Assembly: GCA_030619925.1 (NCBI GenBank)
Contig: JAUXAL010000003.1
Coordinates: 24,692 to 88,691 of the forward strand
DNA from: Phycisphaerae bacterium
GTDB lineage: Bacteria; Planctomycetota; Phycisphaerae; Sedimentisphaerales; Anaerobacaceae
DNA length: 64,000 nucleotides
Direction: 5' to 3'
The position numbers and the translations under genes were made by a program. The notes beneath the pieces are model-generated. The model ran no database searches. It was given only the letters and a program-made list of their open reading frames with translations, and was not told the DNA's origin. This document shows positions 1 through 64,000 of this stretch, piece after piece; the stretch's first letter is position 1, and each line of letters starts with the position of its first letter.

Positions 1-1
1 T

Positions 2-1228
2 AACTACAAGAAAGTAGACCGCGTTCCTGTGGATTTGGGTGGAACGTTCACCAGCGGAGCTCACGTCAGTGTAATCGCAAATTTGCGCCAGGCGCTCGGT
101 CTGGATAAACCGGGGGAGCCGGTGAGAGTTTCCGAGCCCGGTCAGATGCTCGGGGAAGTTACAGCCGACCTGCGGGAGGCGCTCGGCATCGATGTTGTTA
201 ATCTGCCAGGACCGAAGAACTCCTTCGGCTTCGAAAATGCCGACTGGAAACCGTGGAGAACCTTTGACGGCACAGAGGTGCTGGTCCCGGGTAAGTTCAA
301 TACAGAGCCGGAACCCAACGGAGATATTTTGCAGTATCCGCAAGGCGACAAGACAGTGCCGGCTTCCGCTCGGATGCCCAAGGGTGGATTCTATTTTGAC
401 GCGATTGTCCGTCAAAAACCCATCGATGAAACCAAGCTGAATCCGGCGGACAATCTTGAGGAATTTGGGCTGGTCAGTGATAAGGATTTGAAATTTTATG
501 AAAAGCAGGCGAGTGAGCTTTACGAAAACACCGACCTTGCAATCGCAGCAGCACTGCCGGGAACGGCCTTCGGTGATATAGCGCGCGTTCCGGCAGTAGG
601 CCTGAAAGACCCAAAAGGAATTCGCGACATCGAAGAATGGTATATCAGCACGATCTCGCGAAGAGAATATATCAAAGAGGTCTTCGCAGGTCAGGTAGAA
701 ATTGCGATTAAGAATCTTGAGCGGATGTACCAGGCTGTCGGCAACAAAGTGCACGTTGTGTTCGTCGATGGGGCCGACCTGGCGGCACAGAATACGCTAT
801 TTTGCGGTCCGGAGACATACCGGGAACTTTACCTGCCGTTCAGCAGGAAGATTAACGACTGGATTGGCGCTAATACCGAATGGAAGTCAATGAAGCACTG
901 CTGTGGGGGCTGTGAACCGTTGATTGAGGGGTTCATCGAAGCAGGCTTCGACATTTTGAATCCCGTTCAGACCTCGGCCAGAGGTATGGCTCCGGAATTA
1001 CTGGTCGAAAAATACGGCGACAGGATAGTCTTCTGGGGCGGCGGCGTGGACACACAGCAGACGCTGCCATTTGGAAAGCCAGGCGAAGTACGCCGGCAGG
1101 TTGCCGAACGCGTGCGGATTTTCAGCCGCAAGAATGGCTTTGTGTTCAATACGATTCACAATATTCAGTGCAATACGCCGGTCGAAAATGTACTGGCGAT
1201 GTTTGAGGCACTGGGCAGAAAGGTATAA
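2..1228 (+). CDS. Uroporphyrinogen decarboxylase (URO-D) family protein, 5' end outside window
   Basis: The reading frame is open to the window edge and encodes NYKKVDRVPVDLGG, the usual N-terminal signature of URO-D/corrinoid methyltransferase-like proteins, so the gene begins upstream and the GTG at 29 is not the real start. The C-terminal half has the family pattern with a KHCCGGC stretch (His/Cys, typical of the zinc-binding MtaA-like branch), then FDILNPVQ and the IVFWGGGVDTQ segment. Members act either in haem synthesis or, as in the Cys-containing branch, as methyl transferases; planctomycete genomes hold many of the second kind, often next to sugar-degradation genes. The neighbouring sulfatase fits that pattern. 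Substrate cannot be told. Confidence 0.85.
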   Translation, partial: NYKKVDRVPVDLGGTFTSGAHVSVIANLRQALGLDKPGEPVRVSEPGQMLGEVTADLREALGIDVVNLPGPKNSFGFENADWKPWRTFDGTEVLVPGKFNTEPEPNGDILQYPQGDKTVPASARMPKGGFYFDAIVRQKPIDETKLNPADNLEEFGLVSDKDLKFYEKQASELYENTDLAIAAALPGTAFGDIARVPAVGLKDPKGIRDIEEWYISTISRREYIKEVFAGQVEIAIKNLERMYQAVGNKVHVVFVDGADLAAQNTLFCGPETYRELYLPFSRKINDWIGANTEWKSMKHCCGGCEPLIEGFIEAGFDILNPVQTSARGMAPELLVEKYGDRIVFWGGGVDTQQTLPFGKPGEVRRQVAERVRIFSRKNGFVFNTIHNIQCNTPVENVLAMFEALGRKV

Positions 1229-1322
1229 TGTACTGATTCTAACGGACCGATTTGGTCGCAATAATGAGCAAACTGTCTTATTAACAGCAAGGCTCGGTGC
1301 AAAATCTTTGGAGGATTAAGAA

Positions 1323-3263
1323 GTGAACACAATCGAAAACTCCCGTCGTGATTTTCTTAAAGCCATAGGATTTTATGCCTCAAGTTTGGCTATTTCGGGC
1401 TGTACAAGTGGTTCAAAACAGCCGGTGGATGAAGCGTCCCAAGAAAAACCTAATATTCTTTGGATTACCTGCGAGGATATCAGTCCCTACCTGGGCTGCT
1501 ACGGCGATGCTTACGCTGTAACAGCGAACCTGGATAAGTTAGCCAGCCAAGCAGTGCTATACACGAATGCGTTTGCCACTGCCCCGGTCTGCGCACCGGC
1601 TCGCTCATGTTTGATAACAGGGGTGCACGCTACCTCTCTCGGCAGCCAACACCTGCGATCCAACATAAAGCTGCCAAAACAAATCAGATGTTTTCCGCAA
1701 TACCTGCGGGCAGCCGGATACTACTGTTCGAACAATTATAAAAAAGACTATAACTTCACCGATATCAACGTCTGGGACGAGTCCAGCCAAGAGGCTCATT
1801 GGCGCAAGCGTAGGCCCGGCCAGCCGTTTTTTAGCGTGTTCAATTTCACCTCGACACATCAAGGACAAATCAACGGCTCCGATGAGGAGTTTTTTGCCAA
1901 GTATCGCTCGCAACTTAAACCCGAAGAACGCCATGACGGGAGCCAAATTTCTCTGCCACCCTACTATCCCGACACCCCAATTGTGCGGAAGATATGGGCC
2001 CGCTACTACGACCTGATTACCTTTATGGACAAGCAGGTCGGAGATTTGCTCGGCCAGCTTGAAGAAGACGGCCTGGCTGATAATACAATAGTGTTCTTTT
2101 TTTCAGACCACGGTTTAGGTGTTCCCCGATTTAAAAGAACGCTCTACGACTCCGGCCTTCATGTCCCACTAATCATTCGGTTCCCAGGCCGGTACCGAAA
2201 CCTCTCGCCGGTCAAACCAGGCAAAAAAACCAACAGACTTGTCAGTTTTGTTGATTTTGCCCCGACCGTATTGAGCATAGCTGGATTACCAATCCCCAGT
2301 TATATGCAGGGCCGGGCGTTTCTTGGCAGCAAGGCAGGGGCGCCGCGAGAATACGTCTTTGCAGCAGCCAGCCGGGTTGACGAGGCTTATGAGCTTTCCC
2401 GCTGCGTCCGCGATAAGCGCTACAAGTACATTCGCAATTATATGCCCCATTTGCCGTATGTACAGCCAAGCGAATATCCGGACAGGGCAGAGATTATGAA
2501 AGAGCTGCGCAGGGTAGTTGCAGAAGGCCAGCTCGACGGTCCGCAAAAATTATTCTGGGCACCAACCAAGCCGGTTGAGGAGCTCTATGACACATTGGCC
2601 GACCCGCACGAAATACACAACCTGGCCCGTTCGGCCGGGCACCGACACATTCTGGAACGTATGCGGCAGGTGCACCATAAATGGATGGCTGAAACGTATG
2701 ACACAGGATTGTTGCCGGAGGCGGAAATGCACATTCGCGCGGAAGATTCGACGCCGTATGAAATCGCACGACAGGTCGCCGAATATCCTCAGCAGCGTAT
2801 CCTCGCTGCCGCTGAGCTGGTTGGCGCCGGGCCTGAGAGACTGGCCGAGCTGGTTGTGTTATCAAGGGACAGCGATAGTGGTGTGGTCAGATATTGGGCC
2901 GTTGTTGGTCTAAGCGCCCTTGGTGCCAAAGCTGCACCTGCAACCCAGGCCCTGGCAAAAGCGTTAACCGATGATCAGCCAAACGTCCGATTCGCCGCAG
3001 CCGGCGCATTGTGCAGATTGGGTTTGTGTGAAAATGCTCTGCCGGTGTTGGCCGAAGGCTTGGAAGACCAGCGCGAACCGGTGGTCCTGTACGCCGCACG
3101 GGAGATCCAGAGCATTGGCAATAAAGCGCGTCCAATTGTACCGCAAATGAAAAAAGCCAAAGCAAGATGTAAGCATCCGGACGGCAGCTACAAGAATGAC
3201 AATTACGCGATGTTTATTGATTGGGCCCTTGTATACGCCTTGCAGCCCGCTAACGGCGGGTAG
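1323..3263 (+). CDS. Tat-exported lipoprotein sulfatase with C-terminal HEAT repeats
   Basis: 646 residues from a GTG start preceded by a clear ribosome site (ggagg at 1310). The N-terminus has a twin-arginine motif SRRDFLK (R8-R9), a short hydrophobic stretch and a lipobox LAISGC (C27), so it is probably exported folded and lipid-anchored. The sulfatase fold begins at KPNILWITCED (residues 42-52), with metal-binding acidic residues and the formylglycine signature C90-A-P-A-R. This is a type I (Cys) sulfatase that would hydrolyse sulfate esters of polysaccharides. Residues of about 500-620 contain alanine/leucine-rich helical repeats (ELVVLSRDSDSGVVRYWAVV and following) typical of HEAT repeats, a planctomycete-style fusion. 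It needs a formylglycine-generating enzyme encoded elsewhere. Confidence 0.93.
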   Translation: MNTIENSRRDFLKAIGFYASSLAISGCTSGSKQPVDEASQEKPNILWITCEDISPYLGCYGDAYAVTANLDKLASQAVLYTNAFATAPVCAPARSCLITGVHATSLGSQHLRSNIKLPKQIRCFPQYLRAAGYYCSNNYKKDYNFTDINVWDESSQEAHWRKRRPGQPFFSVFNFTSTHQGQINGSDEEFFAKYRSQLKPEERHDGSQISLPPYYPDTPIVRKIWARYYDLITFMDKQVGDLLGQLEEDGLADNTIVFFFSDHGLGVPRFKRTLYDSGLHVPLIIRFPGRYRNLSPVKPGKKTNRLVSFVDFAPTVLSIAGLPIPSYMQGRAFLGSKAGAPREYVFAAASRVDEAYELSRCVRDKRYKYIRNYMPHLPYVQPSEYPDRAEIMKELRRVVAEGQLDGPQKLFWAPTKPVEELYDTLADPHEIHNLARSAGHRHILERMRQVHHKWMAETYDTGLLPEAEMHIRAEDSTPYEIARQVAEYPQQRILAAAELVGAGPERLAELVVLSRDSDSGVVRYWAVVGLSALGAKAAPATQALAKALTDDQPNVRFAAAGALCRLGLCENALPVLAEGLEDQREPVVLYAAREIQSIGNKARPIVPQMKKAKARCKHPDGSYKNDNYAMFIDWALVYALQPANGG

Positions 3264-3431
3264 GATCCGGTCCAGGACTTTGGCCTGGTAAGCAACAATC
3301 GAATCAGATACTTTACTAAAATGAAAGAGATAGAGAAACACCCGATGGTGTCCCCAAACGCCCTTTGTTAGCCTTGGGGTCCGTCCTGCAAATGTCAGCC
3401 TTTAGAATATATTGGCTGCTGAAGGTGCGAA

Positions 3432-3842
3432 ATGGGTTCTCCGAAACGAAAAACTATTCAGAGTCATACGATAACCATTGTGCCGCGATACGCCGAGACC
3501 GACAAGGCTGGAGTGGTTCACCACAGCGTCCATCCGGTGTGGTTTGAAATGGGTCGCACAGAGCTTCTGCGCGCTAATGGGCTGGCATACAAAGACCTTG
3601 AGCAGGCCGGTGTGTTCTTCGTCGTTGCAGAGCTGCATGTAATATATCGGCGGCCTGCGCAATATGATGAGAAACTGCACCTGGAAACGACCTGTTCGAC
3701 GGTCACCGCCGGTAAAGTTGAGCATAGCTACAAGCTCACCCGCTGCAGTGATGGGGCAATTCTGGCTGAGGGCTCGAGTATATTGGCCTGTGTCAACGCT
3801 GAGGGCAAGATTCGTCGAATCCCTAAAGGGCTCCCATTCTAA
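3432..3842 (+). CDS. Acyl-CoA thioesterase, YbgC/4HBT family
   Basis: 136-residue hot-dog fold protein. The segment RYAETDKAGVVHHSVHPVWF (residues about 20-39) is the 4-hydroxybenzoyl-CoA thioesterase signature with the catalytic Asp in AETD; EMGRTELLR follows. Length is standard for single-domain cytoplasmic thioesterases that hydrolyse short or medium acyl-CoA. The ATG is embedded in a gcgaaatg sequence of the echo-repeat type seen before other genes here. It stands alone between a sulfatase and purF. In other bacteria ybgC often sits with tol-pal; that is not the case here. Exact substrate unknown. Confidence 0.88.
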   Translation: MGSPKRKTIQSHTITIVPRYAETDKAGVVHHSVHPVWFEMGRTELLRANGLAYKDLEQAGVFFVVAELHVIYRRPAQYDEKLHLETTCSTVTAGKVEHSYKLTRCSDGAILAEGSSILACVNAEGKIRRIPKGLPF

Positions 3843-3901
3843 GATAAATAGCAAAATGCGGTCCCAGTTTATGTATATTAGTTCGTAATTGAAAGTCGGA
3901 G

Positions 3902-4082
3902 GTTCATGGACTGCAAACCATGAACAATAAAGTTTGACTTGGTCCAGCCAATTCGCTAAGCTATGTCCCGTGAAGCATAAAGCGAAATACGAGACCGAGT
4001 AGGGGCACCCCGATGTGGGTGCCCTGGGCAGGCACATAGGTCTGCCCTTACCGACAGACCGGTACGCTTTACGAGATATGAG
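3902..4082 (+). repeat. Cluster of short palindromes in front of purF
   Basis: A gene-free stretch holding several perfect hairpins: gttcatgg/ccatgaac (3902-3909 with 3918-3925), gggcaccc/gggtgccc (4003-4010 with 4017-4024), and gggcag/ctgccc just after. It ends in an echo repeat (acgagatatgagatgcaaga) that contains the purF start codon. The structures have no T-tract on the plus strand, so they are more likely members of the local palindromic repeat families than terminators. Confidence 0.6.
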
Positions 4083-5522
4083 ATGCAAGATACGAGACAC
4101 AAAGAAAGTTGTGGTCTTTTTGCTATTTTTGGTGAAGCTGAAGCAGTTCAAAGAACCTATTTCGGCCTGCACAGTCTTCAGCACCGCGGACAAGAATCAG
4201 CAGGGATCGCCTCCAGCGACGGTGAATTTATCCAGTGTTACACAGGTATGGGTACGGTAAGGAGGGTTTTCCGCAGTGGCACGGACATTTTGGAAAAATT
4301 GTCTAATCCGATAGCAATCGGCCACGTTAGGTATTCAACAACAGGTGCCAACAAAATTGTTAACAGTCAGCCGCTCCTATCCGAGTACTCCCGCGGGCAG
4401 GTAGCGGTGGCACACAATGGTAATCTTATAAACGCATCACTACTGCGGGACGAATATGAGGCATACGGCAGTATCTTCAAGTCCACAAGTGATACCGAGA
4501 TAATTATTCATCTGCTCGCCAAGCCGACCCACGTCAGTAAACCCGACCCACTTGCACACGTACTGAACCATCTTCAGGGAGCGTATAGTCTGCTCTTTCT
4601 GTTTGCCGACCGCATCGAAGCGGCTCGGGACCCTTACGGCATCAGACCGCTGTGTATCGGCCAAACTGAGAAAGGCTGCTATGTCATTGCCAGCGAAACC
4701 TGCGCTTTCGATGCCATAAGGACAAAGTTCATTCGGGAAGTCGAACCTGGCGAAATTATTCGGCTGGATAAAGACGGGCTGCATAGTAGATTCTTCGTCA
4801 AGCCGGGCACTGTCACACCGGCCCACTGCATCTTCGAGCACATTTACTTCGCCAAACAAAACTCTCACATTTTTGGTGAAAATGTGCACGAGTTTAGAAA
4901 AAAGCTCGGAAGGCAACTGGCGATAGAACACCCGGCCGATGCCGACGTGGTAATACCGGTGCCGGACTCAGGGACATCGGCGGCAGTAGGATACGCAGAG
5001 CAAAGCAAAATACCTTTCGATATGGGACTGGTCAGGAGCCACTACATAGGCAGAACATTTATCTCGCCAAGCCAGAAATTAAGAGAGCTGGAAGTCAAAC
5101 TCAAGTTAGCAGTGGTGAATGAAGTCGTCAGCGGAAAACGCATCGTGGTTGTGGATGACTCAATCGTCCGCGGCACAACGACAAGAGGTAAGATCATGGC
5201 GCTGCGCGAAGCCGGCGCAAAGCAAATCCACATGCGAGTGAGCTGTCCGCCGCTGAGGTTTCCTTGCTTTTACGGCGTTGATTTCCCGACGAAAGAGGAA
5301 CTCCTGGCAAACAATCGCAATTTGGAACAAATCAAGGAATTTCTTGAAGTGGACAGCGTCGGTTATATGTCGCTGGAAGGGTTGTTATCCTGTGCTGTTC
5401 TGCCGAAAGACCATTATTGCACCGCCTGCTGGAACGGCAGATACAGAATACCGGTAGATACCATTGTGAACAAGTTTGCTATAGAACACCAACAAATGCG
5501 TATGTTTGACGAAAATGAGTAA
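4083..5522 (+). CDS. purF: Amidophosphoribosyltransferase
   Basis: 479 residues. PurF makes 5-phosphoribosylamine from PRPP and glutamine, the first step of purine synthesis. The class II glutaminase nucleophile is Cys10 in ESCGLFAIFG after a 9-residue propeptide that must be removed; SLQHRGQESAGI and the NGNL motif (AHNGNLINA) follow. The C-terminal phosphoribosyltransferase domain has VVVDDSIVRGTT, the PRPP loop. Late cysteines (CPPLRFPCFYG and DHYCTACW) match the Fe-S-cluster/propeptide class of PurF (Bacillus type). The start codon and propeptide are encoded by a repeat (atgcaagatacgagacac). The 3' end overlaps purM, so the two are one operon. Confidence 0.97.
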   Translation: MQDTRHKESCGLFAIFGEAEAVQRTYFGLHSLQHRGQESAGIASSDGEFIQCYTGMGTVRRVFRSGTDILEKLSNPIAIGHVRYSTTGANKIVNSQPLLSEYSRGQVAVAHNGNLINASLLRDEYEAYGSIFKSTSDTEIIIHLLAKPTHVSKPDPLAHVLNHLQGAYSLLFLFADRIEAARDPYGIRPLCIGQTEKGCYVIASETCAFDAIRTKFIREVEPGEIIRLDKDGLHSRFFVKPGTVTPAHCIFEHIYFAKQNSHIFGENVHEFRKKLGRQLAIEHPADADVVIPVPDSGTSAAVGYAEQSKIPFDMGLVRSHYIGRTFISPSQKLRELEVKLKLAVVNEVVSGKRIVVVDDSIVRGTTTRGKIMALREAGAKQIHMRVSCPPLRFPCFYGVDFPTKEELLANNRNLEQIKEFLEVDSVGYMSLEGLLSCAVLPKDHYCTACWNGRYRIPVDTIVNKFAIEHQQMRMFDENE

Positions 5523-6582
5523 GTACATCAGTTACGAACGGTCCGGTGTGAGTATCGATGCCGGCGACCAGAGCTTAAAGCAAATCCACTTGGCCGTTGC
5601 CAGCACATTTGGGCCGCGAGTTATGGAATCGCGAAACGGCTTCGCGGGGCTGTTTAGGCTCGACTACGACGAAAAGCTCTTCAAGAGAAACTACAAGAGC
5701 CCTGTCCTTGTGGCCTGCACCGATGGCGTGGGCAGCAAAGTCCAGTTGGCCGGGAAAATAAAGAAGTTCGATACGGTAGGTATCGATTTAGTGGCGATGA
5801 ACGTCAACGACATGCTTGTGCAGGGCGCCGAGCCGTTGTTTTTTCTCGACTACCTGGCGGTTCACAAGCTGGAGCCAAAAATAATAGCCGAACTTGTAAA
5901 AGGCGTTGCGGCGGGCTGCCGAGAAGCTGACTGTGCACTAATCGGGGGAGAAACCGCCGAAATGCCCGACACCTATACCAAAGGTGATTTCGATATGGCG
6001 GGGTTCACCGTCGGAGTGGTCGAGCGAAAGAAGATAATCACAGGAAGAAACATTAGAAAAGGTGACGTCATTCTGGGTCTGGCTTCAAGCGGACTGCACA
6101 GTAACGGCTATTCGCTCGTTCGCAATATCTGTTTCAAGAGAACCTCCCTTAAAATGACCGATGTGCTGGACGAACTCGATGGCGCCGTGCTGGGTGATGT
6201 ACTGCTGGAACCGACGCGAATTTACGTTCGGCCGATAGTAAAACTATTGGGCCAATACAAAGTCAAACAAGTCGTCCACGGCATGGCGCATATCACCGGC
6301 GGCGGGCTGCCGGGAAATATCGTACGAGTACTGCCGAACGATTGCAACGCGGTTATAAAAAAATCGAGCTGGCCGAAACACAAAGTGTTTACATTTTTGC
6401 AAAACGCCGGCCCTGTGGAAGAAGAGGAAATGTTCAGAGTCTTCAATATGGGGATAGGGTTCGTATTGATAGTGTCTGAGGATTTTGCCAATTCAATAGC
6501 GAAGAAATTGACAAGATTCGGCGAGCGGGTCTACACAATAGGCAGGATAACGACAGGAGCCGGCAAAGTAGTCCTGAAGTAA
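5515..6582 (+). CDS. purM: Phosphoribosylformylglycinamidine cyclo-ligase
   Basis: 355 residues; AIR synthetase, step five of purine synthesis (FGAM plus ATP to AIR). The ATG at 5515 overlaps the last 8 bases of purF (atgagtaa), a translational-coupling arrangement; a TTG 9 bases upstream is also possible. Family motifs are visible: YERSGVSIDAGD at the N-terminus, the VACTDGVGSKVQLA loop, the GGETAEMPDTY signature, LASSGLHSNGYSLVR, and HITGGGLPGNIVRVLP. Length is normal. It shares transcription with purF. Confidence 0.97.
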   Translation: MSKYISYERSGVSIDAGDQSLKQIHLAVASTFGPRVMESRNGFAGLFRLDYDEKLFKRNYKSPVLVACTDGVGSKVQLAGKIKKFDTVGIDLVAMNVNDMLVQGAEPLFFLDYLAVHKLEPKIIAELVKGVAAGCREADCALIGGETAEMPDTYTKGDFDMAGFTVGVVERKKIITGRNIRKGDVILGLASSGLHSNGYSLVRNICFKRTSLKMTDVLDELDGAVLGDVLLEPTRIYVRPIVKLLGQYKVKQVVHGMAHITGGGLPGNIVRVLPNDCNAVIKKSSWPKHKVFTFLQNAGPVEEEEMFRVFNMGIGFVLIVSEDFANSIAKKLTRFGERVYTIGRITTGAGKVVLK

Positions 6583-6623
6583 TTCGTCGCCGGACGCCGG
6601 TAACCTGGGTCACAAACCAAGAA

Positions 6624-7634
6624 ATGCGAAGTGCGAAATACAGCAAGTTTGCTGCAGCAGCAGTAGTGTACACCAGCTTCGCTGTGTATTTGTATCTGCC
6701 GTATTTCAAAAACTTCGACAGAATCCAGTACCTTCTGGTTGTAAATGTTTGTTTGGCCTCTTTAGGCTGTTACGTGCTCAGTCGCCGGTGGGTGGCCGGA
6801 TTCGCCGGGTCGTTCTTTGCAGGAGCCATTTACGGCTTTGGCCCATTTACACTCGGGCTGGCTAAATTTCACCCTACGGCAGGTCTTTTGGCAGCGACTA
6901 TACCATGGCTGTTCTGCCCGGCTGCGTTTAGTCCTAAGGCCAGATGGCGATGGCTACACGTTCCGCTTTCGGCTCTGCCTTTTTTGGCAATACTGCTGTT
7001 CTTCCAGGTGGCCGCGCACTACCGCTTATTCCCAGCTCCGACACAGGCCAAATTACATTTAACCGATTTGGGCGGTCTGTTAGCCCCGCTGGTTATGGCT
7101 AAGCGCGGAACGACTTTAGTCGGCTTTTATCATATTCCAATAGCAGCGATGATTATGGGTTTTTCCATGCTGGTGGCGGCCCGGCGGGTCGGTGTAATGA
7201 TAATTCTTGCACTCGCGGTGGTATTGGCCTCTTGTGACTCTTTCTTTGACGTCAGCCCTATTCTCTGGCTTGCAATTGGCGTGCTGTGCTGCTCGGTGCT
7301 TATAGGCGCGGGGATGCAGGGACTTATCTGTGCTGGCTTTGCCGACCGCAGATGGGTCCTGGCAACCGCAGTGATTATGGGCACCCTTGCCATCGTAACA
7401 TTGCTACTGGCGACAAAATACTTTCAGGTATTCGCAGGGCTGGGTTCAGAATACGCAAAGCTATTTACCGAAACCGCTAAGATGCATATACTCGGCACGG
7501 TTGCCGTCGCAATTCTTTTCTTTATGATGCGTGCAAAATCGCGAATCGCTCCTTTGCGGTGGACTATTCTTTGTTCAACGATGGCGCTGGATATATTCCT
7601 TGGAGCAAGATTTATTATCGATAAGAATCTTTGA
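6624..7634 (+). CDS. Polytopic membrane protein of unknown function
   Basis: 336 residues with about ten predicted hydrophobic segments spread along the whole length, some with the glycine-rich pattern FAGSFFAGAIYGFGPFTLGL that resembles glycosyltransferase/flippase-like membrane proteins. I do not recognise a catalytic motif. The start MRSAKYSK is encoded by an echo repeat (atgcgaagtgcgaaatac) and a weak ribosome site, so the real start may lie a little downstream. It follows purM by 41 bases and could be co-transcribed. No function is assigned. Confidence 0.75.
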   Translation: MRSAKYSKFAAAAVVYTSFAVYLYLPYFKNFDRIQYLLVVNVCLASLGCYVLSRRWVAGFAGSFFAGAIYGFGPFTLGLAKFHPTAGLLAATIPWLFCPAAFSPKARWRWLHVPLSALPFLAILLFFQVAAHYRLFPAPTQAKLHLTDLGGLLAPLVMAKRGTTLVGFYHIPIAAMIMGFSMLVAARRVGVMIILALAVVLASCDSFFDVSPILWLAIGVLCCSVLIGAGMQGLICAGFADRRWVLATAVIMGTLAIVTLLLATKYFQVFAGLGSEYAKLFTETAKMHILGTVAVAILFFMMRAKSRIAPLRWTILCSTMALDIFLGARFIIDKNL

Positions 7635-7678
7635 ATCGATTCTCGGTACCTGATACTCGATATTCGAGTTACGAGAAG
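7632..7678 (+). repeat. Echo repeat of the cgagtatcgag family
   Basis: Between two convergent genes the sequence runs through degenerate copies of an about 10-bp unit (gaatcgattctcggtacc, gatactcgatattcgag, ttacgag). The same words recur at 9963, 12155, 22151, 26893, 47555, 52338, 52625 and 56430 in this window. It overlaps the last codons of the DUF503 gene. Confidence 0.7.
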
Positions 7679-7953
7679 GTTTCCCGCTCGACCTGCCCAA
7701 GGTAGAACCGGCCGTCATTACGCATGAAATTAATGAGGGCATCAAACTGCTGGTCTATGAAGCGAGCTTCGTTCGAGACTATTGCCATCGCAATGACCGC
7801 GCTGGTTTTACTGTCTTGATGATCAACTTCCGAAATTGAGACATTGAATCTGCTTTTGAGTCGGCCGATTATGCTCTTGACAATACTTCTTTTTCCTTTG
7901 AGCGAAGTTACTCCCTGCATAGACAGATGAGCTGTTATCACACCAACAATCAT
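7669..7953 (-). CDS. DUF503/YlxP-like protein
   Basis: 94 residues from MIVGVITAHLSMQG. The pattern SLKGKRSIVKSIIGRLKSRF then NVSISEVDHQD and SNEA is diagnostic of DUF503 (YlxP), small ferredoxin-like-fold proteins usually found near rbfA/truB and of unclear, possibly ribosome-related role. An upstream in-frame ATG (7971) would add MKRASN, but those codons are repeat sequence (gagcatcgaat), so the later start is preferred. It lies 14 bases after the isomerase gene on the same strand and may be co-transcribed with it. Confidence 0.85.
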   Translation of the reverse strand: MIVGVITAHLSMQGVTSLKGKRSIVKSIIGRLKSRFNVSISEVDHQDSKTSAVIAMAIVSNEARFIDQQFDALINFMRNDGRFYLGQVERETFS

Positions 7954-7967
7954 ATTCGATGCTCGTT

Positions 7968-8888
7968 TCAAGCCTTCATAGACCGCTTTTGAATTTTTTC
8001 CAGCAGTCGTTTCGTAGCCAAGATACCATCGTCTTCGCTGAGCCTTTTGCCCTCATACTCGATGCCGACATAGCCGTGGTAACCGGCATCAAGGACAATT
8101 TTCATCATACGGTAGTAGTCGATTGTGGTCTCATCGCCGGTTTCGTCGAAGTCATAGCTCTTGGCGCTGACCGCCTTGGCGCAGGTCATAAGCATATCGA
8201 CGGCATCGTACTTATCGACTTGCGGTGGAAAATTGCCGAAGTCGGGCAAGGTCCCGCAGTTGGGCAGGTCAACCTTCTTTATGACGCTTGTCAGCCATTC
8301 TGCATTCGACGACAAGCCGCCATGATTCTCGACAATAACGTTGAGTTTATAGCCGGCGGCGTACTCGCTGAGGCGTCGCAAGCCAGCAGCGGCCAACTTC
8401 AGCTGCTCTTCGTAGGAACCTTTCGAACCGGCGTTGACGCGGATTGAATGGCAGCCGAGGAACTTGGCGGCTTCGACCCATTTGTAGTGGTTTTCGACAG
8501 CCTGAGTACGCCGTTGCGAATCCGGGTCGCCGAGTTGGCCTTCGCCGTCGCACATAATCAGCAGGGACTTGACGCCGAGGTCTTTTGCGCGTTTTTTCAT
8601 CTCAGCCAGGTACTTCGTGTCTTCGGCTTTGTCCTTGAAGAACTGGTTGACGTACTCGATGGCCTTGATGCCAAAGCTGTGGGCTTCTTTTGCAAAATCG
8701 AGATTGTCCAGCTTCGGCTGCTCCTGGCCGCGAAGCCTTCTGTGCCAGGACCACTGAGCTAAAGAAATCTTAAATGGCTCCTTTGAATGCTTTGAACTAC
8801 CTTGTTCTGCCGCGGGCAGTGTACACCCGTGCAGGCAAAAGCCGCCGACCGTACCGGCACTTAGCGTAAGAAACGTTCTTCGTTCCAT
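7968..8888 (-). CDS. Tat-lipoprotein sugar phosphate isomerase/epimerase-like TIM barrel
   Basis: 306 residues starting [12 protein letters not shown], with a twin-arginine-like signal and a lipobox (GGFCLHGC). An agaggc ribosome site stands before this ATG; the upstream 39-codon extension of the frame is AT-rich and rejected. The body is an AP-endonuclease-2 type TIM barrel: [40 protein letters not shown] and YVGIEYEG carry the metal-binding Glu/His/Asp residues. This secreted xylose-isomerase-like family is greatly expanded in planctomycetes; substrates are unknown but probably sugars or sugar acids. The neighbours do not fix a pathway. Confidence 0.9.
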
Positions 8889-9001
8889 AATAGCCTCTGT
8901 CTTAGATTGATTATTGCCAGAGCAAAACCATTTTTCTAAATCATAAATAGCTAATAGAAAATAGTCAATACAATTCTCGATCGAGAACCGAGCATCCAGC
9001 C

Positions 9002-9628
9002 TCACGATTTCATTTGGGCTACGATTTGGCGGGTTTGGGGTGATTGGCTTTGATGTGCTTGTTTGAATGCAGAAGCAGAAGATTGGTTTTGCTTTTTGAA
9101 AAGTTCGTTACCGGTAATAATCTCTTGCAAGGCCTTCGATTTTGTCCTGGTTTCTCTTAAGAACCGAACAGCTCTTGTGCCATAGACCCCGCCCAATAAG
9201 GCACAGATACCAATACCCAACTCCAACACAGAATCAGCTACTTGCCATGCATCAGGCCGATCGGCCCCCTGCTGCAAAGCCGTCCGGGTAAGCTGCCAAT
9301 TCGATTCGGCAAGTATATCCTCAGCAGAGTCAGCCTGTGGAAATTCCTTCGGCAACCCATAATAAGAACTAAACGCCCTGCTCTGCAGCTCACTTAGCTG
9401 CGTTAACGCCTGCAGCTTCTCTGAAGCATTTTCGGCTCTTGCAGTATCGGCGGAAATCGTGGCGGTGCGGTTGTGCAGCCAGGCGTTCTGCCTTTGCACC
9501 TCGGTCGGTGCAAAACGTAGACTATCGCATCCAGCCAGTAGAAAGGCAAAAGTAAGAAGGGGAATCAAACCCAGCCAAAAGGTAACACTTTTTACTTTTA
9601 ATTTTACTGCTAAAATCTTTTTCACCAT
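9002..9628 (-). CDS. Phage-module lipoprotein with a membrane segment
   Basis: 208 residues. A long signal with lipobox (FAFLLAGC) is followed by an Ala/Gln/Glu-rich helical region and a second hydrophobic segment [19 protein letters not shown], then a charged tail. A good aaggagag site precedes the start. It is the last gene of the minus-strand structural module and follows a small membrane/coiled-coil gene; at the end of a phage late operon such a pair often serves lysis (holin or spanin type). That role is inferred only from position and topology. Confidence 0.65.
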
Positions 9629-9657
9629 TTCTCTATTTCTCTCCTTATATGTCGCAG

Positions 9658-9939
9658 TCAGAATGTCTCTTCCGGCATATCCGTCTTAGTAGAAACCTTT
9701 TCGAGTGCCCGCAGGCGATACTCGTATGAAATACTTTGGCTCCAAAGCGACTCGAGCTTTTGCTCAAAATTCTTTTGGCATTGCAGTAGCATAGTTACAT
9801 CTCGCTGCAACAAATCAAGCTGTCTCTGCAAATTGACCCAACTGCCCATAATCAAAGAGGCTAAAAACACCAACTGAATCAGCACAGAAACGTTTATCTG
9901 GCGATTAAGCTGCCACGCTTTGGAATTTGTCCCAGCCAT
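9658..9939 (-). CDS. Small membrane/coiled-coil phage protein
   Basis: 93 residues. One transmembrane helix (VLIQLVFLASLIMGSWV) is followed by a heptad-rich coiled coil (LQRQLDLLQRDVTMLLQ onward). A gaggtg ribosome site is present. Proteins of this type occur at the end of late operons of environmental phages beside lysis genes. Could be a holin accessory protein; no firm function. Confidence 0.6.
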   Translation of the reverse strand: MAGTNSKAWQLNRQINVSVLIQLVFLASLIMGSWVNLQRQLDLLQRDVTMLLQCQKNFEQKLESLWSQSISYEYRLRALEKVSTKTDMPEETF

Positions 9940-9982
9940 TATTCACCTCGCATTTCATGCCGTTGAGTATCGAGCATCGAAT

Positions 9983-10318
9983 TTACACCGGTGCGTAAAA
10001 AACGTTCTTGTCACCCACTCTGAACATTACCGCGTATGTTCCCGCCGCCAGCGTTCCCTGCTGCAGAAATGATTCAGCCAAATTGACCGCCTGCGTCTGT
10101 TGGCCTATTTCAACCGGTAGTGAGCCTGCATCACCTATCATTACAGCGACGACATTATAGACATTGTACGACGAATTACTTTTGACCTTAATAGCCCACG
10201 CGGCCGCTCTGGCGCCAGGTGAAGTAACAACTGACACTTCCTGCGTCCCCTCAGAGCCCTCCCGGGCAAGTCTTTCCAGTAGTTGTTGACTATTTGTAAT
10301 ATTTGCTCCGTTGCCCAT
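9983..10318 (-). CDS. Small phage-module protein, unknown
   Basis: 111 residues starting MGNGANITNSQQLLERL; the start is chosen because aaggggctgag lies just upstream, whereas the longer frame runs back into the previous gene. The body is beta-rich with no recognised motif and ends in VMFRVGDKNVFYAPV. It starts 5 bases after the end of the 609-residue gene, so they are coupled. Probably a virion or tail-fibre accessory protein. Confidence 0.55.
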   Translation of the reverse strand: MGNGANITNSQQLLERLAREGSEGTQEVSVVTSPGARAAAWAIKVKSNSSYNVYNVVAVMIGDAGSLPVEIGQQTQAVNLAESFLQQGTLAAGTYAVMFRVGDKNVFYAPV

Positions 10319-10323
10319 AATTC

Positions 10324-12153
10324 TCAGCCCCTTTGTCGAACGATTTTCAAATTCGTACACTGCTTTTCAAAATTCATTTGCACTCGCTCTATCCAGCTTC
10401 TGCTTCGGCTATCGCTCATGCAGGCTAACAGGTCTCTGCTCTCAGGGCTTGTGGTCACTCTGTCGCCGATTCTGTAATCAAACACAAGATATGGCGTCTG
10501 TATATCGACGGTCTCAACAACCTCAGACGAGGCTGCCGCCCTGTGACGGACAAACTCATACAGAGCATCAGAATCATCGACTTCGTCCGGCTCACCGAGC
10601 GCCTCATTGCTGGCTCCTGCAAAGATACTCCAGTCTGAAACCTTGCGATATTTGAACTGACGAGGTAGTGTAATTATATGCTCAACCACAGGAGCTGTTG
10701 AATTGACCGGACCATCAGCAACCACGCAACTTAATCTCTCATCGCTAACTACCGATGCGGTTATCCTGAATTTCAACACTCCTTTCAGAGCGGCTACCCA
10801 GGTGTCGACGTCGAGCTGGTCGCTGCTTAGCCACACTCCACACTCATCGAGCAGGATATTAAAAGCATGAAGATACTGCCACCAATGCAAGCCGTTATCA
10901 AACGACACCTGCAGAAAATAACCCAGCGACTTTTCCTGTTTGTCAGTGGTTAGGGTCGGCCGGAAGCGCCTACGACGATGAGCAAAATTACTGCTCTGGA
11001 AAATCTTCGAAAAGTCAAACGCATCACCCTGATTATACGGAGCGCCACTATAGTGGCCCGCCTCGTTTAGACACCATTTGCGATACACATCTTTTACCTG
11101 ATAGAAATCGGGATTGGTCGAAGGCGAGAATTTATCGTAGTTGGTATCCTCAAGGCCTCCGTCCCAGGCTTTTACCAACTCGAAGGTTGCTTCATAAACT
11201 TTAAAGTCACCCTGGCCAATATACTTGTGCGTTACGGGAAATAAATTTTTTTTACTGTGTAAACCTACTATATTTGTTTTTGAGATGCTGAACTGCTCGC
11301 CGGATCGCTGACAATTCAACTCAACTGTTCTGCCTGTACCATCCTTATAGAACACAATCGCCTGGCCAGGGCCGGTCGGCACAAGGCGGGGAACAAATTT
11401 GAACCTCAAGCCGATCCTCTCACAGCACCGGTGCAGGGCTTCTGCCAGATTTAACCCCGTGACGTCGAGGTCGCGAACCGTCTGGTTCTCGGTCAACGCC
11501 CGCAGTTGCTCAATGCCCGGCGTTTGTAATTTGTTGCTCAGCAAATATTCACATAGCAAATAATCAATTACTTCTGCATAACTCCAGAGCTTGCCTTGCA
11601 ACGGCTCGGCACAAAAAGTTGTATAACTCTTGCCGTTAAATTTTGTCGGGCTGAGACTAGCATTGGCCCTGCCATCCGGATTAAATACGGTATCGAGACT
11701 AGCCAAGAACACACTTGAGCCATCTGCTTTTGCCATGCGCTGGCCATAGGTCGAAACTCGCTTTAGATTTGCGCTGAAATCCCTCGCTACAATTTCCACC
11801 GCTTCACCATCGAGCCCCAGCCTTGTCTCAATGCCTTCTATTTGGCCATCAAAGATTAGAAAGCTAAAAACCGCTACGCCGGGTGCAGTGCCATTGTAAA
11901 CCTGTCGAATGCAAATGGATTTCCCCATAGCAAATAAAGTCTCAATCTCTTCAACAGCTGTTAAGCTGGCGCCCGGGTACGCAGCGGGATTGTAAGCTAA
12001 TCTGGCCCAGCTAAACTCCGGCCAGCCACTACGCACAATCTCTATCGGCTCCAGCACGGGACACAACCTCCCGCCGAGCAAAATTGAAACAGTCGCTGCG
12101 GGAAGTGCCAGTTGTGTTTGTGCTGATTGGAAAAAGTCGATTCTGTTAGACAT
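10324..12153 (-). CDS. Large phage structural protein, tail/baseplate-like
   Basis: 609 residues without a signal peptide, alternating beta-rich stretches. No close family is recognised. The N-terminal third has the feel of a phage baseplate or hub protein (IQVYNG-like strand repeats, FDGQIEGIETRLG, VEIVARDFS), and the middle has a helical part with a Cys pair (HRCCERIGLRFKF). Its place between a fibre-like gene and a small protein supports a tail or receptor-binding role. The start codon sits in an echo repeat (gagacgagagatacgagat). Confidence 0.6.
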   Translation of the reverse strand: MSNRIDFFQSAQTQLALPAATVSILLGGRLCPVLEPIEIVRSGWPEFSWARLAYNPAAYPGASLTAVEEIETLFAMGKSICIRQVYNGTAPGVAVFSFLIFDGQIEGIETRLGLDGEAVEIVARDFSANLKRVSTYGQRMAKADGSSVFLASLDTVFNPDGRANASLSPTKFNGKSYTTFCAEPLQGKLWSYAEVIDYLLCEYLLSNKLQTPGIEQLRALTENQTVRDLDVTGLNLAEALHRCCERIGLRFKFVPRLVPTGPGQAIVFYKDGTGRTVELNCQRSGEQFSISKTNIVGLHSKKNLFPVTHKYIGQGDFKVYEATFELVKAWDGGLEDTNYDKFSPSTNPDFYQVKDVYRKWCLNEAGHYSGAPYNQGDAFDFSKIFQSSNFAHRRRRFRPTLTTDKQEKSLGYFLQVSFDNGLHWWQYLHAFNILLDECGVWLSSDQLDVDTWVAALKGVLKFRITASVVSDERLSCVVADGPVNSTAPVVEHIITLPRQFKYRKVSDWSIFAGASNEALGEPDEVDDSDALYEFVRHRAAASSEVVETVDIQTPYLVFDYRIGDRVTTSPESRDLLACMSDSRSRSWIERVQMNFEKQCTNLKIVRQRG

Positions 12154-12154
12154 A

Positions 12155-12222
12155 TCTCGTATCTCTCGTCTCAGTGCTCGATTCGCGAATCTCTTCTTTT
12201 ACGAGCATCCAGTATCAATGCT
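12155..12222. repeat. Echo repeat between phage structural genes
   Basis: The 69-base gap holds words of the cgagtatcgag family on the minus-strand reading (gagcatcc, gcgaatcgagcac, gagacgagagatacgag). Its presence inside the phage-like operon shows that the repeat family has invaded it. Confidence 0.6.
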
Positions 12223-13815
12223 TCAGACAGTTTCAGTACTCAAAATGTCGATTGCATCCGGATTTGTGGTATCAAGCTGAATTTTTAACTGCGCTGAAGA
12301 ACTATTCTCTACGCCATCTGCATCTTCAGCCCTTATAGTGAACAAGTATCCGCCTGCGCCGAGTGCGCCACTTTGGTAGCTGTAAAACCTTCGTCTCTCA
12401 TAACTGATTTTTGCGAGGGGGTTTTCATAGTCGATTTGCCCCATCCCGCCATCATAATAAACATTGAAACACACTGGCTGCGACTTTTGTTCGAGGGGGC
12501 AATAGAACCAGACAAGCTGTATCTTATTGCCGTTCACTTGTTCGGCCTTTGAACTAAAAATATTACTCGGCTGTGGCTTTTCCAGTTCACCGTTTGCATC
12601 TATTGAAACCTTCGCCGCAGCAGTTAAGGTAAGTTCCTGATAGCCACAGTTGCTGAACCGACGAATAACATAAAAATACGTTGAACTGCTGTTGTGCGGA
12701 ATGTAGCTGGGCGGCGAGATCTCGCAAGCATTCTGCTCGGCCACAGTCAATATGTTCGTAAAATCTATTCGCTCCATACTGGGCCCGCGATAGAGCACAG
12801 AGCAGCCAGCAACACGAACCCAGAACCAACCCAAACTCAGGGTCGTACCCAGCTTAAAAGCATTGGCGGCCATACCATTAAAAAGTGCTTCTCTTAACCA
12901 ACTCCTTTCTATTTCCAGTGAGCTTTCTTCGCCACGAATTGAATTTAGTAGTGCCGCGACATTAGATTTGCTTGCTACAGTTCCATCGGCTTTTCGGATT
13001 GCTTTTGCTGTTGCGCTTAGGGACGATAAAGCCGTCAAAGTGCCCACAAGATTAACGATTGGGCCACCTATCAATCCCGGCCTGATCGCCCTTTCAAACA
13101 TACAAAACGGCTCTCGGTGGAGTTGGGCAATGTCTACGGAGGATAGAACACGATTCCATACACAAATATACTCTATTTTGCCATCAAATGGTCGATGAGT
13201 AATAACCCCTGTGCTTGCATTACCAATCAGTACGTTAGAAGTTGCAGCAAAAAGGGAATTTGGTATAACTCCAGTTAAAGCACCATTATCTAAAATTCCG
13301 TTCTTATAAAAATCCAAAGTTAAGTTTATACCATCAAAAACACCCGCGATTGTTATCCATTCACCTAAAGTTAAAGGTGCTGTTCCCTGACGGTAAATAT
13401 CATTAGCACCTGTACTACTAATATCAAAATAAGGATTACTACCATTAAGAGATGCTACTAATTTCCATTGTCTATCGTTGACTCCAACACTCTCCCATTT
13501 ACTGGCTACTGTTGGATACTGAGCAGCGATAGACTCTAGCCTTATTTTTGCTATGACAGTTAATTGATTTGTAATCTGAAATGCCGGTCCACAATCTATG
13601 TAGTCATCATCTCCCGCCTCAAAATCAATAGCTGACTTGTTATCCCCTTGAATCCAAATTGGTGTATTTACAAATGTCCCTGTATTTCTATGACCGCTCG
13701 AATCAAAAATTTTCTTTCCCGTACCCTCATTCATTGACCAGCAACCGACCAGACCCCGAGCAAGTGGATGGCTTGTATTGAGTAAAGTTCCTCTTGTTGG
13801 TTTAAGCAGTGGCAT
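12223..13815 (-). CDS. LamG/concanavalin-type domain phage fibre or decoration protein
   Basis: 530 residues. Residues about 15-230 form a LamG/laminin-G-like jelly roll: GLVGCWSMNEGTG, DSSGHRNTG, DYIDCG, GEWITIAGVFDG, FDGKIEYICVWNRVLS are the classic motif order. The C-terminus has a fibronectin-III-like segment with YYDGGMGQIDYENPL and GGYLFTIRAEDADGVENSS, which matches a segment in the 263-residue protein encoded at 16372. A carbohydrate-binding fibre or capsid decoration is likely. It overlaps the upstream gene by 14 bases. Confidence 0.75.
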   Translation of the reverse strand: MPLLKPTRGTLLNTSHPLARGLVGCWSMNEGTGKKIFDSSGHRNTGTFVNTPIWIQGDNKSAIDFEAGDDDYIDCGPAFQITNQLTVIAKIRLESIAAQYPTVASKWESVGVNDRQWKLVASLNGSNPYFDISSTGANDIYRQGTAPLTLGEWITIAGVFDGINLTLDFYKNGILDNGALTGVIPNSLFAATSNVLIGNASTGVITHRPFDGKIEYICVWNRVLSSVDIAQLHREPFCMFERAIRPGLIGGPIVNLVGTLTALSSLSATAKAIRKADGTVASKSNVAALLNSIRGEESSLEIERSWLREALFNGMAANAFKLGTTLSLGWFWVRVAGCSVLYRGPSMERIDFTNILTVAEQNACEISPPSYIPHNSSSTYFYVIRRFSNCGYQELTLTAAAKVSIDANGELEKPQPSNIFSSKAEQVNGNKIQLVWFYCPLEQKSQPVCFNVYYDGGMGQIDYENPLAKISYERRRFYSYQSGALGAGGYLFTIRAEDADGVENSSSAQLKIQLDTTNPDAIDILSTETV

Positions 13816-14137
13816 TTAGAGTTATTCCATAAAATTTGTGCTCAAAGTTATACTGGTCGTTGTAATCGGTCTTGGCATTCTGCCAGTTAGCTTTAATTGC
13901 AGCAGCAATCTCAGCTTGGGTCTGGGTGCTCAAAACTACTATATTTTTTGTGATTTCCACCAGCGTACCAGCAGCGAGGGCGTCAATTTCAGTCTGTTGA
14001 AGTTGACTCGCTATTGAACTTTCCCGCGTCGGCACAATCCCAGTTTTATGACTATCTATTGGAATATGGTAAATAAGGTGAGCCTTGCCCTTCCCAGATT
14101 CCGATTGACTAATCTTGCCAATATGAATATCTGCCAT
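13802..14137 (-). CDS. Small phage-module protein, unknown
   Basis: 111 residues with a strong aaggaggcg ribosome site. Contains alternating charged helices (TEIDALAAGTLVEITKNIVV, TQTQAEIAAAIKANWQ). No motif recognised. It lies in the late operon and overlaps the next gene, so a structural or assembly role is inferred from context only. Confidence 0.6.
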   Translation of the reverse strand: MADIHIGKISQSESGKGKAHLIYHIPIDSHKTGIVPTRESSIASQLQQTEIDALAAGTLVEITKNIVVLSTQTQAEIAAAIKANWQNAKTDYNDQYNFEHKFYGITLNATA

Positions 14138-14146
14138 TTCGCCTCC

Positions 14147-14539
14147 TTATGTCGATTGATAGTTCCAGCACTGGACATAGGCTCTTGCATCGTGGCCATC
14201 GGTCGAGCCGGTCTGCTGGAAGCCCAGCCTGAAATGAGCTAAATCCTTAATGATGAAACTTAGCTGCTGTGGGTCGACGCTCTTGTCGCCCTGCATTTCC
14301 CAGATAGGCGTATCGTCATAGTTGGTGCCATCAAGAGAGCCGTAAAGCTTGATTTTTACTTCATCCGTAGGCGTGGCATCGTAGTTGATTTCGACAATGA
14401 CATGAGCACCTTCATAACCATTCGTCTCCAGATCTACGTCTGCCGAATATTCTTCCGTAGTTCCCGAAAGCGTCGTGTATCCATCACCGCTACCTTCAAT
14501 TTGCGTTTGTGCCGCCCAGTTTTTCTTGATTGTTGCCAT
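14147..14539 (-). CDS. Small beta-rich phage structural protein
   Basis: 130 residues preceded by taaggagg. The sequence reads as a jelly-roll/beta-sandwich (GYEGAHVIVEINYD, EVKIKLYGSLDG, HFRLGFQQTGSTDGHDARAYVQ). Proteins of this type are found as decoration or tail-tip components in environmental phages. No specific family is claimed. Confidence 0.62.
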   Translation of the reverse strand: MATIKKNWAAQTQIEGSGDGYTTLSGTTEEYSADVDLETNGYEGAHVIVEINYDATPTDEVKIKLYGSLDGTNYDDTPIWEMQGDKSVDPQQLSFIIKDLAHFRLGFQQTGSTDGHDARAYVQCWNYQST

Positions 14540-14551
14540 CGATTAACCTCC

Positions 14552-14947
14552 TTAATCTAATGATACATCCAAATCACCTGCTGCAAATTTCGCCACGTCC
14601 CCACTGCCGATAGCCTTAGATGCGCTTAACGCCCCGTGAGCTAACATATTGTCGCCTGTCGCAGCATCGAACAGAGCAAAGTGGGTTATCGTTCCCCAAC
14701 TGCCGGTTGCTTCGGGAAAGGTAATATCATTAGCATTATCAAGTGCACCACCGGATGCAACGTTCCAGTCGGCGGCCAGGGTTGAAACTCGCGCGTAAGC
14801 ATTGCCGGTCGGCTCAGCTAACCCTGAACCATCATCGGTCGGGTCTGCCGTCGATAGCCCCACATAAATCGTAGGCGGTGTATAACTACCCTTGCCAAAA
14901 ATATGGTCTAAAATCTCATTCTCCCAATAATCTGCGAAACTGCCCAT
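14552..14947 (-). CDS. Phage tail-fibre-like protein
   Basis: 131 residues from MGSFADYWENEILDH, chosen over an upstream ATG because gaggagat precedes it. YTPPTIYVGLSTADPTDDG, the NAYARV stretch and ATGSWGTITHFALFDAATG are the conserved pattern of a widespread phage tail fibre/structural family (single-copy cap-like protein with a W-G-x-I-x-H-F core). A virion component is likely. Confidence 0.72.
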   Translation of the reverse strand: MGSFADYWENEILDHIFGKGSYTPPTIYVGLSTADPTDDGSGLAEPTGNAYARVSTLAADWNVASGGALDNANDITFPEATGSWGTITHFALFDAATGDNMLAHGALSASKAIGSGDVAKFAAGDLDVSLD

Positions 14948-14978
14948 TTTGTATCTCCTCAATTTTCATAGTTTTTTG

Positions 14979-15434
14979 TCAGCTCGGCGTCCTTGTGATA
15001 GTCGCTTCAACGTCGGTAGGGGTATGAGTCAAAAGCACCGTTTGCCCATCGTCATCGTAATATCTGATTTCTCCGGTCGATTTGTTCTGGACGGCCTTGT
15101 TGGCAAGCAACTTGTCAGCAGTCACTTCGCCTACCCCAGACCATACGACTTCGCTACTTCCTATAAGGCTATCACCATCAGCAGGATTAGCTCCGGCCTG
15201 CAAAAATACCTGAACAGAATATCTACCTGCAGGGATATTAGCGTCAAAGTTACCCACATACCGGCTGCCACTCTTGTCTGTAAGGGATATATCGTAATCA
15301 TCCATAGCATGGCCGCCTGTCCCCCAAGCCTCAAAGACTTGCCCTCCAACATACCAGACTTCTCCCGCACTGTTACGAACAACAGCATAAAGCGTATTGC
15401 CAGAGGCGTAATCTATATATATTTCATTTGCCAT
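14979..15434 (-). CDS. Phage structural protein, unknown
   Basis: 151 residues, gtaggag site upstream. The N-terminus MANEIYIDYASGNTLYAVVR with an aromatic beta pattern and a later RYSVQVFLQAGANPADGDS resembles small virion proteins that decorate tails or fibres. TGEIRYYDDDGQTVLLTH near the C-terminus is a typical phage motif for this class. Function inferred from context. Confidence 0.62.
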   Translation of the reverse strand: MANEIYIDYASGNTLYAVVRNSAGEVWYVGGQVFEAWGTGGHAMDDYDISLTDKSGSRYVGNFDANIPAGRYSVQVFLQAGANPADGDSLIGSSEVVWSGVGEVTADKLLANKAVQNKSTGEIRYYDDDGQTVLLTHTPTDVEATITRTPS

Positions 15435-15488
15435 CTCAGACTCCTACACTCAACAACTCTTCCAGAGTTACTACATCGATAAGCATAC

Positions 15489-16277
15489 TTACACCTCCTC
15501 TGTCCAGGTCCCGTTCTTAGCAATGGTTGCCCAATCGCCGTTGGAATCGGCCACCAAGCTAAGACACTCACCAATTGCATCAGCGGATTTGTACTTGCCT
15601 GCCGTTTGGCCGCTGTCATCTCGGATAGTTCCCGTGCCAGGGTCAACCCGCAACTCGTAAGCCGCCTGGACAGCAAAGCTAAATACTGTCCCCGCAGGCG
15701 CCGAGGTAGGCAGTGTAAGCGTAACTGTCCCGGTGGCGCCGAGGTTGCTGTGAACACTGCCAGATTCCGCAGCCGTAAGCGTATCATCACTGGTATGCGC
15801 CTCGATAGTCTTCTTTACCCCACCAGCCCCGTACGGCATCACAATATTATGACCTGCTCTGCAATCGGTTATTGACTCGATATTCCCGCCGGAGGTGCTT
15901 ACTATTGCCAGCCGAATATGCGGTGCAGCTGTCATATCAGGAAAACTGTTGTATTCGTTGGTTACAAGACTACCGGACGAATCCAGATAGATGTAAATAT
16001 TTTGCTTATCATCCGCTAAAGTGTTGCCCGACGAGCCTTCATAGCTTATCAGTTCCGTACCTAACCAGAACTTGCCCGGCTTTACACCAATGTCAAGACC
16101 GCCTTCATCATAGGCCCTCAAGTCATTCGCCCGCCGCGTGGCCAGCAACAACCGATACAGAAATTTCCGAAACTCCAAATAATAAGGTGCCGTACCGGTT
16201 GCTATATACTCAACACCGGTCTCGCTGTCAGACTGTATGTTTAACAACTCATTGTCAGATGGATACACTTCAGCCAT
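15489..16277 (-). CDS. Phage tail fibre-like protein
   Basis: 262 residues preceded by aaaggagag. The first half (PGKFWLGTELISYEGSSGN, NIYIYLDSSGSL, IRLAIVSTSGG) is the pattern of phage fibre head-binding regions; the C-terminal half is a low-complexity beta domain (GATGTVTLTLPTSAPAGTVF) like those found in fibre tips. Likely a fibre or spike component of the particle encoded by this module. Confidence 0.68.
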   Translation of the reverse strand: MAEVYPSDNELLNIQSDSETGVEYIATGTAPYYLEFRKFLYRLLLATRRANDLRAYDEGGLDIGVKPGKFWLGTELISYEGSSGNTLADDKQNIYIYLDSSGSLVTNEYNSFPDMTAAPHIRLAIVSTSGGNIESITDCRAGHNIVMPYGAGGVKKTIEAHTSDDTLTAAESGSVHSNLGATGTVTLTLPTSAPAGTVFSFAVQAAYELRVDPGTGTIRDDSGQTAGKYKSADAIGECLSLVADSNGDWATIAKNGTWTEEV

Positions 16278-16298
16278 AATACTCTCCTTTAGCCGTAA

Positions 16299-16346
16299 TT
16301 GTCATTCCTGCGAAGCTTGCCCCCGCGACGGCGCCGAGCAGGAATC
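16299..16346. repeat. Inverted repeat gtcattcctgcgaa / gagcaggaatcc
   Basis: A dyad of the same family as the gtcattcccgcgaaggcgggaatcc elements at 40295 and 42696, located between two phage structural genes. Confidence 0.55.
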
Positions 16347-16371
16347 CATTTATTCTTCCTATCGCTGTACG

Positions 16372-17163
16372 CTAAACGCTATCCGCTATTTTGAGCACTA
16401 ATTGATTCGCCTGTTTATCAAACAAAGAAATGCTCACCTTTTCAGCCGGTTTTGCCGCCGGTGTCACCGTGATGGGACCGGTTTCGCTGACGCTGCTTTC
16501 ATTGCCTGCTTCGTCAGCAGTCTTGACAGCAAATTTGTAAACGCCAGCGGACAGAGGTGGGCTTGTCCATTCAATCGTATCAGCATCAAGACCGAACTGA
16601 TCGTTGCTGAAACTGCCCTTTCCAAACCCTACCCCCGCCGCCCAGTCTAACCCGAAATCACCAACGCCGAATCTACTCATTCCGAACCCCGCTTTATCCT
16701 GCCAGGCCAGCCAGATTCTTATCGGCGAATCAGTCAGCGGCTTGTCGTAATCAATTTCACCCGTACCATTGTCAAAGTAGATTTCAGCAGTTGCACCAAT
16801 CGGCAAATTCTGGCTCCGCAACAAACTTATTCTCACACGTCCACTGTCAGCCGGTGATGGAGCAATCTCATTATTAAAATCAGTACCCGCCTGCTCGGCC
16901 TCCACGGCAAAGACTTCGATCCGAACCGCTGACTCGAAAGAGGTAGGTATCGGAACAATCATTTGTCTTTGCTGACTGTCAACAGTTACCCCTGCATATT
17001 GGCCGTTGACATAAACCTGATAGAACATATCGCTTAAGTTTGCCTCGGCAGACCACTTTACCAAAGCTATTCGTGGGATTCCGGCACACTCACCGTTTGC
17101 CCAAATACCAGCGGGCAATTCAAACGCTCTAACCTCTTCTATCCCACTGCTGATAAGTCCCAT
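16372..17163 (-). CDS. Phage protein with fibronectin-III-like domain and Gly-rich segment
   Basis: 263 residues. Two beta-sandwich parts flank an aromatic/glycine-rich insert (GFGMSRFGVGDFGLDW, GVGFGKGSFSNDQFGLD). EIYFDNGTGEIDYDKPLTDS and SAGVYKFAVKTADEAGNES match segments in the C-terminus of the 530-residue LamG protein, so a domain has been duplicated within the operon. A tail-tip or fibre role is likely. Confidence 0.65.
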   Translation of the reverse strand: MGLISSGIEEVRAFELPAGIWANGECAGIPRIALVKWSAEANLSDMFYQVYVNGQYAGVTVDSQQRQMIVPIPTSFESAVRIEVFAVEAEQAGTDFNNEIAPSPADSGRVRISLLRSQNLPIGATAEIYFDNGTGEIDYDKPLTDSPIRIWLAWQDKAGFGMSRFGVGDFGLDWAAGVGFGKGSFSNDQFGLDADTIEWTSPPLSAGVYKFAVKTADEAGNESSVSETGPITVTPAAKPAEKVSISLFDKQANQLVLKIADSV

Positions 17164-17198
17164 TACTACTTTCTTCCTTTTCTATCCGCTATACGCTA

Positions 17199-17564
17199 TT
17201 AAACCAACTGCGTATAAACGATTTCATAATCGACGACTATACCGCCGCCTGCCCGCTCTTTGCTCACCTTGAAAACATCCATCCGAAGATTATCAAATTC
17301 TTCACCGCTACCGGTTACCAGCGTGTGCGTATCGCCGTCCATATACGCCGATATCGCGCTGATTCTGTCATTCATCTGCGATCGGCTTTTTGCCCGCAGC
17401 ACGCCTCTCTGTTTTATCTTCCTGACGCGTCTGCCCAGATCAACACTGAGCACACCGTCCAGTCCCAACACCGCTTTTTCCATCGAGTCCCGTCTGAAAC
17501 TACCTGGCTCGATTTCCAGCTGCTGCTCGTCAAACAGATTTTGTCCATCTAAAGTTAAACCCAT
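17199..17564 (-). CDS. Small phage protein, possibly distal tail or connector
   Basis: 121 residues from MGLTLDGQNLFDEQQLEI; the ATG at 17564 has gggaaa upstream, better than the TTG 21 bases earlier. The sequence ESGSFRRDS-type turn, then VDLGRRVRKIKQRGVLRA and GGGIVVDYEIVYTQLV resembles short tail or connector proteins, but the assignment is weak. Confidence 0.55.
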   Translation of the reverse strand: MGLTLDGQNLFDEQQLEIEPGSFRRDSMEKAVLGLDGVLSVDLGRRVRKIKQRGVLRAKSRSQMNDRISAISAYMDGDTHTLVTGSGEEFDNLRMDVFKVSKERAGGGIVVDYEIVYTQLV

Positions 17565-17595
17565 GTAGAATTTCCCAATCTGCAATTATCAATTA

Positions 17596-18252
17596 TCAGT
17601 CCCGCACTAACCTTCCAGACGCCCCGAACTTGGTGACATCAGCCACCCCATCGGAGCCGACATCGATACTTAGCCGACACCGCTCTCTTGCTCTGGCAAA
17701 AAGCGTCTGATAATGCAGACTCTTCTTCCAGAAATTCTCGTCTTTGGCTTTACTGGCTAACATCGCATACACACTTGAGATGGCAGCAAAGACCGACGCC
17801 CGTTTTAAGACGTCTGTATCCAGAACATCTTCCACATCTATGTCGCTTGCAGGATTACCCGGCTTGATACCGAAGTATTCAGTCAACTGAAAGCCAACTT
17901 CACTGACCTGTGGTCCAAACGTGCTGACGCGGTAGGATATATTAGTCGCTGCCGGCGGTGCTACGGCTGTGTCATCTGAATCCGACCTGACTACGGAAAC
18001 ACTAAGCTGCGTTGCCGAATCCACGGAAACTATCTCATACGCCCCATCCAGTGCCCCATCTGCAGACTGCACGTATATAACCCCACCTGCCGAAACTTGT
18101 GCACTTACAAAATCAGCCCCGCTTGCGGTAAATGTCGTCCCACTAAGCACTCCGCCCGTCCCTGCAGCCAATACCTGCGACGGCAGATGCAATTCTCCGA
18201 ACAACACCGGCTCGTATTTCAAAATATCCACATCATTTGAGAAACTAACCAT
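17596..18252 (-). CDS. Phage head-completion/connector-type protein
   Basis: 218 residues from MVSFSNDVDILKYEPVLFGE, with gggagc upstream; the longer frame runs into a hairpin region and is rejected. An N-terminal helical part is followed by a beta insert and a C-terminal helical domain (RASVFAAISSVYAMLASKAKD, HYQTLFARARERCRLSIDVG) typical of head-tail connector or head-completion proteins. It directly follows the capsid gene, the usual place for such proteins. Confidence 0.62.
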   Translation of the reverse strand: MVSFSNDVDILKYEPVLFGELHLPSQVLAAGTGGVLSGTTFTASGADFVSAQVSAGGVIYVQSADGALDGAYEIVSVDSATQLSVSVVRSDSDDTAVAPPAATNISYRVSTFGPQVSEVGFQLTEYFGIKPGNPASDIDVEDVLDTDVLKRASVFAAISSVYAMLASKAKDENFWKKSLHYQTLFARARERCRLSIDVGSDGVADVTKFGASGRLVRD

Positions 18253-18288
18253 TTCTTTTAGCTCCCTTCTCGTATAACAGGGCTCGTC

Positions 18289-18358
18289 GGGCGCCCAAAG
18301 AGCTGTTGTCCCTTTGGGCGCCCCCACCGAGACGTCCCGATTTATCGGGAATACGTCT
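18289..18358. promoter_or_regulatory. Two strong hairpins between capsid and connector genes
   Basis: First hairpin: gggcgcccaaag (18289-18300) pairs perfectly with ctttgggcgccc (18312-18323). Second: nested dyads around cccgat/atcggg flanked by gacgt/acgtc (about 18329-18358). Neither carries a T-run in the minus-strand transcript. They could partly terminate or process the mRNA so that the capsid gene is expressed more than downstream genes, or they may be copies of the local palindromic repeats. Confidence 0.55.
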
Positions 18359-18374
18359 GCTATAGCCCCGCAAT

Positions 18375-19529
18375 TTAGCTGGTACTTAGATCGCGAATAA
18401 GACCATGTGCCGCTTCGTTCTTGAGCTCCACGGTATATTCGCCAATCAGCTCACCGCACTCATAGTCACCGCCACTTGCCAACGGCTTGAAATGGAAGCT
18501 CCGTCCCGCTAATGGCAACACGTTGATACGAGATGTATCTAACAGCAGCGCTGCATCCTGTGGCATCCATCGCGTGGTAACAATTCTGCAAACGCCGAAA
18601 TCACTTTCGTAAATACTAATCATATCGGTGAAAGTGGTATCGTTGGCTCCGTAGGTTCGGCTGTCTGCAGAAAAAGCATTTATCTTTCGCTTCTGAAAAC
18701 CTCCGACCACAATCAGGTCCACACTACCGCTACTGGTCTCCCAAATCTGTCTAAGCACATAATTAATCTTGGCTTCGTCAAGGTCATTACCTGCCGGGAA
18801 ACTGGTATCGCCGGTATGGAAAACATTCATCGAAAGGTGCTGAATAATGCCCTTTATCGACCTTCGTACCGAGCCGCTGCCTTCCGGGTTACTCGCCGGC
18901 TGGCCACCGTTGATAACCGTATTTTCCAGGTCGCGAAGCAGCTCCCGCAGCCGTTCCTGCTTCTGATAATCCATCTCGTCAGCCAAACCCAGCTGGCTGG
19001 CAGCCATATCCGTCCCGCTAACTTCCAGCGTAGCGGTAAATATCTGCGTATAGTTGCTGCACCTGCTACGATTGGTAAATCTTGCACTGGGCTTATCCGC
19101 CCCTTCAAGAGCCGCATTTCCGAGAATGTTGATTATCTGATTATCTGCTAAGTCTTCTGCTGTAGTGCCCGCATAACCGCGAACCACCGTCAGCGTATCG
19201 CCGTTGATACCGGTCACAAGCATCAATTCCTCGCTACCCTCTACCTGAATCTGGTCACCGGCGCGGAACCTGCTGCCATTATCGACCACAAAATCAGTGT
19301 CGGCAGCCGGGTCGGTAAAAGTACTGTCGTTGATAGCATCCTTATTAGGCAAAAGTTCGTCTTCAAGCCATTCGTGATGCGTGCTCATCGCCTCTCTCAT
19401 CGGATCGCCCAAAGCATCCAGCAACGGCGTCTCATAAGGCGAAATTATCCCGATCAAATCCGATACATCCTCAGCCAACTCTGGCAGAGTCGTACCCGCT
19501 GAATAAGTTGCTTTTCCTGTAAAAGCCAT
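18375..19529 (-). CDS. Major capsid protein, SU10-like (DUF5309) family
   Basis: 384 residues with aaaaaaggag upstream. N-terminus AEDVSDLIGIISPYETPLL and THHEWLEDELLP are hallmark segments of the SU10 major capsid family; DLIVVGGFQKRKINAF and SIYESDFGVCRIVTTRWMP match the rest. A beta insert with VDNGSRFRAGDQIQVEG lies in the first third. This family belongs to HK97-fold capsids and is known from podovirus SU10. A portal and a scaffold gene stand upstream, the usual head-gene order. Confidence 0.88.
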   Translation of the reverse strand: MAFTGKATYSAGTTLPELAEDVSDLIGIISPYETPLLDALGDPMREAMSTHHEWLEDELLPNKDAINDSTFTDPAADTDFVVDNGSRFRAGDQIQVEGSEELMLVTGINGDTLTVVRGYAGTTAEDLADNQIINILGNAALEGADKPSARFTNRSRCSNYTQIFTATLEVSGTDMAASQLGLADEMDYQKQERLRELLRDLENTVINGGQPASNPEGSGSVRRSIKGIIQHLSMNVFHTGDTSFPAGNDLDEAKINYVLRQIWETSSGSVDLIVVGGFQKRKINAFSADSRTYGANDTTFTDMISIYESDFGVCRIVTTRWMPQDAALLLDTSRINVLPLAGRSFHFKPLASGGDYECGELIGEYTVELKNEAAHGLIRDLSTS

Positions 19530-19554
19530 CTTTTGATTCTCCTTTTTTAGTTAG

Positions 19555-19606
19555 TAGTTGTCCGTTCGTAGTTCTTAGTCTATGAACTACGAACTATGAA
19601 CTCAGA
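19555..19606. repeat. Echo repeat ctatgaactacgaac
   Basis: Alternating words agtagttgtccgttcgtag, ctatgaactacgaac, tatgaactc fill the gap between scaffold and capsid genes. A second copy lies at 20140-20212 between portal and scaffold. Confidence 0.65.
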
Positions 19607-20126
19607 TAAAATTTCTTCGCAGTTTCAGATACTCTTGCAAATCTGTTCGATTACCTGTCGTTGCTGCCTTCTTAGCCGCTCTTTCGAGAATTGTCTGGCT
19701 GTTCTGTATTCGCTCCCTCGCCCCTGCGGTCTTTTTTACAGTCACAGCTCTGTTGCCATCAGCGAACAGATATTGCTTTTCTTTCTTCAACTGCTCGATC
19801 ACGCCGTCCACATCCGCTTCGGTCTGGTCTTCCACCCTGGCTTTGGCAATCAACATAGCCGTTTCCAAATCAACAGCACCTGCAGCAGCCAATTTGCGAG
19901 TCAGCTTCTGTTCGGTCTGGATGTTGCTCAACTGCTCAGATATCTTTGTTGCTTGCGATTTTGCCTCCGCCAACTGCTCAGTCAAAACCTCGACCTTTTT
20001 CTCAGCACTCTGTGCCCTTTTCCGATAACGGATTGACTCGGCCACCGGAACAAGTTTCATGTTGTCATTATCACTCGCTCCCGTTATGTCTTCTGACAAA
20101 ACTTCTTGTGTCTCAATCGGACTCAT
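19602..20126 (-). CDS. Capsid scaffolding-like protein
   Basis: 174 residues from MSPIETQEVLSEDITG, with gaaagggg upstream; an earlier in-frame ATG lies in an echo repeat and is rejected. The protein is helical and coiled coil over residues about 30-90 (RKRAQSAEKKVEVLTEQLAE and onward), highly charged, ends LQEYLKLRRNFI. Size, composition and position between portal and capsid are those of phage scaffolding proteins. Confidence 0.68.
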   Translation of the reverse strand: MSPIETQEVLSEDITGASDNDNMKLVPVAESIRYRKRAQSAEKKVEVLTEQLAEAKSQATKISEQLSNIQTEQKLTRKLAAAGAVDLETAMLIAKARVEDQTEADVDGVIEQLKKEKQYLFADGNRAVTVKKTAGARERIQNSQTILERAAKKAATTGNRTDLQEYLKLRRNFI

Positions 20127-20199
20127 AAAACCCCTTTCTTTGTTCATAGTTATGAGTTCGTAGTTCATAGACTACAAACAACGAACAATGAACTACAAA

Positions 20200-21714
20200 C
20201 TATGAACTCTCATATCCTAATTCCCTGAGCACCTGCTCAGTCGGAACGCCCAGTTCTTTTTTGATTTGGGCCTCTTTTAGTTTTTCCATCACATTTTCCG
20301 GCAGCGGGCTGGGAAAAACGATATCGACCTCTCTATCCGCCCCGCAACTCTTATAGATATTCGCCGTATCGAGTATCCGCAGAACCATCTTGCATATTTG
20401 TTTAAACCCTTCGCTGTAGGTGAATCTCTTTCGCTCGTTCTTTGAGAGCATCCCCATAAGCGTCAATCTAAGAGCCACCGCACTTGTAAGGTTGCCGAGC
20501 TTATCCTTCAAAACCCCGGCCACCACCGGTGTCACTCCACTGGCTTTGTCCAGTGCCTCTCTGATTTCAGCGATGTGCAGACCCTCGCTTGGCGTCGCAG
20601 CATCTCCGCCGAACTCTTCGATAGTCGCCTCTGGATTATCGGTGTACCACATCCTGCCGGGCGAGACGGGCTTGTCCTCAAAACCCTCTATCCCTTTGCC
20701 TAAATACATCTTAAACGACTGGAACGTAATTCTGCTTGCCCTGTCACTCAACCTGGTATTAAGCTCGTCCTGTAGCGATACCAACGGCTCGACATCACTT
20801 AGTCCCTCGTAGTAGTATGGCTGAGCGATGTTCTGGATATGCACCACCGGCAGAAAGCCCCACGGCAGTTCGCCTTCTGCAACGAGCTGTCCGTTTTCAT
20901 ATCTCTGCCAGGCGACGGCAGAAGTAATCTCCGTCACAGCAACCACTTCTCGACTATCGCTGCTTCGCTTGCTCGGCGACAGAAGTCTTGCAAAAAAAGA
21001 GCTTTTCTTACTCAGGGCGTTTTTCTTCTGGTAGAAGTGCTGCACGTAATATCTGACCTTTTTGTAGTCGTTTTCTTCCAAAACAGGCAGTGCTCTCGGT
21101 GCTTCAATCAGTTCCAGGACGATTGTTTGTGCTAATTGCAGCACATCTTCAAGTGAGAGGGTTTGGGAGGATGAGGAAATGTGTTCGATAATCTCATCGC
21201 CAGGCCTGACAAAACAATCGACAAAACCGTAAACACTTCCGAGCACTGCCATATCTTGGAAAAATCCGATAGCGCCGTTGGCCGCAAACATTGCCTTTAA
21301 TATCGATTCAATTTCTACACGTTTTTGGCCATCCGGCGATCTGGAAACAAAACTAATCGGCTTGCCGAACAAAAAATCTACCGCTGCATTTATTCGCCAC
21401 GCGATATCGTTCTCGATTACTACTTCTTTTCGCTGCACATCTTTAACAGCCCTTGCGCCGAAGACGCCTCCATTAGCCGAGTGCACAAGCCCTGTTATTC
21501 TCACAGGCAGCCCATATTCCTGCGCCTGCACGTAGCACCGTCCTAATTGGTACTCCCCGCCACGGGTCACGAGCGTCTCCAGCATCGGGTTTGTGTAATA
21601 TTCCCACAGCTTCCCAAAGTGCGTTTGAACATCAACCGACCGCACATCGGTGAGCCACTCAATGTAATCAGCCTCAAGTTGCTCATCTTGAAAGATATCA
21701 AGTTCAAATCCCAT
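20200..21714 (-). CDS. Phage portal protein
   Basis: 504 residues, ggagaac site. Portal signs: an N-terminal helical/stem region, VRITGLVHSANGGVFGARAV, VDFLFGKPISF, the QNIAQPYYYEGLSDVEPLVS-type hinge with DELNTRLSDRASRITF, and a helical C-terminus. This belongs to the SPP1 Gp6/portal superfamily, forming the dodecameric DNA gate of the head. It is the first gene of the minus-strand structural operon. The matching terminase is encoded on the other strand 13.5 kb away. Confidence 0.82.
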   Translation of the reverse strand: MGFELDIFQDEQLEADYIEWLTDVRSVDVQTHFGKLWEYYTNPMLETLVTRGGEYQLGRCYVQAQEYGLPVRITGLVHSANGGVFGARAVKDVQRKEVVIENDIAWRINAAVDFLFGKPISFVSRSPDGQKRVEIESILKAMFAANGAIGFFQDMAVLGSVYGFVDCFVRPGDEIIEHISSSSQTLSLEDVLQLAQTIVLELIEAPRALPVLEENDYKKVRYYVQHFYQKKNALSKKSSFFARLLSPSKRSSDSREVVAVTEITSAVAWQRYENGQLVAEGELPWGFLPVVHIQNIAQPYYYEGLSDVEPLVSLQDELNTRLSDRASRITFQSFKMYLGKGIEGFEDKPVSPGRMWYTDNPEATIEEFGGDAATPSEGLHIAEIREALDKASGVTPVVAGVLKDKLGNLTSAVALRLTLMGMLSKNERKRFTYSEGFKQICKMVLRILDTANIYKSCGADREVDIVFPSPLPENVMEKLKEAQIKKELGVPTEQVLRELGYESS

Positions 21715-21911
21715 ACTTAGTTCTCCATTTTCCGGTCATCAATTGGCTAACTGACTACTTGCCAATCACTGCCGCCATAATTAGACCAACCTGCACGTTT
21801 GATGCGAAAACTGAGGAATTTTTCAGGGGGTCAATTACCTGAAGTGCTTATATACAAACGACTAAAAAAAAAATTGAAAATTCCGATTTTTGTTCTTAGG
21901 TACCTGCGTAT

Positions 21912-22190
21912 TTGATTGAAATGATGTCGGCCGGCAGCGCGGCTCGACTGAACTCGCTGAAGTCCGGCCATGATCGTACCCGCCGCCGGCGGGAGGGCAT
22001 CCTTCCAGAAATCGTGCTGTTTTACCTCGTATCTGTTGGACGTGAGCCTAAGCTGGATCCGGAGTTGCTCAATAGGTATGAGGCTTTTGCAGAACGTTTC
22101 TTAAACCAATATCATCCCGGCGCGCCGGAGCGCTGCCTTCACGAGAATAAAGTGTCGAGTGTCGAGTGTCGAGTGTCGAGTATGGAGTGG
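21912..22190 (+). CDS. Possible small protein, upstream of an echo repeat
   Basis: About 80 residues read well (PEIVLFYLVSVGREPKLDPE, LLNRYEAFAERFLNQYHPG) before the frame enters a tandem gtgtcgagtgtcgag repeat and runs antisense into the PfkB gene. Codon choice is gene-like. It may be a small phage gene, now ending in the repeat, or a decayed fragment. No family recognised. Confidence 0.3.
22151..22190 (+). repeat. Tandem repeat gtgtcgag
   Basis: Four near-perfect copies of an 8-bp unit (gtgtcgag x3, then gtatggag). Simple member of the echo-repeat family; not a CRISPR (no spacers). Confidence 0.8.
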
Positions 22191-22193
22191 TTT

Positions 22194-23216
22194 TTACTCG
22201 GTGTCTTCTTTCTGCAGGAGTTCGATAATATCAGCCTTCGTGGGCAGTGCCTCAATCGAGCCGAACTTTGTGCAGGCCAGGGCTCCCGCCGCTGAAGCGA
22301 ATTTAGCTGCCTCTCTTACGTCGTCCTTTACAGCACAATAGGCAGCCAGCGCCCCCGCAAACGCATCGCCTCTGCCTGTCTGGTCGACAAGCTCCACCTC
22401 AAAAGCCGGGATATGGTCGGCACTACTTCTGTCGATGACCATACAGCCGCGCTTGCCCATCGTTATGACAGCATAGTTAACGCCGCGAGCTACCAGATCA
22501 GAACCGATGAGCTTGGCAGTGCGAATGTTGGCTGCCGAATGGTCGGGACCCCGCTTTGCCTGTCTCAGCTTGGCCGAGCCAAGACGGGCGGGAGCCTTGG
22601 TAATATCGGCGGCTTCGTAAAGATTCGGGATCAGAATATCGACTGAAAAATACTCGATAGGCAGATCACTACTTTGCCGGCTCCCGGCTGGCCGGGACTC
22701 CATCGGCTTTGCAGGGTTGAGAATGACCTTTGTACCATGCACCTTCGCACAACGAACGGCCCTTATAATTGCTTCCTGTGGCAATCGGCCATGAATCAAA
22801 CAAACATCCGCCTCAGAAATAATCTGTTCGGCGGCATCGATGTCCCGCGGCCTCAAAGCGCTGTTGGCGCCGGTGTGGTAACAGGCGGCGTTTCCGCCTG
22901 CGGCATTAACCAGCGTTACAATCACGCCGGTATTTTTGGCCTCAGCCGTATAAACAAAGTCGGTATTGACGTTGAAATCAGCAATACTTACCTTAGCCAT
23001 TTGGGCAAACGGATCCCCGCCGACCTTGCTGATAAGGTGCACTTCGCAGCCGCACAAGGCTGCTTCGACAGCCTGATTCGGCCCCGGGCCGGTGGCTGTG
23101 TATGAAAGAGCAGAACCAGTAACGCTCTGCCCTGGAGATGGGATTTGGCCGCACCTTATCGCCATATCAACATAGGTGCCGCCAATTACAACTACCTTAG
23201 GAATCCTTCCTGACAT
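22194..23216 (-). CDS. PfkB-family carbohydrate kinase (ribokinase-like)
   Basis: 340 residues. VVVIGGTYVDMAIRCGQIPS and GPGPNQAVEAALCG are the substrate-binding start of ribokinase-type kinases; VDQTGRGDAFAGALAAYCA is the conserved anion-hole/catalytic-base motif (Asp in GRGDAF). Two inserts are repeat-encoded: one around residues 176-182 (ggctcccggctggccggg) and one in the segment PARLGSAKLRQAKRGPDHS, from a palindrome that also occurs at 57463 and 58516. Both keep the frame. Substrate probably a sugar or nucleoside; unknown. Confidence 0.9.
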   Translation of the reverse strand: MSGRIPKVVVIGGTYVDMAIRCGQIPSPGQSVTGSALSYTATGPGPNQAVEAALCGCEVHLISKVGGDPFAQMAKVSIADFNVNTDFVYTAEAKNTGVIVTLVNAAGGNAACYHTGANSALRPRDIDAAEQIISEADVCLIHGRLPQEAIIRAVRCAKVHGTKVILNPAKPMESRPAGSRQSSDLPIEYFSVDILIPNLYEAADITKAPARLGSAKLRQAKRGPDHSAANIRTAKLIGSDLVARGVNYAVITMGKRGCMVIDRSSADHIPAFEVELVDQTGRGDAFAGALAAYCAVKDDVREAAKFASAAGALACTKFGSIEALPTKADIIELLQKEDTE

Positions 23217-23860
23217 TCTTGACCCCTGGGCCTGCGCCTTCAGTCAGGGGCAGGCCTCGAAACCCCGGCTCACCGGGGTCGCAAATCCAGTATAACCAAC
23301 TGGCTAACAAAAGCAAAACTTTTTTGGACAATGCATCAGCTAATTTTCATAGACAAAAAGTCAATCCCAATTCATCGGGGGCGTATTGTCTGGCTCATAC
23401 TTTGTTTCCTGCTGAAATTTATCACCTATGCCGCTCATTTCTGCACCTTTATTTGTAACATGACCCCAACACAATTGCTCACAGACCCTTATCGTCGCAG
23501 GAAAATATCGTAATCCAAGCTCTAACGCAAATTTTATGTACCGTGATATTTCCTATAGTCCGAGGTCAGGCGATGTCCAAGCTGGGTGCAGCAATGGGCA
23601 GAGAGGCGCAGACGAAAGCGGGAGTTTTGGCAACGCAGAGGATATTTCTAATAAGGGGGCTTAGCATGGGAATGTCGCCACTTAAAAAGGGGGAATGTTA
23701 GCAAATATTCGCTTCTCGAAAGCCTCAAATTGAAAGCTGATGGACGTTCTCGGCGGATTTTAAACGCGATTCCTGAAAATAGACCTAATATGATGCCCCC
23801 CTCAAGACGAGTTCGCCGTTTAAATGGCCTCTAAGGCGCCGTCAGAACGAGCAACAACTG
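23217..23860. other. Gene-free stretch between PfkB and SYLF genes
   Basis: Two palindromes near the left edge (gccccgg/ccgggg around 23264-23283 and cagtcaggggcaggcc). A 42-codon frame beginning at 23573 (MSKLGAAMGREAQTKAGV) has a gaggt upstream but no known similarity. Nothing else is recognised. Confidence 0.4.
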
Positions 23861-24433
23861 TCAGTTGAGTTTGTCATCTTTCCAGTATTTGGTACCAGCC
23901 ACAGTTGCTTGTAAAGCCAGACCGGATTCTGTCATCGAGAATACCTCGATCCCAGACCTGATATCTCCCTCTCCGCTCAACTCGCCTCCCGTTTCACCGG
24001 CTTTGGCAGCAGCATCTGCGTGAGCGCCAAAATCCCAACCGCTCTCCACAAACTTATCGAGCGTGGTCCTGTCCTTGAAGATCATAACGACACGATAATC
24101 CTTTACACCCAACCCAAGGCCGATACCACCTAATGCCATCCTCATATAGGTGCGTTTCTTGGTTGCATTATCAACAACCACGCCATAACCACCTCCGGCA
24201 CTCGCGAAAATCAGATTGACGTTGGCATTACTGAAGGTACCATAGCCAGTGGCCTTCTCAATCTTCTCCTTGGTCCCGGGGGCTTCTCTGTACAATCTTT
24301 CAAGGGTTTCCTCTTCCATGTCCATCACTACCTGCCGTTTTTCAACGACCGTCAGATTCCCCCCGGGCCCACAGCCTGCTATTATCGCAATGATTGTCAA
24401 ACTCAGAATTGTCTTTGGTAGTGCGCTCTGCAT
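23861..24433 (-). CDS. SYLF/Ysc84-domain lipoprotein
   Basis: 190 residues, aaggag ribosome site. Lipobox IIAIIAGC near residue 20 marks an exported lipoprotein. The rest is the SYLF (Ysc84) lipid-binding domain: YGTFSNANVNLIFASAGGGYG, MALGGIGLGLGVKDYRVVMIF, a TLDKFVESGWDFG segment and SMTESGLALQATVAGTKYW. In bacteria these are envelope-associated proteins of unclear function, often induced with stress. It stands alone between two long non-coding stretches. Confidence 0.9.
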   Translation of the reverse strand: MQSALPKTILSLTIIAIIAGCGPGGNLTVVEKRQVVMDMEEETLERLYREAPGTKEKIEKATGYGTFSNANVNLIFASAGGGYGVVVDNATKKRTYMRMALGGIGLGLGVKDYRVVMIFKDRTTLDKFVESGWDFGAHADAAAKAGETGGELSGEGDIRSGIEVFSMTESGLALQATVAGTKYWKDDKLN

Positions 24434-24892
24434 TTTCTTCTCCTTATTCTAAACAGTCTAAAAGAGACCGGACGACAGTTGCCGGATATCCAACACAGTA
24501 TGCCTTCAGGATTTTGAAACGTCAACTGAGATTTTTAATAACACCTCTATTTCAATTAGATTGTACAATCCATCGCGAATTATCAACTGATTTCAGCGTA
24601 TTGGCGGTTATCTCAAAGACTTTTACGAATGGTAACCACTTTCCTCCGGAATGGGGTGGCTGAGACAATTCATTTTATAGCCTGGAATTGTTCCTATAGC
24701 TGGAACCGGGCTTAAGAAAATCATTTGAATCTTACCCATTTTACCAAATGTGCATTAGCACGCATATATTTCAGCAATTACGGCACTGGAGTAGCTTTAT
24801 AGCCAAGAATTGTCGGAAGGATTTAAGTATCCTCAAAGCGTTTGGTATACATTAAATTTATGAAAAAATTTGTAAAAAATAGTACAAAACAC

Positions 24893-24920
24893 TTGACATG
24901 GTTTAGTAATATGTTAAAAT
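24893..24920 (+). promoter_or_regulatory. Sigma-70-type promoter of the phage-like early operon
   Basis: TTGACA at 24893-24898 and TAAAAT at 24915-24920 with a 16-base spacer, in an AT-rich stretch. The 144 bases between it and the HTH gene form a structured leader. It is the clearest promoter in the phage-like region and drives the plus-strand module. Confidence 0.65.
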
Positions 24921-25063
24921 ACACATATGTTAAGTAAGTGTACAACAAATACGCCCAAGGAAATAGGGACAATGGCAGGTTGAGCTTGGATAGCCCTTGC
25001 CAGGGCTTAAATTGTGGTCCAGGACCCGTAAGCCAAGTCGCGATTTAAGGTTGATGGTTAGCG
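24921..25063 (+). promoter_or_regulatory. Structured 5' leader of the HTH gene
   Basis: The leader holds several mutually exclusive helices: agccc/gggct (24992-24996 with 25003-25007), ggtcc/ggacc (25017-25025), cttgg/ccaag (24985-24989 with 25033-25037), and cttaaat/atttaag (25006-25012 with 25043-25049). The last two would cross, giving a pseudoknot. A regulatory RNA, autoregulatory site or attenuator is possible. No known riboswitch class is matched. Confidence 0.4.
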
Positions 25064-25480
25064 ATGAAAGAAATTCACCCAAATATCCCACAAAGAACCC
25101 TGGAAGCCAAAAACCGGTATCGCGACCGGGTTGATTTGCTCCGTAGCAGGCTGGATATGCTCAACGGAAAAGACAAGGTCCTAATGACAATGTATCTGGA
25201 GAACGGCAACAGCTTTCGGCAGATGGCTCGCCTGGCTGGAATCAGTGAGACAAGTATCGCTCAAAGAATACACAAACTAACAGAACGACTTATAAACAGC
25301 GAATACATAACCTGCCTGCGAAACCGTAACAAATTTACCGGACGCCAGATGGCCATCGCAAAGGATTACTTCCTGAGAGGTCTATCGATAAAAAGAATCG
25401 CTGCAAAACGGCATTCGACCTATTATCGCGTTCACCAAACCCTAAAAAAAATCCAAGGCATCCTGAAGGATAGCCAATAG
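25064..25480 (+). CDS. Two-domain helix-turn-helix regulator, sigma-factor region 4-like
   Basis: 138 basic residues. Residues about 40-78 (VLMTMYLENGNSFRQMARLA, GISETSIAQRIHKL) read as a sigma-70 region 4-type HTH, and residues about 95-135 (DYFLRGLSIKRIAAKRHSTY) as a second HTH. There are no region 2 residues, so it is not a complete sigma factor. As first gene after the promoter it probably regulates the phage-like genes. Confidence 0.65.
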   Translation: MKEIHPNIPQRTLEAKNRYRDRVDLLRSRLDMLNGKDKVLMTMYLENGNSFRQMARLAGISETSIAQRIHKLTERLINSEYITCLRNRNKFTGRQMAIAKDYFLRGLSIKRIAAKRHSTYYRVHQTLKKIQGILKDSQ

Positions 25481-25526
25481 CGGATATGCAAATAAATACG
25501 AGACGCAAACCACGAGGCACGATACT

Positions 25527-26174
25527 ATGCCGATATACAGCATTTCAAAAAGTCTTAGATGGCAGGGAACAATCACAGATAAAGTCGCACAAGTATGCAG
25601 GATGTTCGGCCTGACAGCGGACAGACTCACTGAAAGGCGCGTCAACCACAACTGCCGGTTGGAAATCAATGATGGTGACATCGTTTATATCACAGGCCCG
25701 TCGGGAGCCGGCAAGACCGTCCTGCTAAAAGAATTGGAAAAATCCATTCCAGCCTCAGAGAGAGCGAATCTCGCTCGAATAAAACTGCCGAGTAACAAAA
25801 CTCTAATCGACTGTATTGACGGCGATTTACTGACCAGCCTTAGAATGCTCAGCATCGCCGGACTAAACGATTGTTTCTGTATTCTCAACCAGCCCCAGAA
25901 ACTTAGTGAGGGCCAAAAATACCGCTTCCGTTTGGCAATGGCATTGGCAGCGGAAAAGAAATTTATCTTCGCTGACGAATTCTGCTCTGAATTAGACCGC
26001 ATTAGCGCTGTGGTGATTTCGCACAACATACACAGGTTTGCAAAACGAACCGGCACAACATTTATCCTGGCGGCAAGCCACGATGATATTCTGCTCGACC
26101 TGGCACCGGATGTTTTGGTCGTCAAGGAACTATCCGGCCCAGCGCAGGTTATCTATAAGCAGGCAAAGAGGTAA
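25527..26174 (+). CDS. ABC-type ATPase, DNA/phage-associated (COG2401-like half)
   Basis: 215 residues, soluble and without membrane partner. Walker A GPSGAGKT (57-64), signature LSEGQ (126-130, replacing LSGGQ), Walker B FIFADE (146-151) and H-loop His185 in LAASHDD. The gene stops 2 bases before the GNAT gene. In some prokaryotes the same ATPase is fused to an acetyltransferase-type domain (COG2401), so this pair is the split form. Being non-transport ABC proteins next to ParB and terminase genes, they may act on DNA or on a DNA-bound substrate. Confidence 0.8.
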   Translation: MPIYSISKSLRWQGTITDKVAQVCRMFGLTADRLTERRVNHNCRLEINDGDIVYITGPSGAGKTVLLKELEKSIPASERANLARIKLPSNKTLIDCIDGDLLTSLRMLSIAGLNDCFCILNQPQKLSEGQKYRFRLAMALAAEKKFIFADEFCSELDRISAVVISHNIHRFAKRTGTTFILAASHDDILLDLAPDVLVVKELSGPAQVIYKQAKR

Positions 26175-26176
26175 GG

Positions 26177-26965
26177 ATGCGAAGTTGTTCTATTTGCAAA
26201 AGAGTGCGAATTATCCACGGCTGCCTCGATGACTACAAGCAACTCGCACACTATCACTACCGTAACAGTCAGCCGGGGCCGTCCGCAGCGATCTTTGCTT
26301 TGAAGCCTGCCCCTGAACTGGCAGGGGCGTCACATACAAAAACTGTCGGCGTTATCGTTTATACGATGCCGAGCCCGTCACTGGAGCTTCGCAACGTCGC
26401 TACGAATAACTTCTTTGCCGGCTTCGACAAGAGTACACAGTTGGCGCTTATCAACAAGAACATTCGCTGTATCAGCAGAGTCATTATCGAGCCGAGGTTC
26501 CGTGGATTGGGGTTAGCGAGCCGATTAGTGCGCCAGACTATGTCCGAAATGAATGTCCCGGTCATCGAGGCGATGGCAGTGATGGGACTGGTCAATCCGT
26601 TCTTTGAAAAGGCGGGGATGAAGGCCTATACAGCGAAGATGCCCACCCGATGCATCCAGCTTATTGAGGCACTCAGTATAGTCGGGATAGAAAAGCGAGA
26701 ACTCATCCACCCACAAAGAGTGCAGCAAAAACTCAATCGGCTCCCGGCTCCTAAAGCCGAATTCATTGAGCTCGAAATCAGGCGTTTTCTGCAGAGCTAC
26801 GGCAAGCGCCGCAACAGCCAACCCGGCCTGGAGCGAACAAGATACATACTGAGTAAGCTCACCTTCCGGCCGGTCTATTACATCTGGTTCAATCCTCGAT
26901 ACTCGATACTGGATACTCGATGCTCGTACGCCGATCGGGAATCGAGCATCGAGAATGGAGAATAG
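26177..26965 (+). CDS. GNAT-type acyltransferase-like protein
   Basis: 262 residues. N-terminal Cys-rich head (CSICKRVRIIHGC) may bind zinc. The GNAT core has strand-loop motif A ISRVIIEPRFRGLGLASRLV (residues about 99-118, acyl-CoA pyrophosphate loop R107-xx-G-L-G-x-A) and NPFFEKAGM (140-148). A repeat-encoded insert occupies residues about 43-53 (cctgcccctg/caggggc palindrome, 26308-26332). The C-terminal tail is encoded by an echo repeat and probably non-functional. It pairs with the ABC ATPase; see findings. Confidence 0.8.
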   Translation: MRSCSICKRVRIIHGCLDDYKQLAHYHYRNSQPGPSAAIFALKPAPELAGASHTKTVGVIVYTMPSPSLELRNVATNNFFAGFDKSTQLALINKNIRCISRVIIEPRFRGLGLASRLVRQTMSEMNVPVIEAMAVMGLVNPFFEKAGMKAYTAKMPTRCIQLIEALSIVGIEKRELIHPQRVQQKLNRLPAPKAEFIELEIRRFLQSYGKRRNSQPGLERTRYILSKLTFRPVYYIWFNPRYSILDTRCSYADRESSIENGE

Positions 26966-27008
26966 AGGATGCGAGAAACGAGATTCGAGAATCGAGTATC
27001 GAGGATAG
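26893..27008 (+). repeat. Long echo repeat of the cgagtatcgag family
   Basis: More than ten degenerate copies of an about 10-bp unit spanning the end of the GNAT gene, the gap and the first codons of the ParB gene: cctcgatactcgatactgg, atactcgatgctcg, atcgagcatcgagaatgg, gattcgagaatcgagtatcg. Both genes use repeat-coded ends (GNAT C-terminus, ParB N-terminus MRETRFENRVSR). Confidence 0.85.
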
Positions 27009-27715
27009 CAATTGACAGGCTCGTTGCTCATCCGGACAACCCCAATCGGATGAGCAAGACCAACTTTGCGAAGTTGGTTCGTAACATACAGCGGACCGGC
27101 CGATACGAGCCGTTGGTGGTTCGCCCCGCACCAAAATCGCCCGGCACAGGGACATTTCTCCTGCCGGACGGCCGGCCTGTCGAGGCCAGCGCGGATTTGG
27201 GTGCGGGGTTTTTTCAGATAATCAACGGCCATCATCGCTGGCAAGCTTTGAAAATGCTTGGCCGCAAAACCGCTGACGCAATAGTATGGGACATCGACGA
27301 TGAGCAGGCCGACATTCTACTTGCCACGCTCAACCGTCTTGGCGGGTCGGATGTCCTTGAGAAGAAACTCGCATTGCTGAAACGGCTAAATATTCGAACC
27401 GAAGCGGGCAGGCTCGCAAAACTCCTACCGCAAACCGCAAAGCAGATTGAACGGCTCACCTCGCTCGCCTCTGGTTGCTCGTCGCTCGTCACTCGGGGCA
27501 CGGGCGACGGGGAACAAGCAACAGTCTTTGCAAATCCGCTGGTATTCTTCGTAAACGATAAGCAGCAGGAAATTATCGAGAACGCATTGTCACTTGCACG
27601 ATCCCGATGTATCGGGAAAAACGAAGAAACAAAGGCCGCAAAAAATGCAGTAGCTCTTACATACATAACCCAACACTTTCTTATGCAGGAGTCAAGACAC
27701 CAGTCTGGAGCTTGA
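26969..27715 (+). CDS. ParB-like nuclease-fold protein
   Basis: 248 residues. ParB/Srx-type N-terminal domain: IDRLVAHPDNPNRMSK, EPLVVRP and IINGHHRWQALKMLG (84-98, with the GHHR box) then WDIDDEQADILLATLNRLGG. The C-terminus has insertions read from repeats (tcccgatgtatcggga at 27602-27617; gctcgtcgctcgtcactcgg around 27477) and the last codons fall in a family-C repeat. Phage ParB-like proteins bind DNA or nick it. It follows the ABC and GNAT genes with 3-base spacing. Confidence 0.8.
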   Translation: MRETRFENRVSRIAIDRLVAHPDNPNRMSKTNFAKLVRNIQRTGRYEPLVVRPAPKSPGTGTFLLPDGRPVEASADLGAGFFQIINGHHRWQALKMLGRKTADAIVWDIDDEQADILLATLNRLGGSDVLEKKLALLKRLNIRTEAGRLAKLLPQTAKQIERLTSLASGCSSLVTRGTGDGEQATVFANPLVFFVNDKQQEIIENALSLARSRCIGKNEETKAAKNAVALTYITQHFLMQESRHQSGA

Positions 27716-27742
27716 GTTTTGGGTCTTGAGTCCGGAGTCTGG
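27685..27742 (+). repeat. Echo repeat gagtcaagac / gtctggagctt
   Basis: Words caggagtcaagacaccag, gtctggagcttgag, ttttgggtcttgag, tccggagtctgg, all close to each other in composition. The same family appears at 52872-52975 inside mnmE. It encodes the end of the ParB frame. Confidence 0.65.
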
Positions 27743-27907
27743 AAGATGAAAATAGAGTTTGTCCAATTCTTCTTCGAGGCTCGGTTTCGCCTCGGTTGGG
27801 ACGACAAGAGGTAATTTTGAGGAAGAAATTTTGCAAGATGTTGACCATAAGGCAAAAAGCCTTTAGACTAAGAACATTAGAAGAAATTGCATTAATATAA
27901 GGTGATT

Positions 27908-28102
27908 ATGTTACCAGATGAAAAATGTGGTCAATGCCGGTTCTTTCTACCAAAAAAGGGAGAAGATAACGTTGGCGAATGCCGCAGACACGCACCCCGA
28001 CCAGACCCAAGCTTCCAAATAGGTGGTAAAGATGTTGGGCGAGAGCCACGATGGCCCGAAGTTGGCATCGACTCCTGTTGCGGAGAGTTTAAGCATAAAT
28101 GA
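27908..28102 (+). CDS. Cys-rich zinc-binding-like phage mini-protein
   Basis: 64 residues from MLPDEKCGQCRFFLP, ATG at 27908 with aaggtg upstream. Pattern CGQCRFF-x-GECRRHAP-x-WPEV-x-DSCCGEF is a widely distributed phage/prophage mini-protein, with conserved Cys spaced as a zinc knuckle. Its role is unknown; the family usually sits near terminase or DNA-processing genes, as it does here. Confidence 0.7.
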   Translation: MLPDEKCGQCRFFLPKKGEDNVGECRRHAPRPDPSFQIGGKDVGREPRWPEVGIDSCCGEFKHK

Positions 28103-28555
28103 GCCGAAGACCGCCCACAGACCAAGAACGTACAGAATAAGGAAAGCCCGCTTACTTCCGCTTCGGCTCTCAGCGTGTTTTTCACTCCCACATCTGTGTA
28201 AACACGTCCCAACCTTACTCTCAACAGCGCACTCAACCGTTATGATCCTGGCATTTTTGTTTGATTTTGGACAATTCAATAAACCGGTTGCATAAATTTG
28301 GCCAAAAATCAATCAAATCCGCAGGCTGGAGCGAAGCGAAAGTCCTGAATCCGCCAACGGTGGATGAAGGATCTGGGTCGCGTAAGCTTAATTTCAATCA
28401 TTTATGCAGGTAGTTGCGCAGAAAAACAAGATTTTTTGAAAATTTTTTTATTCAGTTCTGCATAAGGACTTAGGGGAATACGGGGCCTGAAAAATCGCTC
28501 AATTTTCGCATCAAATCCACAGGTACGTCTAATTATAGAGAGAAAGCGGGGCGGA
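28103..28555. other. Gene-free stretch before the TerS-like gene
   Basis: 450 bases with no convincing frame. It holds a stretch (ctggagcgaagcgaaagtcc, 28327 on) related to the gagcgaagcgaagaatc repeats, plus an AT-rich block before the next gene. No tRNA seen. Confidence 0.4.
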
Positions 28556-29038
28556 GTGACGTCAAGTAAGAACAATAAGCAGATGACCCAGAAAAAGCAA
28601 TTGACTAAAAGACAGCTTGCAGTGATAGAGGATTTGTTCAGCGACTTCTCGATGGTCGACGAGCAGGCGGTACTGGACAAGCACAGGGTAAGCAGAAACG
28701 TCTACAACAAATGGCTGGCCGAAGCCTCGTTCGCCGAACAGTTAGACCGGCGTATCGCAGCAGCCCATCGTCAAAGCGCTGCCTTGATTGCACGGTATGC
28801 CCCGCTGGCAGCAGCCAAACTTGTGCAGCTTACCGACTCGGACAAAGAAGAGACCGCCCGCAAGGCCTGCTTGGATATTATCTCCATGCCGCAAATCGCT
28901 CGCACCTGCGGTAACGCCAGTGCAGGCGCAAATCTCAAGTCGCAAATGGCAAATCAGAAATCGCAAATCGCTCCGCAGCTTTCAGACCAAACTGTCGGCA
29001 GACTGTTAGCCATCTTAGCAGAAGAAAAAAATGATTAA
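28556..29038 (+). CDS. Terminase small subunit-like HTH protein
   Basis: 160 residues from GTG (an ATG 27 bases on is also possible). N-terminal HTH: LTKRQLAVIEDLFSDFSMVD, then EQAVLDKHRVSRNVYNKWLA, the pattern of small terminase/phBC6A51-type DNA-binding proteins, followed by a long helical oligomerisation region. The stretch NLKSQMANQKSQIAPQ is encoded by an echo repeat (28929-28970). The large subunit lies 6.2 kb downstream, separated by two carbohydrate genes. Confidence 0.65.
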   Translation: MTSSKNNKQMTQKKQLTKRQLAVIEDLFSDFSMVDEQAVLDKHRVSRNVYNKWLAEASFAEQLDRRIAAAHRQSAALIARYAPLAAAKLVQLTDSDKEETARKACLDIISMPQIARTCGNASAGANLKSQMANQKSQIAPQLSDQTVGRLLAILAEEKND

Positions 29039-29090
29039 CAAACGGCAAATCGCAAATATCGATAAGCCGTTTGCGATTTGACATCGGGAC
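29035..29090 (+). repeat. Dyad aaacggcaaatcgcaaat / gccgtttgcgattt
   Basis: Inverted copies of the caaatcgcaaat echo repeat between the TerS-like gene and the sulfatase (29041-29079). It could form a hairpin with a following AT-rich stretch; a terminator of the TerS transcript is possible but there is no clean T-run. Confidence 0.5.
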
Positions 29091-29156
29091 TAAACTATAA
29101 TAAGATATGGCTTGGTTCCCGCGGAACCGGGACCCTTCAAAAAGGAGCATAGAAAT

Positions 29157-30608
29157 ATGACACTCACTAACACACGACGCGACTTTCTAAAGGCTATGGG
29201 TATGGGGGCAGCAGCACTGGCAATACCGCGATGGCTTTGGGCCGGACAAGTGCCAGATTCCCGCGAAGCGGGGTCCCCATCAGCTCGCAAACCTAACATC
29301 GTTCTGATTATGGTCGATGACCTCGGCTACGGCGACCTGTCGAGCTATGGCGCAAAGGACATGAAGACGCCGAACATCGACAAGCTCGTTGCGACGGGTA
29401 TGCGGTTCGATAACTTCTACGCCAACTGTCCGGTTTGCTCACCCACGCGTGCATCGCTGCTGACCGGCAAATACCCGGACCTGGTCGGCGTGCCGGGGGT
29501 AATCCGCACACACCCAGCCAATAGCTGGGGGCATTTGGCTGGTAGCCGGCACGCCGGGGTATTGCTGCCGAAACTGCTCAAACGAGCCGGCTACCACACC
29601 GCTATCGTCGGCAAATGGCACCTCGGTCTGGCCTCACCGAACAAGCCTAACGAGCGAGGCTTCGACCACTTTCACGGCTTCCTCGGCGATATGATGGATG
29701 ACTACTACGACCATCGTCGTCACGGAATCAACTATACGCGGCTGAACGATACAGAAATCGACCCGAAAGGCCATGCTACCGACCTGTTCACACAGTGGTC
29801 TATCGATTACATCCACCAGCGTGCCGGCTCAAGGCAGCGACGCCGCAAAGCCCGGACCCAGCCGTTCTTCTTGTACCTCGCCTACAACGCCCCGCACACG
29901 CCGATCCAGCCGCCGAAGGACTGGCTCCAACGGGTCAAGAACCGCGAAAAGGACATCACCGAGAAACGTGCCGCCCTTGTCGCTCTAATCGAACATCTCG
30001 ACGACGGCATCGGCAGGGTGATGGCGGCACTGAAAGACTCCGGTCTCAGCAAGAACACGCTGGTTATTTTCACTTCCGACAACGGCGGCCAACTTCACAT
30101 CGGGGCCAACAACGGCCCACTCAGAGGTGGTAAGCAGGACATGTACGAGGGCGGTATTCGCGTTCCGATGTGCGCGGTCTGGCCAGGCAGAATCAGGCCC
30201 AGCTCCCGCAGCGACGGTGTTGCGCTGACTATGGACCTGTTCCCGACCATTTGCGAAGCAGCCGGTGCTGCTCTGGATTACGAGGTCAATGGCCGAAGCA
30301 TCCTGCCGAGGCTGCTCGGCAAGTACCAGTCCGCCGAAGATCGCTTCCTGTTCTGGGTGCGACGTGAAGGCGGCGGCTACGGCGGCCGGGCTTATTATGC
30401 CGCCCGCTACGGTGACTACAAACTTCTGCAGAATAGTCCCTTTGAGCCGTTGCAACTCTACAACCTAAAAGACGATCCACAGGAAAACCATCCCTTGGAC
30501 AGAAAGCACAGGATGTATCAGAGACTCTTCACCGCCCTTCGTAATCACATCATCGAAGTCGGCGCAGTACCCTGGCAGAAATATCCCGTCAAGCTAAATG
30601 ACTCGTAG
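29157..30608 (+). CDS. Tat-exported sulfatase
   Basis: 483 residues from MTLTNTRRDFLK (ATG at 29157, aaaggag upstream); the twin-arginine RR-D-F-L-K signal is followed by GAAALAI. Sulfatase core: NIVLIMVDDLGYGDLSSYG (metal site) and the formylglycine signature C94-S-P-T-R; HDK-type residues appear in KWHLGL and DNGG. Residues about 37-46 (DSREAGSPSA) lie on a palindrome gattcccgcgaagcgggg and look inserted. Together with the following fusion enzyme it forms a two-gene carbohydrate unit placed between phage packaging genes. Confidence 0.93.
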   Translation: MTLTNTRRDFLKAMGMGAAALAIPRWLWAGQVPDSREAGSPSARKPNIVLIMVDDLGYGDLSSYGAKDMKTPNIDKLVATGMRFDNFYANCPVCSPTRASLLTGKYPDLVGVPGVIRTHPANSWGHLAGSRHAGVLLPKLLKRAGYHTAIVGKWHLGLASPNKPNERGFDHFHGFLGDMMDDYYDHRRHGINYTRLNDTEIDPKGHATDLFTQWSIDYIHQRAGSRQRRRKARTQPFFLYLAYNAPHTPIQPPKDWLQRVKNREKDITEKRAALVALIEHLDDGIGRVMAALKDSGLSKNTLVIFTSDNGGQLHIGANNGPLRGGKQDMYEGGIRVPMCAVWPGRIRPSSRSDGVALTMDLFPTICEAAGAALDYEVNGRSILPRLLGKYQSAEDRFLFWVRREGGGYGGRAYYAARYGDYKLLQNSPFEPLQLYNLKDDPQENHPLDRKHRMYQRLFTALRNHIIEVGAVPWQKYPVKLNDS

Positions 30609-30632
30609 AAACCCCAAATCCGGGAGGTAACG

Positions 30633-33600
30633 ATGGAAAAGAAAATGTGTGCCTTGAGCATAGTGTCACTTGTGGTTTTGTTGCTTTCGAGTGTTTCTGC
30701 AACCGAGGCACAAACTATCCTTATTGAAGCCGAGGGATTCGACAACCTCGGCGGCTGGGTCGTCGACCAGCAGTTTACCGACCAGATGGGCTCGCCATTG
30801 CTGCTGGCTCACGGTTTGGGTGAGCCGGTCAAAGACGCCACAACGAAGGTGGGGTTTCCAGCCGCCGGCAAGTACCGCCTATGGGTTCGCACTCGCAACT
30901 GGGTGGCACCGTGGAAAGCGCCGGCAGCGCCGGGCAGGTTCCAGCTGCTCATCGACGGTGTGCCCCTTGGAACCATCTTCGGCACCAAAGGAGCAAAGTG
31001 GCACTGGCAGGATGGCGGCACAATCGAGATTACAAACAAGCAGGTTACCGTCGCCCTGCACGATCTGACCGGCTTTGAAGGCCGATGCGATGCAATTGTC
31101 TTTACGGCCGATACCGACCCGGCCCCACCAAATAAGGGCGAGCGAATGGCAACCTTCCGCCGAAAGATGCTTGGGCTGCCTGACGAGCCGGAAGATGCCG
31201 GCCAATTCGACCTGGTCGTGGTCGGTGGCGGTATTGCCGGCACGTGTACGTCTATCTCAGCGGCCCGGCTGGGACTACAAGTAGCATTGATACAGAACCG
31301 TCCCGTTCTTGGCGGAAATAACAGCTCGGACGTCCGCGTCCATCTCGGAGGCGAGATTAACCTTCCGCCTTATCCAGCTCTCGGAAATATCGTCAAGGAA
31401 CTCGACTCGGGAAAGAGGGGAAATGCCAAGCCGGCCGCAAACTACGACGACCAGAAAAAGCTCCGAGTCGTCGGAACTGAGAAAAACATACATCTGTTTT
31501 TGAATATGCACGCATTCAAGGTCGAAAAGCAGGGCGATGGGATTTCGGCCGTCATCGCCAAACACATTCGAAACGGTAAGGAGCTGCGATTTGCCGCACC
31601 GCTGTTTGCTGACTGCACCGGTGACGGTAGCGTCGGTTATCTCGCCGGCGCCGAATACCGTATGGGACGTGAAGGCAGAAATCAAACCGGCGAGTCACTG
31701 GCGCCGCAAGAGCCTGACAAAATGACTCTGGGCGCATCGGTCCAGTGGTATTCCGTCGAAACCGACAAACCCACGAGCTTTCCGGATTGCCCCTGGGCAC
31801 TGCAGTTCACCGAAGAAAGCTGTCAGCACACCACCAGAGGCGACTGGGACTGGGAAACCGGACTGCACCGCAACCAGATTACCGAATTTGAGTACATTCG
31901 TGATCACGCTTTTCGTGCAATCTATGGCAACTGGGCCTTTCAAAAAAACAGCCGCGACAAAGCAAAATACGCCAATCGCAAACTCGAATGGGTAGCTTAT
32001 GTCGGCGGCAAACGCGAATCCCGCCGACTGCTCGGCGATGTTATCCTGCAACAGCAGGACATCCAGCAGCAGAGACAGTTCCCCGATGTGTTCGTGACAA
32101 CCACATGGACTATCGACCTGCACTACCCGGACCCTGAAAACTCCAGACACTTCCCAGGCGAGGAATTCCGCTCGATTGCCAAATTCACTCACATAGACCC
32201 GTATCCGATACCCTACCGTTGCCTCTACTCTCGAAACATCGAGAACCTGATGATGGCAGGGCGGTGCATCAGCGTCACCCACGTGGCGCTTGGTACGGTC
32301 CGCGTGATGCGGACTTGCGGCATGATGGGCGAGGTCGTTGGGATGGCTGCATCGCTGTGCAAAAAGCACAACGCCAGTCCTCGCGGCGTCTACCAACACC
32401 ACCTGGACGAGCTCAAGCAACTGGCCAAACGCGGCGTCGGGCCGTCAGCGACTGTGGTCAGCCCCTGCGGTGCCGGGCCCGGCAAAACGACAGACGACCA
32501 AGCCTTCAAGCAGGCCGCAGAGAACGGACACCTTGCCAATGAAGGTTTTGTTCGCTGCCGAAAGTTCGTCAAAGGCTGGCTGAAACACGCCGACCCAACA
32601 ACCGGGTTAATTCCCAGAAACTTAAACCGAGACAAGAACATCTGGAATGCCAAGGACAGCGCCGCAGACAATTACCCTTTTATGGTTCTTACCGCAGCTA
32701 TTACAGACCGGCCGCTCTTCGAGGGCCGTATGCTCGATATGCTCCGCACCGAAACAAAACTCACATCCCGCATCGCAAGCCTGCCGGATACATATTCTTT
32801 CTCCAAACAGAGCTTCCACGACGCACAGCCCGACATCGACCGTATTATCTTCGGAGCTTCGGAGTATATCAAAGACGGCCTGCTGCCACTAACCGAATGG
32901 CTCGGACCGGCACCCTGGTGCGAGCGTATGATTGGGATGCTGGACGATATGTGGAAGCACGCACCGGTTGAAACCAAATATGGACGGATCGTCTCCACAA
33001 ACCAGGAAATCAACGGTGAGATGCTCCAGGCGCTCTCCCGTATCTATTGGATGACCGGCGAAGCCAAATACCTCGACTGGGCCATCCGCCTGGGCGACTA
33101 TCATCTGCTGGGCGGCCACCACCCCACTAAAGATCAAGACAGACTATCACTTGATGACCACGGCTGTGAGATAGTCTCCGGACTCTGTGAGCTGTACGCA
33201 ACAGTTAGCTTTGCCAAACCTGCGAAGAAGCGGGCCTATCAAAAACCCATCCACGAGATGCTCGGCCGTATTTTAGAGATTGGCATCGATGAGCACGGCT
33301 TATTCTATGAATGGGTCAATTGCAAGACCGGCGAACACGCCGAGGCCCTTACCGACAACTGGGGCTACAATCTAAACGGCTTCTACACCGTGTATCTGAT
33401 CGACAAAACCCGGGCCTACCGCCGGGCCGCGCGAAAAGCACTCGGCAACCTCAAGACCCACTATAGCGACTACAAATGGGAAGGAGGTCGTGCCGACGGC
33501 TACGCCGATTCCATCGAAGGCGGCATCAATCTCTACAACCGCGAGCCTGTACCAACCGCCGCCGAATGGCTCGATAGCCAAACGCGTATCATGTGGAACA

Positions 33601-35060
33601 TCCAGAAGCCCGACGGAATCGTCGAGGGCTGGCACGGCGACGGCAACTTCGCCAGAACCACAATAATGTACTGCCTCTGGAAAACCAAAGGCCTGACCAT
33701 CAGACCCTGGCGAGAAGATGTCGTCTTTGGGGCCGTTCAGGATGGCGACATTCTCAAAATCAGTATTCGTGCGGACAAAGACTGGCGAGGGAAAATCCTC
33801 TTCGACACGCCGCGCCATCAGACAATTATGAAGATGCCTCTTGACTGGCCGCGAATTAACCAATTCCCGGAATGGTTCACCGTCGAGGCAAAGAAACACT
33901 ATGCCGTTCACGACCTAACGTCCGATTCGACAGCAACATACACAGGCAGGCAATTGCGGGACGGGATGTCGGTGGAGTGTAAGCCAGGTGCCCAGTTGCG
34001 TCTGTTGGTAAAACCCGCGACGGCAGCGGGGCACTTAAAACCGGCCAATCCGAAGGAGCTGGTCAAGACGGTGGCCGACGGCGTGCTACGTGACTTTCCC
34101 GACCCGCCCCAATTCAACTGGGGCCAGGGGGTTCTGATGGCGGGCATGATGCGGGCGTACGAACTGACGCAGGACAAGCGGTACCTGAAGTTCGTCCGCA
34201 ATTTCGGCAACCATTCGTACAGGCAGGGCATCTGGCCAATCCTGCGCAAGCGCGGTTACTGCGGCCATTGGGGTCCCGGCTTTGCAGTGTTGATGCTCTA
34301 CGAAGCTACGGGAAACAAACGTTACCTGAGTCTCTCCGAGGAAATCAACCAGTTCATGCTCGGCGAGGCTGAGCGGACCAGAGACGGCGGTCTAAGCCAT
34401 TTTAACGGCAAACCGCAACTCTGGGTCGACACGCTTGCCATGTGTTGTCCGGTGTTCTCATATTTGGCCGGAATCACAAACCGGCCGATATTGCAGCAGG
34501 AGGCAGTCAGCCAACTGGAAATCTTTGCCAAACATCTGCAAGACCCTGAGACGGGACTGTTCTACCACATGTGGGATGAGACGAGCGGCGAGCGGACACC
34601 GAGCTTCTGGGGCCGAGGCAACGGCTGGGTCGTGATGTCGTACGCAGAAGTACTCAAGCATGAAGAGCCAGACTCAGCGAGCCGGGCCCGCCTAGTTAAG
34701 GCTTTCAAGAAACAACTGACGAGCATCGTACGCTTACAGGACGCCAAGAGCGGCCTGTGGCATACGGTACTCGATGCCCCGGACAGCTACCTGGAAACCT
34801 CGGCATCAGCTATGTTCCTCTACGGGATGGCCCAGTGTCGGAACCTGAACTTAATGGAAGTATCTTGCACCGACACAATGCGCAAAGCCTGGGCCGGCCT
34901 GGCCGGTCAGGTCGATGCCGAAGGCCGCATCATCGGCGTCTCGGCTGGCACCGGCCCCAGTGGAAAGCCGGGATATGTCGCCCGTAAAGTCGGAACCTAC
35001 ACCTGGGGAACCGGTGCTTTCCTGTTGGCTGCGTGTGCCTACGCAGAGAGTGGACTGTAA
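30633..35060 (+). CDS. Secreted FAD-dependent oxidoreductase fused to two glycosidase-type domains
   Basis: 1475 residues, gggaggt site and signal peptide (MEKKMCALSIVSLVVLLLSS). Order: a beta-sandwich carbohydrate-binding-like region (28-165); an FAD-dependent oxidoreductase (DLVVVGGGIAGT, GGGIAG 198-203, to about 630); an alpha/alpha-barrel-like middle domain (about 650-1110); and a GH105/GH88-like unsaturated rhamnogalacturonyl hydrolase domain (about 1150-1475) with D1266 in WVDTL and WGRGNGW (1326-1332). Planctomycetes are rich in such FAD proteins (PF12831). The three catalytic parts in one chain could oxidise and cleave the same oligosaccharide. Located in the envelope or outside. Confidence 0.82.
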   Translation: MEKKMCALSIVSLVVLLLSSVSATEAQTILIEAEGFDNLGGWVVDQQFTDQMGSPLLLAHGLGEPVKDATTKVGFPAAGKYRLWVRTRNWVAPWKAPAAPGRFQLLIDGVPLGTIFGTKGAKWHWQDGGTIEITNKQVTVALHDLTGFEGRCDAIVFTADTDPAPPNKGERMATFRRKMLGLPDEPEDAGQFDLVVVGGGIAGTCTSISAARLGLQVALIQNRPVLGGNNSSDVRVHLGGEINLPPYPALGNIVKELDSGKRGNAKPAANYDDQKKLRVVGTEKNIHLFLNMHAFKVEKQGDGISAVIAKHIRNGKELRFAAPLFADCTGDGSVGYLAGAEYRMGREGRNQTGESLAPQEPDKMTLGASVQWYSVETDKPTSFPDCPWALQFTEESCQHTTRGDWDWETGLHRNQITEFEYIRDHAFRAIYGNWAFQKNSRDKAKYANRKLEWVAYVGGKRESRRLLGDVILQQQDIQQQRQFPDVFVTTTWTIDLHYPDPENSRHFPGEEFRSIAKFTHIDPYPIPYRCLYSRNIENLMMAGRCISVTHVALGTVRVMRTCGMMGEVVGMAASLCKKHNASPRGVYQHHLDELKQLAKRGVGPSATVVSPCGAGPGKTTDDQAFKQAAENGHLANEGFVRCRKFVKGWLKHADPTTGLIPRNLNRDKNIWNAKDSAADNYPFMVLTAAITDRPLFEGRMLDMLRTETKLTSRIASLPDTYSFSKQSFHDAQPDIDRIIFGASEYIKDGLLPLTEWLGPAPWCERMIGMLDDMWKHAPVETKYGRIVSTNQEINGEMLQALSRIYWMTGEAKYLDWAIRLGDYHLLGGHHPTKDQDRLSLDDHGCEIVSGLCELYATVSFAKPAKKRAYQKPIHEMLGRILEIGIDEHGLFYEWVNCKTGEHAEALTDNWGYNLNGFYTVYLIDKTRAYRRAARKALGNLKTHYSDYKWEGGRADGYADSIEGGINLYNREPVPTAAEWLDSQTRIMWNIQKPDGIVEGWHGDGNFARTTIMYCLWKTKGLTIRPWREDVVFGAVQDGDILKISIRADKDWRGKILFDTPRHQTIMKMPLDWPRINQFPEWFTVEAKKHYAVHDLTSDSTATYTGRQLRDGMSVECKPGAQLRLLVKPATAAGHLKPANPKELVKTVADGVLRDFPDPPQFNWGQGVLMAGMMRAYELTQDKRYLKFVRNFGNHSYRQGIWPILRKRGYCGHWGPGFAVLMLYEATGNKRYLSLSEEINQFMLGEAERTRDGGLSHFNGKPQLWVDTLAMCCPVFSYLAGITNRPILQQEAVSQLEIFAKHLQDPETGLFYHMWDETSGERTPSFWGRGNGWVVMSYAEVLKHEEPDSASRARLVKAFKKQLTSIVRLQDAKSGLWHTVLDAPDSYLETSASAMFLYGMAQCRNLNLMEVSCTDTMRKAWAGLAGQVDAEGRIIGVSAGTGPSGKPGYVARKVGTYTWGTGAFLLAACAYAESGL

Positions 35061-35239
35061 CCTGGCATCGAAAAGCATCCGTTGGTAGAGTAAGCGGAAA
35101 AGGAGTCGGCGGCTCTTGAGTGTATATTTCCAACAAACACCACATACACGCAAATCAAGATAACTCTTGGCTGTCGTAATTGCATCCCAAAAAGCAACAG
35201 CCAATGTGTAAATGACCTTCAAAATCAGGGGGTATAATA

Positions 35240-36775
35240 ATGACACAATCAGCTTTGGACAAATCGGCAAGTTATGGTGACATCGAAAAAGCGGCTTACG
35301 TTTACTCGGCTCTTCGGCGGACTCGGCCTAAATGTAGGCGGGACCTCAAAAACTACGTCAAAGTCTTCCTGGGCATAGACGTTCCCAACAAGAAAATCTG
35401 CCGGGAGCATAATAGCCCGATGGACTATCTCTGGCACAGTTTCTCCGCTGATTTCACTGCAGACCGAAAAGCTAATGCCGATGCAATAATCTGGGCAAAC
35501 CGCGCCGGCGGCAAAACCGAACTGGCTGCGGTCGCTACGCTTTTGGACTGCGTCTTTAAGCCGGGTTGCCAGGTCAGGATACTCGGCGGCTCAGGTGAGC
35601 AGTCCAGCAGAATGTATGAATACCTGACCGGCTTTCTACGCGACGGCCCGGCACCGCCGGGCTCTATCATACCCACCGTTGGTGGGTTTGAAGAATTTTT
35701 AGTGGCCCCTGCTCTAAAGGCAAAATGCCGCTTTGCCAACGATTCGGCTGTCGAGGTCCTGACGCAATCGGCAACTAGTGTCCGCGGCCAGCACATTCAG
35801 AAGCTCCGCTGCGATGAGGTCGAGCTTTTCGATGAGGATGTTTTTGCAGCCGCCAAGTTCACCACCCAAAGCACCGCTAATCTTCTGGCCGCAATGGAGA
35901 TGATCAGCACAATGCATCGACCTTACGGCTTGATGCAGGCAATAGTCTCGGCTGCACCGCAGTCCGGCACACCGGTCTTCAAATGGTGTGTATGGGAAGT
36001 CATTGAAAAGTGCACCGATAGAAGCTGCTCGCGGTGTCCCTTGTGGGATGACTGTCAGGGCAAAGCCAAAAAGGCTGATGGTTATCTGAAAATTGACGAC
36101 TGCATAACACAGATGCGCCGGGCCAGCAGGGCTGGCTGGGAAGCCGAAATGCTCTGCAAAAGGCCTTCGCTGGAAAATGTAGTTTTTGACGAGTTCGACC
36201 CGGCCAAACACGTCCAGCCAACCGATTATGACCCGAATCTGCCGCTCTACCGCACGCTTGATTTTGGGTTTGTAAATCCCTTTGTGTGTTTGTGGATTCA
36301 GGTTGATAGCGATGGCATAATTCGCGTGATAGATGAGTATGTCCGCAGCAGAGCGACAATTGATGTGCACGCTGAGGAAATAAAAAGCCGCACGGTCGTC
36401 GATGAAGAGCAGGTGGCGGCGACATTTTGCGACCCAGCGGGAAAAAGCGTAAATGATGTCACCGGCACAAGTGTGGTTCGGGAACTGCGAGCACTGGGGA
36501 TAGTGGTGCGATTTAGGCAAAGCGGCATTTTGGAGGGCATTGAACTTATCCGCCGAGCAATTCGCTCAGGCGATGGCCAAAGCACGCTCGTAATCTCGCC
36601 GAGATGCCAGCGTCTGATAGAGGCGCTGCAGTGTTATCATTACCCCGAGCCCGGCAGCACTGCCGGCGGCGAACTACCGCTCAAAGACGGCGTGCACGAC
36701 CACCCCATCGACGCCCTGCGATACTTCTTCGTCAACTACTACCGCACCACCAAAATCACAACCAGACGATACTAA
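35240..36775 (+). CDS. Phage terminase large subunit with a Cys cluster
   Basis: 511 residues, gggggtat upstream. ATPase domain: Walker A NRAGGKT (87-93), Walker B LRCDEVELFDED (D192-E193). The nuclease domain carries RTLDFGF (D341), FCDPAGKS (D398) and DHPIDALRY (D487/D491) acidic residues. Between them lies a Cys cluster C258-x4-C263-x2-C266-x5-C272, plus C288, suggesting a zinc or iron-sulfur site. TerL packages DNA into the head. The portal and capsid genes are on the opposite strand 13 kb away. Confidence 0.9.
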   Translation: MTQSALDKSASYGDIEKAAYVYSALRRTRPKCRRDLKNYVKVFLGIDVPNKKICREHNSPMDYLWHSFSADFTADRKANADAIIWANRAGGKTELAAVATLLDCVFKPGCQVRILGGSGEQSSRMYEYLTGFLRDGPAPPGSIIPTVGGFEEFLVAPALKAKCRFANDSAVEVLTQSATSVRGQHIQKLRCDEVELFDEDVFAAAKFTTQSTANLLAAMEMISTMHRPYGLMQAIVSAAPQSGTPVFKWCVWEVIEKCTDRSCSRCPLWDDCQGKAKKADGYLKIDDCITQMRRASRAGWEAEMLCKRPSLENVVFDEFDPAKHVQPTDYDPNLPLYRTLDFGFVNPFVCLWIQVDSDGIIRVIDEYVRSRATIDVHAEEIKSRTVVDEEQVAATFCDPAGKSVNDVTGTSVVRELRALGIVVRFRQSGILEGIELIRRAIRSGDGQSTLVISPRCQRLIEALQCYHYPEPGSTAGGELPLKDGVHDHPIDALRYFFVNYYRTTKITTRRY

Positions 36776-36936
36776 GAGCAGAATCCCCATCAAATAAATC
36801 ATAACTGAAATCAAGAGTTTAGAAATTTGTTGAAAAGAACTCAAGGCAGCAAAGCTTTTACCCGATATTGCCAACAATTACGAGAGGAAACGCCAGGCAG
36901 AAAAACTTCGGAGGAATCGAACGGATAAAGGAGGAA

Positions 36937-36988
36937 ACAGGGCTGAGGTGCGGAGGGAGAGGAAAAAGCGAGATATCCTCAGCCCTGT
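36937..36988 (+). ncRNA. Hairpin with purine loop containing ggagg, copy 1
   Basis: acagggctgagg (36937-36948) pairs exactly with cctcagccctgt (36977-36988). The loop is purine rich (cggagggagaggaaaaa). A related hairpin lies 390 bases on. Sequence is conserved in stem and loop start, so these may be copies of a small RNA or mRNA-processing element. It is not a typical terminator since no T-run follows. Confidence 0.4.
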
Positions 36989-37265
36989 GAATGTGCTTTG
37001 ATAATTATAATATATCAAAGAAGCTCTATAAGACTATGCTATTCTTGCCAAAAAATGTTCCTATCTGACGAAAATAATGCCTCCTGCAGAGAACCCAAAG
37101 AACCCACTATCAACAGATGTCTAAAGTTATAATAACCTTTGGATGTGCATTTTGTCAAGAGTAATATTTAAATATTTTATGGTCAAACCAGAAAATTTCA
37201 AGGATTTCCATTTCGCTATCTTTTTTCAAAAATGAGAATTCAGTAAAGAGCGGAAAAAGCAAGAT

Positions 37266-37310
37266 TACGCAATACGAAACTGATAAGTCCACTTCTGACA
37301 GGCGGATACG
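37266..37310. repeat. Repeat copy shared with 57627-57682
   Basis: aatacgaaactgataagtcc then acttctgacaggcggatacg match, with a few changes, the stretch in front of lptB (57627-57682, with agtccgcttctgtctggcgg). An interspersed repeat of about 45 bases. Confidence 0.65.
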
Positions 37311-37331
37311 TTTTACGAAATATGAAAAAAA

Positions 37332-37380
37332 TGGGCTGAGGTAAGGAGGAGAAGAAGTGTCTGGAAAAAACCCCAGCCCA
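37332..37380 (+). ncRNA. Hairpin with purine loop containing ggagg, copy 2
   Basis: tgggctgagg (37332-37341) pairs with ccccagccca (37371-37380) with one mismatch. The loop taaggaggagaagaa is close to that of copy 1, including ggagg. See findings. Confidence 0.38.
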
Positions 37381-37700
37381 CAATCCATTACAAAATATAT
37401 TACGCTTTAAACCGATAAAAGTTCAGCTTGTTCGCTATCCAGGAGACTATTTAAAGTTTTTTGAGACCCACCCAAATACCTTTTTCTGCATCTTACCCAT
37501 CCTCCGTAGCGGCGATTGTATCGGGGCCGAGAGTGGAAAGACTTACTATTCACCTGGATTTTGTTTTAACTTTTGGTCAAAACCAGGCATAATTTAAGCA
37601 CAGAAATCCACTTTGGTGCGTACTGACTTTAATATGTATATTAAAGCTGTCAGTTTATTATAACGGCAGTATAGACATACTTTAGCGAAAGGAATTTGCT

Positions 37701-38867
37701 ATGCTTTCTTATAACTGCAGAAACGTTCGGCGTTTATCTGCTTTTGTTACGGTGATTTGTCTGTTTTGTTCATTGGTATATGGAGGCTTCCCAAAGTTTG
37801 AATATCACCAAATCGCCCGAATCGGAAACAAAATGGGCCAGACATCTCTCGTAGATGTTGACAAAGATGGAGACCTGGACTGGATTGCCGGCTGCAACGG
37901 TGGAACAATATGGTGGTTCGAGTACAAAGCCCCGGATAACTGGGTCAGGCATACGCTCGGCCAAAAGGTTCTGACTGAGGTCGGTGGCACCGCATTCGAT
38001 ATAGACGGAGATGGATGGGTCGACCAGGTTTCAGGCGCCACCTGGTTCCGTAACACCAGAAAACCACGACAGCAGGAATTTATCAGGTATCCCAATGGAG
38101 CTATTACAAAAGCCCATGACAATGTGGCCGCTGATATCGACGGTGATGGCAAACTCGATGTGCTGGCTATGAGCGACAGAAGTGCATTGTACTGGTATAA
38201 GATTCCCGGTGACCCAACGAAAAAATGGAAAGGCCACAAAATCGGCGAAGCAGTCCATGGCGGAATTGACCCAACAGGTGTCGCTGATATCGACGGCGAT
38301 GGCGACAATGACGTTGTTCGCTCGAACGTCTGGTTCGAGAATGCCGACGGAAAAGGAACCAAGTGGGCCGAACATAACAACATCGATTTCGGACAACCCG
38401 GTGCAAGATTCCCTCTGATGACAAAAACGTGGGTAGTGGATCTCGATAAGGATGGTGATAATGATGTCATTCAGGCAGAAGGAGATTGTGTGAGCGGACG
38501 CGTGGCGTGGCATGAAAACACCGATGGCAAGGGCCGAATTTGGATCAGACATATAATTGCACCCAAGGCCGGCCAGGACTTTCATTCACTCGCTGTGGCA
38601 GATTTCGATAACGATGGCGACCTCGATGTCTTTTCAGGCTCAGGGCCATTGACAAAAAGCCCCACCCACAAATGGTTTATCTGGGAAAACCTGGACAAGA
38701 AAGGACGAAAGTGGAAAGAGCATATGATTCTTAGCGGCAAACGCTGCCACGAAGCTAAGGCAGCAGACGTCGACCGTGATGGCGATATTGACATCTGTTC
38801 CAAACCCTGGAACGGCGATGAGCACGTTTATCTTCGCAACATGCTAAACGAACAGAGTAGTCATTAG
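37701..38867 (+). CDS. Secreted FG-GAP/VCBS-repeat protein
   Basis: 388 residues with signal peptide (FVTVICLFCSLVYGG) and aaaggaa ribosome site. At least seven calcium-binding repeats of the type D-x-D-x-D-G-D-x-D (DVDKDGDLDWIAG, DIDGDGKLDVLA, DIDGDGDNDVV, DLDKDGDNDV, DFDNDGDLDVF and others) alternate with tryptophan-rich blades, an integrin-like beta propeller. Planctomycetes have many such surface proteins, often fused to cytochrome or enzyme domains; here the propeller is alone. Role probably adhesion or recognition. Confidence 0.92.
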   Translation: MLSYNCRNVRRLSAFVTVICLFCSLVYGGFPKFEYHQIARIGNKMGQTSLVDVDKDGDLDWIAGCNGGTIWWFEYKAPDNWVRHTLGQKVLTEVGGTAFDIDGDGWVDQVSGATWFRNTRKPRQQEFIRYPNGAITKAHDNVAADIDGDGKLDVLAMSDRSALYWYKIPGDPTKKWKGHKIGEAVHGGIDPTGVADIDGDGDNDVVRSNVWFENADGKGTKWAEHNNIDFGQPGARFPLMTKTWVVDLDKDGDNDVIQAEGDCVSGRVAWHENTDGKGRIWIRHIIAPKAGQDFHSLAVADFDNDGDLDVFSGSGPLTKSPTHKWFIWENLDKKGRKWKEHMILSGKRCHEAKAADVDRDGDIDICSKPWNGDEHVYLRNMLNEQSSH

Positions 38868-38927
38868 CATATTAAGTCATTGATACCTGTGGTATAAAAT
38901 CGATACATTCAAGATAGGAGATCGAAA

Positions 38928-39179
38928 ATGAGACTGAATGTAAAAGCTTTTGCACTGACCTGTGGGCTGATTTGGGGTCTTGGCCTTTTCCTTCTGACCT
39001 GGTGGATAATCGCCTTTGAGGGCTCTACAAAAGAAATCACGCTCATTGGACAAGTTTATCGCGGGTTCAACATAAGCCCGTTAGGCAGCGTCATTGGTTT
39101 GATCTGGGCCCTTGCAGATGGTATGATTGGTGGTGCTATATTCGCCTGGCTCTACAATTTAATTGCTGCCCGCCCTTGA
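38928..39179 (+). CDS. Bacteriophage holin-family small membrane protein
   Basis: 83 residues, aggag site. Two transmembrane helices: FALTCGLIWGLGLFLLTWWI and SVIGLIWALADGMIGGAIFA. This family is annotated as bacteriophage holin in many bacteria but also occurs outside prophages. The next 280 bases hold a decayed copy. Confidence 0.75.
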   Translation: MRLNVKAFALTCGLIWGLGLFLLTWWIIAFEGSTKEITLIGQVYRGFNISPLGSVIGLIWALADGMIGGAIFAWLYNLIAARP

Positions 39180-39244
39180 GACAAGACAGCTGCACAATCG
39201 TGATTGCGCACCTGCTCGATCAGCCAATGGAATTATAGTTTGCC

Positions 39245-39454
39245 ATGCCTGGCACCCTGCTGAAATGGTATGCAGAGCATACCCTACAAGTTTTCACACT
39301 GACCTGTGGGGTGATTTGGGGCCTTGGTTTCTTCCTTTCTTACCTGGTGGATAATTACCCTCGACTGTGCCTCCCTCATATCACTGGCCAACTGACTAAC
39401 AAACTGCCGATATTTATAGAGGCGACATATCCCAGCCCTAACAAGCAGATATAG
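39245..39454 (+). pseudogene. Decayed duplicate of the holin-family gene
   Basis: The stretch 39285-39360 matches the start of the preceding gene at DNA level (cactgacctgtggggtgatt against cactgacctgtgggctgatt, then cctggtggataat in both) and encodes FTLTCGVIWGLGFFL, but the second helix and the charged link are missing. Truncated tandem duplication. Confidence 0.65.
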
Positions 39455-39503
39455 CAGGGCACGGGCAAATAATAAAAAATACTTGAATGCGAGAGGTGTT
39501 AAA

Positions 39504-40196
39504 ATGGCAAAATGGGCATTTGTTACGGTGCTGCTTTATATATGCTTGGTGGTGATTGTCTTTGTCCCATTAGTCGGGTGGCTGGCTTTCCTGAGTGAAG
39601 CCGGTATCTCTGATATCTTAGAAGTTTACACGGCTTGGCAATTTTGGCTGTTTTGCGGGATTATAACGGCGATACAGGCACTGATGCTGTTATTTCCGGT
39701 AAAGACAGATGCAGAGGCACCGAAGCCGCAGCGGCTGATTTGGATCCCCGTAGTAACGGCAGCACTCTTATTTTCCATCCTGGTTCTGGGTGTAGTATGG
39801 TCGATACTGATGGCAATTTGGGGTGATGATATTCTCGGGGACTATTTCCCCTTGGCCAGTTTCGCATTTGTGATATTCTGCTGGATTGTCTGGCTGCTTG
39901 TCTTTTATCGGTTTTACCGGGGTGTTGAGGCCAAGACTTTATTCCGGCGTATTACGACCTGGCTTATTCGCGGCAGTATTGTCGAACTGCTGGTGGCGGT
40001 GCCGAGTCATATCATTGTCAGGCGCAGAAATGAATGCTCTGCACCTGGATTCACTTACTTCGGTATAGCAGCGGGCCTGGTGATTATGGCTCTTGCTTTC
40101 GGGCCCGGGTTATACTTTTTGTTCCGTCAGCGTTTTGAACGGATGAAGCCCAGAAGCAAACGTAACAACCATCAGCTTTCTAACCAACAGTTATAG
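39504..40196 (+). CDS. Membrane protein of unknown function
   Basis: 230 residues from MAKWAFVTVLLYICLVVIV (ATG at 39504 with gagaggtg upstream; an upstream TTG rejected). Six hydrophobic segments, ends in a basic tail (KPRSKRNNHQ). IRGSIVELLVAVPSHIIVRR with a later Cys suggests a family of small envelope proteins; I do not know a function. Follows the holin-like pair by 325 bases. Confidence 0.7.
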   Translation: MAKWAFVTVLLYICLVVIVFVPLVGWLAFLSEAGISDILEVYTAWQFWLFCGIITAIQALMLLFPVKTDAEAPKPQRLIWIPVVTAALLFSILVLGVVWSILMAIWGDDILGDYFPLASFAFVIFCWIVWLLVFYRFYRGVEAKTLFRRITTWLIRGSIVELLVAVPSHIIVRRRNECSAPGFTYFGIAAGLVIMALAFGPGLYFLFRQRFERMKPRSKRNNHQLSNQQL

Positions 40197-40294
40197 TCGC
40201 ATCACTGGCACAGGGGACTTGGCCGCTCGTCAATCGACCAAATATCAAAAGCCCTTATTGACAAAACGGGGCTGTTCGGCTATTCTGTTTTTCG

Positions 40295-40366
40295 TGTCAT
40301 TCCCGCATAAGCGGGAATCCACGGTATTGACATTTTCCCGGATTCCTGTTTTTCACAGGAATGACA
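40295..40366. repeat. Inverted-repeat element gtcattcccgc…gcgggaatcc
   Basis: Contains gtcattcccgcataagcggg and aatcc, then a second dyad gattcctgtttttcacagga, ending atgac. Two half-elements of the common intergenic repeat found widely in bacteria. It lies in the 450-base gap before aspS. Confidence 0.7.
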
Positions 40367-40450
40367 ATGCTCTGTTTTATTTACTTAAATTGACCGATTA
40401 GATGGTGGCGATAATCGTTATTCTCTTATTTTCAGGAACATATGTTAGTA

Positions 40451-40554
40451 TGTCATTCTGAGCGAAATGCAGTGGAGCGAAGAATCTGGCTTGCGATGAA
40501 GTGTTGTTTTCTGCTTCTAAGGCCAGATGCTTCGCCTTTCAGCTCAGCATGACA
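40451..40554. repeat. MITE-like element with tgtcattctgagc ends
   Basis: Ends tgtcattctgagc and, inverted, tgtcatgctgagc; interior gcgaagaatctgg and gccagatgcttcg. Same family at 50134-50208 and 54307-54393. About 104 bp. Confidence 0.75.
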
Positions 40555-40647
40555 ACATAAAACGGTCAATTTGAGTTATTTAATTGTTTGCTTGCGGCCT
40601 TTTTACTGAGCGGCAGGTGAACGGAACTTTGTAGAGAGATTTGTATT

Positions 40648-42456
40648 ATGCTCAAGAGAACGCATAATTGCGGCCAGCTTCGGCTTGTCGACACAGGCAA
40701 AAAGGTAACGCTGGGAGGCTGGGTCCATTCCTATCGTGACCACGGCAATCTGGTATTCATCGACTTGCGCGACAGAGAAGGTCTGACCCAACTGGTTTTT
40801 AATCCCGAAACCCAACCTGAAGTCCACAAGCTGGCAAGGACGGTTCGCCACGAATGGGTAATAGCAGCTAAAGGTGTTGTTCAGCCGAGGGGGCAGGGTA
40901 TGGCAAATCCAAAGCTGCCGACCGGCGAAATCGAAGTCTCTGTCCAGCAGCTGGAAATTCTCAATGTCTCGAAGACTCCGCCGTTCGAAATGGACAACGC
41001 CGAAAAGACAAGCGAGGAGCTGCGCCTGGCCAGCCGATATATTGACCTGCGACGGCCCGGAATGCAGCAGAAGCTGCACACACGGCATCGGGTCACCACA
41101 GTTGTGCGGGACTACTTCAACCGATTAGGCTTCTGGGAAATCGAAACGCCGATGCTCGCCAAGAGCACGCCGGAAGGGGCAAGAGATTTCCTCGTACCCA
41201 GCAGACTGCACAAAAACTGCTTCTATGCACTGCCCCAATCGCCGCAGCTCTTCAAGCAAATTCTGATGGTCAGCGGCATCGATAAATATTTCCAGATAGT
41301 TCGGTGCTTTCGCGATGAGGACCCACGCGCCGACAGACAGGCCGAATTCACACAAATCGACGTCGAAATGAGCTTCGTCGATAGTAACGATGTCATCGGC
41401 GTTCACGAAAACTTGATAGCCCGGATCTGGAAGCGGATACTGGACGCCGATGTGGCGGCGCCGATGCGGCGGATTTCCTACAAAGACGCGATGGCAGATT
41501 ACGGCACCGACAGGCCGGATTTGCGTTTCGATATGAAGCTGAAAAACATATCCGATATCGCAAAACAAAGCACGTTCAAGGTATTTACGACAGTGATTGA
41601 AAAAGGCGGGATTGTAAAAGGGCTGTGTACACCCGGCGAAAAATATTCCAGAAGCGATATCGAAAAAACGCTGACCAACTTTGTCGGCGACTACGGAGCA
41701 AAGGGCCTGGCCTGGTGTAAGGCAAAAAAAGAAAACGATAAGCTCTCGCCTGCCGGCGGTATCGCCAAGTTCTTCAGTCCGGAATCCCAGCAGCAGATAA
41801 TTGAACGCTTCGAGGCAAAAGACGGCGATCTGCTCTTGTTTATTGCTGACAACGAAAGAGCCGCCAATAAGGCTCTGGCTCCCTTGCGGTGTAAACTTGC
41901 CCGCGACCTCAAGCTTTACGACCAGAGGCGCTTTGAGTTCATATGGGTAGTCGACTTTCCACTGTTTGAGTGGAATGAGCATACAAAGTGTTACGATTCA
42001 CTGCACCATCCTTTTACTTCTCCCGTTGAAGATGATTTGGACAAGCTCGAAACCGACCCTGCCAATATTCGGTCGCAGGCTTACGATGTCGTCGTTAACG
42101 GCTCTGAGATCGGCGGCGGCAGTATTCGTATCCACGACTCAAAGGTGCAGCAGAAGGTCTTCAATCTGCTCAATATATCAACCGAGCAGGCACAGCAGCG
42201 ATTCGGTTTCTTCTTGAAGGCTCTGGAATACGGCGCTCCGCCACACGGGGGAATAGCATTCGGCCTCGACAGAATTGTTATGCTGCTTACCGGCACGGAT
42301 AATATTCGGGACGTCATTGCTTTTCCGAAGACCCAGCGTGGCCAGTGTCTCTTGACCGATGCACCGAGCGAAGTGGACCAAAAACAGCTTGATGAGCTGA
42401 ACCTGCGAACGCAAAGGCACCTGCGCGCAATCGAGCCAAAAACCGACAAGCAATAG
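40648..42456 (+). CDS. aspS: Aspartyl-tRNA synthetase
   Basis: 602 residues, bacterial-type. N-terminal OB-fold anticodon-binding domain (TLGGWVHSYRDHGNLVFIDL), class II motif 2 FRDEDPRADRQAEFTQIDVE and motif 3 GGIAFGLDRIVMLL, plus the GAD insertion domain in the middle (residues about 280-420). Charges tRNA-Asp (or, if AspRS is non-discriminating, also tRNA-Asn). Standing alone, preceded by mobile-type repeats. Length is normal. Confidence 0.97.
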   Translation: MLKRTHNCGQLRLVDTGKKVTLGGWVHSYRDHGNLVFIDLRDREGLTQLVFNPETQPEVHKLARTVRHEWVIAAKGVVQPRGQGMANPKLPTGEIEVSVQQLEILNVSKTPPFEMDNAEKTSEELRLASRYIDLRRPGMQQKLHTRHRVTTVVRDYFNRLGFWEIETPMLAKSTPEGARDFLVPSRLHKNCFYALPQSPQLFKQILMVSGIDKYFQIVRCFRDEDPRADRQAEFTQIDVEMSFVDSNDVIGVHENLIARIWKRILDADVAAPMRRISYKDAMADYGTDRPDLRFDMKLKNISDIAKQSTFKVFTTVIEKGGIVKGLCTPGEKYSRSDIEKTLTNFVGDYGAKGLAWCKAKKENDKLSPAGGIAKFFSPESQQQIIERFEAKDGDLLLFIADNERAANKALAPLRCKLARDLKLYDQRRFEFIWVVDFPLFEWNEHTKCYDSLHHPFTSPVEDDLDKLETDPANIRSQAYDVVVNGSEIGGGSIRIHDSKVQQKVFNLLNISTEQAQQRFGFFLKALEYGAPPHGGIAFGLDRIVMLLTGTDNIRDVIAFPKTQRGQCLLTDAPSEVDQKQLDELNLRTQRHLRAIEPKTDKQ

Positions 42457-42655
42457 TAGTATAGAACATATAGCTTTTCGCATTGCCCGCCGCCCCGACT
42501 CGCGTTGGGAGAAGCGGGGGCTGGCGTCGCGCGTATTGCGTATTGTGGAAAAGCGAAAAATATAAAATAAAAAGCTAAAAGCCACAGTTCAAAACTTAAA
42601 GCTTAGATTCGAATATTAAATACCAAAATTCGAAAGGGATTCAAAATTGAAGGTT

Positions 42656-42790
42656 TTAAGCTACTGTTACAAAGTTTTTAGGCAATCGGCCCTCCTGTCA
42701 TTCCCGCGAAGGCGGGAATCCAGGAATAAAACAATCTGAGGCGAAGCCTCAATCAAATCATTGTCTAAAAACTTATTCAAGGTAGCTTAA
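42656..42790. mobile_element. Small MITE-like element with 30-bp terminal inverted repeats
   Basis: Left end taagctactgttac then aaagtttttaggcaat; right end, read inverted, taagctaccttgaat then aagtttttagacaat, about 24 of 30 identical with one-base offset. Ends ttaagctac/gtagcttaa. It contains a gtcattcccgcgaaggcggg dyad (42696-42724) inside. No coding capacity. It sits between aspS and the sensor kinase and may bring the short leader of that gene. Confidence 0.65.
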
Positions 42791-42838
42791 CTTTTGCGTT
42801 ATCGTTTTACGTTCTTAGCTTTTACGAGATACGAGGTT

Positions 42839-44671
42839 ATGCGGATTAACTTAAAACACATCTGGCAAAAGCTTTTGATGCTTCTGCGGTTATCGCCGTT
42901 GTCGCTGGCGAAAAAGTGCAGGCTCACTTTTGGCGCAGCGGTGGTCTTTATCTTGGCGCTCGCACTTCTTCTGCCCTACATCTGGATGGGCCAGCTTACA
43001 AAAAAGGGCCTGCTCGATACGGGACGGGCAAGGTCGCAGGCACTGCTTGACCGACACTTCCAGCTAAAAGGCCCAACTGAAACCGCCCTTCCGGCACTGG
43101 ACGAAACCGGGCTGGTGATAGATGTAAACGATCCCGAGATGCGATGGATTCGCTTTTCAAAGGAAATTGAGGGCCCGCCGACGGCCGGTAGGATCAAGGC
43201 CGCCGATGGCGGCCCACCTCGGGGGTTTCAAGAACAACTCCAGCAGTTGACCGACGAGCAGCAAGAGACGATTGAATATTTAAAAGCCGAGGAAGACAGA
43301 AACGACTATATCAGTTTTGTGAAAAAAGACGGCGTCCGTCACAGCAATTATATAAGAATCTTCAGAGCAACCGAAAGTTGTATAACATGCCATAATTCAC
43401 AGGGTTCCGCCAGCCCATTTAGCAAGAATGAGCCGATAGGTGCGGTGGTTATTCAATCCCGAGGACTCGGGAGCGAAGTGGCCAAAACGACCCTTTTAAA
43501 TCGCGTCTGGATAATCGTCGCCGGACTAATCGCTGGGACAGGGGCAATCGTTATGTTTTACTGGATCACGCAGCGGGTAATCCTTCGGCCCATCCGACAA
43601 CTACGGGCACTTGCAAACAACGTCACCGATGGAAACCTCGATATAAGAAGCTCGATAAAGACCGGCGACGAATATGAGAAGCTGGCCAACGCCTTCAACA
43701 ATATGCTGGACGGGCTGCTGGCGACACAGGAAAAACTGCGGCAGGCAAACAAACAACTCGATGCCAAAATAGCAGAGCTTTCAGAGCGAAATATCGAGCT
43801 GTTCAAGGCCAACAAGGTAAAGGGCGAATTCTTAGCCAATATCTCGCACGAGTTCAGAACTCCGTTGAACGCAATTCTGGGTTTTGCACAGGTCTTGCGC
43901 GAATCCGCCGACAAATGGCAAATCGAAAATCGAAAATCGAAAATCGAAAACCGCAAAAGGTATGCTGAAAACATCATCACCAGCGGAAACAGACTCCTGA
44001 ATATGGTTAATGACCTGCTCGACCTGGCAAAAACCCAGGCCGGAAAAATGGAACTGCACATAGAAAAGACCTCTGTGGCCAGTTTGCTTAAAGCTCTGGT
44101 ATCGTCTTTCTCACTGCTGACAAAAGAAAAGAAAATAAAAGTCAAACTACAGGTCGATTCTGACTTACCACCACTTACAACCGATACCGGCAAGGTCCAG
44201 CAGATACTGTACAATTTCCTGAGTAACGCGGTAAAGTTTACGCCCCCGCAGGGCAGAATTGAAATCCGAGCCGGCCGAAGGCCGGTCGGATCAAGGCCGC
44301 CGGCCGCCCCGCCGGAGGACTTCGGCGAGCTCAGTCGAGTCGCGGGCAGGAGCAAGGCCGCCGGCCGCCGGCCAAGGCAGGATGAAAAGATGGTCCGGAT
44401 TGCGGTAGCCGATACCGGCCCCGGCATTGCTGAGGCTGATAGGGAAAAGATATTCGAAAAATTCCGGCAGGTTGACGGCTCTATAACCCGCGAATCAACC
44501 GGCAGCGGCCTGGGACTTACCATCAGCACCGAATTAGCCGCTATGCTCGCAGGCAGTATCGGTATGGAAAGCGAGTGCGGCAAAGGCTCAACCTTCTGGC
44601 TCGACATCCCAATTACACTCACCAAAGAAAATGACCAGACCAATCGAGTCAAAGCGGTCAGTGGTAAGTAG
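42839..44671 (+). CDS. Sensor histidine kinase with CxxCH haem motif
   Basis: 610 residues; ATG at 42839 (the 15 codons upstream are repeat sequence). Two membrane helices flank an extracytoplasmic Tll0287/DUF3365-like domain that has C181-I-T-C-H185, a c-type haem motif. Then HAMP, a coiled coil, HisKA with H337 in ISHEFRTPLNAILGF, and HATPase (NFLSNAVKFTP, DTGPGI, GSGLGLTI). Inserts made of repeats: residues about 112-127 (gccggtaggatcaaggccgc), 359-372 (echo repeat of aaaatcg), and 477-515 (ggccgaaggccgg). Senses redox or a gas perhaps; its response regulator is not adjacent. Confidence 0.92.
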   Translation: MRINLKHIWQKLLMLLRLSPLSLAKKCRLTFGAAVVFILALALLLPYIWMGQLTKKGLLDTGRARSQALLDRHFQLKGPTETALPALDETGLVIDVNDPEMRWIRFSKEIEGPPTAGRIKAADGGPPRGFQEQLQQLTDEQQETIEYLKAEEDRNDYISFVKKDGVRHSNYIRIFRATESCITCHNSQGSASPFSKNEPIGAVVIQSRGLGSEVAKTTLLNRVWIIVAGLIAGTGAIVMFYWITQRVILRPIRQLRALANNVTDGNLDIRSSIKTGDEYEKLANAFNNMLDGLLATQEKLRQANKQLDAKIAELSERNIELFKANKVKGEFLANISHEFRTPLNAILGFAQVLRESADKWQIENRKSKIENRKRYAENIITSGNRLLNMVNDLLDLAKTQAGKMELHIEKTSVASLLKALVSSFSLLTKEKKIKVKLQVDSDLPPLTTDTGKVQQILYNFLSNAVKFTPPQGRIEIRAGRRPVGSRPPAAPPEDFGELSRVAGRSKAAGRRPRQDEKMVRIAVADTGPGIAEADREKIFEKFRQVDGSITRESTGSGLGLTISTELAAMLAGSIGMESECGKGSTFWLDIPITLTKENDQTNRVKAVSGK

Positions 44672-44728
44672 CTGACCAGCAATAATTAGCAACTGGTAAT
44701 TATTTAACCAAAACCATAAGGAGAGATT

Positions 44729-46852
44729 ATGCGTCTGATGCCTTCGTTTTTGTTTCTTCTTCTATTTGCAAGCGCTGGCTCTATTAACGGGACCCCGCTT
44801 TCATCCTCCGTAGCACAGCTAATGCGGAGGACGTGTCGCGGGAACCCTGCAGCTTCTCTCGACCAGACTCACCCGTTCTCCGTTCATGATATGCTGGCGA
44901 TGGCCAGGCTCTCCGATCCCCAGGTTTCACCAGACGGCAGATGGATTGTCTTTGTGCTGCGCGAAACCGACCTCGAAGCAAACAAGGGGCGAACCGACCT
45001 CTGGCTGGTCAGCGCAGACGGCACAGGCCTTCGCCGCCTGACCTCCCACCCCCAAGCCGACTCAAATCCTCGCTGGGCGTTTGACGCCAAGTCTGTCTGG
45101 TTCATATCCACTCGCTCCGGGTCTTCACAGGTTTGGCGCATTCGAATTGATGGCGGCGAGGCCGAACAAGTTACAAACCAGCCTCTTGACGTCGGAAATT
45201 TGGTCGTCTCGCCCGGCGGAAAGCACATAGCTTTTACTATGGAGGTCTTTCCTGACTGCGGCACTGTAGCACGCACAAAGGACAGACTCGACGAAATCAA
45301 GGCAACAAAAGCAAGCGGACGGATTTACGAGCGGACATTTGTTCGGCACTGGGATACCTGGAAAGACGGCCGACGCTCACACTTGTTCGTGATGCCCTCG
45401 ACGGGAGGGCAAGCAGCCGATGTGATGCTCGGTACCGATGCCGATACACCTTCCAAACCCTTCGGCGGCCCGGAGGAAATTACATTCACGCCGAACGGCA
45501 AAGGCCTTGTCTTTACCGCCCGCGATGTGGGCCGAGAAGAACCCTGGTCAACAAACTTCGACCTTTATTGGGTGCCCGTTGACGGCTCTGAACCGCCGAA
45601 ATGTCTAACTGAGGAAAACAAAGCATGGGACAGTCATCCGGTTTTTTCACCGGACGGCAGGACTTTTACCTACTTAGCTATGGCCAAGCCCGGTTATGAG
45701 TCTGACCGCTTTCGAATTGTCCTGCGCCGCTGGCCCGGCGGTAAGAAGCGGGTCTTGACAGAAAGTTGGGACCGCAGCCCTTCGTCGATCTGCTTCTCGG
45801 CAGACGGCAAAACGCTCTACGCCACAGCGGCTAATACAGGCCAAAAATCTTTGTTCGCCATTAATGTGAAAACCGGCACGGTTCAAACCATCGTCAAGGA
45901 AGGTAGCGTCAGTTCACCCGGCATCGCAGGAGGCAGGATCATTTACGGCCTGAATAACCTGCGTTCGCCGGTGGAACTGTATATAGTTAGACCTAACGGC
46001 AGCGATGTACGTAAAATCACCAATATCAACTCAAGAAAAGTCGCCGCAGTCCGCATGGGTGATTATGAACAGTTTACATTCAGAGGATGGAACAATGAGA
46101 CGGTTTACTGCTACGTCGTCAAGCCCGTGGATTTTAGCCCCAGCCGGAAATACCCCGTGGCCTTTTTGATTCACGGCGGGCCCCAGGGTTCTTTTGGCAA
46201 CACCTTTCATTACCGCTGGAACCCGCAAGCCTATGCGGGAGCAGGCTACGCAGCCGTCATGGTGGATTTCCACGGCTCGGTCGGATACGGACAGGCCTTT
46301 ACCGACTCCATCCGAGGCGATTGGGGCGGTAAACCTCTGGAAGACTTACAGAAAGGCCTAGCTGCTGCCTTAGAGCGCTATCCCTGGATGGATGGCCACA
46401 GAGTCGGTGCGCTGGGTGCTTCTTTCGGCGGTTATATGGTTAACTGGATCGCCGGTAACTGGCCTGACCGCTTCCACTGTCTGGTAAATCACGACGGCAA
46501 CCTGGATGAACGGATGGCCTACTTTGACACCGACGAACTCTGGTTCCCCGAGTGGGACCACCTCGGCACGCCCTGGGACAACCCGGCCGGCTACGAGAAG
46601 CACAACCCGGTAAACTTCGTCAGGAACTGGAAAACCCCAATGCTGGTTATCCACGGCGCGCTGGATTTTCGGGTGGCTGATACCCAGGGACTGTCAACCT
46701 TTACTGCCCTCCAGCGTCTCGGCATTGAGAGCAAACTGCTGTACTTTCCTGATGAAAACCACTGGGTGCTCAAGCCGGCAAATTGCATTCTCTGGCACGA
46801 AACAGTGCTCGGCTGGATAGACCGTTGGCTGAAACTCGCCGAAGGCCGGTAG
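44729..46852 (+). CDS. S9 family dipeptidyl/acylaminoacyl peptidase
   Basis: 707 residues, aggagag site, signal-like N-terminus. N-terminal WD40-like propeller with repeated SPDGRWIVFV, SADGKTLYA, FSPDGRTFTYLA motifs, then alpha/beta hydrolase: HGGPQG oxyanion loop, catalytic Ser565 in GASFGGYMVNW, Asp in HGALDFRV, and His in DENHW. Prolyl oligopeptidase family, cleaves small peptides in the envelope. N-terminal segment NGTPLSSSVAQLMRRTCRGN is encoded by a composite palindrome (44789-44847, gggaccccgc/gcgggaaccc). Confidence 0.92.
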   Translation: MRLMPSFLFLLLFASAGSINGTPLSSSVAQLMRRTCRGNPAASLDQTHPFSVHDMLAMARLSDPQVSPDGRWIVFVLRETDLEANKGRTDLWLVSADGTGLRRLTSHPQADSNPRWAFDAKSVWFISTRSGSSQVWRIRIDGGEAEQVTNQPLDVGNLVVSPGGKHIAFTMEVFPDCGTVARTKDRLDEIKATKASGRIYERTFVRHWDTWKDGRRSHLFVMPSTGGQAADVMLGTDADTPSKPFGGPEEITFTPNGKGLVFTARDVGREEPWSTNFDLYWVPVDGSEPPKCLTEENKAWDSHPVFSPDGRTFTYLAMAKPGYESDRFRIVLRRWPGGKKRVLTESWDRSPSSICFSADGKTLYATAANTGQKSLFAINVKTGTVQTIVKEGSVSSPGIAGGRIIYGLNNLRSPVELYIVRPNGSDVRKITNINSRKVAAVRMGDYEQFTFRGWNNETVYCYVVKPVDFSPSRKYPVAFLIHGGPQGSFGNTFHYRWNPQAYAGAGYAAVMVDFHGSVGYGQAFTDSIRGDWGGKPLEDLQKGLAAALERYPWMDGHRVGALGASFGGYMVNWIAGNWPDRFHCLVNHDGNLDERMAYFDTDELWFPEWDHLGTPWDNPAGYEKHNPVNFVRNWKTPMLVIHGALDFRVADTQGLSTFTALQRLGIESKLLYFPDENHWVLKPANCILWHETVLGWIDRWLKLAEGR
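44789..44847 (+). repeat. Composite palindrome inside the S9 peptidase gene
   Basis: gggaccccgc (44789-44798) pairs with gcgggaaccc (44838-44847), and cctccg (44805-44810) with cggagg (44825-44830) inside. In frame. Same family as 57259, 48210 and 54021. Confidence 0.7.
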
Positions 46853-46874
46853 GGTCAAGGCCGCCGCGGGAACC
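46838..46874 (+). repeat. Palindrome gccgaaggccgg at the peptidase stop codon
   Basis: gccgaaggccggtagggtca supplies the last codons and the stop of the peptidase, followed by aaggccgccgcgggaacc. Same family as copies at 43172, 44270, 47943, 48010. Confidence 0.7.
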
Positions 46875-46925
46875 AAAAAATGGTTATTGATTATTGATAA
46901 TCGATAATTTAATATCTTACTAAGA

Positions 46926-47030
46926 ATCAGGAGTCAGAAGTTAGATATCAGAAGTCAGATGCCAGAAGTCAGATGTCAGAAATCGGATGTCAGATTTTTC
47001 TGTTTTCTGTCCTCTGTCTTCTGTTTTCTA
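46926..47030 (+). repeat. Echo repeat agaagtcagatgtc with inverted partner
   Basis: Words gtcagaagttagatatc, agaagtcagatgccag, aagtcagatgtcag, atcggatgtcag run first, then complementary words ttctgttttctgtcctctg and tcttctgttttct. Could fold as a long hairpin just before coaD; the coaD start lies 15 bases beyond. Confidence 0.7.
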
Positions 47031-47045
47031 TGATAGGGTGTACTG

Positions 47046-47549
47046 ATGGGTAAGAAATTTGTTAGAGCGATTTTCCCCGGCTCGTTCGACCCGATTACAA
47101 ACGGGCATTTGGACGTTATCAACCGCGGCATGAAGCTCTTTGACGAGCTTATACTTGCCGTTGGGCGAAGTCCGGTCAAAAATCAGCTCTTCACGCCCGA
47201 AGAACGCGTGGAGATGATAGCTGAACTAATCCGCCAAAGGCGGATGCCGGGCGTCTCGGTGGAAAGTTTCGACGGGCTGACTGTTGAATACGCTGCTAAA
47301 AAAAAGGCTGATTTCATACTGCGCGGCCTGCGAAGTCTTACCGACGTTCAATATGAATTCCAGCTTGCTATGACCAACCGGGCTGTAGCCGGCATAGAAA
47401 CCGTCTTTATTATGACCAGTGAACAATATGGCTTCACCAGTTCGACCCTGATTCGTGAGGTTGCTTCGTTGGGCGGCGACCTCTCAAATTTGATCCCGGA
47501 AAATATCTATAATCGGCTGAAACAACGCCTTAAAAAAAGTAAAAAGTAA
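47046..47549 (+). CDS. coaD: Phosphopantetheine adenylyltransferase
   Basis: 167 residues. FPGSFDPITNGHLDVINRG is the nucleotidyltransferase loop with the HxGH-like TNGHLD, LAVGRSPVKNQLF the second loop, and the ISSTLIREV-like SSTLIREVASLGG (TSSTL here) the C-terminal signature. Transfers AMP to phosphopantetheine in CoA synthesis. Follows echo repeats, no clear ribosome site other than agggtg. Confidence 0.97.
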   Translation: MGKKFVRAIFPGSFDPITNGHLDVINRGMKLFDELILAVGRSPVKNQLFTPEERVEMIAELIRQRRMPGVSVESFDGLTVEYAAKKKADFILRGLRSLTDVQYEFQLAMTNRAVAGIETVFIMTSEQYGFTSSTLIREVASLGGDLSNLIPENIYNRLKQRLKKSKK

Positions 47550-47554
47550 AAGGG

Positions 47555-47609
47555 ATACTCGATGCTCGTAGAAGAGGAGAATCGAGTACCGAGTATCGAG
47601 TATCGAGAC
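47555..47609 (+). repeat. Echo repeat between coaD and the QueD-like gene
   Basis: ggatactcgatgctcgtaga and ggagaatcgagtaccgag, tatcgagtatcgagac: last unit abuts the start codon at 47610. Confidence 0.75.
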
Positions 47610-48026
47610 ATGTTTACGGTGAGCGTTGAAACACATTTTCGAGCATCGCATCAACTGGTCTTACAGGACGGCTCAAAAGAACGCGTGCACTATCATAACT
47701 GGTCGGTCACCGCTGATGTCAGCAGCAAAAAGCTCAACAGCAGCGGAGTTGTGATGGACTTTCACAGACTCAAGGCGGCGGTCGATAATATCGTGGCCGA
47801 GCTCGATAATACGGCGTTGCACAGAACCGATTATTTTCGGCGGAACAACCCGTCAGCCGAGAACGTAGCCAAATACATATATGAAAAACTTGAGCCAAAA
47901 TTGCCCAAAGGCGTCAAACTCCGAAGTATCAGGGTTGTTGAGGGGCCGGCCCGCCGAAGGCCGGCAGGATCAAGGCTGCCGGTGGCAGCCTGCTCGGCAA
48001 AATTCGCCCCCGCCGAAGGCCGGTAA
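47610..48026 (+). CDS. QueD/6-pyruvoyl tetrahydropterin synthase-like protein without catalytic Cys
   Basis: 138 residues from MFTVSVETHFRASHQL; the ATG directly follows an echo repeat. Zinc ligands are visible (SHQL and HYHNW) and SGVVMDFHRLKAAV and LDNTALHR fit the family. The Cys four residues before the first His of HGH in QueD is Lys here (SKERVHYH), so the usual QueD chemistry is uncertain. Residues about 112-128 are an in-frame palindromic insertion (47943-47990) separating VVEGP and CSAKF, which in relatives adjoin. Ends in a second copy of the palindrome. Confidence 0.75.
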   Translation: MFTVSVETHFRASHQLVLQDGSKERVHYHNWSVTADVSSKKLNSSGVVMDFHRLKAAVDNIVAELDNTALHRTDYFRRNNPSAENVAKYIYEKLEPKLPKGVKLRSIRVVEGPARRRPAGSRLPVAACSAKFAPAEGR

Positions 48027-48052
48027 GATCAAGGCCGCCAGTGCCGGCACCC
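47943..48052 (+). repeat. Two copies of the gccgaaggccgg palindrome
   Basis: First copy 47943-47990 (ccgccgaaggccggcaggat, caaggctgccggtggcagcc), second copy 48010-48052 (cgccgaaggccggtaagatc, aaggccgccag). The first lies in frame in the QueD-like gene; the second provides its stop codon. Confidence 0.8.
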
Positions 48053-48427
48053 CAAACACAAAAAATTTGTGCTTGGCAAGGCGACAAATAAATAAATCGG
48101 CCTGTAGCCGGTTCATAAATTTGACGATATTTTCAAGGGTTCCCATTTTGCAAAATACCGCAAAACGGGGCCTCTAAATGTCCTTCCTGCGTAAGGTTGT
48201 TGCCCCTGCGAGGGACCCCGCCTTGTGGGAAGCCAAAAATGAGCATATAATGGATTTGGTTCCCGTTGGATTTTATCCAGCACTACGGTGCAAAGTGGTA
48301 GTGACAAGAAAACGAAATTTTGGTATAATAATAAAGAGTAAAGCTTGATGCCGGCGAATTGGCGAGTAGCTAATTGGCAGGTATTTAACCATATAACCAA
48401 TTGTGAGTGTTGAGAGCCGAGTTAATT
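48053..48427. other. Repeat-rich spacer before mcsA
   Basis: Contains a palindrome gttcccattttgcaaaatac with gcaaaacggggcc (48137-48178), related to inserts in dnaA and mnmE, and gggaccccgccttgtgggaa (48210-48230). No gene seen. Confidence 0.5.
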
Positions 48428-48925
48428 ATGCAATGTCAGATTTGCGACAAAAATAATGCGACTATTCATCTAACTGAGATTGCCAACGGGACACGCACCG
48501 AGATGCATATTTGCGAGCACTGCGCTGCCGAGCAGGGCATAGCCGTCAAGAGCCATATTCCTATAAATGAACTGCTCAGCAGCTTACTTGCCGTCCAGCC
48601 CGCAGACGATGAGCTCTCCGGCCCTTCAGAGCAGAAGGTCTCGTGCCCGAACTGCGGCTTTACACTGGATCAGTTCCGCAAGGAAGGACTCCTGGGCTGT
48701 CCCCATGATTATGAGATTTTTGAGAAATCGCTTCGGCCACTTATCGAAAAAGCCCACAACGGCAAGACAACTCACTGCGGCAAGCTGCCTTCAAAGACGC
48801 CGCAGGACTCAAAAAAGCAAATGCATATCTTAAACCTGCGTCAGCAACTCGAAGCTGCGGTGCAAAGCGAAGATTACGAGCTCGCCGCCAAATTGCGGGA
48901 CAAAATAAACCAAAACGAAAAGTAA
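48428..48925 (+). CDS. mcsA: UvrB/UvrC-motif zinc protein, McsA-like
   Basis: 165 residues from MQCQICDKNNATIHLTEI (ATG at 48428). Two CxxC pairs near the start (CQIC, CEHC) and another (CPNC), then the C-terminal UvrB motif LRQQLEAAVQSEDYELAAKL. In Firmicutes McsA activates the protein-arginine kinase McsB. The next gene is McsB, so this is the activator. The pair lies upstream of dnaK, suggesting a stress-proteostasis group. Confidence 0.88.
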   Translation: MQCQICDKNNATIHLTEIANGTRTEMHICEHCAAEQGIAVKSHIPINELLSSLLAVQPADDELSGPSEQKVSCPNCGFTLDQFRKEGLLGCPHDYEIFEKSLRPLIEKAHNGKTTHCGKLPSKTPQDSKKQMHILNLRQQLEAAVQSEDYELAAKLRDKINQNEK

Positions 48926-48954
48926 AAGGCTGCACATTATACGCAATACGATAT

Positions 48955-50097
48955 ATGAAACTGACAGACATAAGTAATGACATAAACGAATGGTTTAACG
49001 GCTCCGGGCCGTTAGCCGATATCGTTATTTCCTCACGGATTCGCCTGGCCAGGAACATTGCCGGCTACAAATTCCTGAGCCGCTGCTCAAATGCTGAAAA
49101 AGCTGAAATACTTAAAAAGTTAAGAGATGTGCTAATGTCGCTCGAGCTTGGCGATAAAGTCTTCTATATCAGCGTGGACAAGGCCTCGACTCTAAACAGA
49201 CATTTCCTGATGGAACGGCATCTTATCAGCCGGCATCACGCCTTCGGCAAGGGTCCGCGAGGTGTCGTTATTGCCCAGCGCGAATTTTTCACAGCTATGA
49301 TTAACGAAGAGGATCATTTGCGAATCCAGGTGTTAAAAGCCGGCTGTCAGCTATCCCAATGTGCCAAACAGATAAACCACATCGACGATATGATAGAGCA
49401 AAAGATCGACTACGCCTTCAACCCTCGTTATGGGTACCTGACAGCCTGCCCTACAAATCTGGGTACGGGAATAAGGGTTTCGGTAATGCTGCATCTGCCC
49501 GCTCTGAAAATGACAGGCCAGATAGAGAAGTTTTTCAATGCCGCAAGGGATATGAGCTTGGCCGTGCGCGGGCTTTTCGGCGAAGGCACCGAGGCGGCAA
49601 GTGATTTATATCAGATATCCAATCAGGTTACCCTGGGCATATCAGAGTCGGACAGCGTCTCGCAATTTGAAAACGCCATCATCCCTGAAATAGTCGAATA
49701 CGAAAATGCCGCAAGAAGTCAACTGCTCTCTAAGCAGCCTGATATTCTCGACGACAAAATCTCTCGGGCGATGGCGCTGCTGCAAAACGCCCATCTGATA
49801 AGTTCGCAGGAGGCGTTATTCTTGCTAAGCCACCTGCGATTGGGCATCAATATGCACGAGCATATGGGGGCCTCGACTCCTGCGATAGAAAAGCTTCGCA
49901 CGCTCTGCGACATCGGCGGCGACGCGGACAAGGCACACAGCCTTTCCATTGCGACCATAAATCGGCTATTTATGCTGACTCTGCCGGCTCACCTGCAGCT
50001 AAACTACGGCAAACCACTGGATCCTACTCATAGAGACGCACTTCGAGCCAAAATCATCCGCTCAGCCCTCAACCAGGATACGCCGCAAAAAAGCTAA
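48955..50097 (+). CDS. mcsB: Protein arginine kinase
   Basis: 380 residues, phosphagen kinase fold. VISSRIRLARNIAGYKF, NEEDHLRIQ (catalytic Glu region) and CPTNLGTGIRVSVMLHLPAL are diagnostic of ATP:guanido phosphotransferases of the McsB type, which phosphorylate Arg in proteins. Slightly longer than the Bacillus enzyme with a C-terminal helical part. Follows mcsA by 29 bases. Start lies in a repeat-like stretch (tacgcaatacgatatatgaa). ClpC partner not in this window. Confidence 0.94.
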   Translation: MKLTDISNDINEWFNGSGPLADIVISSRIRLARNIAGYKFLSRCSNAEKAEILKKLRDVLMSLELGDKVFYISVDKASTLNRHFLMERHLISRHHAFGKGPRGVVIAQREFFTAMINEEDHLRIQVLKAGCQLSQCAKQINHIDDMIEQKIDYAFNPRYGYLTACPTNLGTGIRVSVMLHLPALKMTGQIEKFFNAARDMSLAVRGLFGEGTEAASDLYQISNQVTLGISESDSVSQFENAIIPEIVEYENAARSQLLSKQPDILDDKISRAMALLQNAHLISSQEALFLLSHLRLGINMHEHMGASTPAIEKLRTLCDIGGDADKAHSLSIATINRLFMLTLPAHLQLNYGKPLDPTHRDALRAKIIRSALNQDTPQKS

Positions 50098-50133
50098 TAG
50101 CTTTTAAAGCTACCTCGAAAACATGAAAAAAAA

Positions 50134-50208
50134 TGTCATGCTGAACGAAGTGAAGAATCTGGCTGGCGAAAAGGATTTGAGATTCTTCGGCTGCGCCTCA
50201 GAATGACA
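50134..50208. repeat. MITE-like element tgtcatgctgaacg
   Basis: Ends tgtcatgctgaacgaagtga and the inverted tgtcattctgaggcgcagcc; interior gaagaatctgg…gattcttcgg. About 75 bp; same family as 40451 and 54307. Confidence 0.8.
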
Positions 50209-50343
50209 ATGGTATAAACCAGCCGAATCTGCCAAAATGGCACATTGAATTGACATCGGGAAAATCAAAAACTGTACCTCGGAAAAAGCTAACTCCTTAT
50301 AGCTAAATAGGTTAAATAGCTCAATTCGATACTTAATCATATC

Positions 50344-50359
50344 TGGCACGTCTTTTGCA
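50344..50359 (+). promoter_or_regulatory. Consensus sigma-54 promoter in front of dnaK
   Basis: tggcacgtcttttgca fits TGGCACRNNNNTTGCW at all defined positions, with the GG and GC separated by ten bases. Expected start of transcription about 12 bases downstream of the GC, 35 bases before the dnaK ATG. Confidence 0.7.
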
Positions 50360-50404
50360 CATCTGGAGCCTATGAGATGAAATTATTGCGAAAGGAACGT
50401 AAAT

Positions 50405-52336
50405 ATGGCTAAAATCATTGGAATAGATTTGGGAACGACAATTTCTGTGGTCGCCGTGATGGAAGGCTCAGCACCCAAGGTCTTGGTCAATTCTTCCGGC
50501 TCTCGACTGACCCCTTCAGTGGTTGGCTTTACAGACAAGGGCGAAAGACTTGTCGGCCAGATTGCACGCCATCAGCAGGTAACCAATCCCGAAAACACGG
50601 TATTTTCCATCAAGCGCTTTATGGGCCGACGCCACAACGAAGTCTCATCAGAGGAAAAGATTGTCCCTTATAAAATTACCGGCGCCGCAGATGAGCTGGT
50701 CAAGGTCAATGTCCGCGGAAAGGAATACACCCCGCCGGAGATTTCGGCGATGATTCTGCAGGACCTGAAAAAGACCGCCGAGGACTATCTGGGCGAAAAA
50801 GTCAGCAAGGCTGTTATTACCGTCCCGGCTTACTTTAACGATTCGCAGCGTCAGGCAACCAAAGACGCCGGTAAAATAGCAGGGCTCGAAGTCGAGCGGA
50901 TAATTAATGAGCCGACCGCTGCCGCGCTTGCCTATGGACTTGAAAAGAAAAAGAATGAAAAGGTTGCAATTTTCGACTTTGGCGGCGGAACATTCGATAT
51001 TTCGACCCTTGATATCGGCGATAATGTCTTTGAGGTCCTTAGTACCAACGGCGATACACACCTCGGTGGTGATGATCTGGACGCCATCCTGATAAATTAC
51101 CTGGCAGATGAGTTCAAAAAGACCGAGGGAATCGACTTGCGAGATGACGCGATGGCTCACCAGCGGCTCAAGGAAGCCTCCGAAAAAGCAAAGTGCGAAT
51201 TGAGTTCCCAGCTCGAAACTACGGTCAATCTGCCATTCATTACAGCCGACGCCTCTGGGCCGAAGCATTTGCAGATTACCATCACCCGCAGCAAGTTTGA
51301 ATCATTGGTAGAACCCATTTTGGAACGGCTGAAAGACCCGTGCTACAAGGCGCTGGAGGATGCGAAACTGTCGCCTGACGATATAGCCGAGGTACTGCTT
51401 GTCGGCGGCTCGACAAGAATTCCAAAAGTCCAGGAAATCGTCAAGGACATCTTCGGCAAAGAGCCGAACAAGAGTATCAACCCCGATGAAGTCGTGGCCC
51501 TTGGCGCCGCCATTCAGGGGGCGGTCCTGGCCGGGGATGCAGGTGTAAAGGATATTCTGCTCCTGGATGTAACGCCGCTTTCGCTGGGCGTTGAGACGCT
51601 GGGCGGAGTTACCACAAGATTGATTGAGCGCAACACCACCATCCCCACGAGCAGGAAGGAGATTTTCTCAACCGCCGCTGATAGTCAGACCACGGTTGAC
51701 ATCCACATTCTGCAGGGCGAGAGGGAATTTGCCCGGGACAACCGAACCTTAGGCAGGTTCCAGCTTACCGATATTCCGGCCGCTCCACGAGGCATTCCGC
51801 AGATTGAGGTTGCCTTCGACATCGACGCCAATGGCATTTTGAATGTCTCTGCAAAGGATATGGGCACCGGCAAACAGCAGTCCATCGAGATTAAATCCAG
51901 TTCGGGGCTGAGCGAAGAGGAAGTGGAAAAGATGAAAAAAGAGGCCGAGACTCACGCCGAGGAGGACAAGAAAAAACGAGAGGTTGTCGACCTGAAGAAC
52001 CAGGCCGACCAGCTGGTTTATTCGACGGAAAAAACGCTCAAAGAACACGGCGAAAAGGCCTCTGCTGAGACCCGCGGCAAAATCGAAAGTGCGGTCAATA
52101 ACTTGAAAGAAGCTGTAAAAGGCGAGGACTCCGATGCGATAAAGAAGGCTATCGAAAACCTCAGCACTACCAGCCAGGAGCTGGGCAAGGTGCTTTACGA
52201 AGAAGCAGCCAGGAAACAGGCCGCTTCAGCCCAGGCCGGACAAGCCGAGCAAGCACCCCCGCCGCCCGAAGGTGAGGTTAAAAGAAAAAAGCCGGATGAT
52301 GTAATCGACGCTGAATTCGAAGCCAAAGACAATTAA
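50405..52336 (+). CDS. dnaK: Chaperone protein DnaK
   Basis: 643 residues. [42 protein letters not shown] and [14 protein letters not shown] are Hsp70 ATPase motifs; the substrate-binding domain follows ([18 protein letters not shown]) and the lid ends in [13 protein letters not shown]. Gram-negative insertion in the first domain ([13 protein letters not shown] type) is present. Ribosome site gaaaggaacg. Promoter is sigma-54-type. No grpE or dnaJ adjacent. Confidence 0.98.
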
Positions 52337-52337
52337 T

Positions 52338-52398
52338 GGATACCGGATACTCGATGCCGGATACTCGCAACGAGAATCGAGTATCGAGTATCGAGACG
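52338..52398 (+). repeat. Echo repeat between dnaK and mnmE
   Basis: tggataccggatactcgatg, ccggatactcgcaacgag and aatcgagtatcgagtatcga in the gap between convergent genes. Confidence 0.75.
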
Positions 52399-54294
52399 CT
52401 ATTTGCCAATGCAAAAACGGGAGAATATCTTTTCCAATATCTGCTCATCAATCCGCCCGGGGCAGCCCGTGGCGGACTCGATATCGCAAACGGCCTGATA
52501 AGCAGCTCGCAGCATCATTGCGGTAACCTCATCGTTGCCGGCCTGCAATTCGTTGATCGACTCACTGATGTTTTCAATTGCTTCTCCGGCGTGCTGCCTA
52601 TGCCGAGCCATAAGGGCAACACTTGATACTTGATGTTCGATGCTCATCGCTCGTTCTTCGACCACCGAGCTTCCAGGATCAAGCATCGAGTTTCGAGTAT
52701 CGAGAATTTTCCTGTCGATTGTCTCTCGCAACAGCTCTATGCCGATGCCGGTTTCCGTAGAAGTTGCCAAAAGCTCAATGCCAAACAATTCATTCAACTC
52801 AGCAAGGCGATTTGATAACACCTGCTCGGATACCAAATCACATTTCGTCGCGACCGGTATCAATCCCGGGGACCCAAGACTCCGGACCAAAGACCACAGA
52901 CCAATCTCTTCGGTCCATGAACCGGAGTCTTGACTCTTGCGTCTTGGGTCCTGTGTCTTGGGTCTTGGGTCTTGTGATATATCGACGCAGAATACAACCA
53001 CAGCGCTGTTTCGCAGTGCCTCGATTGCCGCCTGCTGTGCCAGCTCATCAAGAATAGTCCGCTGCTCGCGACCCGAGCGACAAGCCCCTGCCTCCGCAGG
53101 GGCAAGCTTGTCCCGCCGTAAGGCGTCCTGCGGACCGCGAAAGCGGGGAAGCGACGAGTCACAAGTCAATCCTGCACAATCGAACAGTACGCACCTGCAA
53201 TGGGCCAACGTCAACAGGCCGGTCAGCACATCCCTGGTAGTCTGACGCTTGTGCGAGACGATACTTCTTTCTTTGCCGAGCAACTTGTTAACAAGACTGC
53301 TCTTTCCGGCGTTGGGAGCTCCGGCAATCCCCACCGCCGGCAAATCAATTACCGACTCGTACCTGATACTACCAGAGAGCATCTGCTCAAGCTGGTCTTT
53401 TATTTTGACAAGTTTTTCGACTGCCTCTGGTCGAGTTATAAAGGGGTTCCCATTTTGCGAGTTTTTTGCAAAATGGGGTCCCAATTCGATATCCTCACCA
53501 CTAAAATCCAGCCCCGCTTCAATCAAGCTAAGACAGTCCATCAGATTCGCACGCACCTTTTCGGTGGTTTCAGCTAATCGCCCGGCTAACAATTTCTCAG
53601 CGGCGGCCAATTGAAATTTATTGGAGCTGACGACAATCTCATTTACAGCCTCGGCCTGGGCCAAATCTATCTTGCCGTTCAGATACGCCCTTGCCGTAAA
53701 TTCGCCTGGCCCAGCCATCCGAAGGCCTTTGTACAGCAAATTGTCCATTAAGGCCTCAGTAACAGCAGGGCTTGTATGGATGTGAATTTCGGCAACATCG
53801 TCGCCGGTATATGAATGCGGAGCCAGAAACAGATACAGTTGCGCATCGACTTTAAGTTCCTTATCAATTGTTACGCTACCGGTTATCAATCTTGTTCGTC
53901 GTCCGTTGCCTTCTATCTTTTGTCTTCCGTCCTCTGTCCTCTCGTCCGCTCCCTTACGGTCACGGCTCTGTTGTACATCAAACCTAATATCCTGATTTCC
54001 TGGTATCCTGCACACTGGTTTGGGACCCCGCTTTGCGGGAGCCCTCCTGATACCCTGATGTCCTGTCCCTCGTCTCTCGTCCTTCGTCCGTCGTCCGTCG
54101 TCCGTCGTTCCACGCTTCACGCTTACCGGCCCGCTGACAACTCCGGTGTCGTTACCGGACGCCTGTTGCCGCGTGTCGTTCGCGAAAATTCGATTACAGA
54201 CTTGAATTGTATCCGGTCCGGTTATGCGAACAATCACCCTTTGCCCCGAAGTCGGAGAACTGACAGCTACAATAGTGTCATTAAGCTCATACAT
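52399..54294 (-). CDS. mnmE: tRNA modification GTPase MnmE, enlarged by repeat-encoded inserts
   Basis: 631 residues from MYELNDTIVAVSSPTSG, against 454 in E. coli. Core intact: N-terminal TrmE (LTSGQRVIVRITG), helical domain, G1 GAPNAGKSSLVNKLLG, switch RQTTRDV, G3 DCAG in place of DTAG, G4 TKCD, and C-terminal FCIGK. Five inserts are made of repeats: about residues 48-121 (53905-54130), 275-290 (53443-53482 palindrome), 396-425 (53057-53160), 447-480 (52872-52975), 535-560 (52625-52706). Adds cmnm5 to U34 of tRNAs with MnmG. Confidence 0.95.
   Translation of the reverse strand: MYELNDTIVAVSSPTSGQRVIVRITGPDTIQVCNRIFANDTRQQASGNDTGVVSGPVSVKRGTTDDGRRTKDERRGTGHQGIRRAPAKRGPKPVCRIPGNQDIRFDVQQSRDRKGADERTEDGRQKIEGNGRRTRLITGSVTIDKELKVDAQLYLFLAPHSYTGDDVAEIHIHTSPAVTEALMDNLLYKGLRMAGPGEFTARAYLNGKIDLAQAEAVNEIVVSSNKFQLAAAEKLLAGRLAETTEKVRANLMDCLSLIEAGLDFSGEDIELGPHFAKNSQNGNPFITRPEAVEKLVKIKDQLEQMLSGSIRYESVIDLPAVGIAGAPNAGKSSLVNKLLGKERSIVSHKRQTTRDVLTGLLTLAHCRCVLFDCAGLTCDSSLPRFRGPQDALRRDKLAPAEAGACRSGREQRTILDELAQQAAIEALRNSAVVVFCVDISQDPRPKTQDPRRKSQDSGSWTEEIGLWSLVRSLGSPGLIPVATKCDLVSEQVLSNRLAELNELFGIELLATSTETGIGIELLRETIDRKILDTRNSMLDPGSSVVEERAMSIEHQVSSVALMARHRQHAGEAIENISESINELQAGNDEVTAMMLRAAYQAVCDIESATGCPGRIDEQILEKIFSRFCIGK
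52625..52706. repeat. Echo repeat inside mnmE
   Basis: gatacttgatgttcgatgct, catcgctcgttcttcg and aagcatcgagtttcgagtat within the coding sequence, in frame. Confidence 0.7.
52872..52975. repeat. Echo repeat cttgggtcttg inside mnmE
   Basis: gacccaagactccggaccaa, ggagtcttgactcttgcgtc, ttgggtcctgtgtcttgggt: direct and inverted copies of an 8-11-bp unit, in frame. Confidence 0.7.
53443..53482. repeat. Palindrome in mnmE shared with dnaA
   Basis: ggggttcccattttgc with ttgcaaaatggggtccc; nearly identical to the one in dnaA (60613-60649) and 48137-48178. Confidence 0.75.
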
Positions 54295-54306
54295 TCGGCA
54301 CTTCCA

Positions 54307-54393
54307 TGTCATGCTGAGCAAAGTGAAGCATCTGGCCTTAGCAAGAGATACTGTTGTGGAATTGAGATTCTTCGGCTTCGCCTCAGAATGACA
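54307..54393. repeat. MITE-like element between mnmE and yidC
   Basis: tgtcatgctgagcaaagtga at one end, inverted tgtcattctgaggcgaagcc at the other, about 87 bp. Same family as 40451, 50134. Confidence 0.8.
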
Positions 54394-54414
54394 GTAAAAG
54401 CCAATCCGTTTGCA

Positions 54415-56403
54415 TTACATATTTTTATAAAACGGTTTGGGTTTTTTCTTTTTGACTTTCCCGCCGGTTTTGCTCGTCGCCGCAACTAAGCCTTTTGATT
54501 CGGCTTCTTCTTTTTCCCGGATGTGTTTGCGGATAACGTGCTGCTCAAAGACGCCGGCAAAGGTACTTGCCATAATATACAGATTCACCCCTGACGGGGC
54601 TTTGTATAACATCAGTGGGAACATCAATGGCAGCATAATCATCATCATTTTTTGCTGCTGAGCGACTTGGGGATTTGCAGATGCCGCTGCCTGGGATGGC
54701 ATAAGTTTTTGCTGCAGATAAAATGCTACGCCCATCATGAGCGGCAGCAAGTTTAGCGATTCTATCTTCCAGTTCAACAACGGCACGACTATTGCCGTTG
54801 GAAATCTGTACAGCGCATCCGGGACCGAAAGATCGGTAATCCAGAACGGCAAAAACGGTGCACCACGCAGCTCAATACTGGCGTATACCGCGCTCCACAA
54901 AGCAATCCAAATAGGCATCTGCACCATCATCGGTAGAAAGCCCATAATCGGCGAAGCGCCCTGCTCTTTGTAAAGTGCCATCATCTGTTTGTTCATCTCT
55001 GCCTTATTGTTGGCATACTTCTTTTTTATCTCCTCAGCCTTCGGGGCAAGCTTGGTCATTTTGCTCATTGAGACCTGGCTCTTTTTAGTAATCGGATGCA
55101 TAGCGAGTCGCATCAGGAACACCAATATGATAATGACCACGCCGTAGTTGCCGATAAAGGCGTACATCCATTTCATTAGAGCTAATATCCCGAAGGCCAG
55201 AGGGTATATAATGCTTGTGGGACAGCAAAAACAGGGCATAAAAGTTATCGTTTGGACAAAGCCCAGCTCGCGATACTGCTCGTTCTTATCGAAAAGACTT
55301 TTATCCTTGGGCCCGATATACAATTGAAAGTTATATGTCTTTGAGCTGTTAGTCTGGCCCATCGCAGCTAAGGTACTTGGGGCAATTTCCAAATCTAACC
55401 CTATCGTTTCATCACCGCTGTCGGCTTTGCTGTCTCCATCAGGATTGTGAAGCCGGCCTGTTTTATCCGTTACCCAATCGCAATACTCTTTGCCCTCATC
55501 CGGCAGGGGCACCAGTATAGCGGCGAAGTATTTATTGACCGCAGCGGCCCAGAGAAAGTTGGCGCCGGCTTTCGTCAGTCGTCTGTCGTCGAGGTTCTCT
55601 GCTCTGCTGAGTTTCTTCCTATCAAGTCTTACGCTACTAACTTGGCCATCTGACTCTCTAAAGCCGGCCATGACCTTTCTCATATCGGTCCTGAAGGCCT
55701 CTCTGCCAAGTCCGCTCGGCCCGGCTAAATTGAAACGCACCTCTCGCTCGACACTGCTAAAATTTTCAACAGCTATATTACAATCCAAAAGATACCTGCC
55801 GGGAAAAACCTTATAAGTTTTAACCAATTTAATAACCGGCTCATTCGTACCTACGACCTTAATAACCGCCTCGAAGCGAGCGGCCTGAGAGCCATCCGGC
55901 GCGGTTTCAACGTTGAAACTCTCCCAGTGAAGTTTATCCAGAGGCAGTTGCAACTGCTGCTGAACAAATACGAACCCTTTGCTTGCCATCGACAAAACTT
56001 CACTGCCATCTATTTTTTGCACGGGCGAAATAATTACTAACGGCTGAGGGTTTTTATAATCACGGTCATCAAATCCGCTAAAGGTCGCTTTTCTGATGGC
56101 GGCGCCTTTTGAGCTTAACTCCAACTGGAAATTAAAGCCGCTCTTGGGGTCGGTCGAGCCGAGCGTAACGCTTTTAACTCGTGCATGATCGACGCCGAAA
56201 GTGATAGCCTCGGCCGCCTCCAATCGCTCGTTCTTCGAGGCAGGTGCATTGGCGGCACCGGTCTTTTCATTATCTGTAGTCTTTTGCAGCAGGATACAAG
56301 TTCCTGAGTTTAGTGCAGAGCACTCAAAAAGTCCGGATTCAACAACAAGCCACCCACAAAACAAAACAAAAACTGTCACAACCAAAGTCAAAGCAATTCT
56401 CAT
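54415..56403 (-). CDS. yidC: Membrane protein insertase YidC
   Basis: 662 residues from MRIALTLVVTVFVLFCGW (start at 56403; the 25 codons upstream are echo repeat). First helix, large periplasmic P1 domain, then the 60KD_IMP insertase domain with NYGVVIIILVFLMRLAMHP, QMPIWIALWSAVYASIELRG and IMASTFAGVFEQHVI. Basic tail KTGGKVKKKKPKPF. Inserts membrane proteins with or without Sec. Location next to mnmE is a conserved origin-proximal order. Confidence 0.95.
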   Translation of the reverse strand: MRIALTLVVTVFVLFCGWLVVESGLFECSALNSGTCILLQKTTDNEKTGAANAPASKNERLEAAEAITFGVDHARVKSVTLGSTDPKSGFNFQLELSSKGAAIRKATFSGFDDRDYKNPQPLVIISPVQKIDGSEVLSMASKGFVFVQQQLQLPLDKLHWESFNVETAPDGSQAARFEAVIKVVGTNEPVIKLVKTYKVFPGRYLLDCNIAVENFSSVEREVRFNLAGPSGLGREAFRTDMRKVMAGFRESDGQVSSVRLDRKKLSRAENLDDRRLTKAGANFLWAAAVNKYFAAILVPLPDEGKEYCDWVTDKTGRLHNPDGDSKADSGDETIGLDLEIAPSTLAAMGQTNSSKTYNFQLYIGPKDKSLFDKNEQYRELGFVQTITFMPCFCCPTSIIYPLAFGILALMKWMYAFIGNYGVVIIILVFLMRLAMHPITKKSQVSMSKMTKLAPKAEEIKKKYANNKAEMNKQMMALYKEQGASPIMGFLPMMVQMPIWIALWSAVYASIELRGAPFLPFWITDLSVPDALYRFPTAIVVPLLNWKIESLNLLPLMMGVAFYLQQKLMPSQAAASANPQVAQQQKMMMIMLPLMFPLMLYKAPSGVNLYIMASTFAGVFEQHVIRKHIREKEEAESKGLVAATSKTGGKVKKKKPKPFYKNM

Positions 56404-56429
56404 AATCTTGTATCCCGCATCTTCTATCT

Positions 56430-56466
56430 CGTTGCGAGTATCGAGCATCGAGTATCGAGAAACGAG
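56430..56466. repeat. Echo repeat upstream of yidC
   Basis: atctcgttgcgagtatcgag, catcgagtatcgagaaacga; overlaps the end of the phosphoesterase gene. Confidence 0.75.
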
Positions 56467-56467
56467 T

Positions 56468-57244
56468 TTATCTTCCACCCCGCAGCCGCTCTGCGTGGAA
56501 GTCGTCTAATTGTTCAATTGCCGTTATTTTTTTCATAGTGGTCTCAAAATCGTATTCCAGCCGCACAAAATGCACCTTGTTTTCATTCACATACACATAG
56601 CTGGCCCGGTTGTCTTTATCGCGGGGTTGTCCGACAGAACCGATATTGATAATTGCTTTCTCGTCATCGATAATCGGATAGACATTACCGAGCTCGCCCG
56701 GCAGATAGAAGTCCGGCTCATCAAGAAATACGCCGGGCATATGCGTATGGCCCACAAAGCAGATGTGCTTGACACGCTCGAACAGCAGCCGAACCTTTAC
56801 CGGATTGGTGTAAACATCATCGGGAAAGATGTATTCATTAACCGGCCTTCTGGGCGAAGCGTGAACAAAATCTATTGTTGGCGTGTTGGCTCCCAGTTTC
56901 GTCTTGAGCATCTGCCGCATCGGCAGCTCGCCCAAAAAGCTCCAGCGTCTGTCGCGGCGCTGTTTCTCTTCTTCCGATTCCAAAACTTCCCTGCTCCAGA
57001 AGCTTGCCTGCTCCGCCCCGTAGTTGAAATTTGTCGGCTCATAAAAGACTGCATAATCATGATTGCCCAGAACGCACCACTTAGTCTTTTCTATAACCAG
57101 ATCAAGACATTCTCTGGGGTTTGGCCCATAGCCGACCACGTCGCCCAGGCAATAAATCGTCTTTATGCCCCGCTTCTCAATATCAGCCAGAACCGTAGTT
57201 AAAGCTTCGAGGTTTGAATGTATATCGCTTATAACCGCAAACAT
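56468..57244 (-). CDS. Metallophosphoesterase, YfcE-like
   Basis: 258 residues from MFAVISDIHSNLEAL. Metal ligands: D-x-H in ISDIHSN, GDVVGYGPNP, GNHDY, HASPRR and GHTHMPG. A diadenosine-tetraphosphatase/phosphodiesterase type calcineurin fold, substrate unknown. Ends 64 bases before the yidC start and may share its transcript. The start at 57244 lies next to palindrome 57259-57281; the codons upstream of it are repeat sequence. Confidence 0.9.
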   Translation of the reverse strand: MFAVISDIHSNLEALTTVLADIEKRGIKTIYCLGDVVGYGPNPRECLDLVIEKTKWCVLGNHDYAVFYEPTNFNYGAEQASFWSREVLESEEEKQRRDRRWSFLGELPMRQMLKTKLGANTPTIDFVHASPRRPVNEYIFPDDVYTNPVKVRLLFERVKHICFVGHTHMPGVFLDEPDFYLPGELGNVYPIIDDEKAIINIGSVGQPRDKDNRASYVYVNENKVHFVRLEYDFETTMKKITAIEQLDDFHAERLRGGR

Positions 57245-57258
57245 ATACGTCCTTAAGG

Positions 57259-57281
57259 GGGACCCCGCCTTGCGGGAACCC
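57259..57281. repeat. Palindrome gggaccccgccttgcgggaac
   Basis: gggaccccgc with gcgggaaccc, 5-base loop-side. Reference copy of the gggaccccgc family. Confidence 0.75.
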
Positions 57282-57685
57282 AAACAAAAGCAACCCAGCA
57301 CCAATTGTCGCTCTATGACCCAGTTTAACCACCTCTCAAAGTATAATCAAGGGATATGGACCAATTGGTGCTGGGAAAATCTCTTAATAGCAGAAATATC
57401 GCAAAAATGCCAGAATATTTATTAGCTTTTCTCATTTCTCGCTTCACGCCTGACAAAGAACCAAGTCCGACCCCACTCTGCTTGTCTCGGCTTGGCCTCG
57501 TCTGGGCGCTCGTCTTGGCGAAGGCCCAAGTCGGAGCCAGGGAGCCAGCCGTAGCCTGGCGAGCTAAGACGGGCGGGGACCCAGACGTGTTATTTGTTTG
57601 CTCTGGCCATCAATGTTGTTATAATGCCGAAATACGATAAGAAACTGACCAGTCCGCTTCTGTCTGGCGGATACGAGATGCGAAA
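57282..57685. other. Repeat-rich spacer between divergent genes
   Basis: Holds a composite repeat (57463-57585, ccccactctgcttgtctcgg to aagacgggcggggaccc) sharing its ends with 22543-22597 and 58516-58582, and a copy (57627-57682) of the repeat at 37266. No gene is recognised. Confidence 0.6.
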
Positions 57686-58480
57686 ATGGTAGGTATGACT
57701 CTTCTTGAAACTCGGGACCTGGTAAAGAGGTACTCCGGCCGAATTGTTGTTAACGAAGTATCCATTACGATCGAACAGCAGAGTATTGTCGGGCTTTTAG
57801 GCCGAAACGGAGCCGGCAAAACCACCTCATTCAGAATGATTATGGGTATGGTTACACCAAACAGCGGCTCGGTCATCTTTGAAGGCAGGGACATTACGAA
57901 GCTGCAGATGTACAAACGCGCCCGCCTCGGTATTGGCTATCTCTCACAGGAGCCCAGTATCTTTCAGCGCCTCAGTGTCCGCGACAACCTCTATGCGATT
58001 CTGGAAACGATGTCCATCACCAGGGCCGATCGCAACCGCAAGGCTGATATGCTCATTGAGCGTTTCGGGCTAACTGAGGTCACCAATAGTCAAGGCAGAT
58101 TTCTGTCCGGCGGCGAGCGAAGGAAGCTTGAAATCGCCCGGGCTATGGTAACCGACCCTTCGTTAATTCTTTTGGATGAGCCGTTCAGCGGCGTTGACCC
58201 TATTACCGTTGAGGATTTGCAGCAGGAGATCCGCCATCTCGTCGCTTCCGGCGTCAGTGTGCTCGTTACCGACCATAATGTCGAGAGGACGCTCGAAGTG
58301 GTCAATAAGGCCTATATAATCGACCATGGCAGGGTGATAGGAGCCGGCTCACCGGCTGAAATCGTCCGCAACGAAATGATCAGAAAGCTCTACCTCGGAA
58401 ATACATTCGCCGGCGATGAATTCGACGATAATAAGCAGGAAGGAACTGTGTTTCGCGAGAACCAAGCGCCACTTACGTAA
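57686..58480 (+). CDS. lptB: LPS export ABC transporter ATP-binding protein
   Basis: 264 residues. Walker A GRNGAGKTTS, signature LSGGERRKLEIARAM, Walker B LILLDEPF and H-loop VTDHNV; YLSQEPSIFQRLSVRDNLYA is the LptB-specific Q-loop area. Partner LptF/LptG and LptC not in window. LptB drives lipopolysaccharide transport from the inner membrane. Start within a repeat (gcggatacgagatgcgaaa); a second ATG at 57695 is possible. Confidence 0.92.
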   Translation: MVGMTLLETRDLVKRYSGRIVVNEVSITIEQQSIVGLLGRNGAGKTTSFRMIMGMVTPNSGSVIFEGRDITKLQMYKRARLGIGYLSQEPSIFQRLSVRDNLYAILETMSITRADRNRKADMLIERFGLTEVTNSQGRFLSGGERRKLEIARAMVTDPSLILLDEPFSGVDPITVEDLQQEIRHLVASGVSVLVTDHNVERTLEVVNKAYIIDHGRVIGAGSPAEIVRNEMIRKLYLGNTFAGDEFDDNKQEGTVFRENQAPLT

Positions 58481-58515
58481 ACTCAAATGTCGAAATTCGA
58501 AACTCGAGACTAATT

Positions 58516-58582
58516 CGAGGGCCCCGCTTCGCCTGTCTCGTCTTGGCCGCTCGTCGGGGCGGAGCCAAGACGGGCTGGAACC
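58516..58582. repeat. Composite palindrome in front of def
   Basis: ccccgcttcgcctgtctcgt and gccaagacgggctggaacc; related to 22543-22597 (inside PfkB) and 57463-57585. The def start follows 5 bases later. Confidence 0.7.
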
Positions 58583-58586
58583 AAAT

Positions 58587-59117
58587 ATGATAGATATTGA
58601 AAAATGTCGAATCACGCATTACCCAGCTAAGGTTTTGGCCAGTCGCGCAAAACCGATTGAAAAAATCGATGATAATATCCGCCGGCTGGTAGAAAAAATG
58701 ACCGACATTATGCTGGAAAACAAAGGTATCGGCCTGGCAGCACCACAGGCGGGCGTATCGCTGCGGCTTTTTATAATATCGCTCGATAGAACCAGAGAAA
58801 ACCTCAAAGTCTATATAAACCCAACCGTTACGCCAACGGGAGAACCTGGCTCAATAGATGAAGGATGCCTGTCGGTGCCGGGCATTTTCACAAAAATTCA
58901 AAGATACAAAAAATGTAAGGTTACGGCCACCGGCCTTGACGGTAACGAGTTTTCCGAGCAGGCCGAAGGACTCTACGCAAGGGCTCTGCAGCATGAGTAC
59001 GACCATATCGAGGGAATGACCATCGTCAATCACATGGGCCAGACCGCCAAAATTGTACATCGAAGACAGCTCAAAGCACTGGAAAAAGCAAAAGGAAAAA
59101 ATTCAAAAAAAGAATAG
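58587..59117 (+). CDS. def: Peptide deformylase
   Basis: 176 residues from MIDIEKCRITHYPAKVL. All three motifs: GIGLAAPQAG, EGCLSVPG, and HEYDHIEG (metal ligands Cys, His, His). Removes formyl from nascent peptides, with Fmt following it, the classic def-fmt order. The frame extends upstream but only through repeats. Confidence 0.95.
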   Translation: MIDIEKCRITHYPAKVLASRAKPIEKIDDNIRRLVEKMTDIMLENKGIGLAAPQAGVSLRLFIISLDRTRENLKVYINPTVTPTGEPGSIDEGCLSVPGIFTKIQRYKKCKVTATGLDGNEFSEQAEGLYARALQHEYDHIEGMTIVNHMGQTAKIVHRRQLKALEKAKGKNSKKE

Positions 59118-59176
59118 AAAATCTTACGTCTTGATATATAACTTTGATATTTGATTTTTGATGTTTGATTCCCATT

Positions 59177-60145
59177 ATGAAGATAGTATATCTCGGCAGC
59201 GGCGAATTTGGCATTGAATGTCTGAATGCTTTGGGCCGGTCAAGCCATAGTCCTCGATTTATTGTAACACAACCTCCACACCCGGCCGGCAGAGGCAGAA
59301 GGCCAAAGCCAACACCGGTAGCTCACTGGGCAAATAGCCATTCGGTGCCTTTTGTTGAAACAGACGACGCAAACACACCGCAGCTCATCGAGGCAATAGC
59401 GCATTATGAGCCGGATTTGATTGTGGTAATTGCGTTCGGCCAAAAAATCGGCAACGAGTTGATAAATCTGCCGTCCAGAGGTGCTATAAATGTCCACGCC
59501 TCTTTGCTTCCGAAATACCGCGGGGCCGCGCCGATAAACTGGGCGATAATCAACGGCGAAACCAAAACCGGTATCAGCATAATCACCCTCGCTGAAAAAA
59601 TGGACGCCGGCAATATCCTGGCACAATCACAAACCGACATCGGGCCCGATGAAACAGCCAGCCGCTTGCATGACCGACTGGCACAGCTGGCGGCACCGTT
59701 ATTATTGGAAACAATCACAAAGATAGCCGACGGCACAGCCATCTACACCGAGCAGGACCATTCCAGGGCCACCCTCGCGCCTAAGCTGAAAAAATCCGAC
59801 GGCTTCGTGGACCTCAACGAACCAGCCGAGGCTCTTCGAAGAAAAATACTTGGCTTTTGGCCCTGGCCTGGTGCTTCGGCCACCTACCTCTCGAAGAAAA
59901 CCAACAAATCTGTACAGGTAACCATCGCAATGGCTGAAGTAGTCGAGACCTCAAACCCCACCGGCTTGCCGGCTGGAATACTCGATGAAAACCTAAATAT
60001 AATCTGCGGTACAGACGCCTTAAAGATTACAAAAATCAAGCCGGCAGGCTCGGCGCTTATGGACTTCAAAGATTTCGCGAATGGCCGACAAACCCGGCCA
60101 GGCGATTTGTTTATGAAGATAGATAAGCAGGACCCAACCCGGTAA
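59177..60145 (+). CDS. fmt: Methionyl-tRNA formyltransferase
   Basis: 322 residues from MKIVYLGSGEFGIECLN. Formyltransferase signature HASLLPKYRGAAPINWAIIN and NMDAGNILAQ; C-terminal domain with WPWPGASATYL. Second of the def-fmt pair. Length about 310 is usual. Formylates Met-tRNA for initiation. Confidence 0.95.
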   Translation: MKIVYLGSGEFGIECLNALGRSSHSPRFIVTQPPHPAGRGRRPKPTPVAHWANSHSVPFVETDDANTPQLIEAIAHYEPDLIVVIAFGQKIGNELINLPSRGAINVHASLLPKYRGAAPINWAIINGETKTGISIITLAEKMDAGNILAQSQTDIGPDETASRLHDRLAQLAAPLLLETITKIADGTAIYTEQDHSRATLAPKLKKSDGFVDLNEPAEALRRKILGFWPWPGASATYLSKKTNKSVQVTIAMAEVVETSNPTGLPAGILDENLNIICGTDALKITKIKPAGSALMDFKDFANGRQTRPGDLFMKIDKQDPTR

Positions 60146-60269
60146 GATATGGCTGGCCAAAGACCTAAACCCGCACACCCCCTCAGAAATTCTGGAAACC
60201 GACAACATCATACAAACCAAAAGATTACTCCACTTCGCCGGAGCCCGACCTCACAAGGCCGGAACACGA

Positions 60270-60350
60270 ACACAAATCCAATCCACAGCTTTTCCACAAA
60301 ACGAACTTACGATGTGCAAAACCTGTGAAAAATAATTTTTTTTTGTGCGC
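60270..60350 (+). other. Possible replication origin region upstream of dnaA
   Basis: The 420-base gap upstream of dnaA holds a TTTTCCACA box (60290-60298, one change from TTATCCACA), a weaker CAATCCACA (60279-60287), an inverted ttttcacagg-like word (60319 on), and an AT-rich block (aaaataattttttttttgtg, 60328-60347). Typical of oriC but boxes are few. Evidence moderate. Confidence 0.4.
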
Positions 60351-60407
60351 AAAGCCAATGATGACAGCAACCTCTACCAGGTGGAAAAGAAATTTTCCAA
60401 AACGCAA

Positions 60408-60437
60408 TTGACTTGTTTTTTCGTTGTTCAATAATAG
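60408..60437 (+). promoter_or_regulatory. dnaA: Candidate dnaA promoter
   Basis: TTGACT (60408-60413) with AATAAT (60430-60435) at 16-base spacing, an overlapping TAATAG at 18. Confidence 0.45.
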
Positions 60438-60476
60438 CTAAGTTGCCGCTTTGATTTATTATAAAGAAAATGGATT

Positions 60477-60528
60477 CTTATCCCGCATCTATTAGATGCA
60501 ACCCCGCGTTCAATAGGTACGGGATAAG
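60477..60528 (+). promoter_or_regulatory. dnaA: Dyad cttatcccg / cgggataag in dnaA leader
   Basis: Nine-base perfect inverted repeat (60477-60485 with 60520-60528) containing an inner hairpin gcatctattagatgc. Falls in the predicted dnaA 5' leader, 40 bases before the ATG. Could be a regulatory site or a DnaA-box pair of altered sequence (TTATCCCG). Confidence 0.4.
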
Positions 60529-60568
60529 GGCCTGGTAAATGGAAACCTTTGGCAGGGGGAGAATACTA

Positions 60569-62200
60569 ATGCAGAGTACAATCACGGATGAGAGTTCTCG
60601 CACAGCAGCGTCGGGACCCCATTTGCAAAACATCGCAAATGGGGACCCTGCCCAGATAAGTGCTATCAACGAAGCTCTTGCCGAGAAGGTAGGGGCGCAA
60701 AAGTTTCGAATCTGGTTCAAAAACTCTACCAAGCTGACACTTACCGGCGGATACCTGAAAGTTGGCGTGCCAAACCTTTTCATAGCAAGCTGGATTGAAA
60801 ACCATTTTTTGAATGAAATCAACCAGGCAGTTCGGGCAGTTACCGGTACAGAGGTAAAGCTTACCTTCGCCATCGACCCGGAGCTTTCCAGCAGCCAGAG
60901 GCGAACCCAACTGGATTCGCAGGCATCCGCCGTGGCGACAGAGGTAAAGGCCCGGAATCGATCCCGATCTTATCGCGGCCGCAAAGGGACCGGGTCCCTA
61001 CTTCGTAAGAGCCCGACTCCGCTTCGCGGCAGCCCAACAAAAATATCCACTGTGGGCGGACATCAGAAGAAAAGACTCAAACTAAGTCTGGATACATTCG
61101 TTGTCGGCTCATCAAATGAACTGGCCTACAACGCCGCCAAAGTTGTTGTAAATGAGCAGCAAAGCCGCGTTCCCCCAGAGCGCGACCCCTCCTTCAATCC
61201 GCTGTTTATTCACGGAGGATACGGCCTCGGCAAAACACATCTGCTGCAAGGGATCTGCAATGCGGTGTGCAAGCGGCGGCCCCAGACTAATTGGCTATAT
61301 CTCTCAGCGGAGGATTTTGCCAATCAGTTCGTGCTGGCCTTGAAGACAAAAAAGCTGGAGGCTTTTAGACGACGAATGCGACAAACGGACTTGTTAGCAA
61401 TCGACGATATTCACTTCTTGGCCAGCAAGCCTTCAACGCAGGAGGAATTCCTGCATACCTTCAATACAATCAATTTGGCAGGTAAACAGGTCGTCCTCGC
61501 TTCCGACGCCCCTCCGAAGATGATAGGGCAACTGTCCGAAAAGCTCGTTAACCGCTTCGTCTCCGGAATGGTTGTCAATATCCAGACTCCTGACTTCCAC
61601 ACCCGCTGCCAGATATGTAGACAGTACGCAAAACAATTGACAATTGACCATCATAAATTGAAAATTGGAAAAGCCGTCCCTGAAAGCGTAATAAGATACA
61701 TCGCCGAAAATCTGCGCACCAACGTGCGGGAATTGGAAGGGGCTCTGCTGAAATTAATTGCATATTCCGCACTGGCCGGCAACACCGGCTATGGATCGGA
61801 CCGGCCTTCGGCCGGCGAAAAAATCAACCTGTCTATGGCCAAAGCGGTTCTGGCTGAACACCTGGAAAGGTGCGACCCGATTGTGCACATATCGGACATC
61901 GAATCAGCCGTGGCGACTTATTTCGGGATAACACCGGCCAATATACACTCGTCCAAGAAGAACAGAACGGTTGCTCTGGCCCGCCATTTCAGTATGTACC
62001 TGATCAGAAATCACACAAAAATGTCGTTCTCCGAGATTGGCAGATTTATGGGCAACAAAAATCACGCCACCGTGCTTTTGGCCTGCAAAAAAATCGAAGA
62101 CCTGACAAAACAAAATACGAAGCTTAACTGGCAAGGTCCGGCTGGCAATAAAGCCTCCAAAGCCAGAACCGTACTCGCCCAGCTTGAAGCCAGTATCTGA
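60569..62200 (+). CDS. dnaA: Chromosomal replication initiator protein DnaA
   Basis: 543 residues, ATG at 60569 after gcagggggag. N-terminal domain (KVGAQKFRIWFKNSTKLTL), AAA+ domain with Walker A GGYGLGKT (216-223), DLLAIDDIHFL, and C-terminal DNA-binding helix RNHTKMSFSEIGRFMGNKNH. About 75 residues longer than the E. coli protein. Three inserts are repeat derived: residues about 15-27 (60613-60649), the linker 139-155 (60986-61035, gggaccgggtccc) and residues about 409-416 (61795-61817). No dnaN after it. Confidence 0.96.
   Translation: MQSTITDESSRTAASGPHLQNIANGDPAQISAINEALAEKVGAQKFRIWFKNSTKLTLTGGYLKVGVPNLFIASWIENHFLNEINQAVRAVTGTEVKLTFAIDPELSSSQRRTQLDSQASAVATEVKARNRSRSYRGRKGTGSLLRKSPTPLRGSPTKISTVGGHQKKRLKLSLDTFVVGSSNELAYNAAKVVVNEQQSRVPPERDPSFNPLFIHGGYGLGKTHLLQGICNAVCKRRPQTNWLYLSAEDFANQFVLALKTKKLEAFRRRMRQTDLLAIDDIHFLASKPSTQEEFLHTFNTINLAGKQVVLASDAPPKMIGQLSEKLVNRFVSGMVVNIQTPDFHTRCQICRQYAKQLTIDHHKLKIGKAVPESVIRYIAENLRTNVRELEGALLKLIAYSALAGNTGYGSDRPSAGEKINLSMAKAVLAEHLERCDPIVHISDIESAVATYFGITPANIHSSKKNRTVALARHFSMYLIRNHTKMSFSEIGRFMGNKNHATVLLACKKIEDLTKQNTKLNWQGPAGNKASKARTVLAQLEASI
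60613..60649 (+). repeat. Palindrome inside dnaA
   Basis: gggaccccatttgc with gcaaatggggaccc, one mismatch; in frame. Confidence 0.75.
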
Positions 62201-62315
62201 ACACTAATACCAATTGTACTTAATTACAGCGCTTTTAATGAATTATCAGATGTGGTTCATGGTGCTACTGGGCCAATAACTATTAAAAAATAGAGAAACA
62301 AAGGAGGACAAAATT

Positions 62316-63234
62316 ATGAAGCAAAAACGACTTACTTTTATTGTGATTTTACTTTCTACTTTATTTATTTTCACCGCTGCCGTTGTTTTTGCCGGTAAAG
62401 GACCCGCTTGCTCATCTGATCTTCCGGTTAAATGGGGAGAACTTACTGCGCCCGATTTTATAAAAGCCGTGGAAAGGTCCGGAGGCCTCTGCCTTATTCC
62501 AAATAGGTGTCTTCGAAAAGCACGGACCTCATTTGCCGCTTGGAACAGATTTAATTGACGTCAGGGAAATTGCTTTACGTGCGGCCAAAAAAGAATACGC
62601 TCTTGTCTTCCCGGAATACTATTTCAGCCAGATATTAGAAGCAAAACACCAGCCCGGAACAATTGCATACAGCCCTAAGCTCATTTGGGATATCCTGCAG
62701 GAGACATGTGATGAAATTTCCCGTAACGGAATTAAGAAAATTGTCCTTGTGAACGGACATGGCGGAAACAATAATTTTTTACCCTTTTTCAGCCAGGCGC
62801 AGCTTGAAAAACAACGGGACTACTGCGTCGTATTGTTCAGACCCCAAAGGGGGCCGATAGTTGCAGAAAAATTAAAAAAGCTCAGAGAGACCAAGAACGG
62901 CGGACATGCAGGAGAAACCGAGACTTCGATGATGCAGGTTTCAAGACCCGACCTCGTGCATATAGACCGCGCAAAAGAACAGTCCGGCCAAGACTTGGCA
63001 CGCTTAAAACACATCCCTACCAACTTCACGGGAATATTCTGGTATGCTAAATACCCAAACCACTATGCAGGGGACGGCAGCTATGCTAAACCCGATCTCG
63101 GCGAATTATTAATAAACTCTCAGGCTGATCAGCTTGTTGACTTAATCAAAATCCTGAAAAAAGACGACACTATTCTAAATCTCCAGAACCGCTTTTACAA
63201 CGAATCCAAAAACCCGCTCAAAACAAAACAGTAA
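62316..63234 (+). pseudogene. Secreted creatininase-family amidohydrolase, frameshifted
   Basis: Signal peptide (FIVILLSTLFIFTAAVVFA) and PVKWGELTAPDFIKAVERSG in one frame, then GVFEKHGPHLPLGTDLIDVR, NGHGGNNNF and GHAGETETS (metal and catalytic residues) in the +1-shifted frame. An extra A in aaa at 62501-62503 explains it: with ccaata the frame reads CLIPIGVFEKHG as in relatives. All other parts are intact, so a sequencing or assembly indel is as likely as true inactivation. Acts on cyclic amides, substrate unknown. Confidence 0.8.
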
Positions 63235-63450
63235 TATACATTATTGATAGCTGCACCCACAGCGGTGGACTGGTGCATCTTGGTGTAAACCTCAAAATTT
63301 GCGATTAGTTTACAGTATTCATAATATTCACTACATAGCAATGCAAGGTACCTGTCAATGACACATAGTGATTTTGGGGATGGTTTTAAGCTCGACTTTT
63401 GCCATTTTTTAGGCTGCTAAATGATGGAGAAAGAATACATTGGCGCAAAA

Positions 63451-63510
63451 AATAGACTCCTGCCGATGCTTATTATTGTTAAAGATAATAAGTTCGGAAA
63501 GGAGTCTATT
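63451..63510 (+). promoter_or_regulatory. Long hairpin holding the transposase ribosome site
   Basis: aatagactcc (63451-63460) pairs with ggagtctatt (63501-63510); inner cttattat (63469-63476) with ataataag (63485-63492), loop of 8. The ggag of the ribosome site is inside the stem and the ATG follows directly. Confidence 0.65.
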
Positions 63511-64000
63511 ATGCTTACTATTCCATCGGCAGCAGAACAACTTTTCCTCCAGTTTTCTATAACATTTACTCAGCCAACTTTCCAGCTAATTCTTCCGCTG
63601 GCAATCGGAGCTATCCTGACAATGGGCCGAAGAACAGTTACGGCAGTTCTGTGGACCATCCGGGCAGTAATTAAGGGACATCACAGCACCTATCATCGGG
63701 TTTTTTCCCGGGCGGTCTGGTCCTTGTGGCCCCCGGGCAAAGTATTGGCCACAGCGATTCTGCGATATATTCCCCCTGACCAACCTGTCCTGGTGCCCAT
63801 TGATGATACGACGGCTCAGCATCGCGGCAAGCATGTATATGGTAAAGGCTGTCATCACAATGCGGTCCGGTCTGCTCATAAGCACGTTGTTTATCGCTGG
63901 GGCCACCGTTGGATAGTGTTGGCTATCTCGGTAAAGCTGCCCTTTACTTCGCGGCGTTGGGCTCTGCCGGTGCTGGCCGCCTTGTATCGCCCCGAGGAAC
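63511..64000 (+). mobile_element. Transposase, DDE superfamily (IS701-like), 3' end outside window
   Basis: 163 codons open to the window end, from ATG 63511. PVLVPIDDTTAQHRGKHVYG, GKGCHHNAVRSAHKHVVYRW and GHRWIVLAISVKLPF are the pattern of DDE_5-type transposases (IS701 family), the first acidic residue in IDDT. It is the left end of an insertion sequence; its terminal repeat is not determined. Confidence 0.82.

Follow-up and report, generated by a model that had tools for sequence, protein, structure and literature searches.

The window, that is the whole 64,000-nucleotide stretch of Phycisphaerae DNA analysed here, contains two blocks of phage-type genes, a head and tail block on the minus strand (9.0-21.7 kb) and a packaging block on the plus strand (25.1-36.8 kb), with host-type genes between and inside them (Table 1). 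Pfam and PHROG matches bear out the original prediction of portal, scaffold, SU10-like capsid and fibre-like genes in the former, and the predicted HTH, ABC, ParB, TerS-like and TerL genes were likewise found in the latter; the GNAT-like assignment is weak, and at E values up to 0.01 Pfam gave nothing for the 'Cys mini-protein' (28023-28295). The PDB relatives of the major capsid protein (MCP) include the head proteins 7z45 and 9ny2. The scaffold gene sits between portal and MCP in all 60 named loci with enough flank, and the adaptor candidate, a protein with no match in Pfam, PHROG or PDB sequences, is encoded directly after the MCP in 59 of 60. In an alignment of 18 TerL rows GGKT, DE and three aspartate positions are invariant, which we take to be the Walker A, Walker B and nuclease residues, while the TerS residues spanned by the PHROG match look HTH-like as judged by eye.

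The particle had been predicted to be short-tailed or tailless, and this holds in part: no tape measure, sheath or tube family is among the matches of the scanned window proteins, but the window keeps a baseplate hub and fibre proteins. The hub is a component that had been overlooked. The small tail-tip-like protein has homologues that precede the hub in hub-bearing relatives and also in L170, a prophage-like locus of the long-tailed type. Homologues of the TM protein gave PHROG hints of an Rz-like spanin (0.027) and a holin (0.037), which are too weak to use.

Table 1. Genes of the two phage-type blocks and their host-type neighbours, in order of position in the window.
Feature	Position	Strand	Evidence
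Lipoprotein, putative role in release	9002-9628	-	Lipobox-like in 18/19 rows; second hydrophobic stretch in 19/19
TM and coiled-coil-like protein, putative role in release	9658-9939	-	Hydrophobic segment in 21/21 rows
Small protein after hub	9983-10360	-	Kept in hub-bearing loci
Baseplate/tail hub	10324-12153	-	gp27/Mu gp44/VgrG fold
Lectin-domain protein, probable fibre	12223-13815	-	Laminin_G_3 3.9e-14
Small tail-block protein	13802-14137	-	No family match; relatives in few f1 loci
Small tail-block protein	14147-14539	-	No family match; relatives in few f1 loci
GP4 gp80-like fibre protein	14552-14962	-	Gp80 2.7e-44; PHROG head protein 6.7e-31
Conserved small tail-block protein	14979-15434	-	No confident family; relatives exist
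Probable fibre-type protein	15489-16277	-	Weak beta-sandwich matches; kept in hub-bearing loci
Ig-like virion protein	16372-17163	-	Weak Ig-like Pfam matches; kept in hub-bearing loci
Small tail-tip-like protein, putative function	17199-17585	-	Gene context
Head-tail adaptor candidate	17596-18327	-	By position only
SU10-type major capsid protein (MCP)	18375-19529	-	SU10_MCP 1.2e-84
Scaffold protein	19602-20168	-	Phage_scaffold 3.8e-6, below its cut-off; gene position
Portal protein	20200-21714	-	SPP1_portal 1.7e-14; PHROG portal 8.3e-22
PfkB kinase, host-type neighbour	22194-23216	-	PfkB 2e-48; synteny kept
SYLF/Ysc84 lipoprotein-like, host-type neighbour	23861-24433	-	Ysc84 1.6e-7; phrog_34572 1e-61
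HTH regulator candidate	25064-25480	+	Several HTH families, best 1.6e-6
ABC ATPase, phage packaging-region type	25527-26174	+	ABC_tran 4.9e-12
GNAT-like protein	26177-26965	+	Weak Pfam 0.0075; adjoins ABC in relatives too
ParB-domain protein	26969-27715	+	ParB_N 3.6e-8; PHROG 2.7e-14
Small terminase (TerS) candidate	28556-29038	+	PHROG terminase small subunit 9.9e-5, residues 15-112
Sulfatase, host-type, inside packaging block	29112-30608	+	Sulfatase 7.1e-65
FAD and GH88 protein, host-type, inside packaging block	30633-35060	+	Glyco_hydro_88 1.4e-77; FAD_oxidored 4.9e-73
Large terminase (TerL)	35240-36775	+	Terminase_6C 9.7e-8; PHROG 6.5e-19

Pfam confirms the host genes that had been noticed between and inside the phage-like ones (PfkB, SYLF, sulfatase and FAD/GH88), and several of them recur in relatives. 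Of the 80 named loci, many of which are too short to show it, 19 have PfkB upstream of the head block. The sulfatase and FAD/GH88 genes occupy the same place in the packaging block in five other genera (G016, G033, G059, G066 and G084) and are therefore old residents. Other host genes, identified by eye from their sequences, also recur as neighbours: dnaA adjoins either the head block or TerL in f2, f4 and f7 loci, aspS is close to TerL, and rpiB sits between TerS and TerL. The echo repeats described earlier from the same DNA hold up, with 29 matches where 0.21 were expected, and some of them lie between and inside the phage-type genes. The original prediction saw no integrase, and the 88.7-kb contig carries no match to a tyrosine integrase; the three matches of this genome are elsewhere.

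The conservation of these genes was followed through the relatives of the host. TerL was found in 129 of the 162 genomes of the host order (60 of the 67 clean ones) and the portal in 111 (54 of the clean ones); the MCP was detected in 56 of 90 genomes of the host family and in 173 of the 398 genomes of the class sample, 137 of 285 when only clean genomes are counted. As a control, an HK97-type capsid was taken from a prophage of the same order that has a tape measure; it matched 18 of the 162 genomes (10 of 67 clean), with one other genome above 50% identity. An ordinary prophage gene thus lacks the conservation that the capsid and packaging genes show. The order portal, scaffold, MCP, adaptor candidate is kept in 56 of the 60 named loci with enough flank (20 of the 80 being too short) and in 28 of 29 fetched loci of the host order (two too short), two sets that overlap in genomes, and in 11 of 13 loci of other families (one too short). 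The synteny search proposed for TerL, portal and capsid in related Phycisphaerae has thereby been carried out, with wide conservation and a gene order that is mostly kept. Variable presence across close strains had been named as a finding that would refute the original idea; across species the genes are wide but not universal, and whole genera lack them, for example g29 (G052-G054) and g10 (G021, G022), a pattern that fits loss by lineage. Most TerL, portal and MCP matches are full length and without stops, and stops or fragments of system genes occur in some genomes. In a sample of the phylum the MCP was found in 45 of 294 genomes, 15 of them from a single outside family, f48; since the portal and scaffold profiles gave no match in the four f48 loci that were read, the system is not claimed for this family. 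Some carriers of the system are single-contig genomes.

The locus had been called split, and the two blocks are indeed separate loci that tend to occur as a pair. The window, G033, G076 and G084 have them back to back, as do the named loci L094, L101 (the G084 contig), L127, L129 and L130; elsewhere they are about 1.1 Mb (G029), 1.0 Mb (G144) or 0.7 Mb (G148) apart, or 36-300 kb (G224, G325, G371, G173, G190, G202 and G387). In one locus of family f15 (L183) the TerL, head and tail genes form a single cluster, and locus L120 has its core and TerL within about 7 kb. Over the 398 genomes of the class sample both MCP and TerL were present in 161, the MCP only in 8, TerL only in 35 and neither in 194, a count from which matches weaker than about 1e-35 were dropped (4 of 173 MCP and 29 of 225 TerL genomes); the Fisher test applied to it treats the genomes, many of them fragmentary, without correction for relatedness. 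The loci are thus far apart in many genomes and adjacent in others, including the window; where the halves are hundreds of kilobases apart, packaging as one unit is unlikely.

The capsid and packaging genes descend mostly with the host, i.e. vertically. Mantel correlations with rpoB were 0.858 for TerL (27 shared rows), 0.848 for the portal (29) and 0.862 for the MCP (29), and for all three none of 5000 permutations was as high; within family f1 alone the values were 0.83, 0.73 and 0.73, respectively. The splits shared with the rpoB tree numbered 11 of 24 for TerL, 12 of 26 for the portal and 10 of 26 for the MCP, against shuffled means of 0.17-0.28, in a comparison where G059 and G031 have no usable rpoB row. 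Some placements are discordant with rpoB: G103 of family f2 groups with f1 in the TerL tree and with f7 in the portal tree, and G101 joins G130 in the TerL tree, so that some exchange or poor resolution remains. The claim of long residence is upheld by these largely congruent trees and by the wide conservation of both loci. The dN/dS ratios, the second analysis that had been proposed, are 0.03-0.26 (Nei-Gojobori) for TerL, portal, MCP, scaffold and the adaptor candidate over seven genome pairs, where not every gene is present in each pair and the distant pairs are near saturation, compared with 0.02-0.13 for rpoB in the pairs that have it. These values are not near 1 and point to purifying selection that still maintains the genes, which look to be in working order.

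Our preferred explanation, which we hold to be reasonably probable, is that the blocks are the two halves of a domesticated prophage, chromosomal since the early Phycisphaerae and most likely acting as a gene transfer agent (GTA)-like system, apparently of separate origin. The original suggestion of a GTA-type or domesticated element gains support from the conservation, the co-occurrence, the rpoB-like trees and the low dN/dS ratios. In such a system the HTH protein would turn on both blocks in some cells, the scaffold and the SU10-type capsid protein would assemble heads on the portal, and TerS and TerL would fill these heads through the portal with pieces of the host chromosome. The adaptor, the small tail-tip protein, the hub and the fibres could then form a short delivery tip without a tube or tape measure, and the TM/coiled-coil protein and the lipoprotein might aid release. 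The incomplete distribution, the TerL genes without MCP in 35 of the 398 genomes, the discordant tree rows, the stops or fragments of some genomes, the lack of a hub in 21 of 49 clean genomes with a strong portal match and a virus-like MCP in an IMG/VR contig (L165) are counted against this explanation. So is TerS, which seems to keep a DNA-binding-like part, HTH-like by eye, unlike the TerS of known GTAs, which the review PMC11841831 describes as being without a DNA-binding domain.

The tail part varies between lineages. The hub profile matches 87 of the 162 genomes of the order (37 of the 67 clean ones), in some cases solely because of other prophages. Among the 49 clean genomes with a strong portal match, tallied by hand and not including five more with weak or partial portal matches, 28 have a strong hub match and 21 lack one; by family the strong hubs number 18 of 21 in f1, 4 of 16 in f2, none of 2 in f5, none of 3 in f6 and 6 of 7 in f7. 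Twelve hub-less loci were read (L032, L048, L050, L052, L053, L056, L058, L060, L062, L063, L065 and L072), and in these the TM protein and/or the lipoprotein comes directly after the adaptor candidate. Two loci of other orders (L176 and L180) are similarly short, encoding a TM/coiled-coil-like protein plus a lipoprotein that belongs to a second family, and loci of family f10 keep the gene of the tail-tip-like protein. Judging from gene content, the tail part appears to have been lost or to have become unrecognisable in several lineages, leaving the head, the terminase and the membrane pair. Searches for a third locus that could supply the tail of hub-less genomes yielded weak hub matches in G119, G121, G013, G128 and G057, none of which was counted as part of the system. 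The two of these loci that were read gene by gene are prophage-like: L167 has a PF10145 tape measure (5.8e-8) and a PF05065 capsid of the HK97 type (3.3e-20), and L170 has an integrase-like gene judged by eye. L169, L171 and L172 were seen as profile matches only.

These tail-poor lineages lend weight to an unlikely yet serious alternative, that the domesticated capsid and packaging machinery is kept for a role other than transfer, in which case they would show its core function. A DNA-holding compartment, altruistic lysis, an anti-phage device and the release of protected DNA are roles of this kind. The 12 hub-less loci speak for it, as do three clean single-contig genomes of family f6 (G144, G147 and G148), which the hub profile does not match. 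However, 28 of the 49 clean strong-portal genomes retain the hub and fibre genes, so the delivery parts are still selected there, and the tail genes of the hub-less lineages may lie elsewhere unrecognised. It is a tentative and rather doubtful suggestion that f2, f5, f6 and parts of other orders may keep the system as a tail-poor DNA-packaging capsid. The set in question comprises portal, scaffold, capsid, adaptor, membrane/coiled-coil protein, lipoprotein and a separately encoded terminase.

Comparison with viruses bears on a different possibility, a long-lived temperate phage lineage that is common in these hosts and still mobile. Among named phages the MCP has a relative of 32% identity over 94% of its length, the highest identity being 33% over a part of it; the portal reaches at most 26% and TerL 35% over a third of the protein, and the hub has no match at E 0.01. 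In IMG/VR the MCP found two contigs (those of L165 and L166) and the portal only the latter, compared with 305 confirmed MCP stretches (80 of the 305 listed) in genome contigs, and TerL found 255 confirmed stretches, the best 80 of the 255 at 25-42% identity over partial length; as these scans are seeded by conserved peptides, diverged viruses can escape them. The second contig, which also holds L267 and L268, is this very locus with a prophage inserted in the portal gene: portal codon 149 is followed by an integrase (2.2e-20), the remainder of the portal begins some 24 kb later, and both ends of the insertion have a 15-base word in common. The first contig, whose MCP is 69% identical and lies among virus-like genes, may be a real virus. 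By these comparisons no circulating virus of the system appears to be visible in the named-phage and IMG/VR collections. A mobile phage is improbable, for all that this virus-like relative exists and ordinary prophages occur in the host order, given the separated loci, the conserved neighbours, the usual single copy per genome, the patchy control and the host-like trees; an active temperate phage is further disfavoured by the contig being free of any tyrosine-integrase match.

That the genes are a decaying prophage remnant without function is very improbable. Lifecycle genes are missing and some genomes show stops and fragments, but the low dN/dS ratios signal purifying selection and refute this reading for most lineages, and most matches are full length and free of stops, with invariant TerL catalytic motifs. 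A capsid-forming phage satellite, which would account for those lineages whose capsid and terminase genes are accompanied by hardly any tail genes or none, is scarcely credible for loci that are far apart, have mostly vertical trees and conserved housekeeping neighbours, and are accompanied by no tyrosine integrase on the contig. A tailocin or contractile injection system was rejected, as capsid, portal and terminase are present and no sheath or tube family is among the matches.

Known gene transfer agents are few. If the GTA-like explanation is true, phage heads have been retained by their hosts on more than one occasion and in uncatalogued ways, and a class-wide Planctomycetota candidate derived from another phage type would provide an independent test of what selection favours. 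Its signature, separated yet co-inherited capsid and terminase loci with host-like trees, could be used to search for more. Whether delivery is what selection favours is a question posed directly by the lineages that seem to have a head and no recognisable tail; were the tail-poor reading true, these lineages would possess a new cellular particle that packs chromosomal DNA, leaving the cell or staying in it, without a phage tail. A literature search, which covered no preprints and few subscription papers, retrieved no description of such a Phycisphaerae system, nor do the available portions of PMC13055281, PMC7947584, PMC11841831 and PMC8597652 describe one. Distant GTAs are difficult to recognise from sequence, as the review PMC11841831 stresses.

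Parts of the machinery resemble well-known systems. The hub has the same fold as Mu gp44, T4 gp27 and VgrG, albeit at about 8-14% sequence identity, and no neighbouring gene was recognised as a sheath or tube gene. The ABC ATPase is 33-37% identical to those of large phages or phage-plasmids such as Salmonella SSU5 and Pseudomonas nickie, where the gene adjoins annotated ParB-like genes; those genes, however, belong to virus genomes of about 100 kb. The phages with SU10-type capsids, including SU10 itself (PDB 7z45) and the Sporosarcina phage Lietuvens, share the capsid family at no more than 33% identity, and they are whole virus genomes. In contrast to RcGTA and other GTAs, the Phycisphaerae system resides in another host phylum, has an SU10-type capsid and an SPP1-type portal, is without a recognised tube or tape measure, and is known from its genes alone. 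It is a class-wide candidate for a GTA-like system, with split, co-inherited loci and tail-poor forms, and it resembles RcGTA and the other GTAs in its prophage-derived packaging and structural genes, in having several loci that can be far apart, in its vertical inheritance and in the lack of known integration genes.

Four cysteines of the large terminase TerL (residues 257, 262, 265 and 271) are invariant across the 18 aligned rows, a pattern in the protein sequence that suggests a putative metal site. The window also carries an AGTATCG-type heptad repeat, with 29 occurrences against 0.21 expected, and it is present within the coding sequence of the packaging block as well.

Coordinates of the features discussed in the window and in related loci
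Feature	Location	Positions
TerL, with the four cysteines	window	35240-36775
AGTATCG-type heptad repeat, full extent	window	7642-58511
Heptad repeat, example	window	22151-22187
Heptad repeat, example	window	26888-27003
Heptad repeat, example	window	47578-47607
SYLF-type protein	window	23861-24433
MCP on virus-like contig	L165 (IMG/VR contig 3300027852_000006)	5970-7121
Prophage within portal gene	L268 and L267 (IMG/VR contig 3300031673_016560)	L268:1-1710; L267 from 10000

Since dnaA-like genes, named by eye, adjoin either TerL or the head genes in loci from three of the order's families (L047, L049, L056, L067 and L071), the system may be located near the replication origin. Its portal gene is interrupted in one IMG/VR contig, where a prophage with a tyrosine integrase is inserted within it and a 15-base word is common to both ends. 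Portal fragments occur in four genomes too (G001, G012, G013 and G078), with ends near residues 129-153. The rpoB frames of G161, G016, G159 and G066 (L279, L288, L296 and L297) are about 200 residues longer than those of their relatives, the extra length perhaps representing putative inteins.

Relatives of the major capsid protein (MCP) are also found outside Phycisphaerae, where 15 genomes of one family (f48) each hold a single MCP relative (e.g. L302-L305); in L303 the genes that come after it are large and unknown. On a virus-like IMG/VR contig the MCP is 69% identical to that of the window, and the portal and TerL profiles had no match within the analysed piece of this contig. For the SYLF-type protein, a PHROG family whose function is unknown gives a match at 1e-61, and phage genomes therefore contain relatives of this protein.
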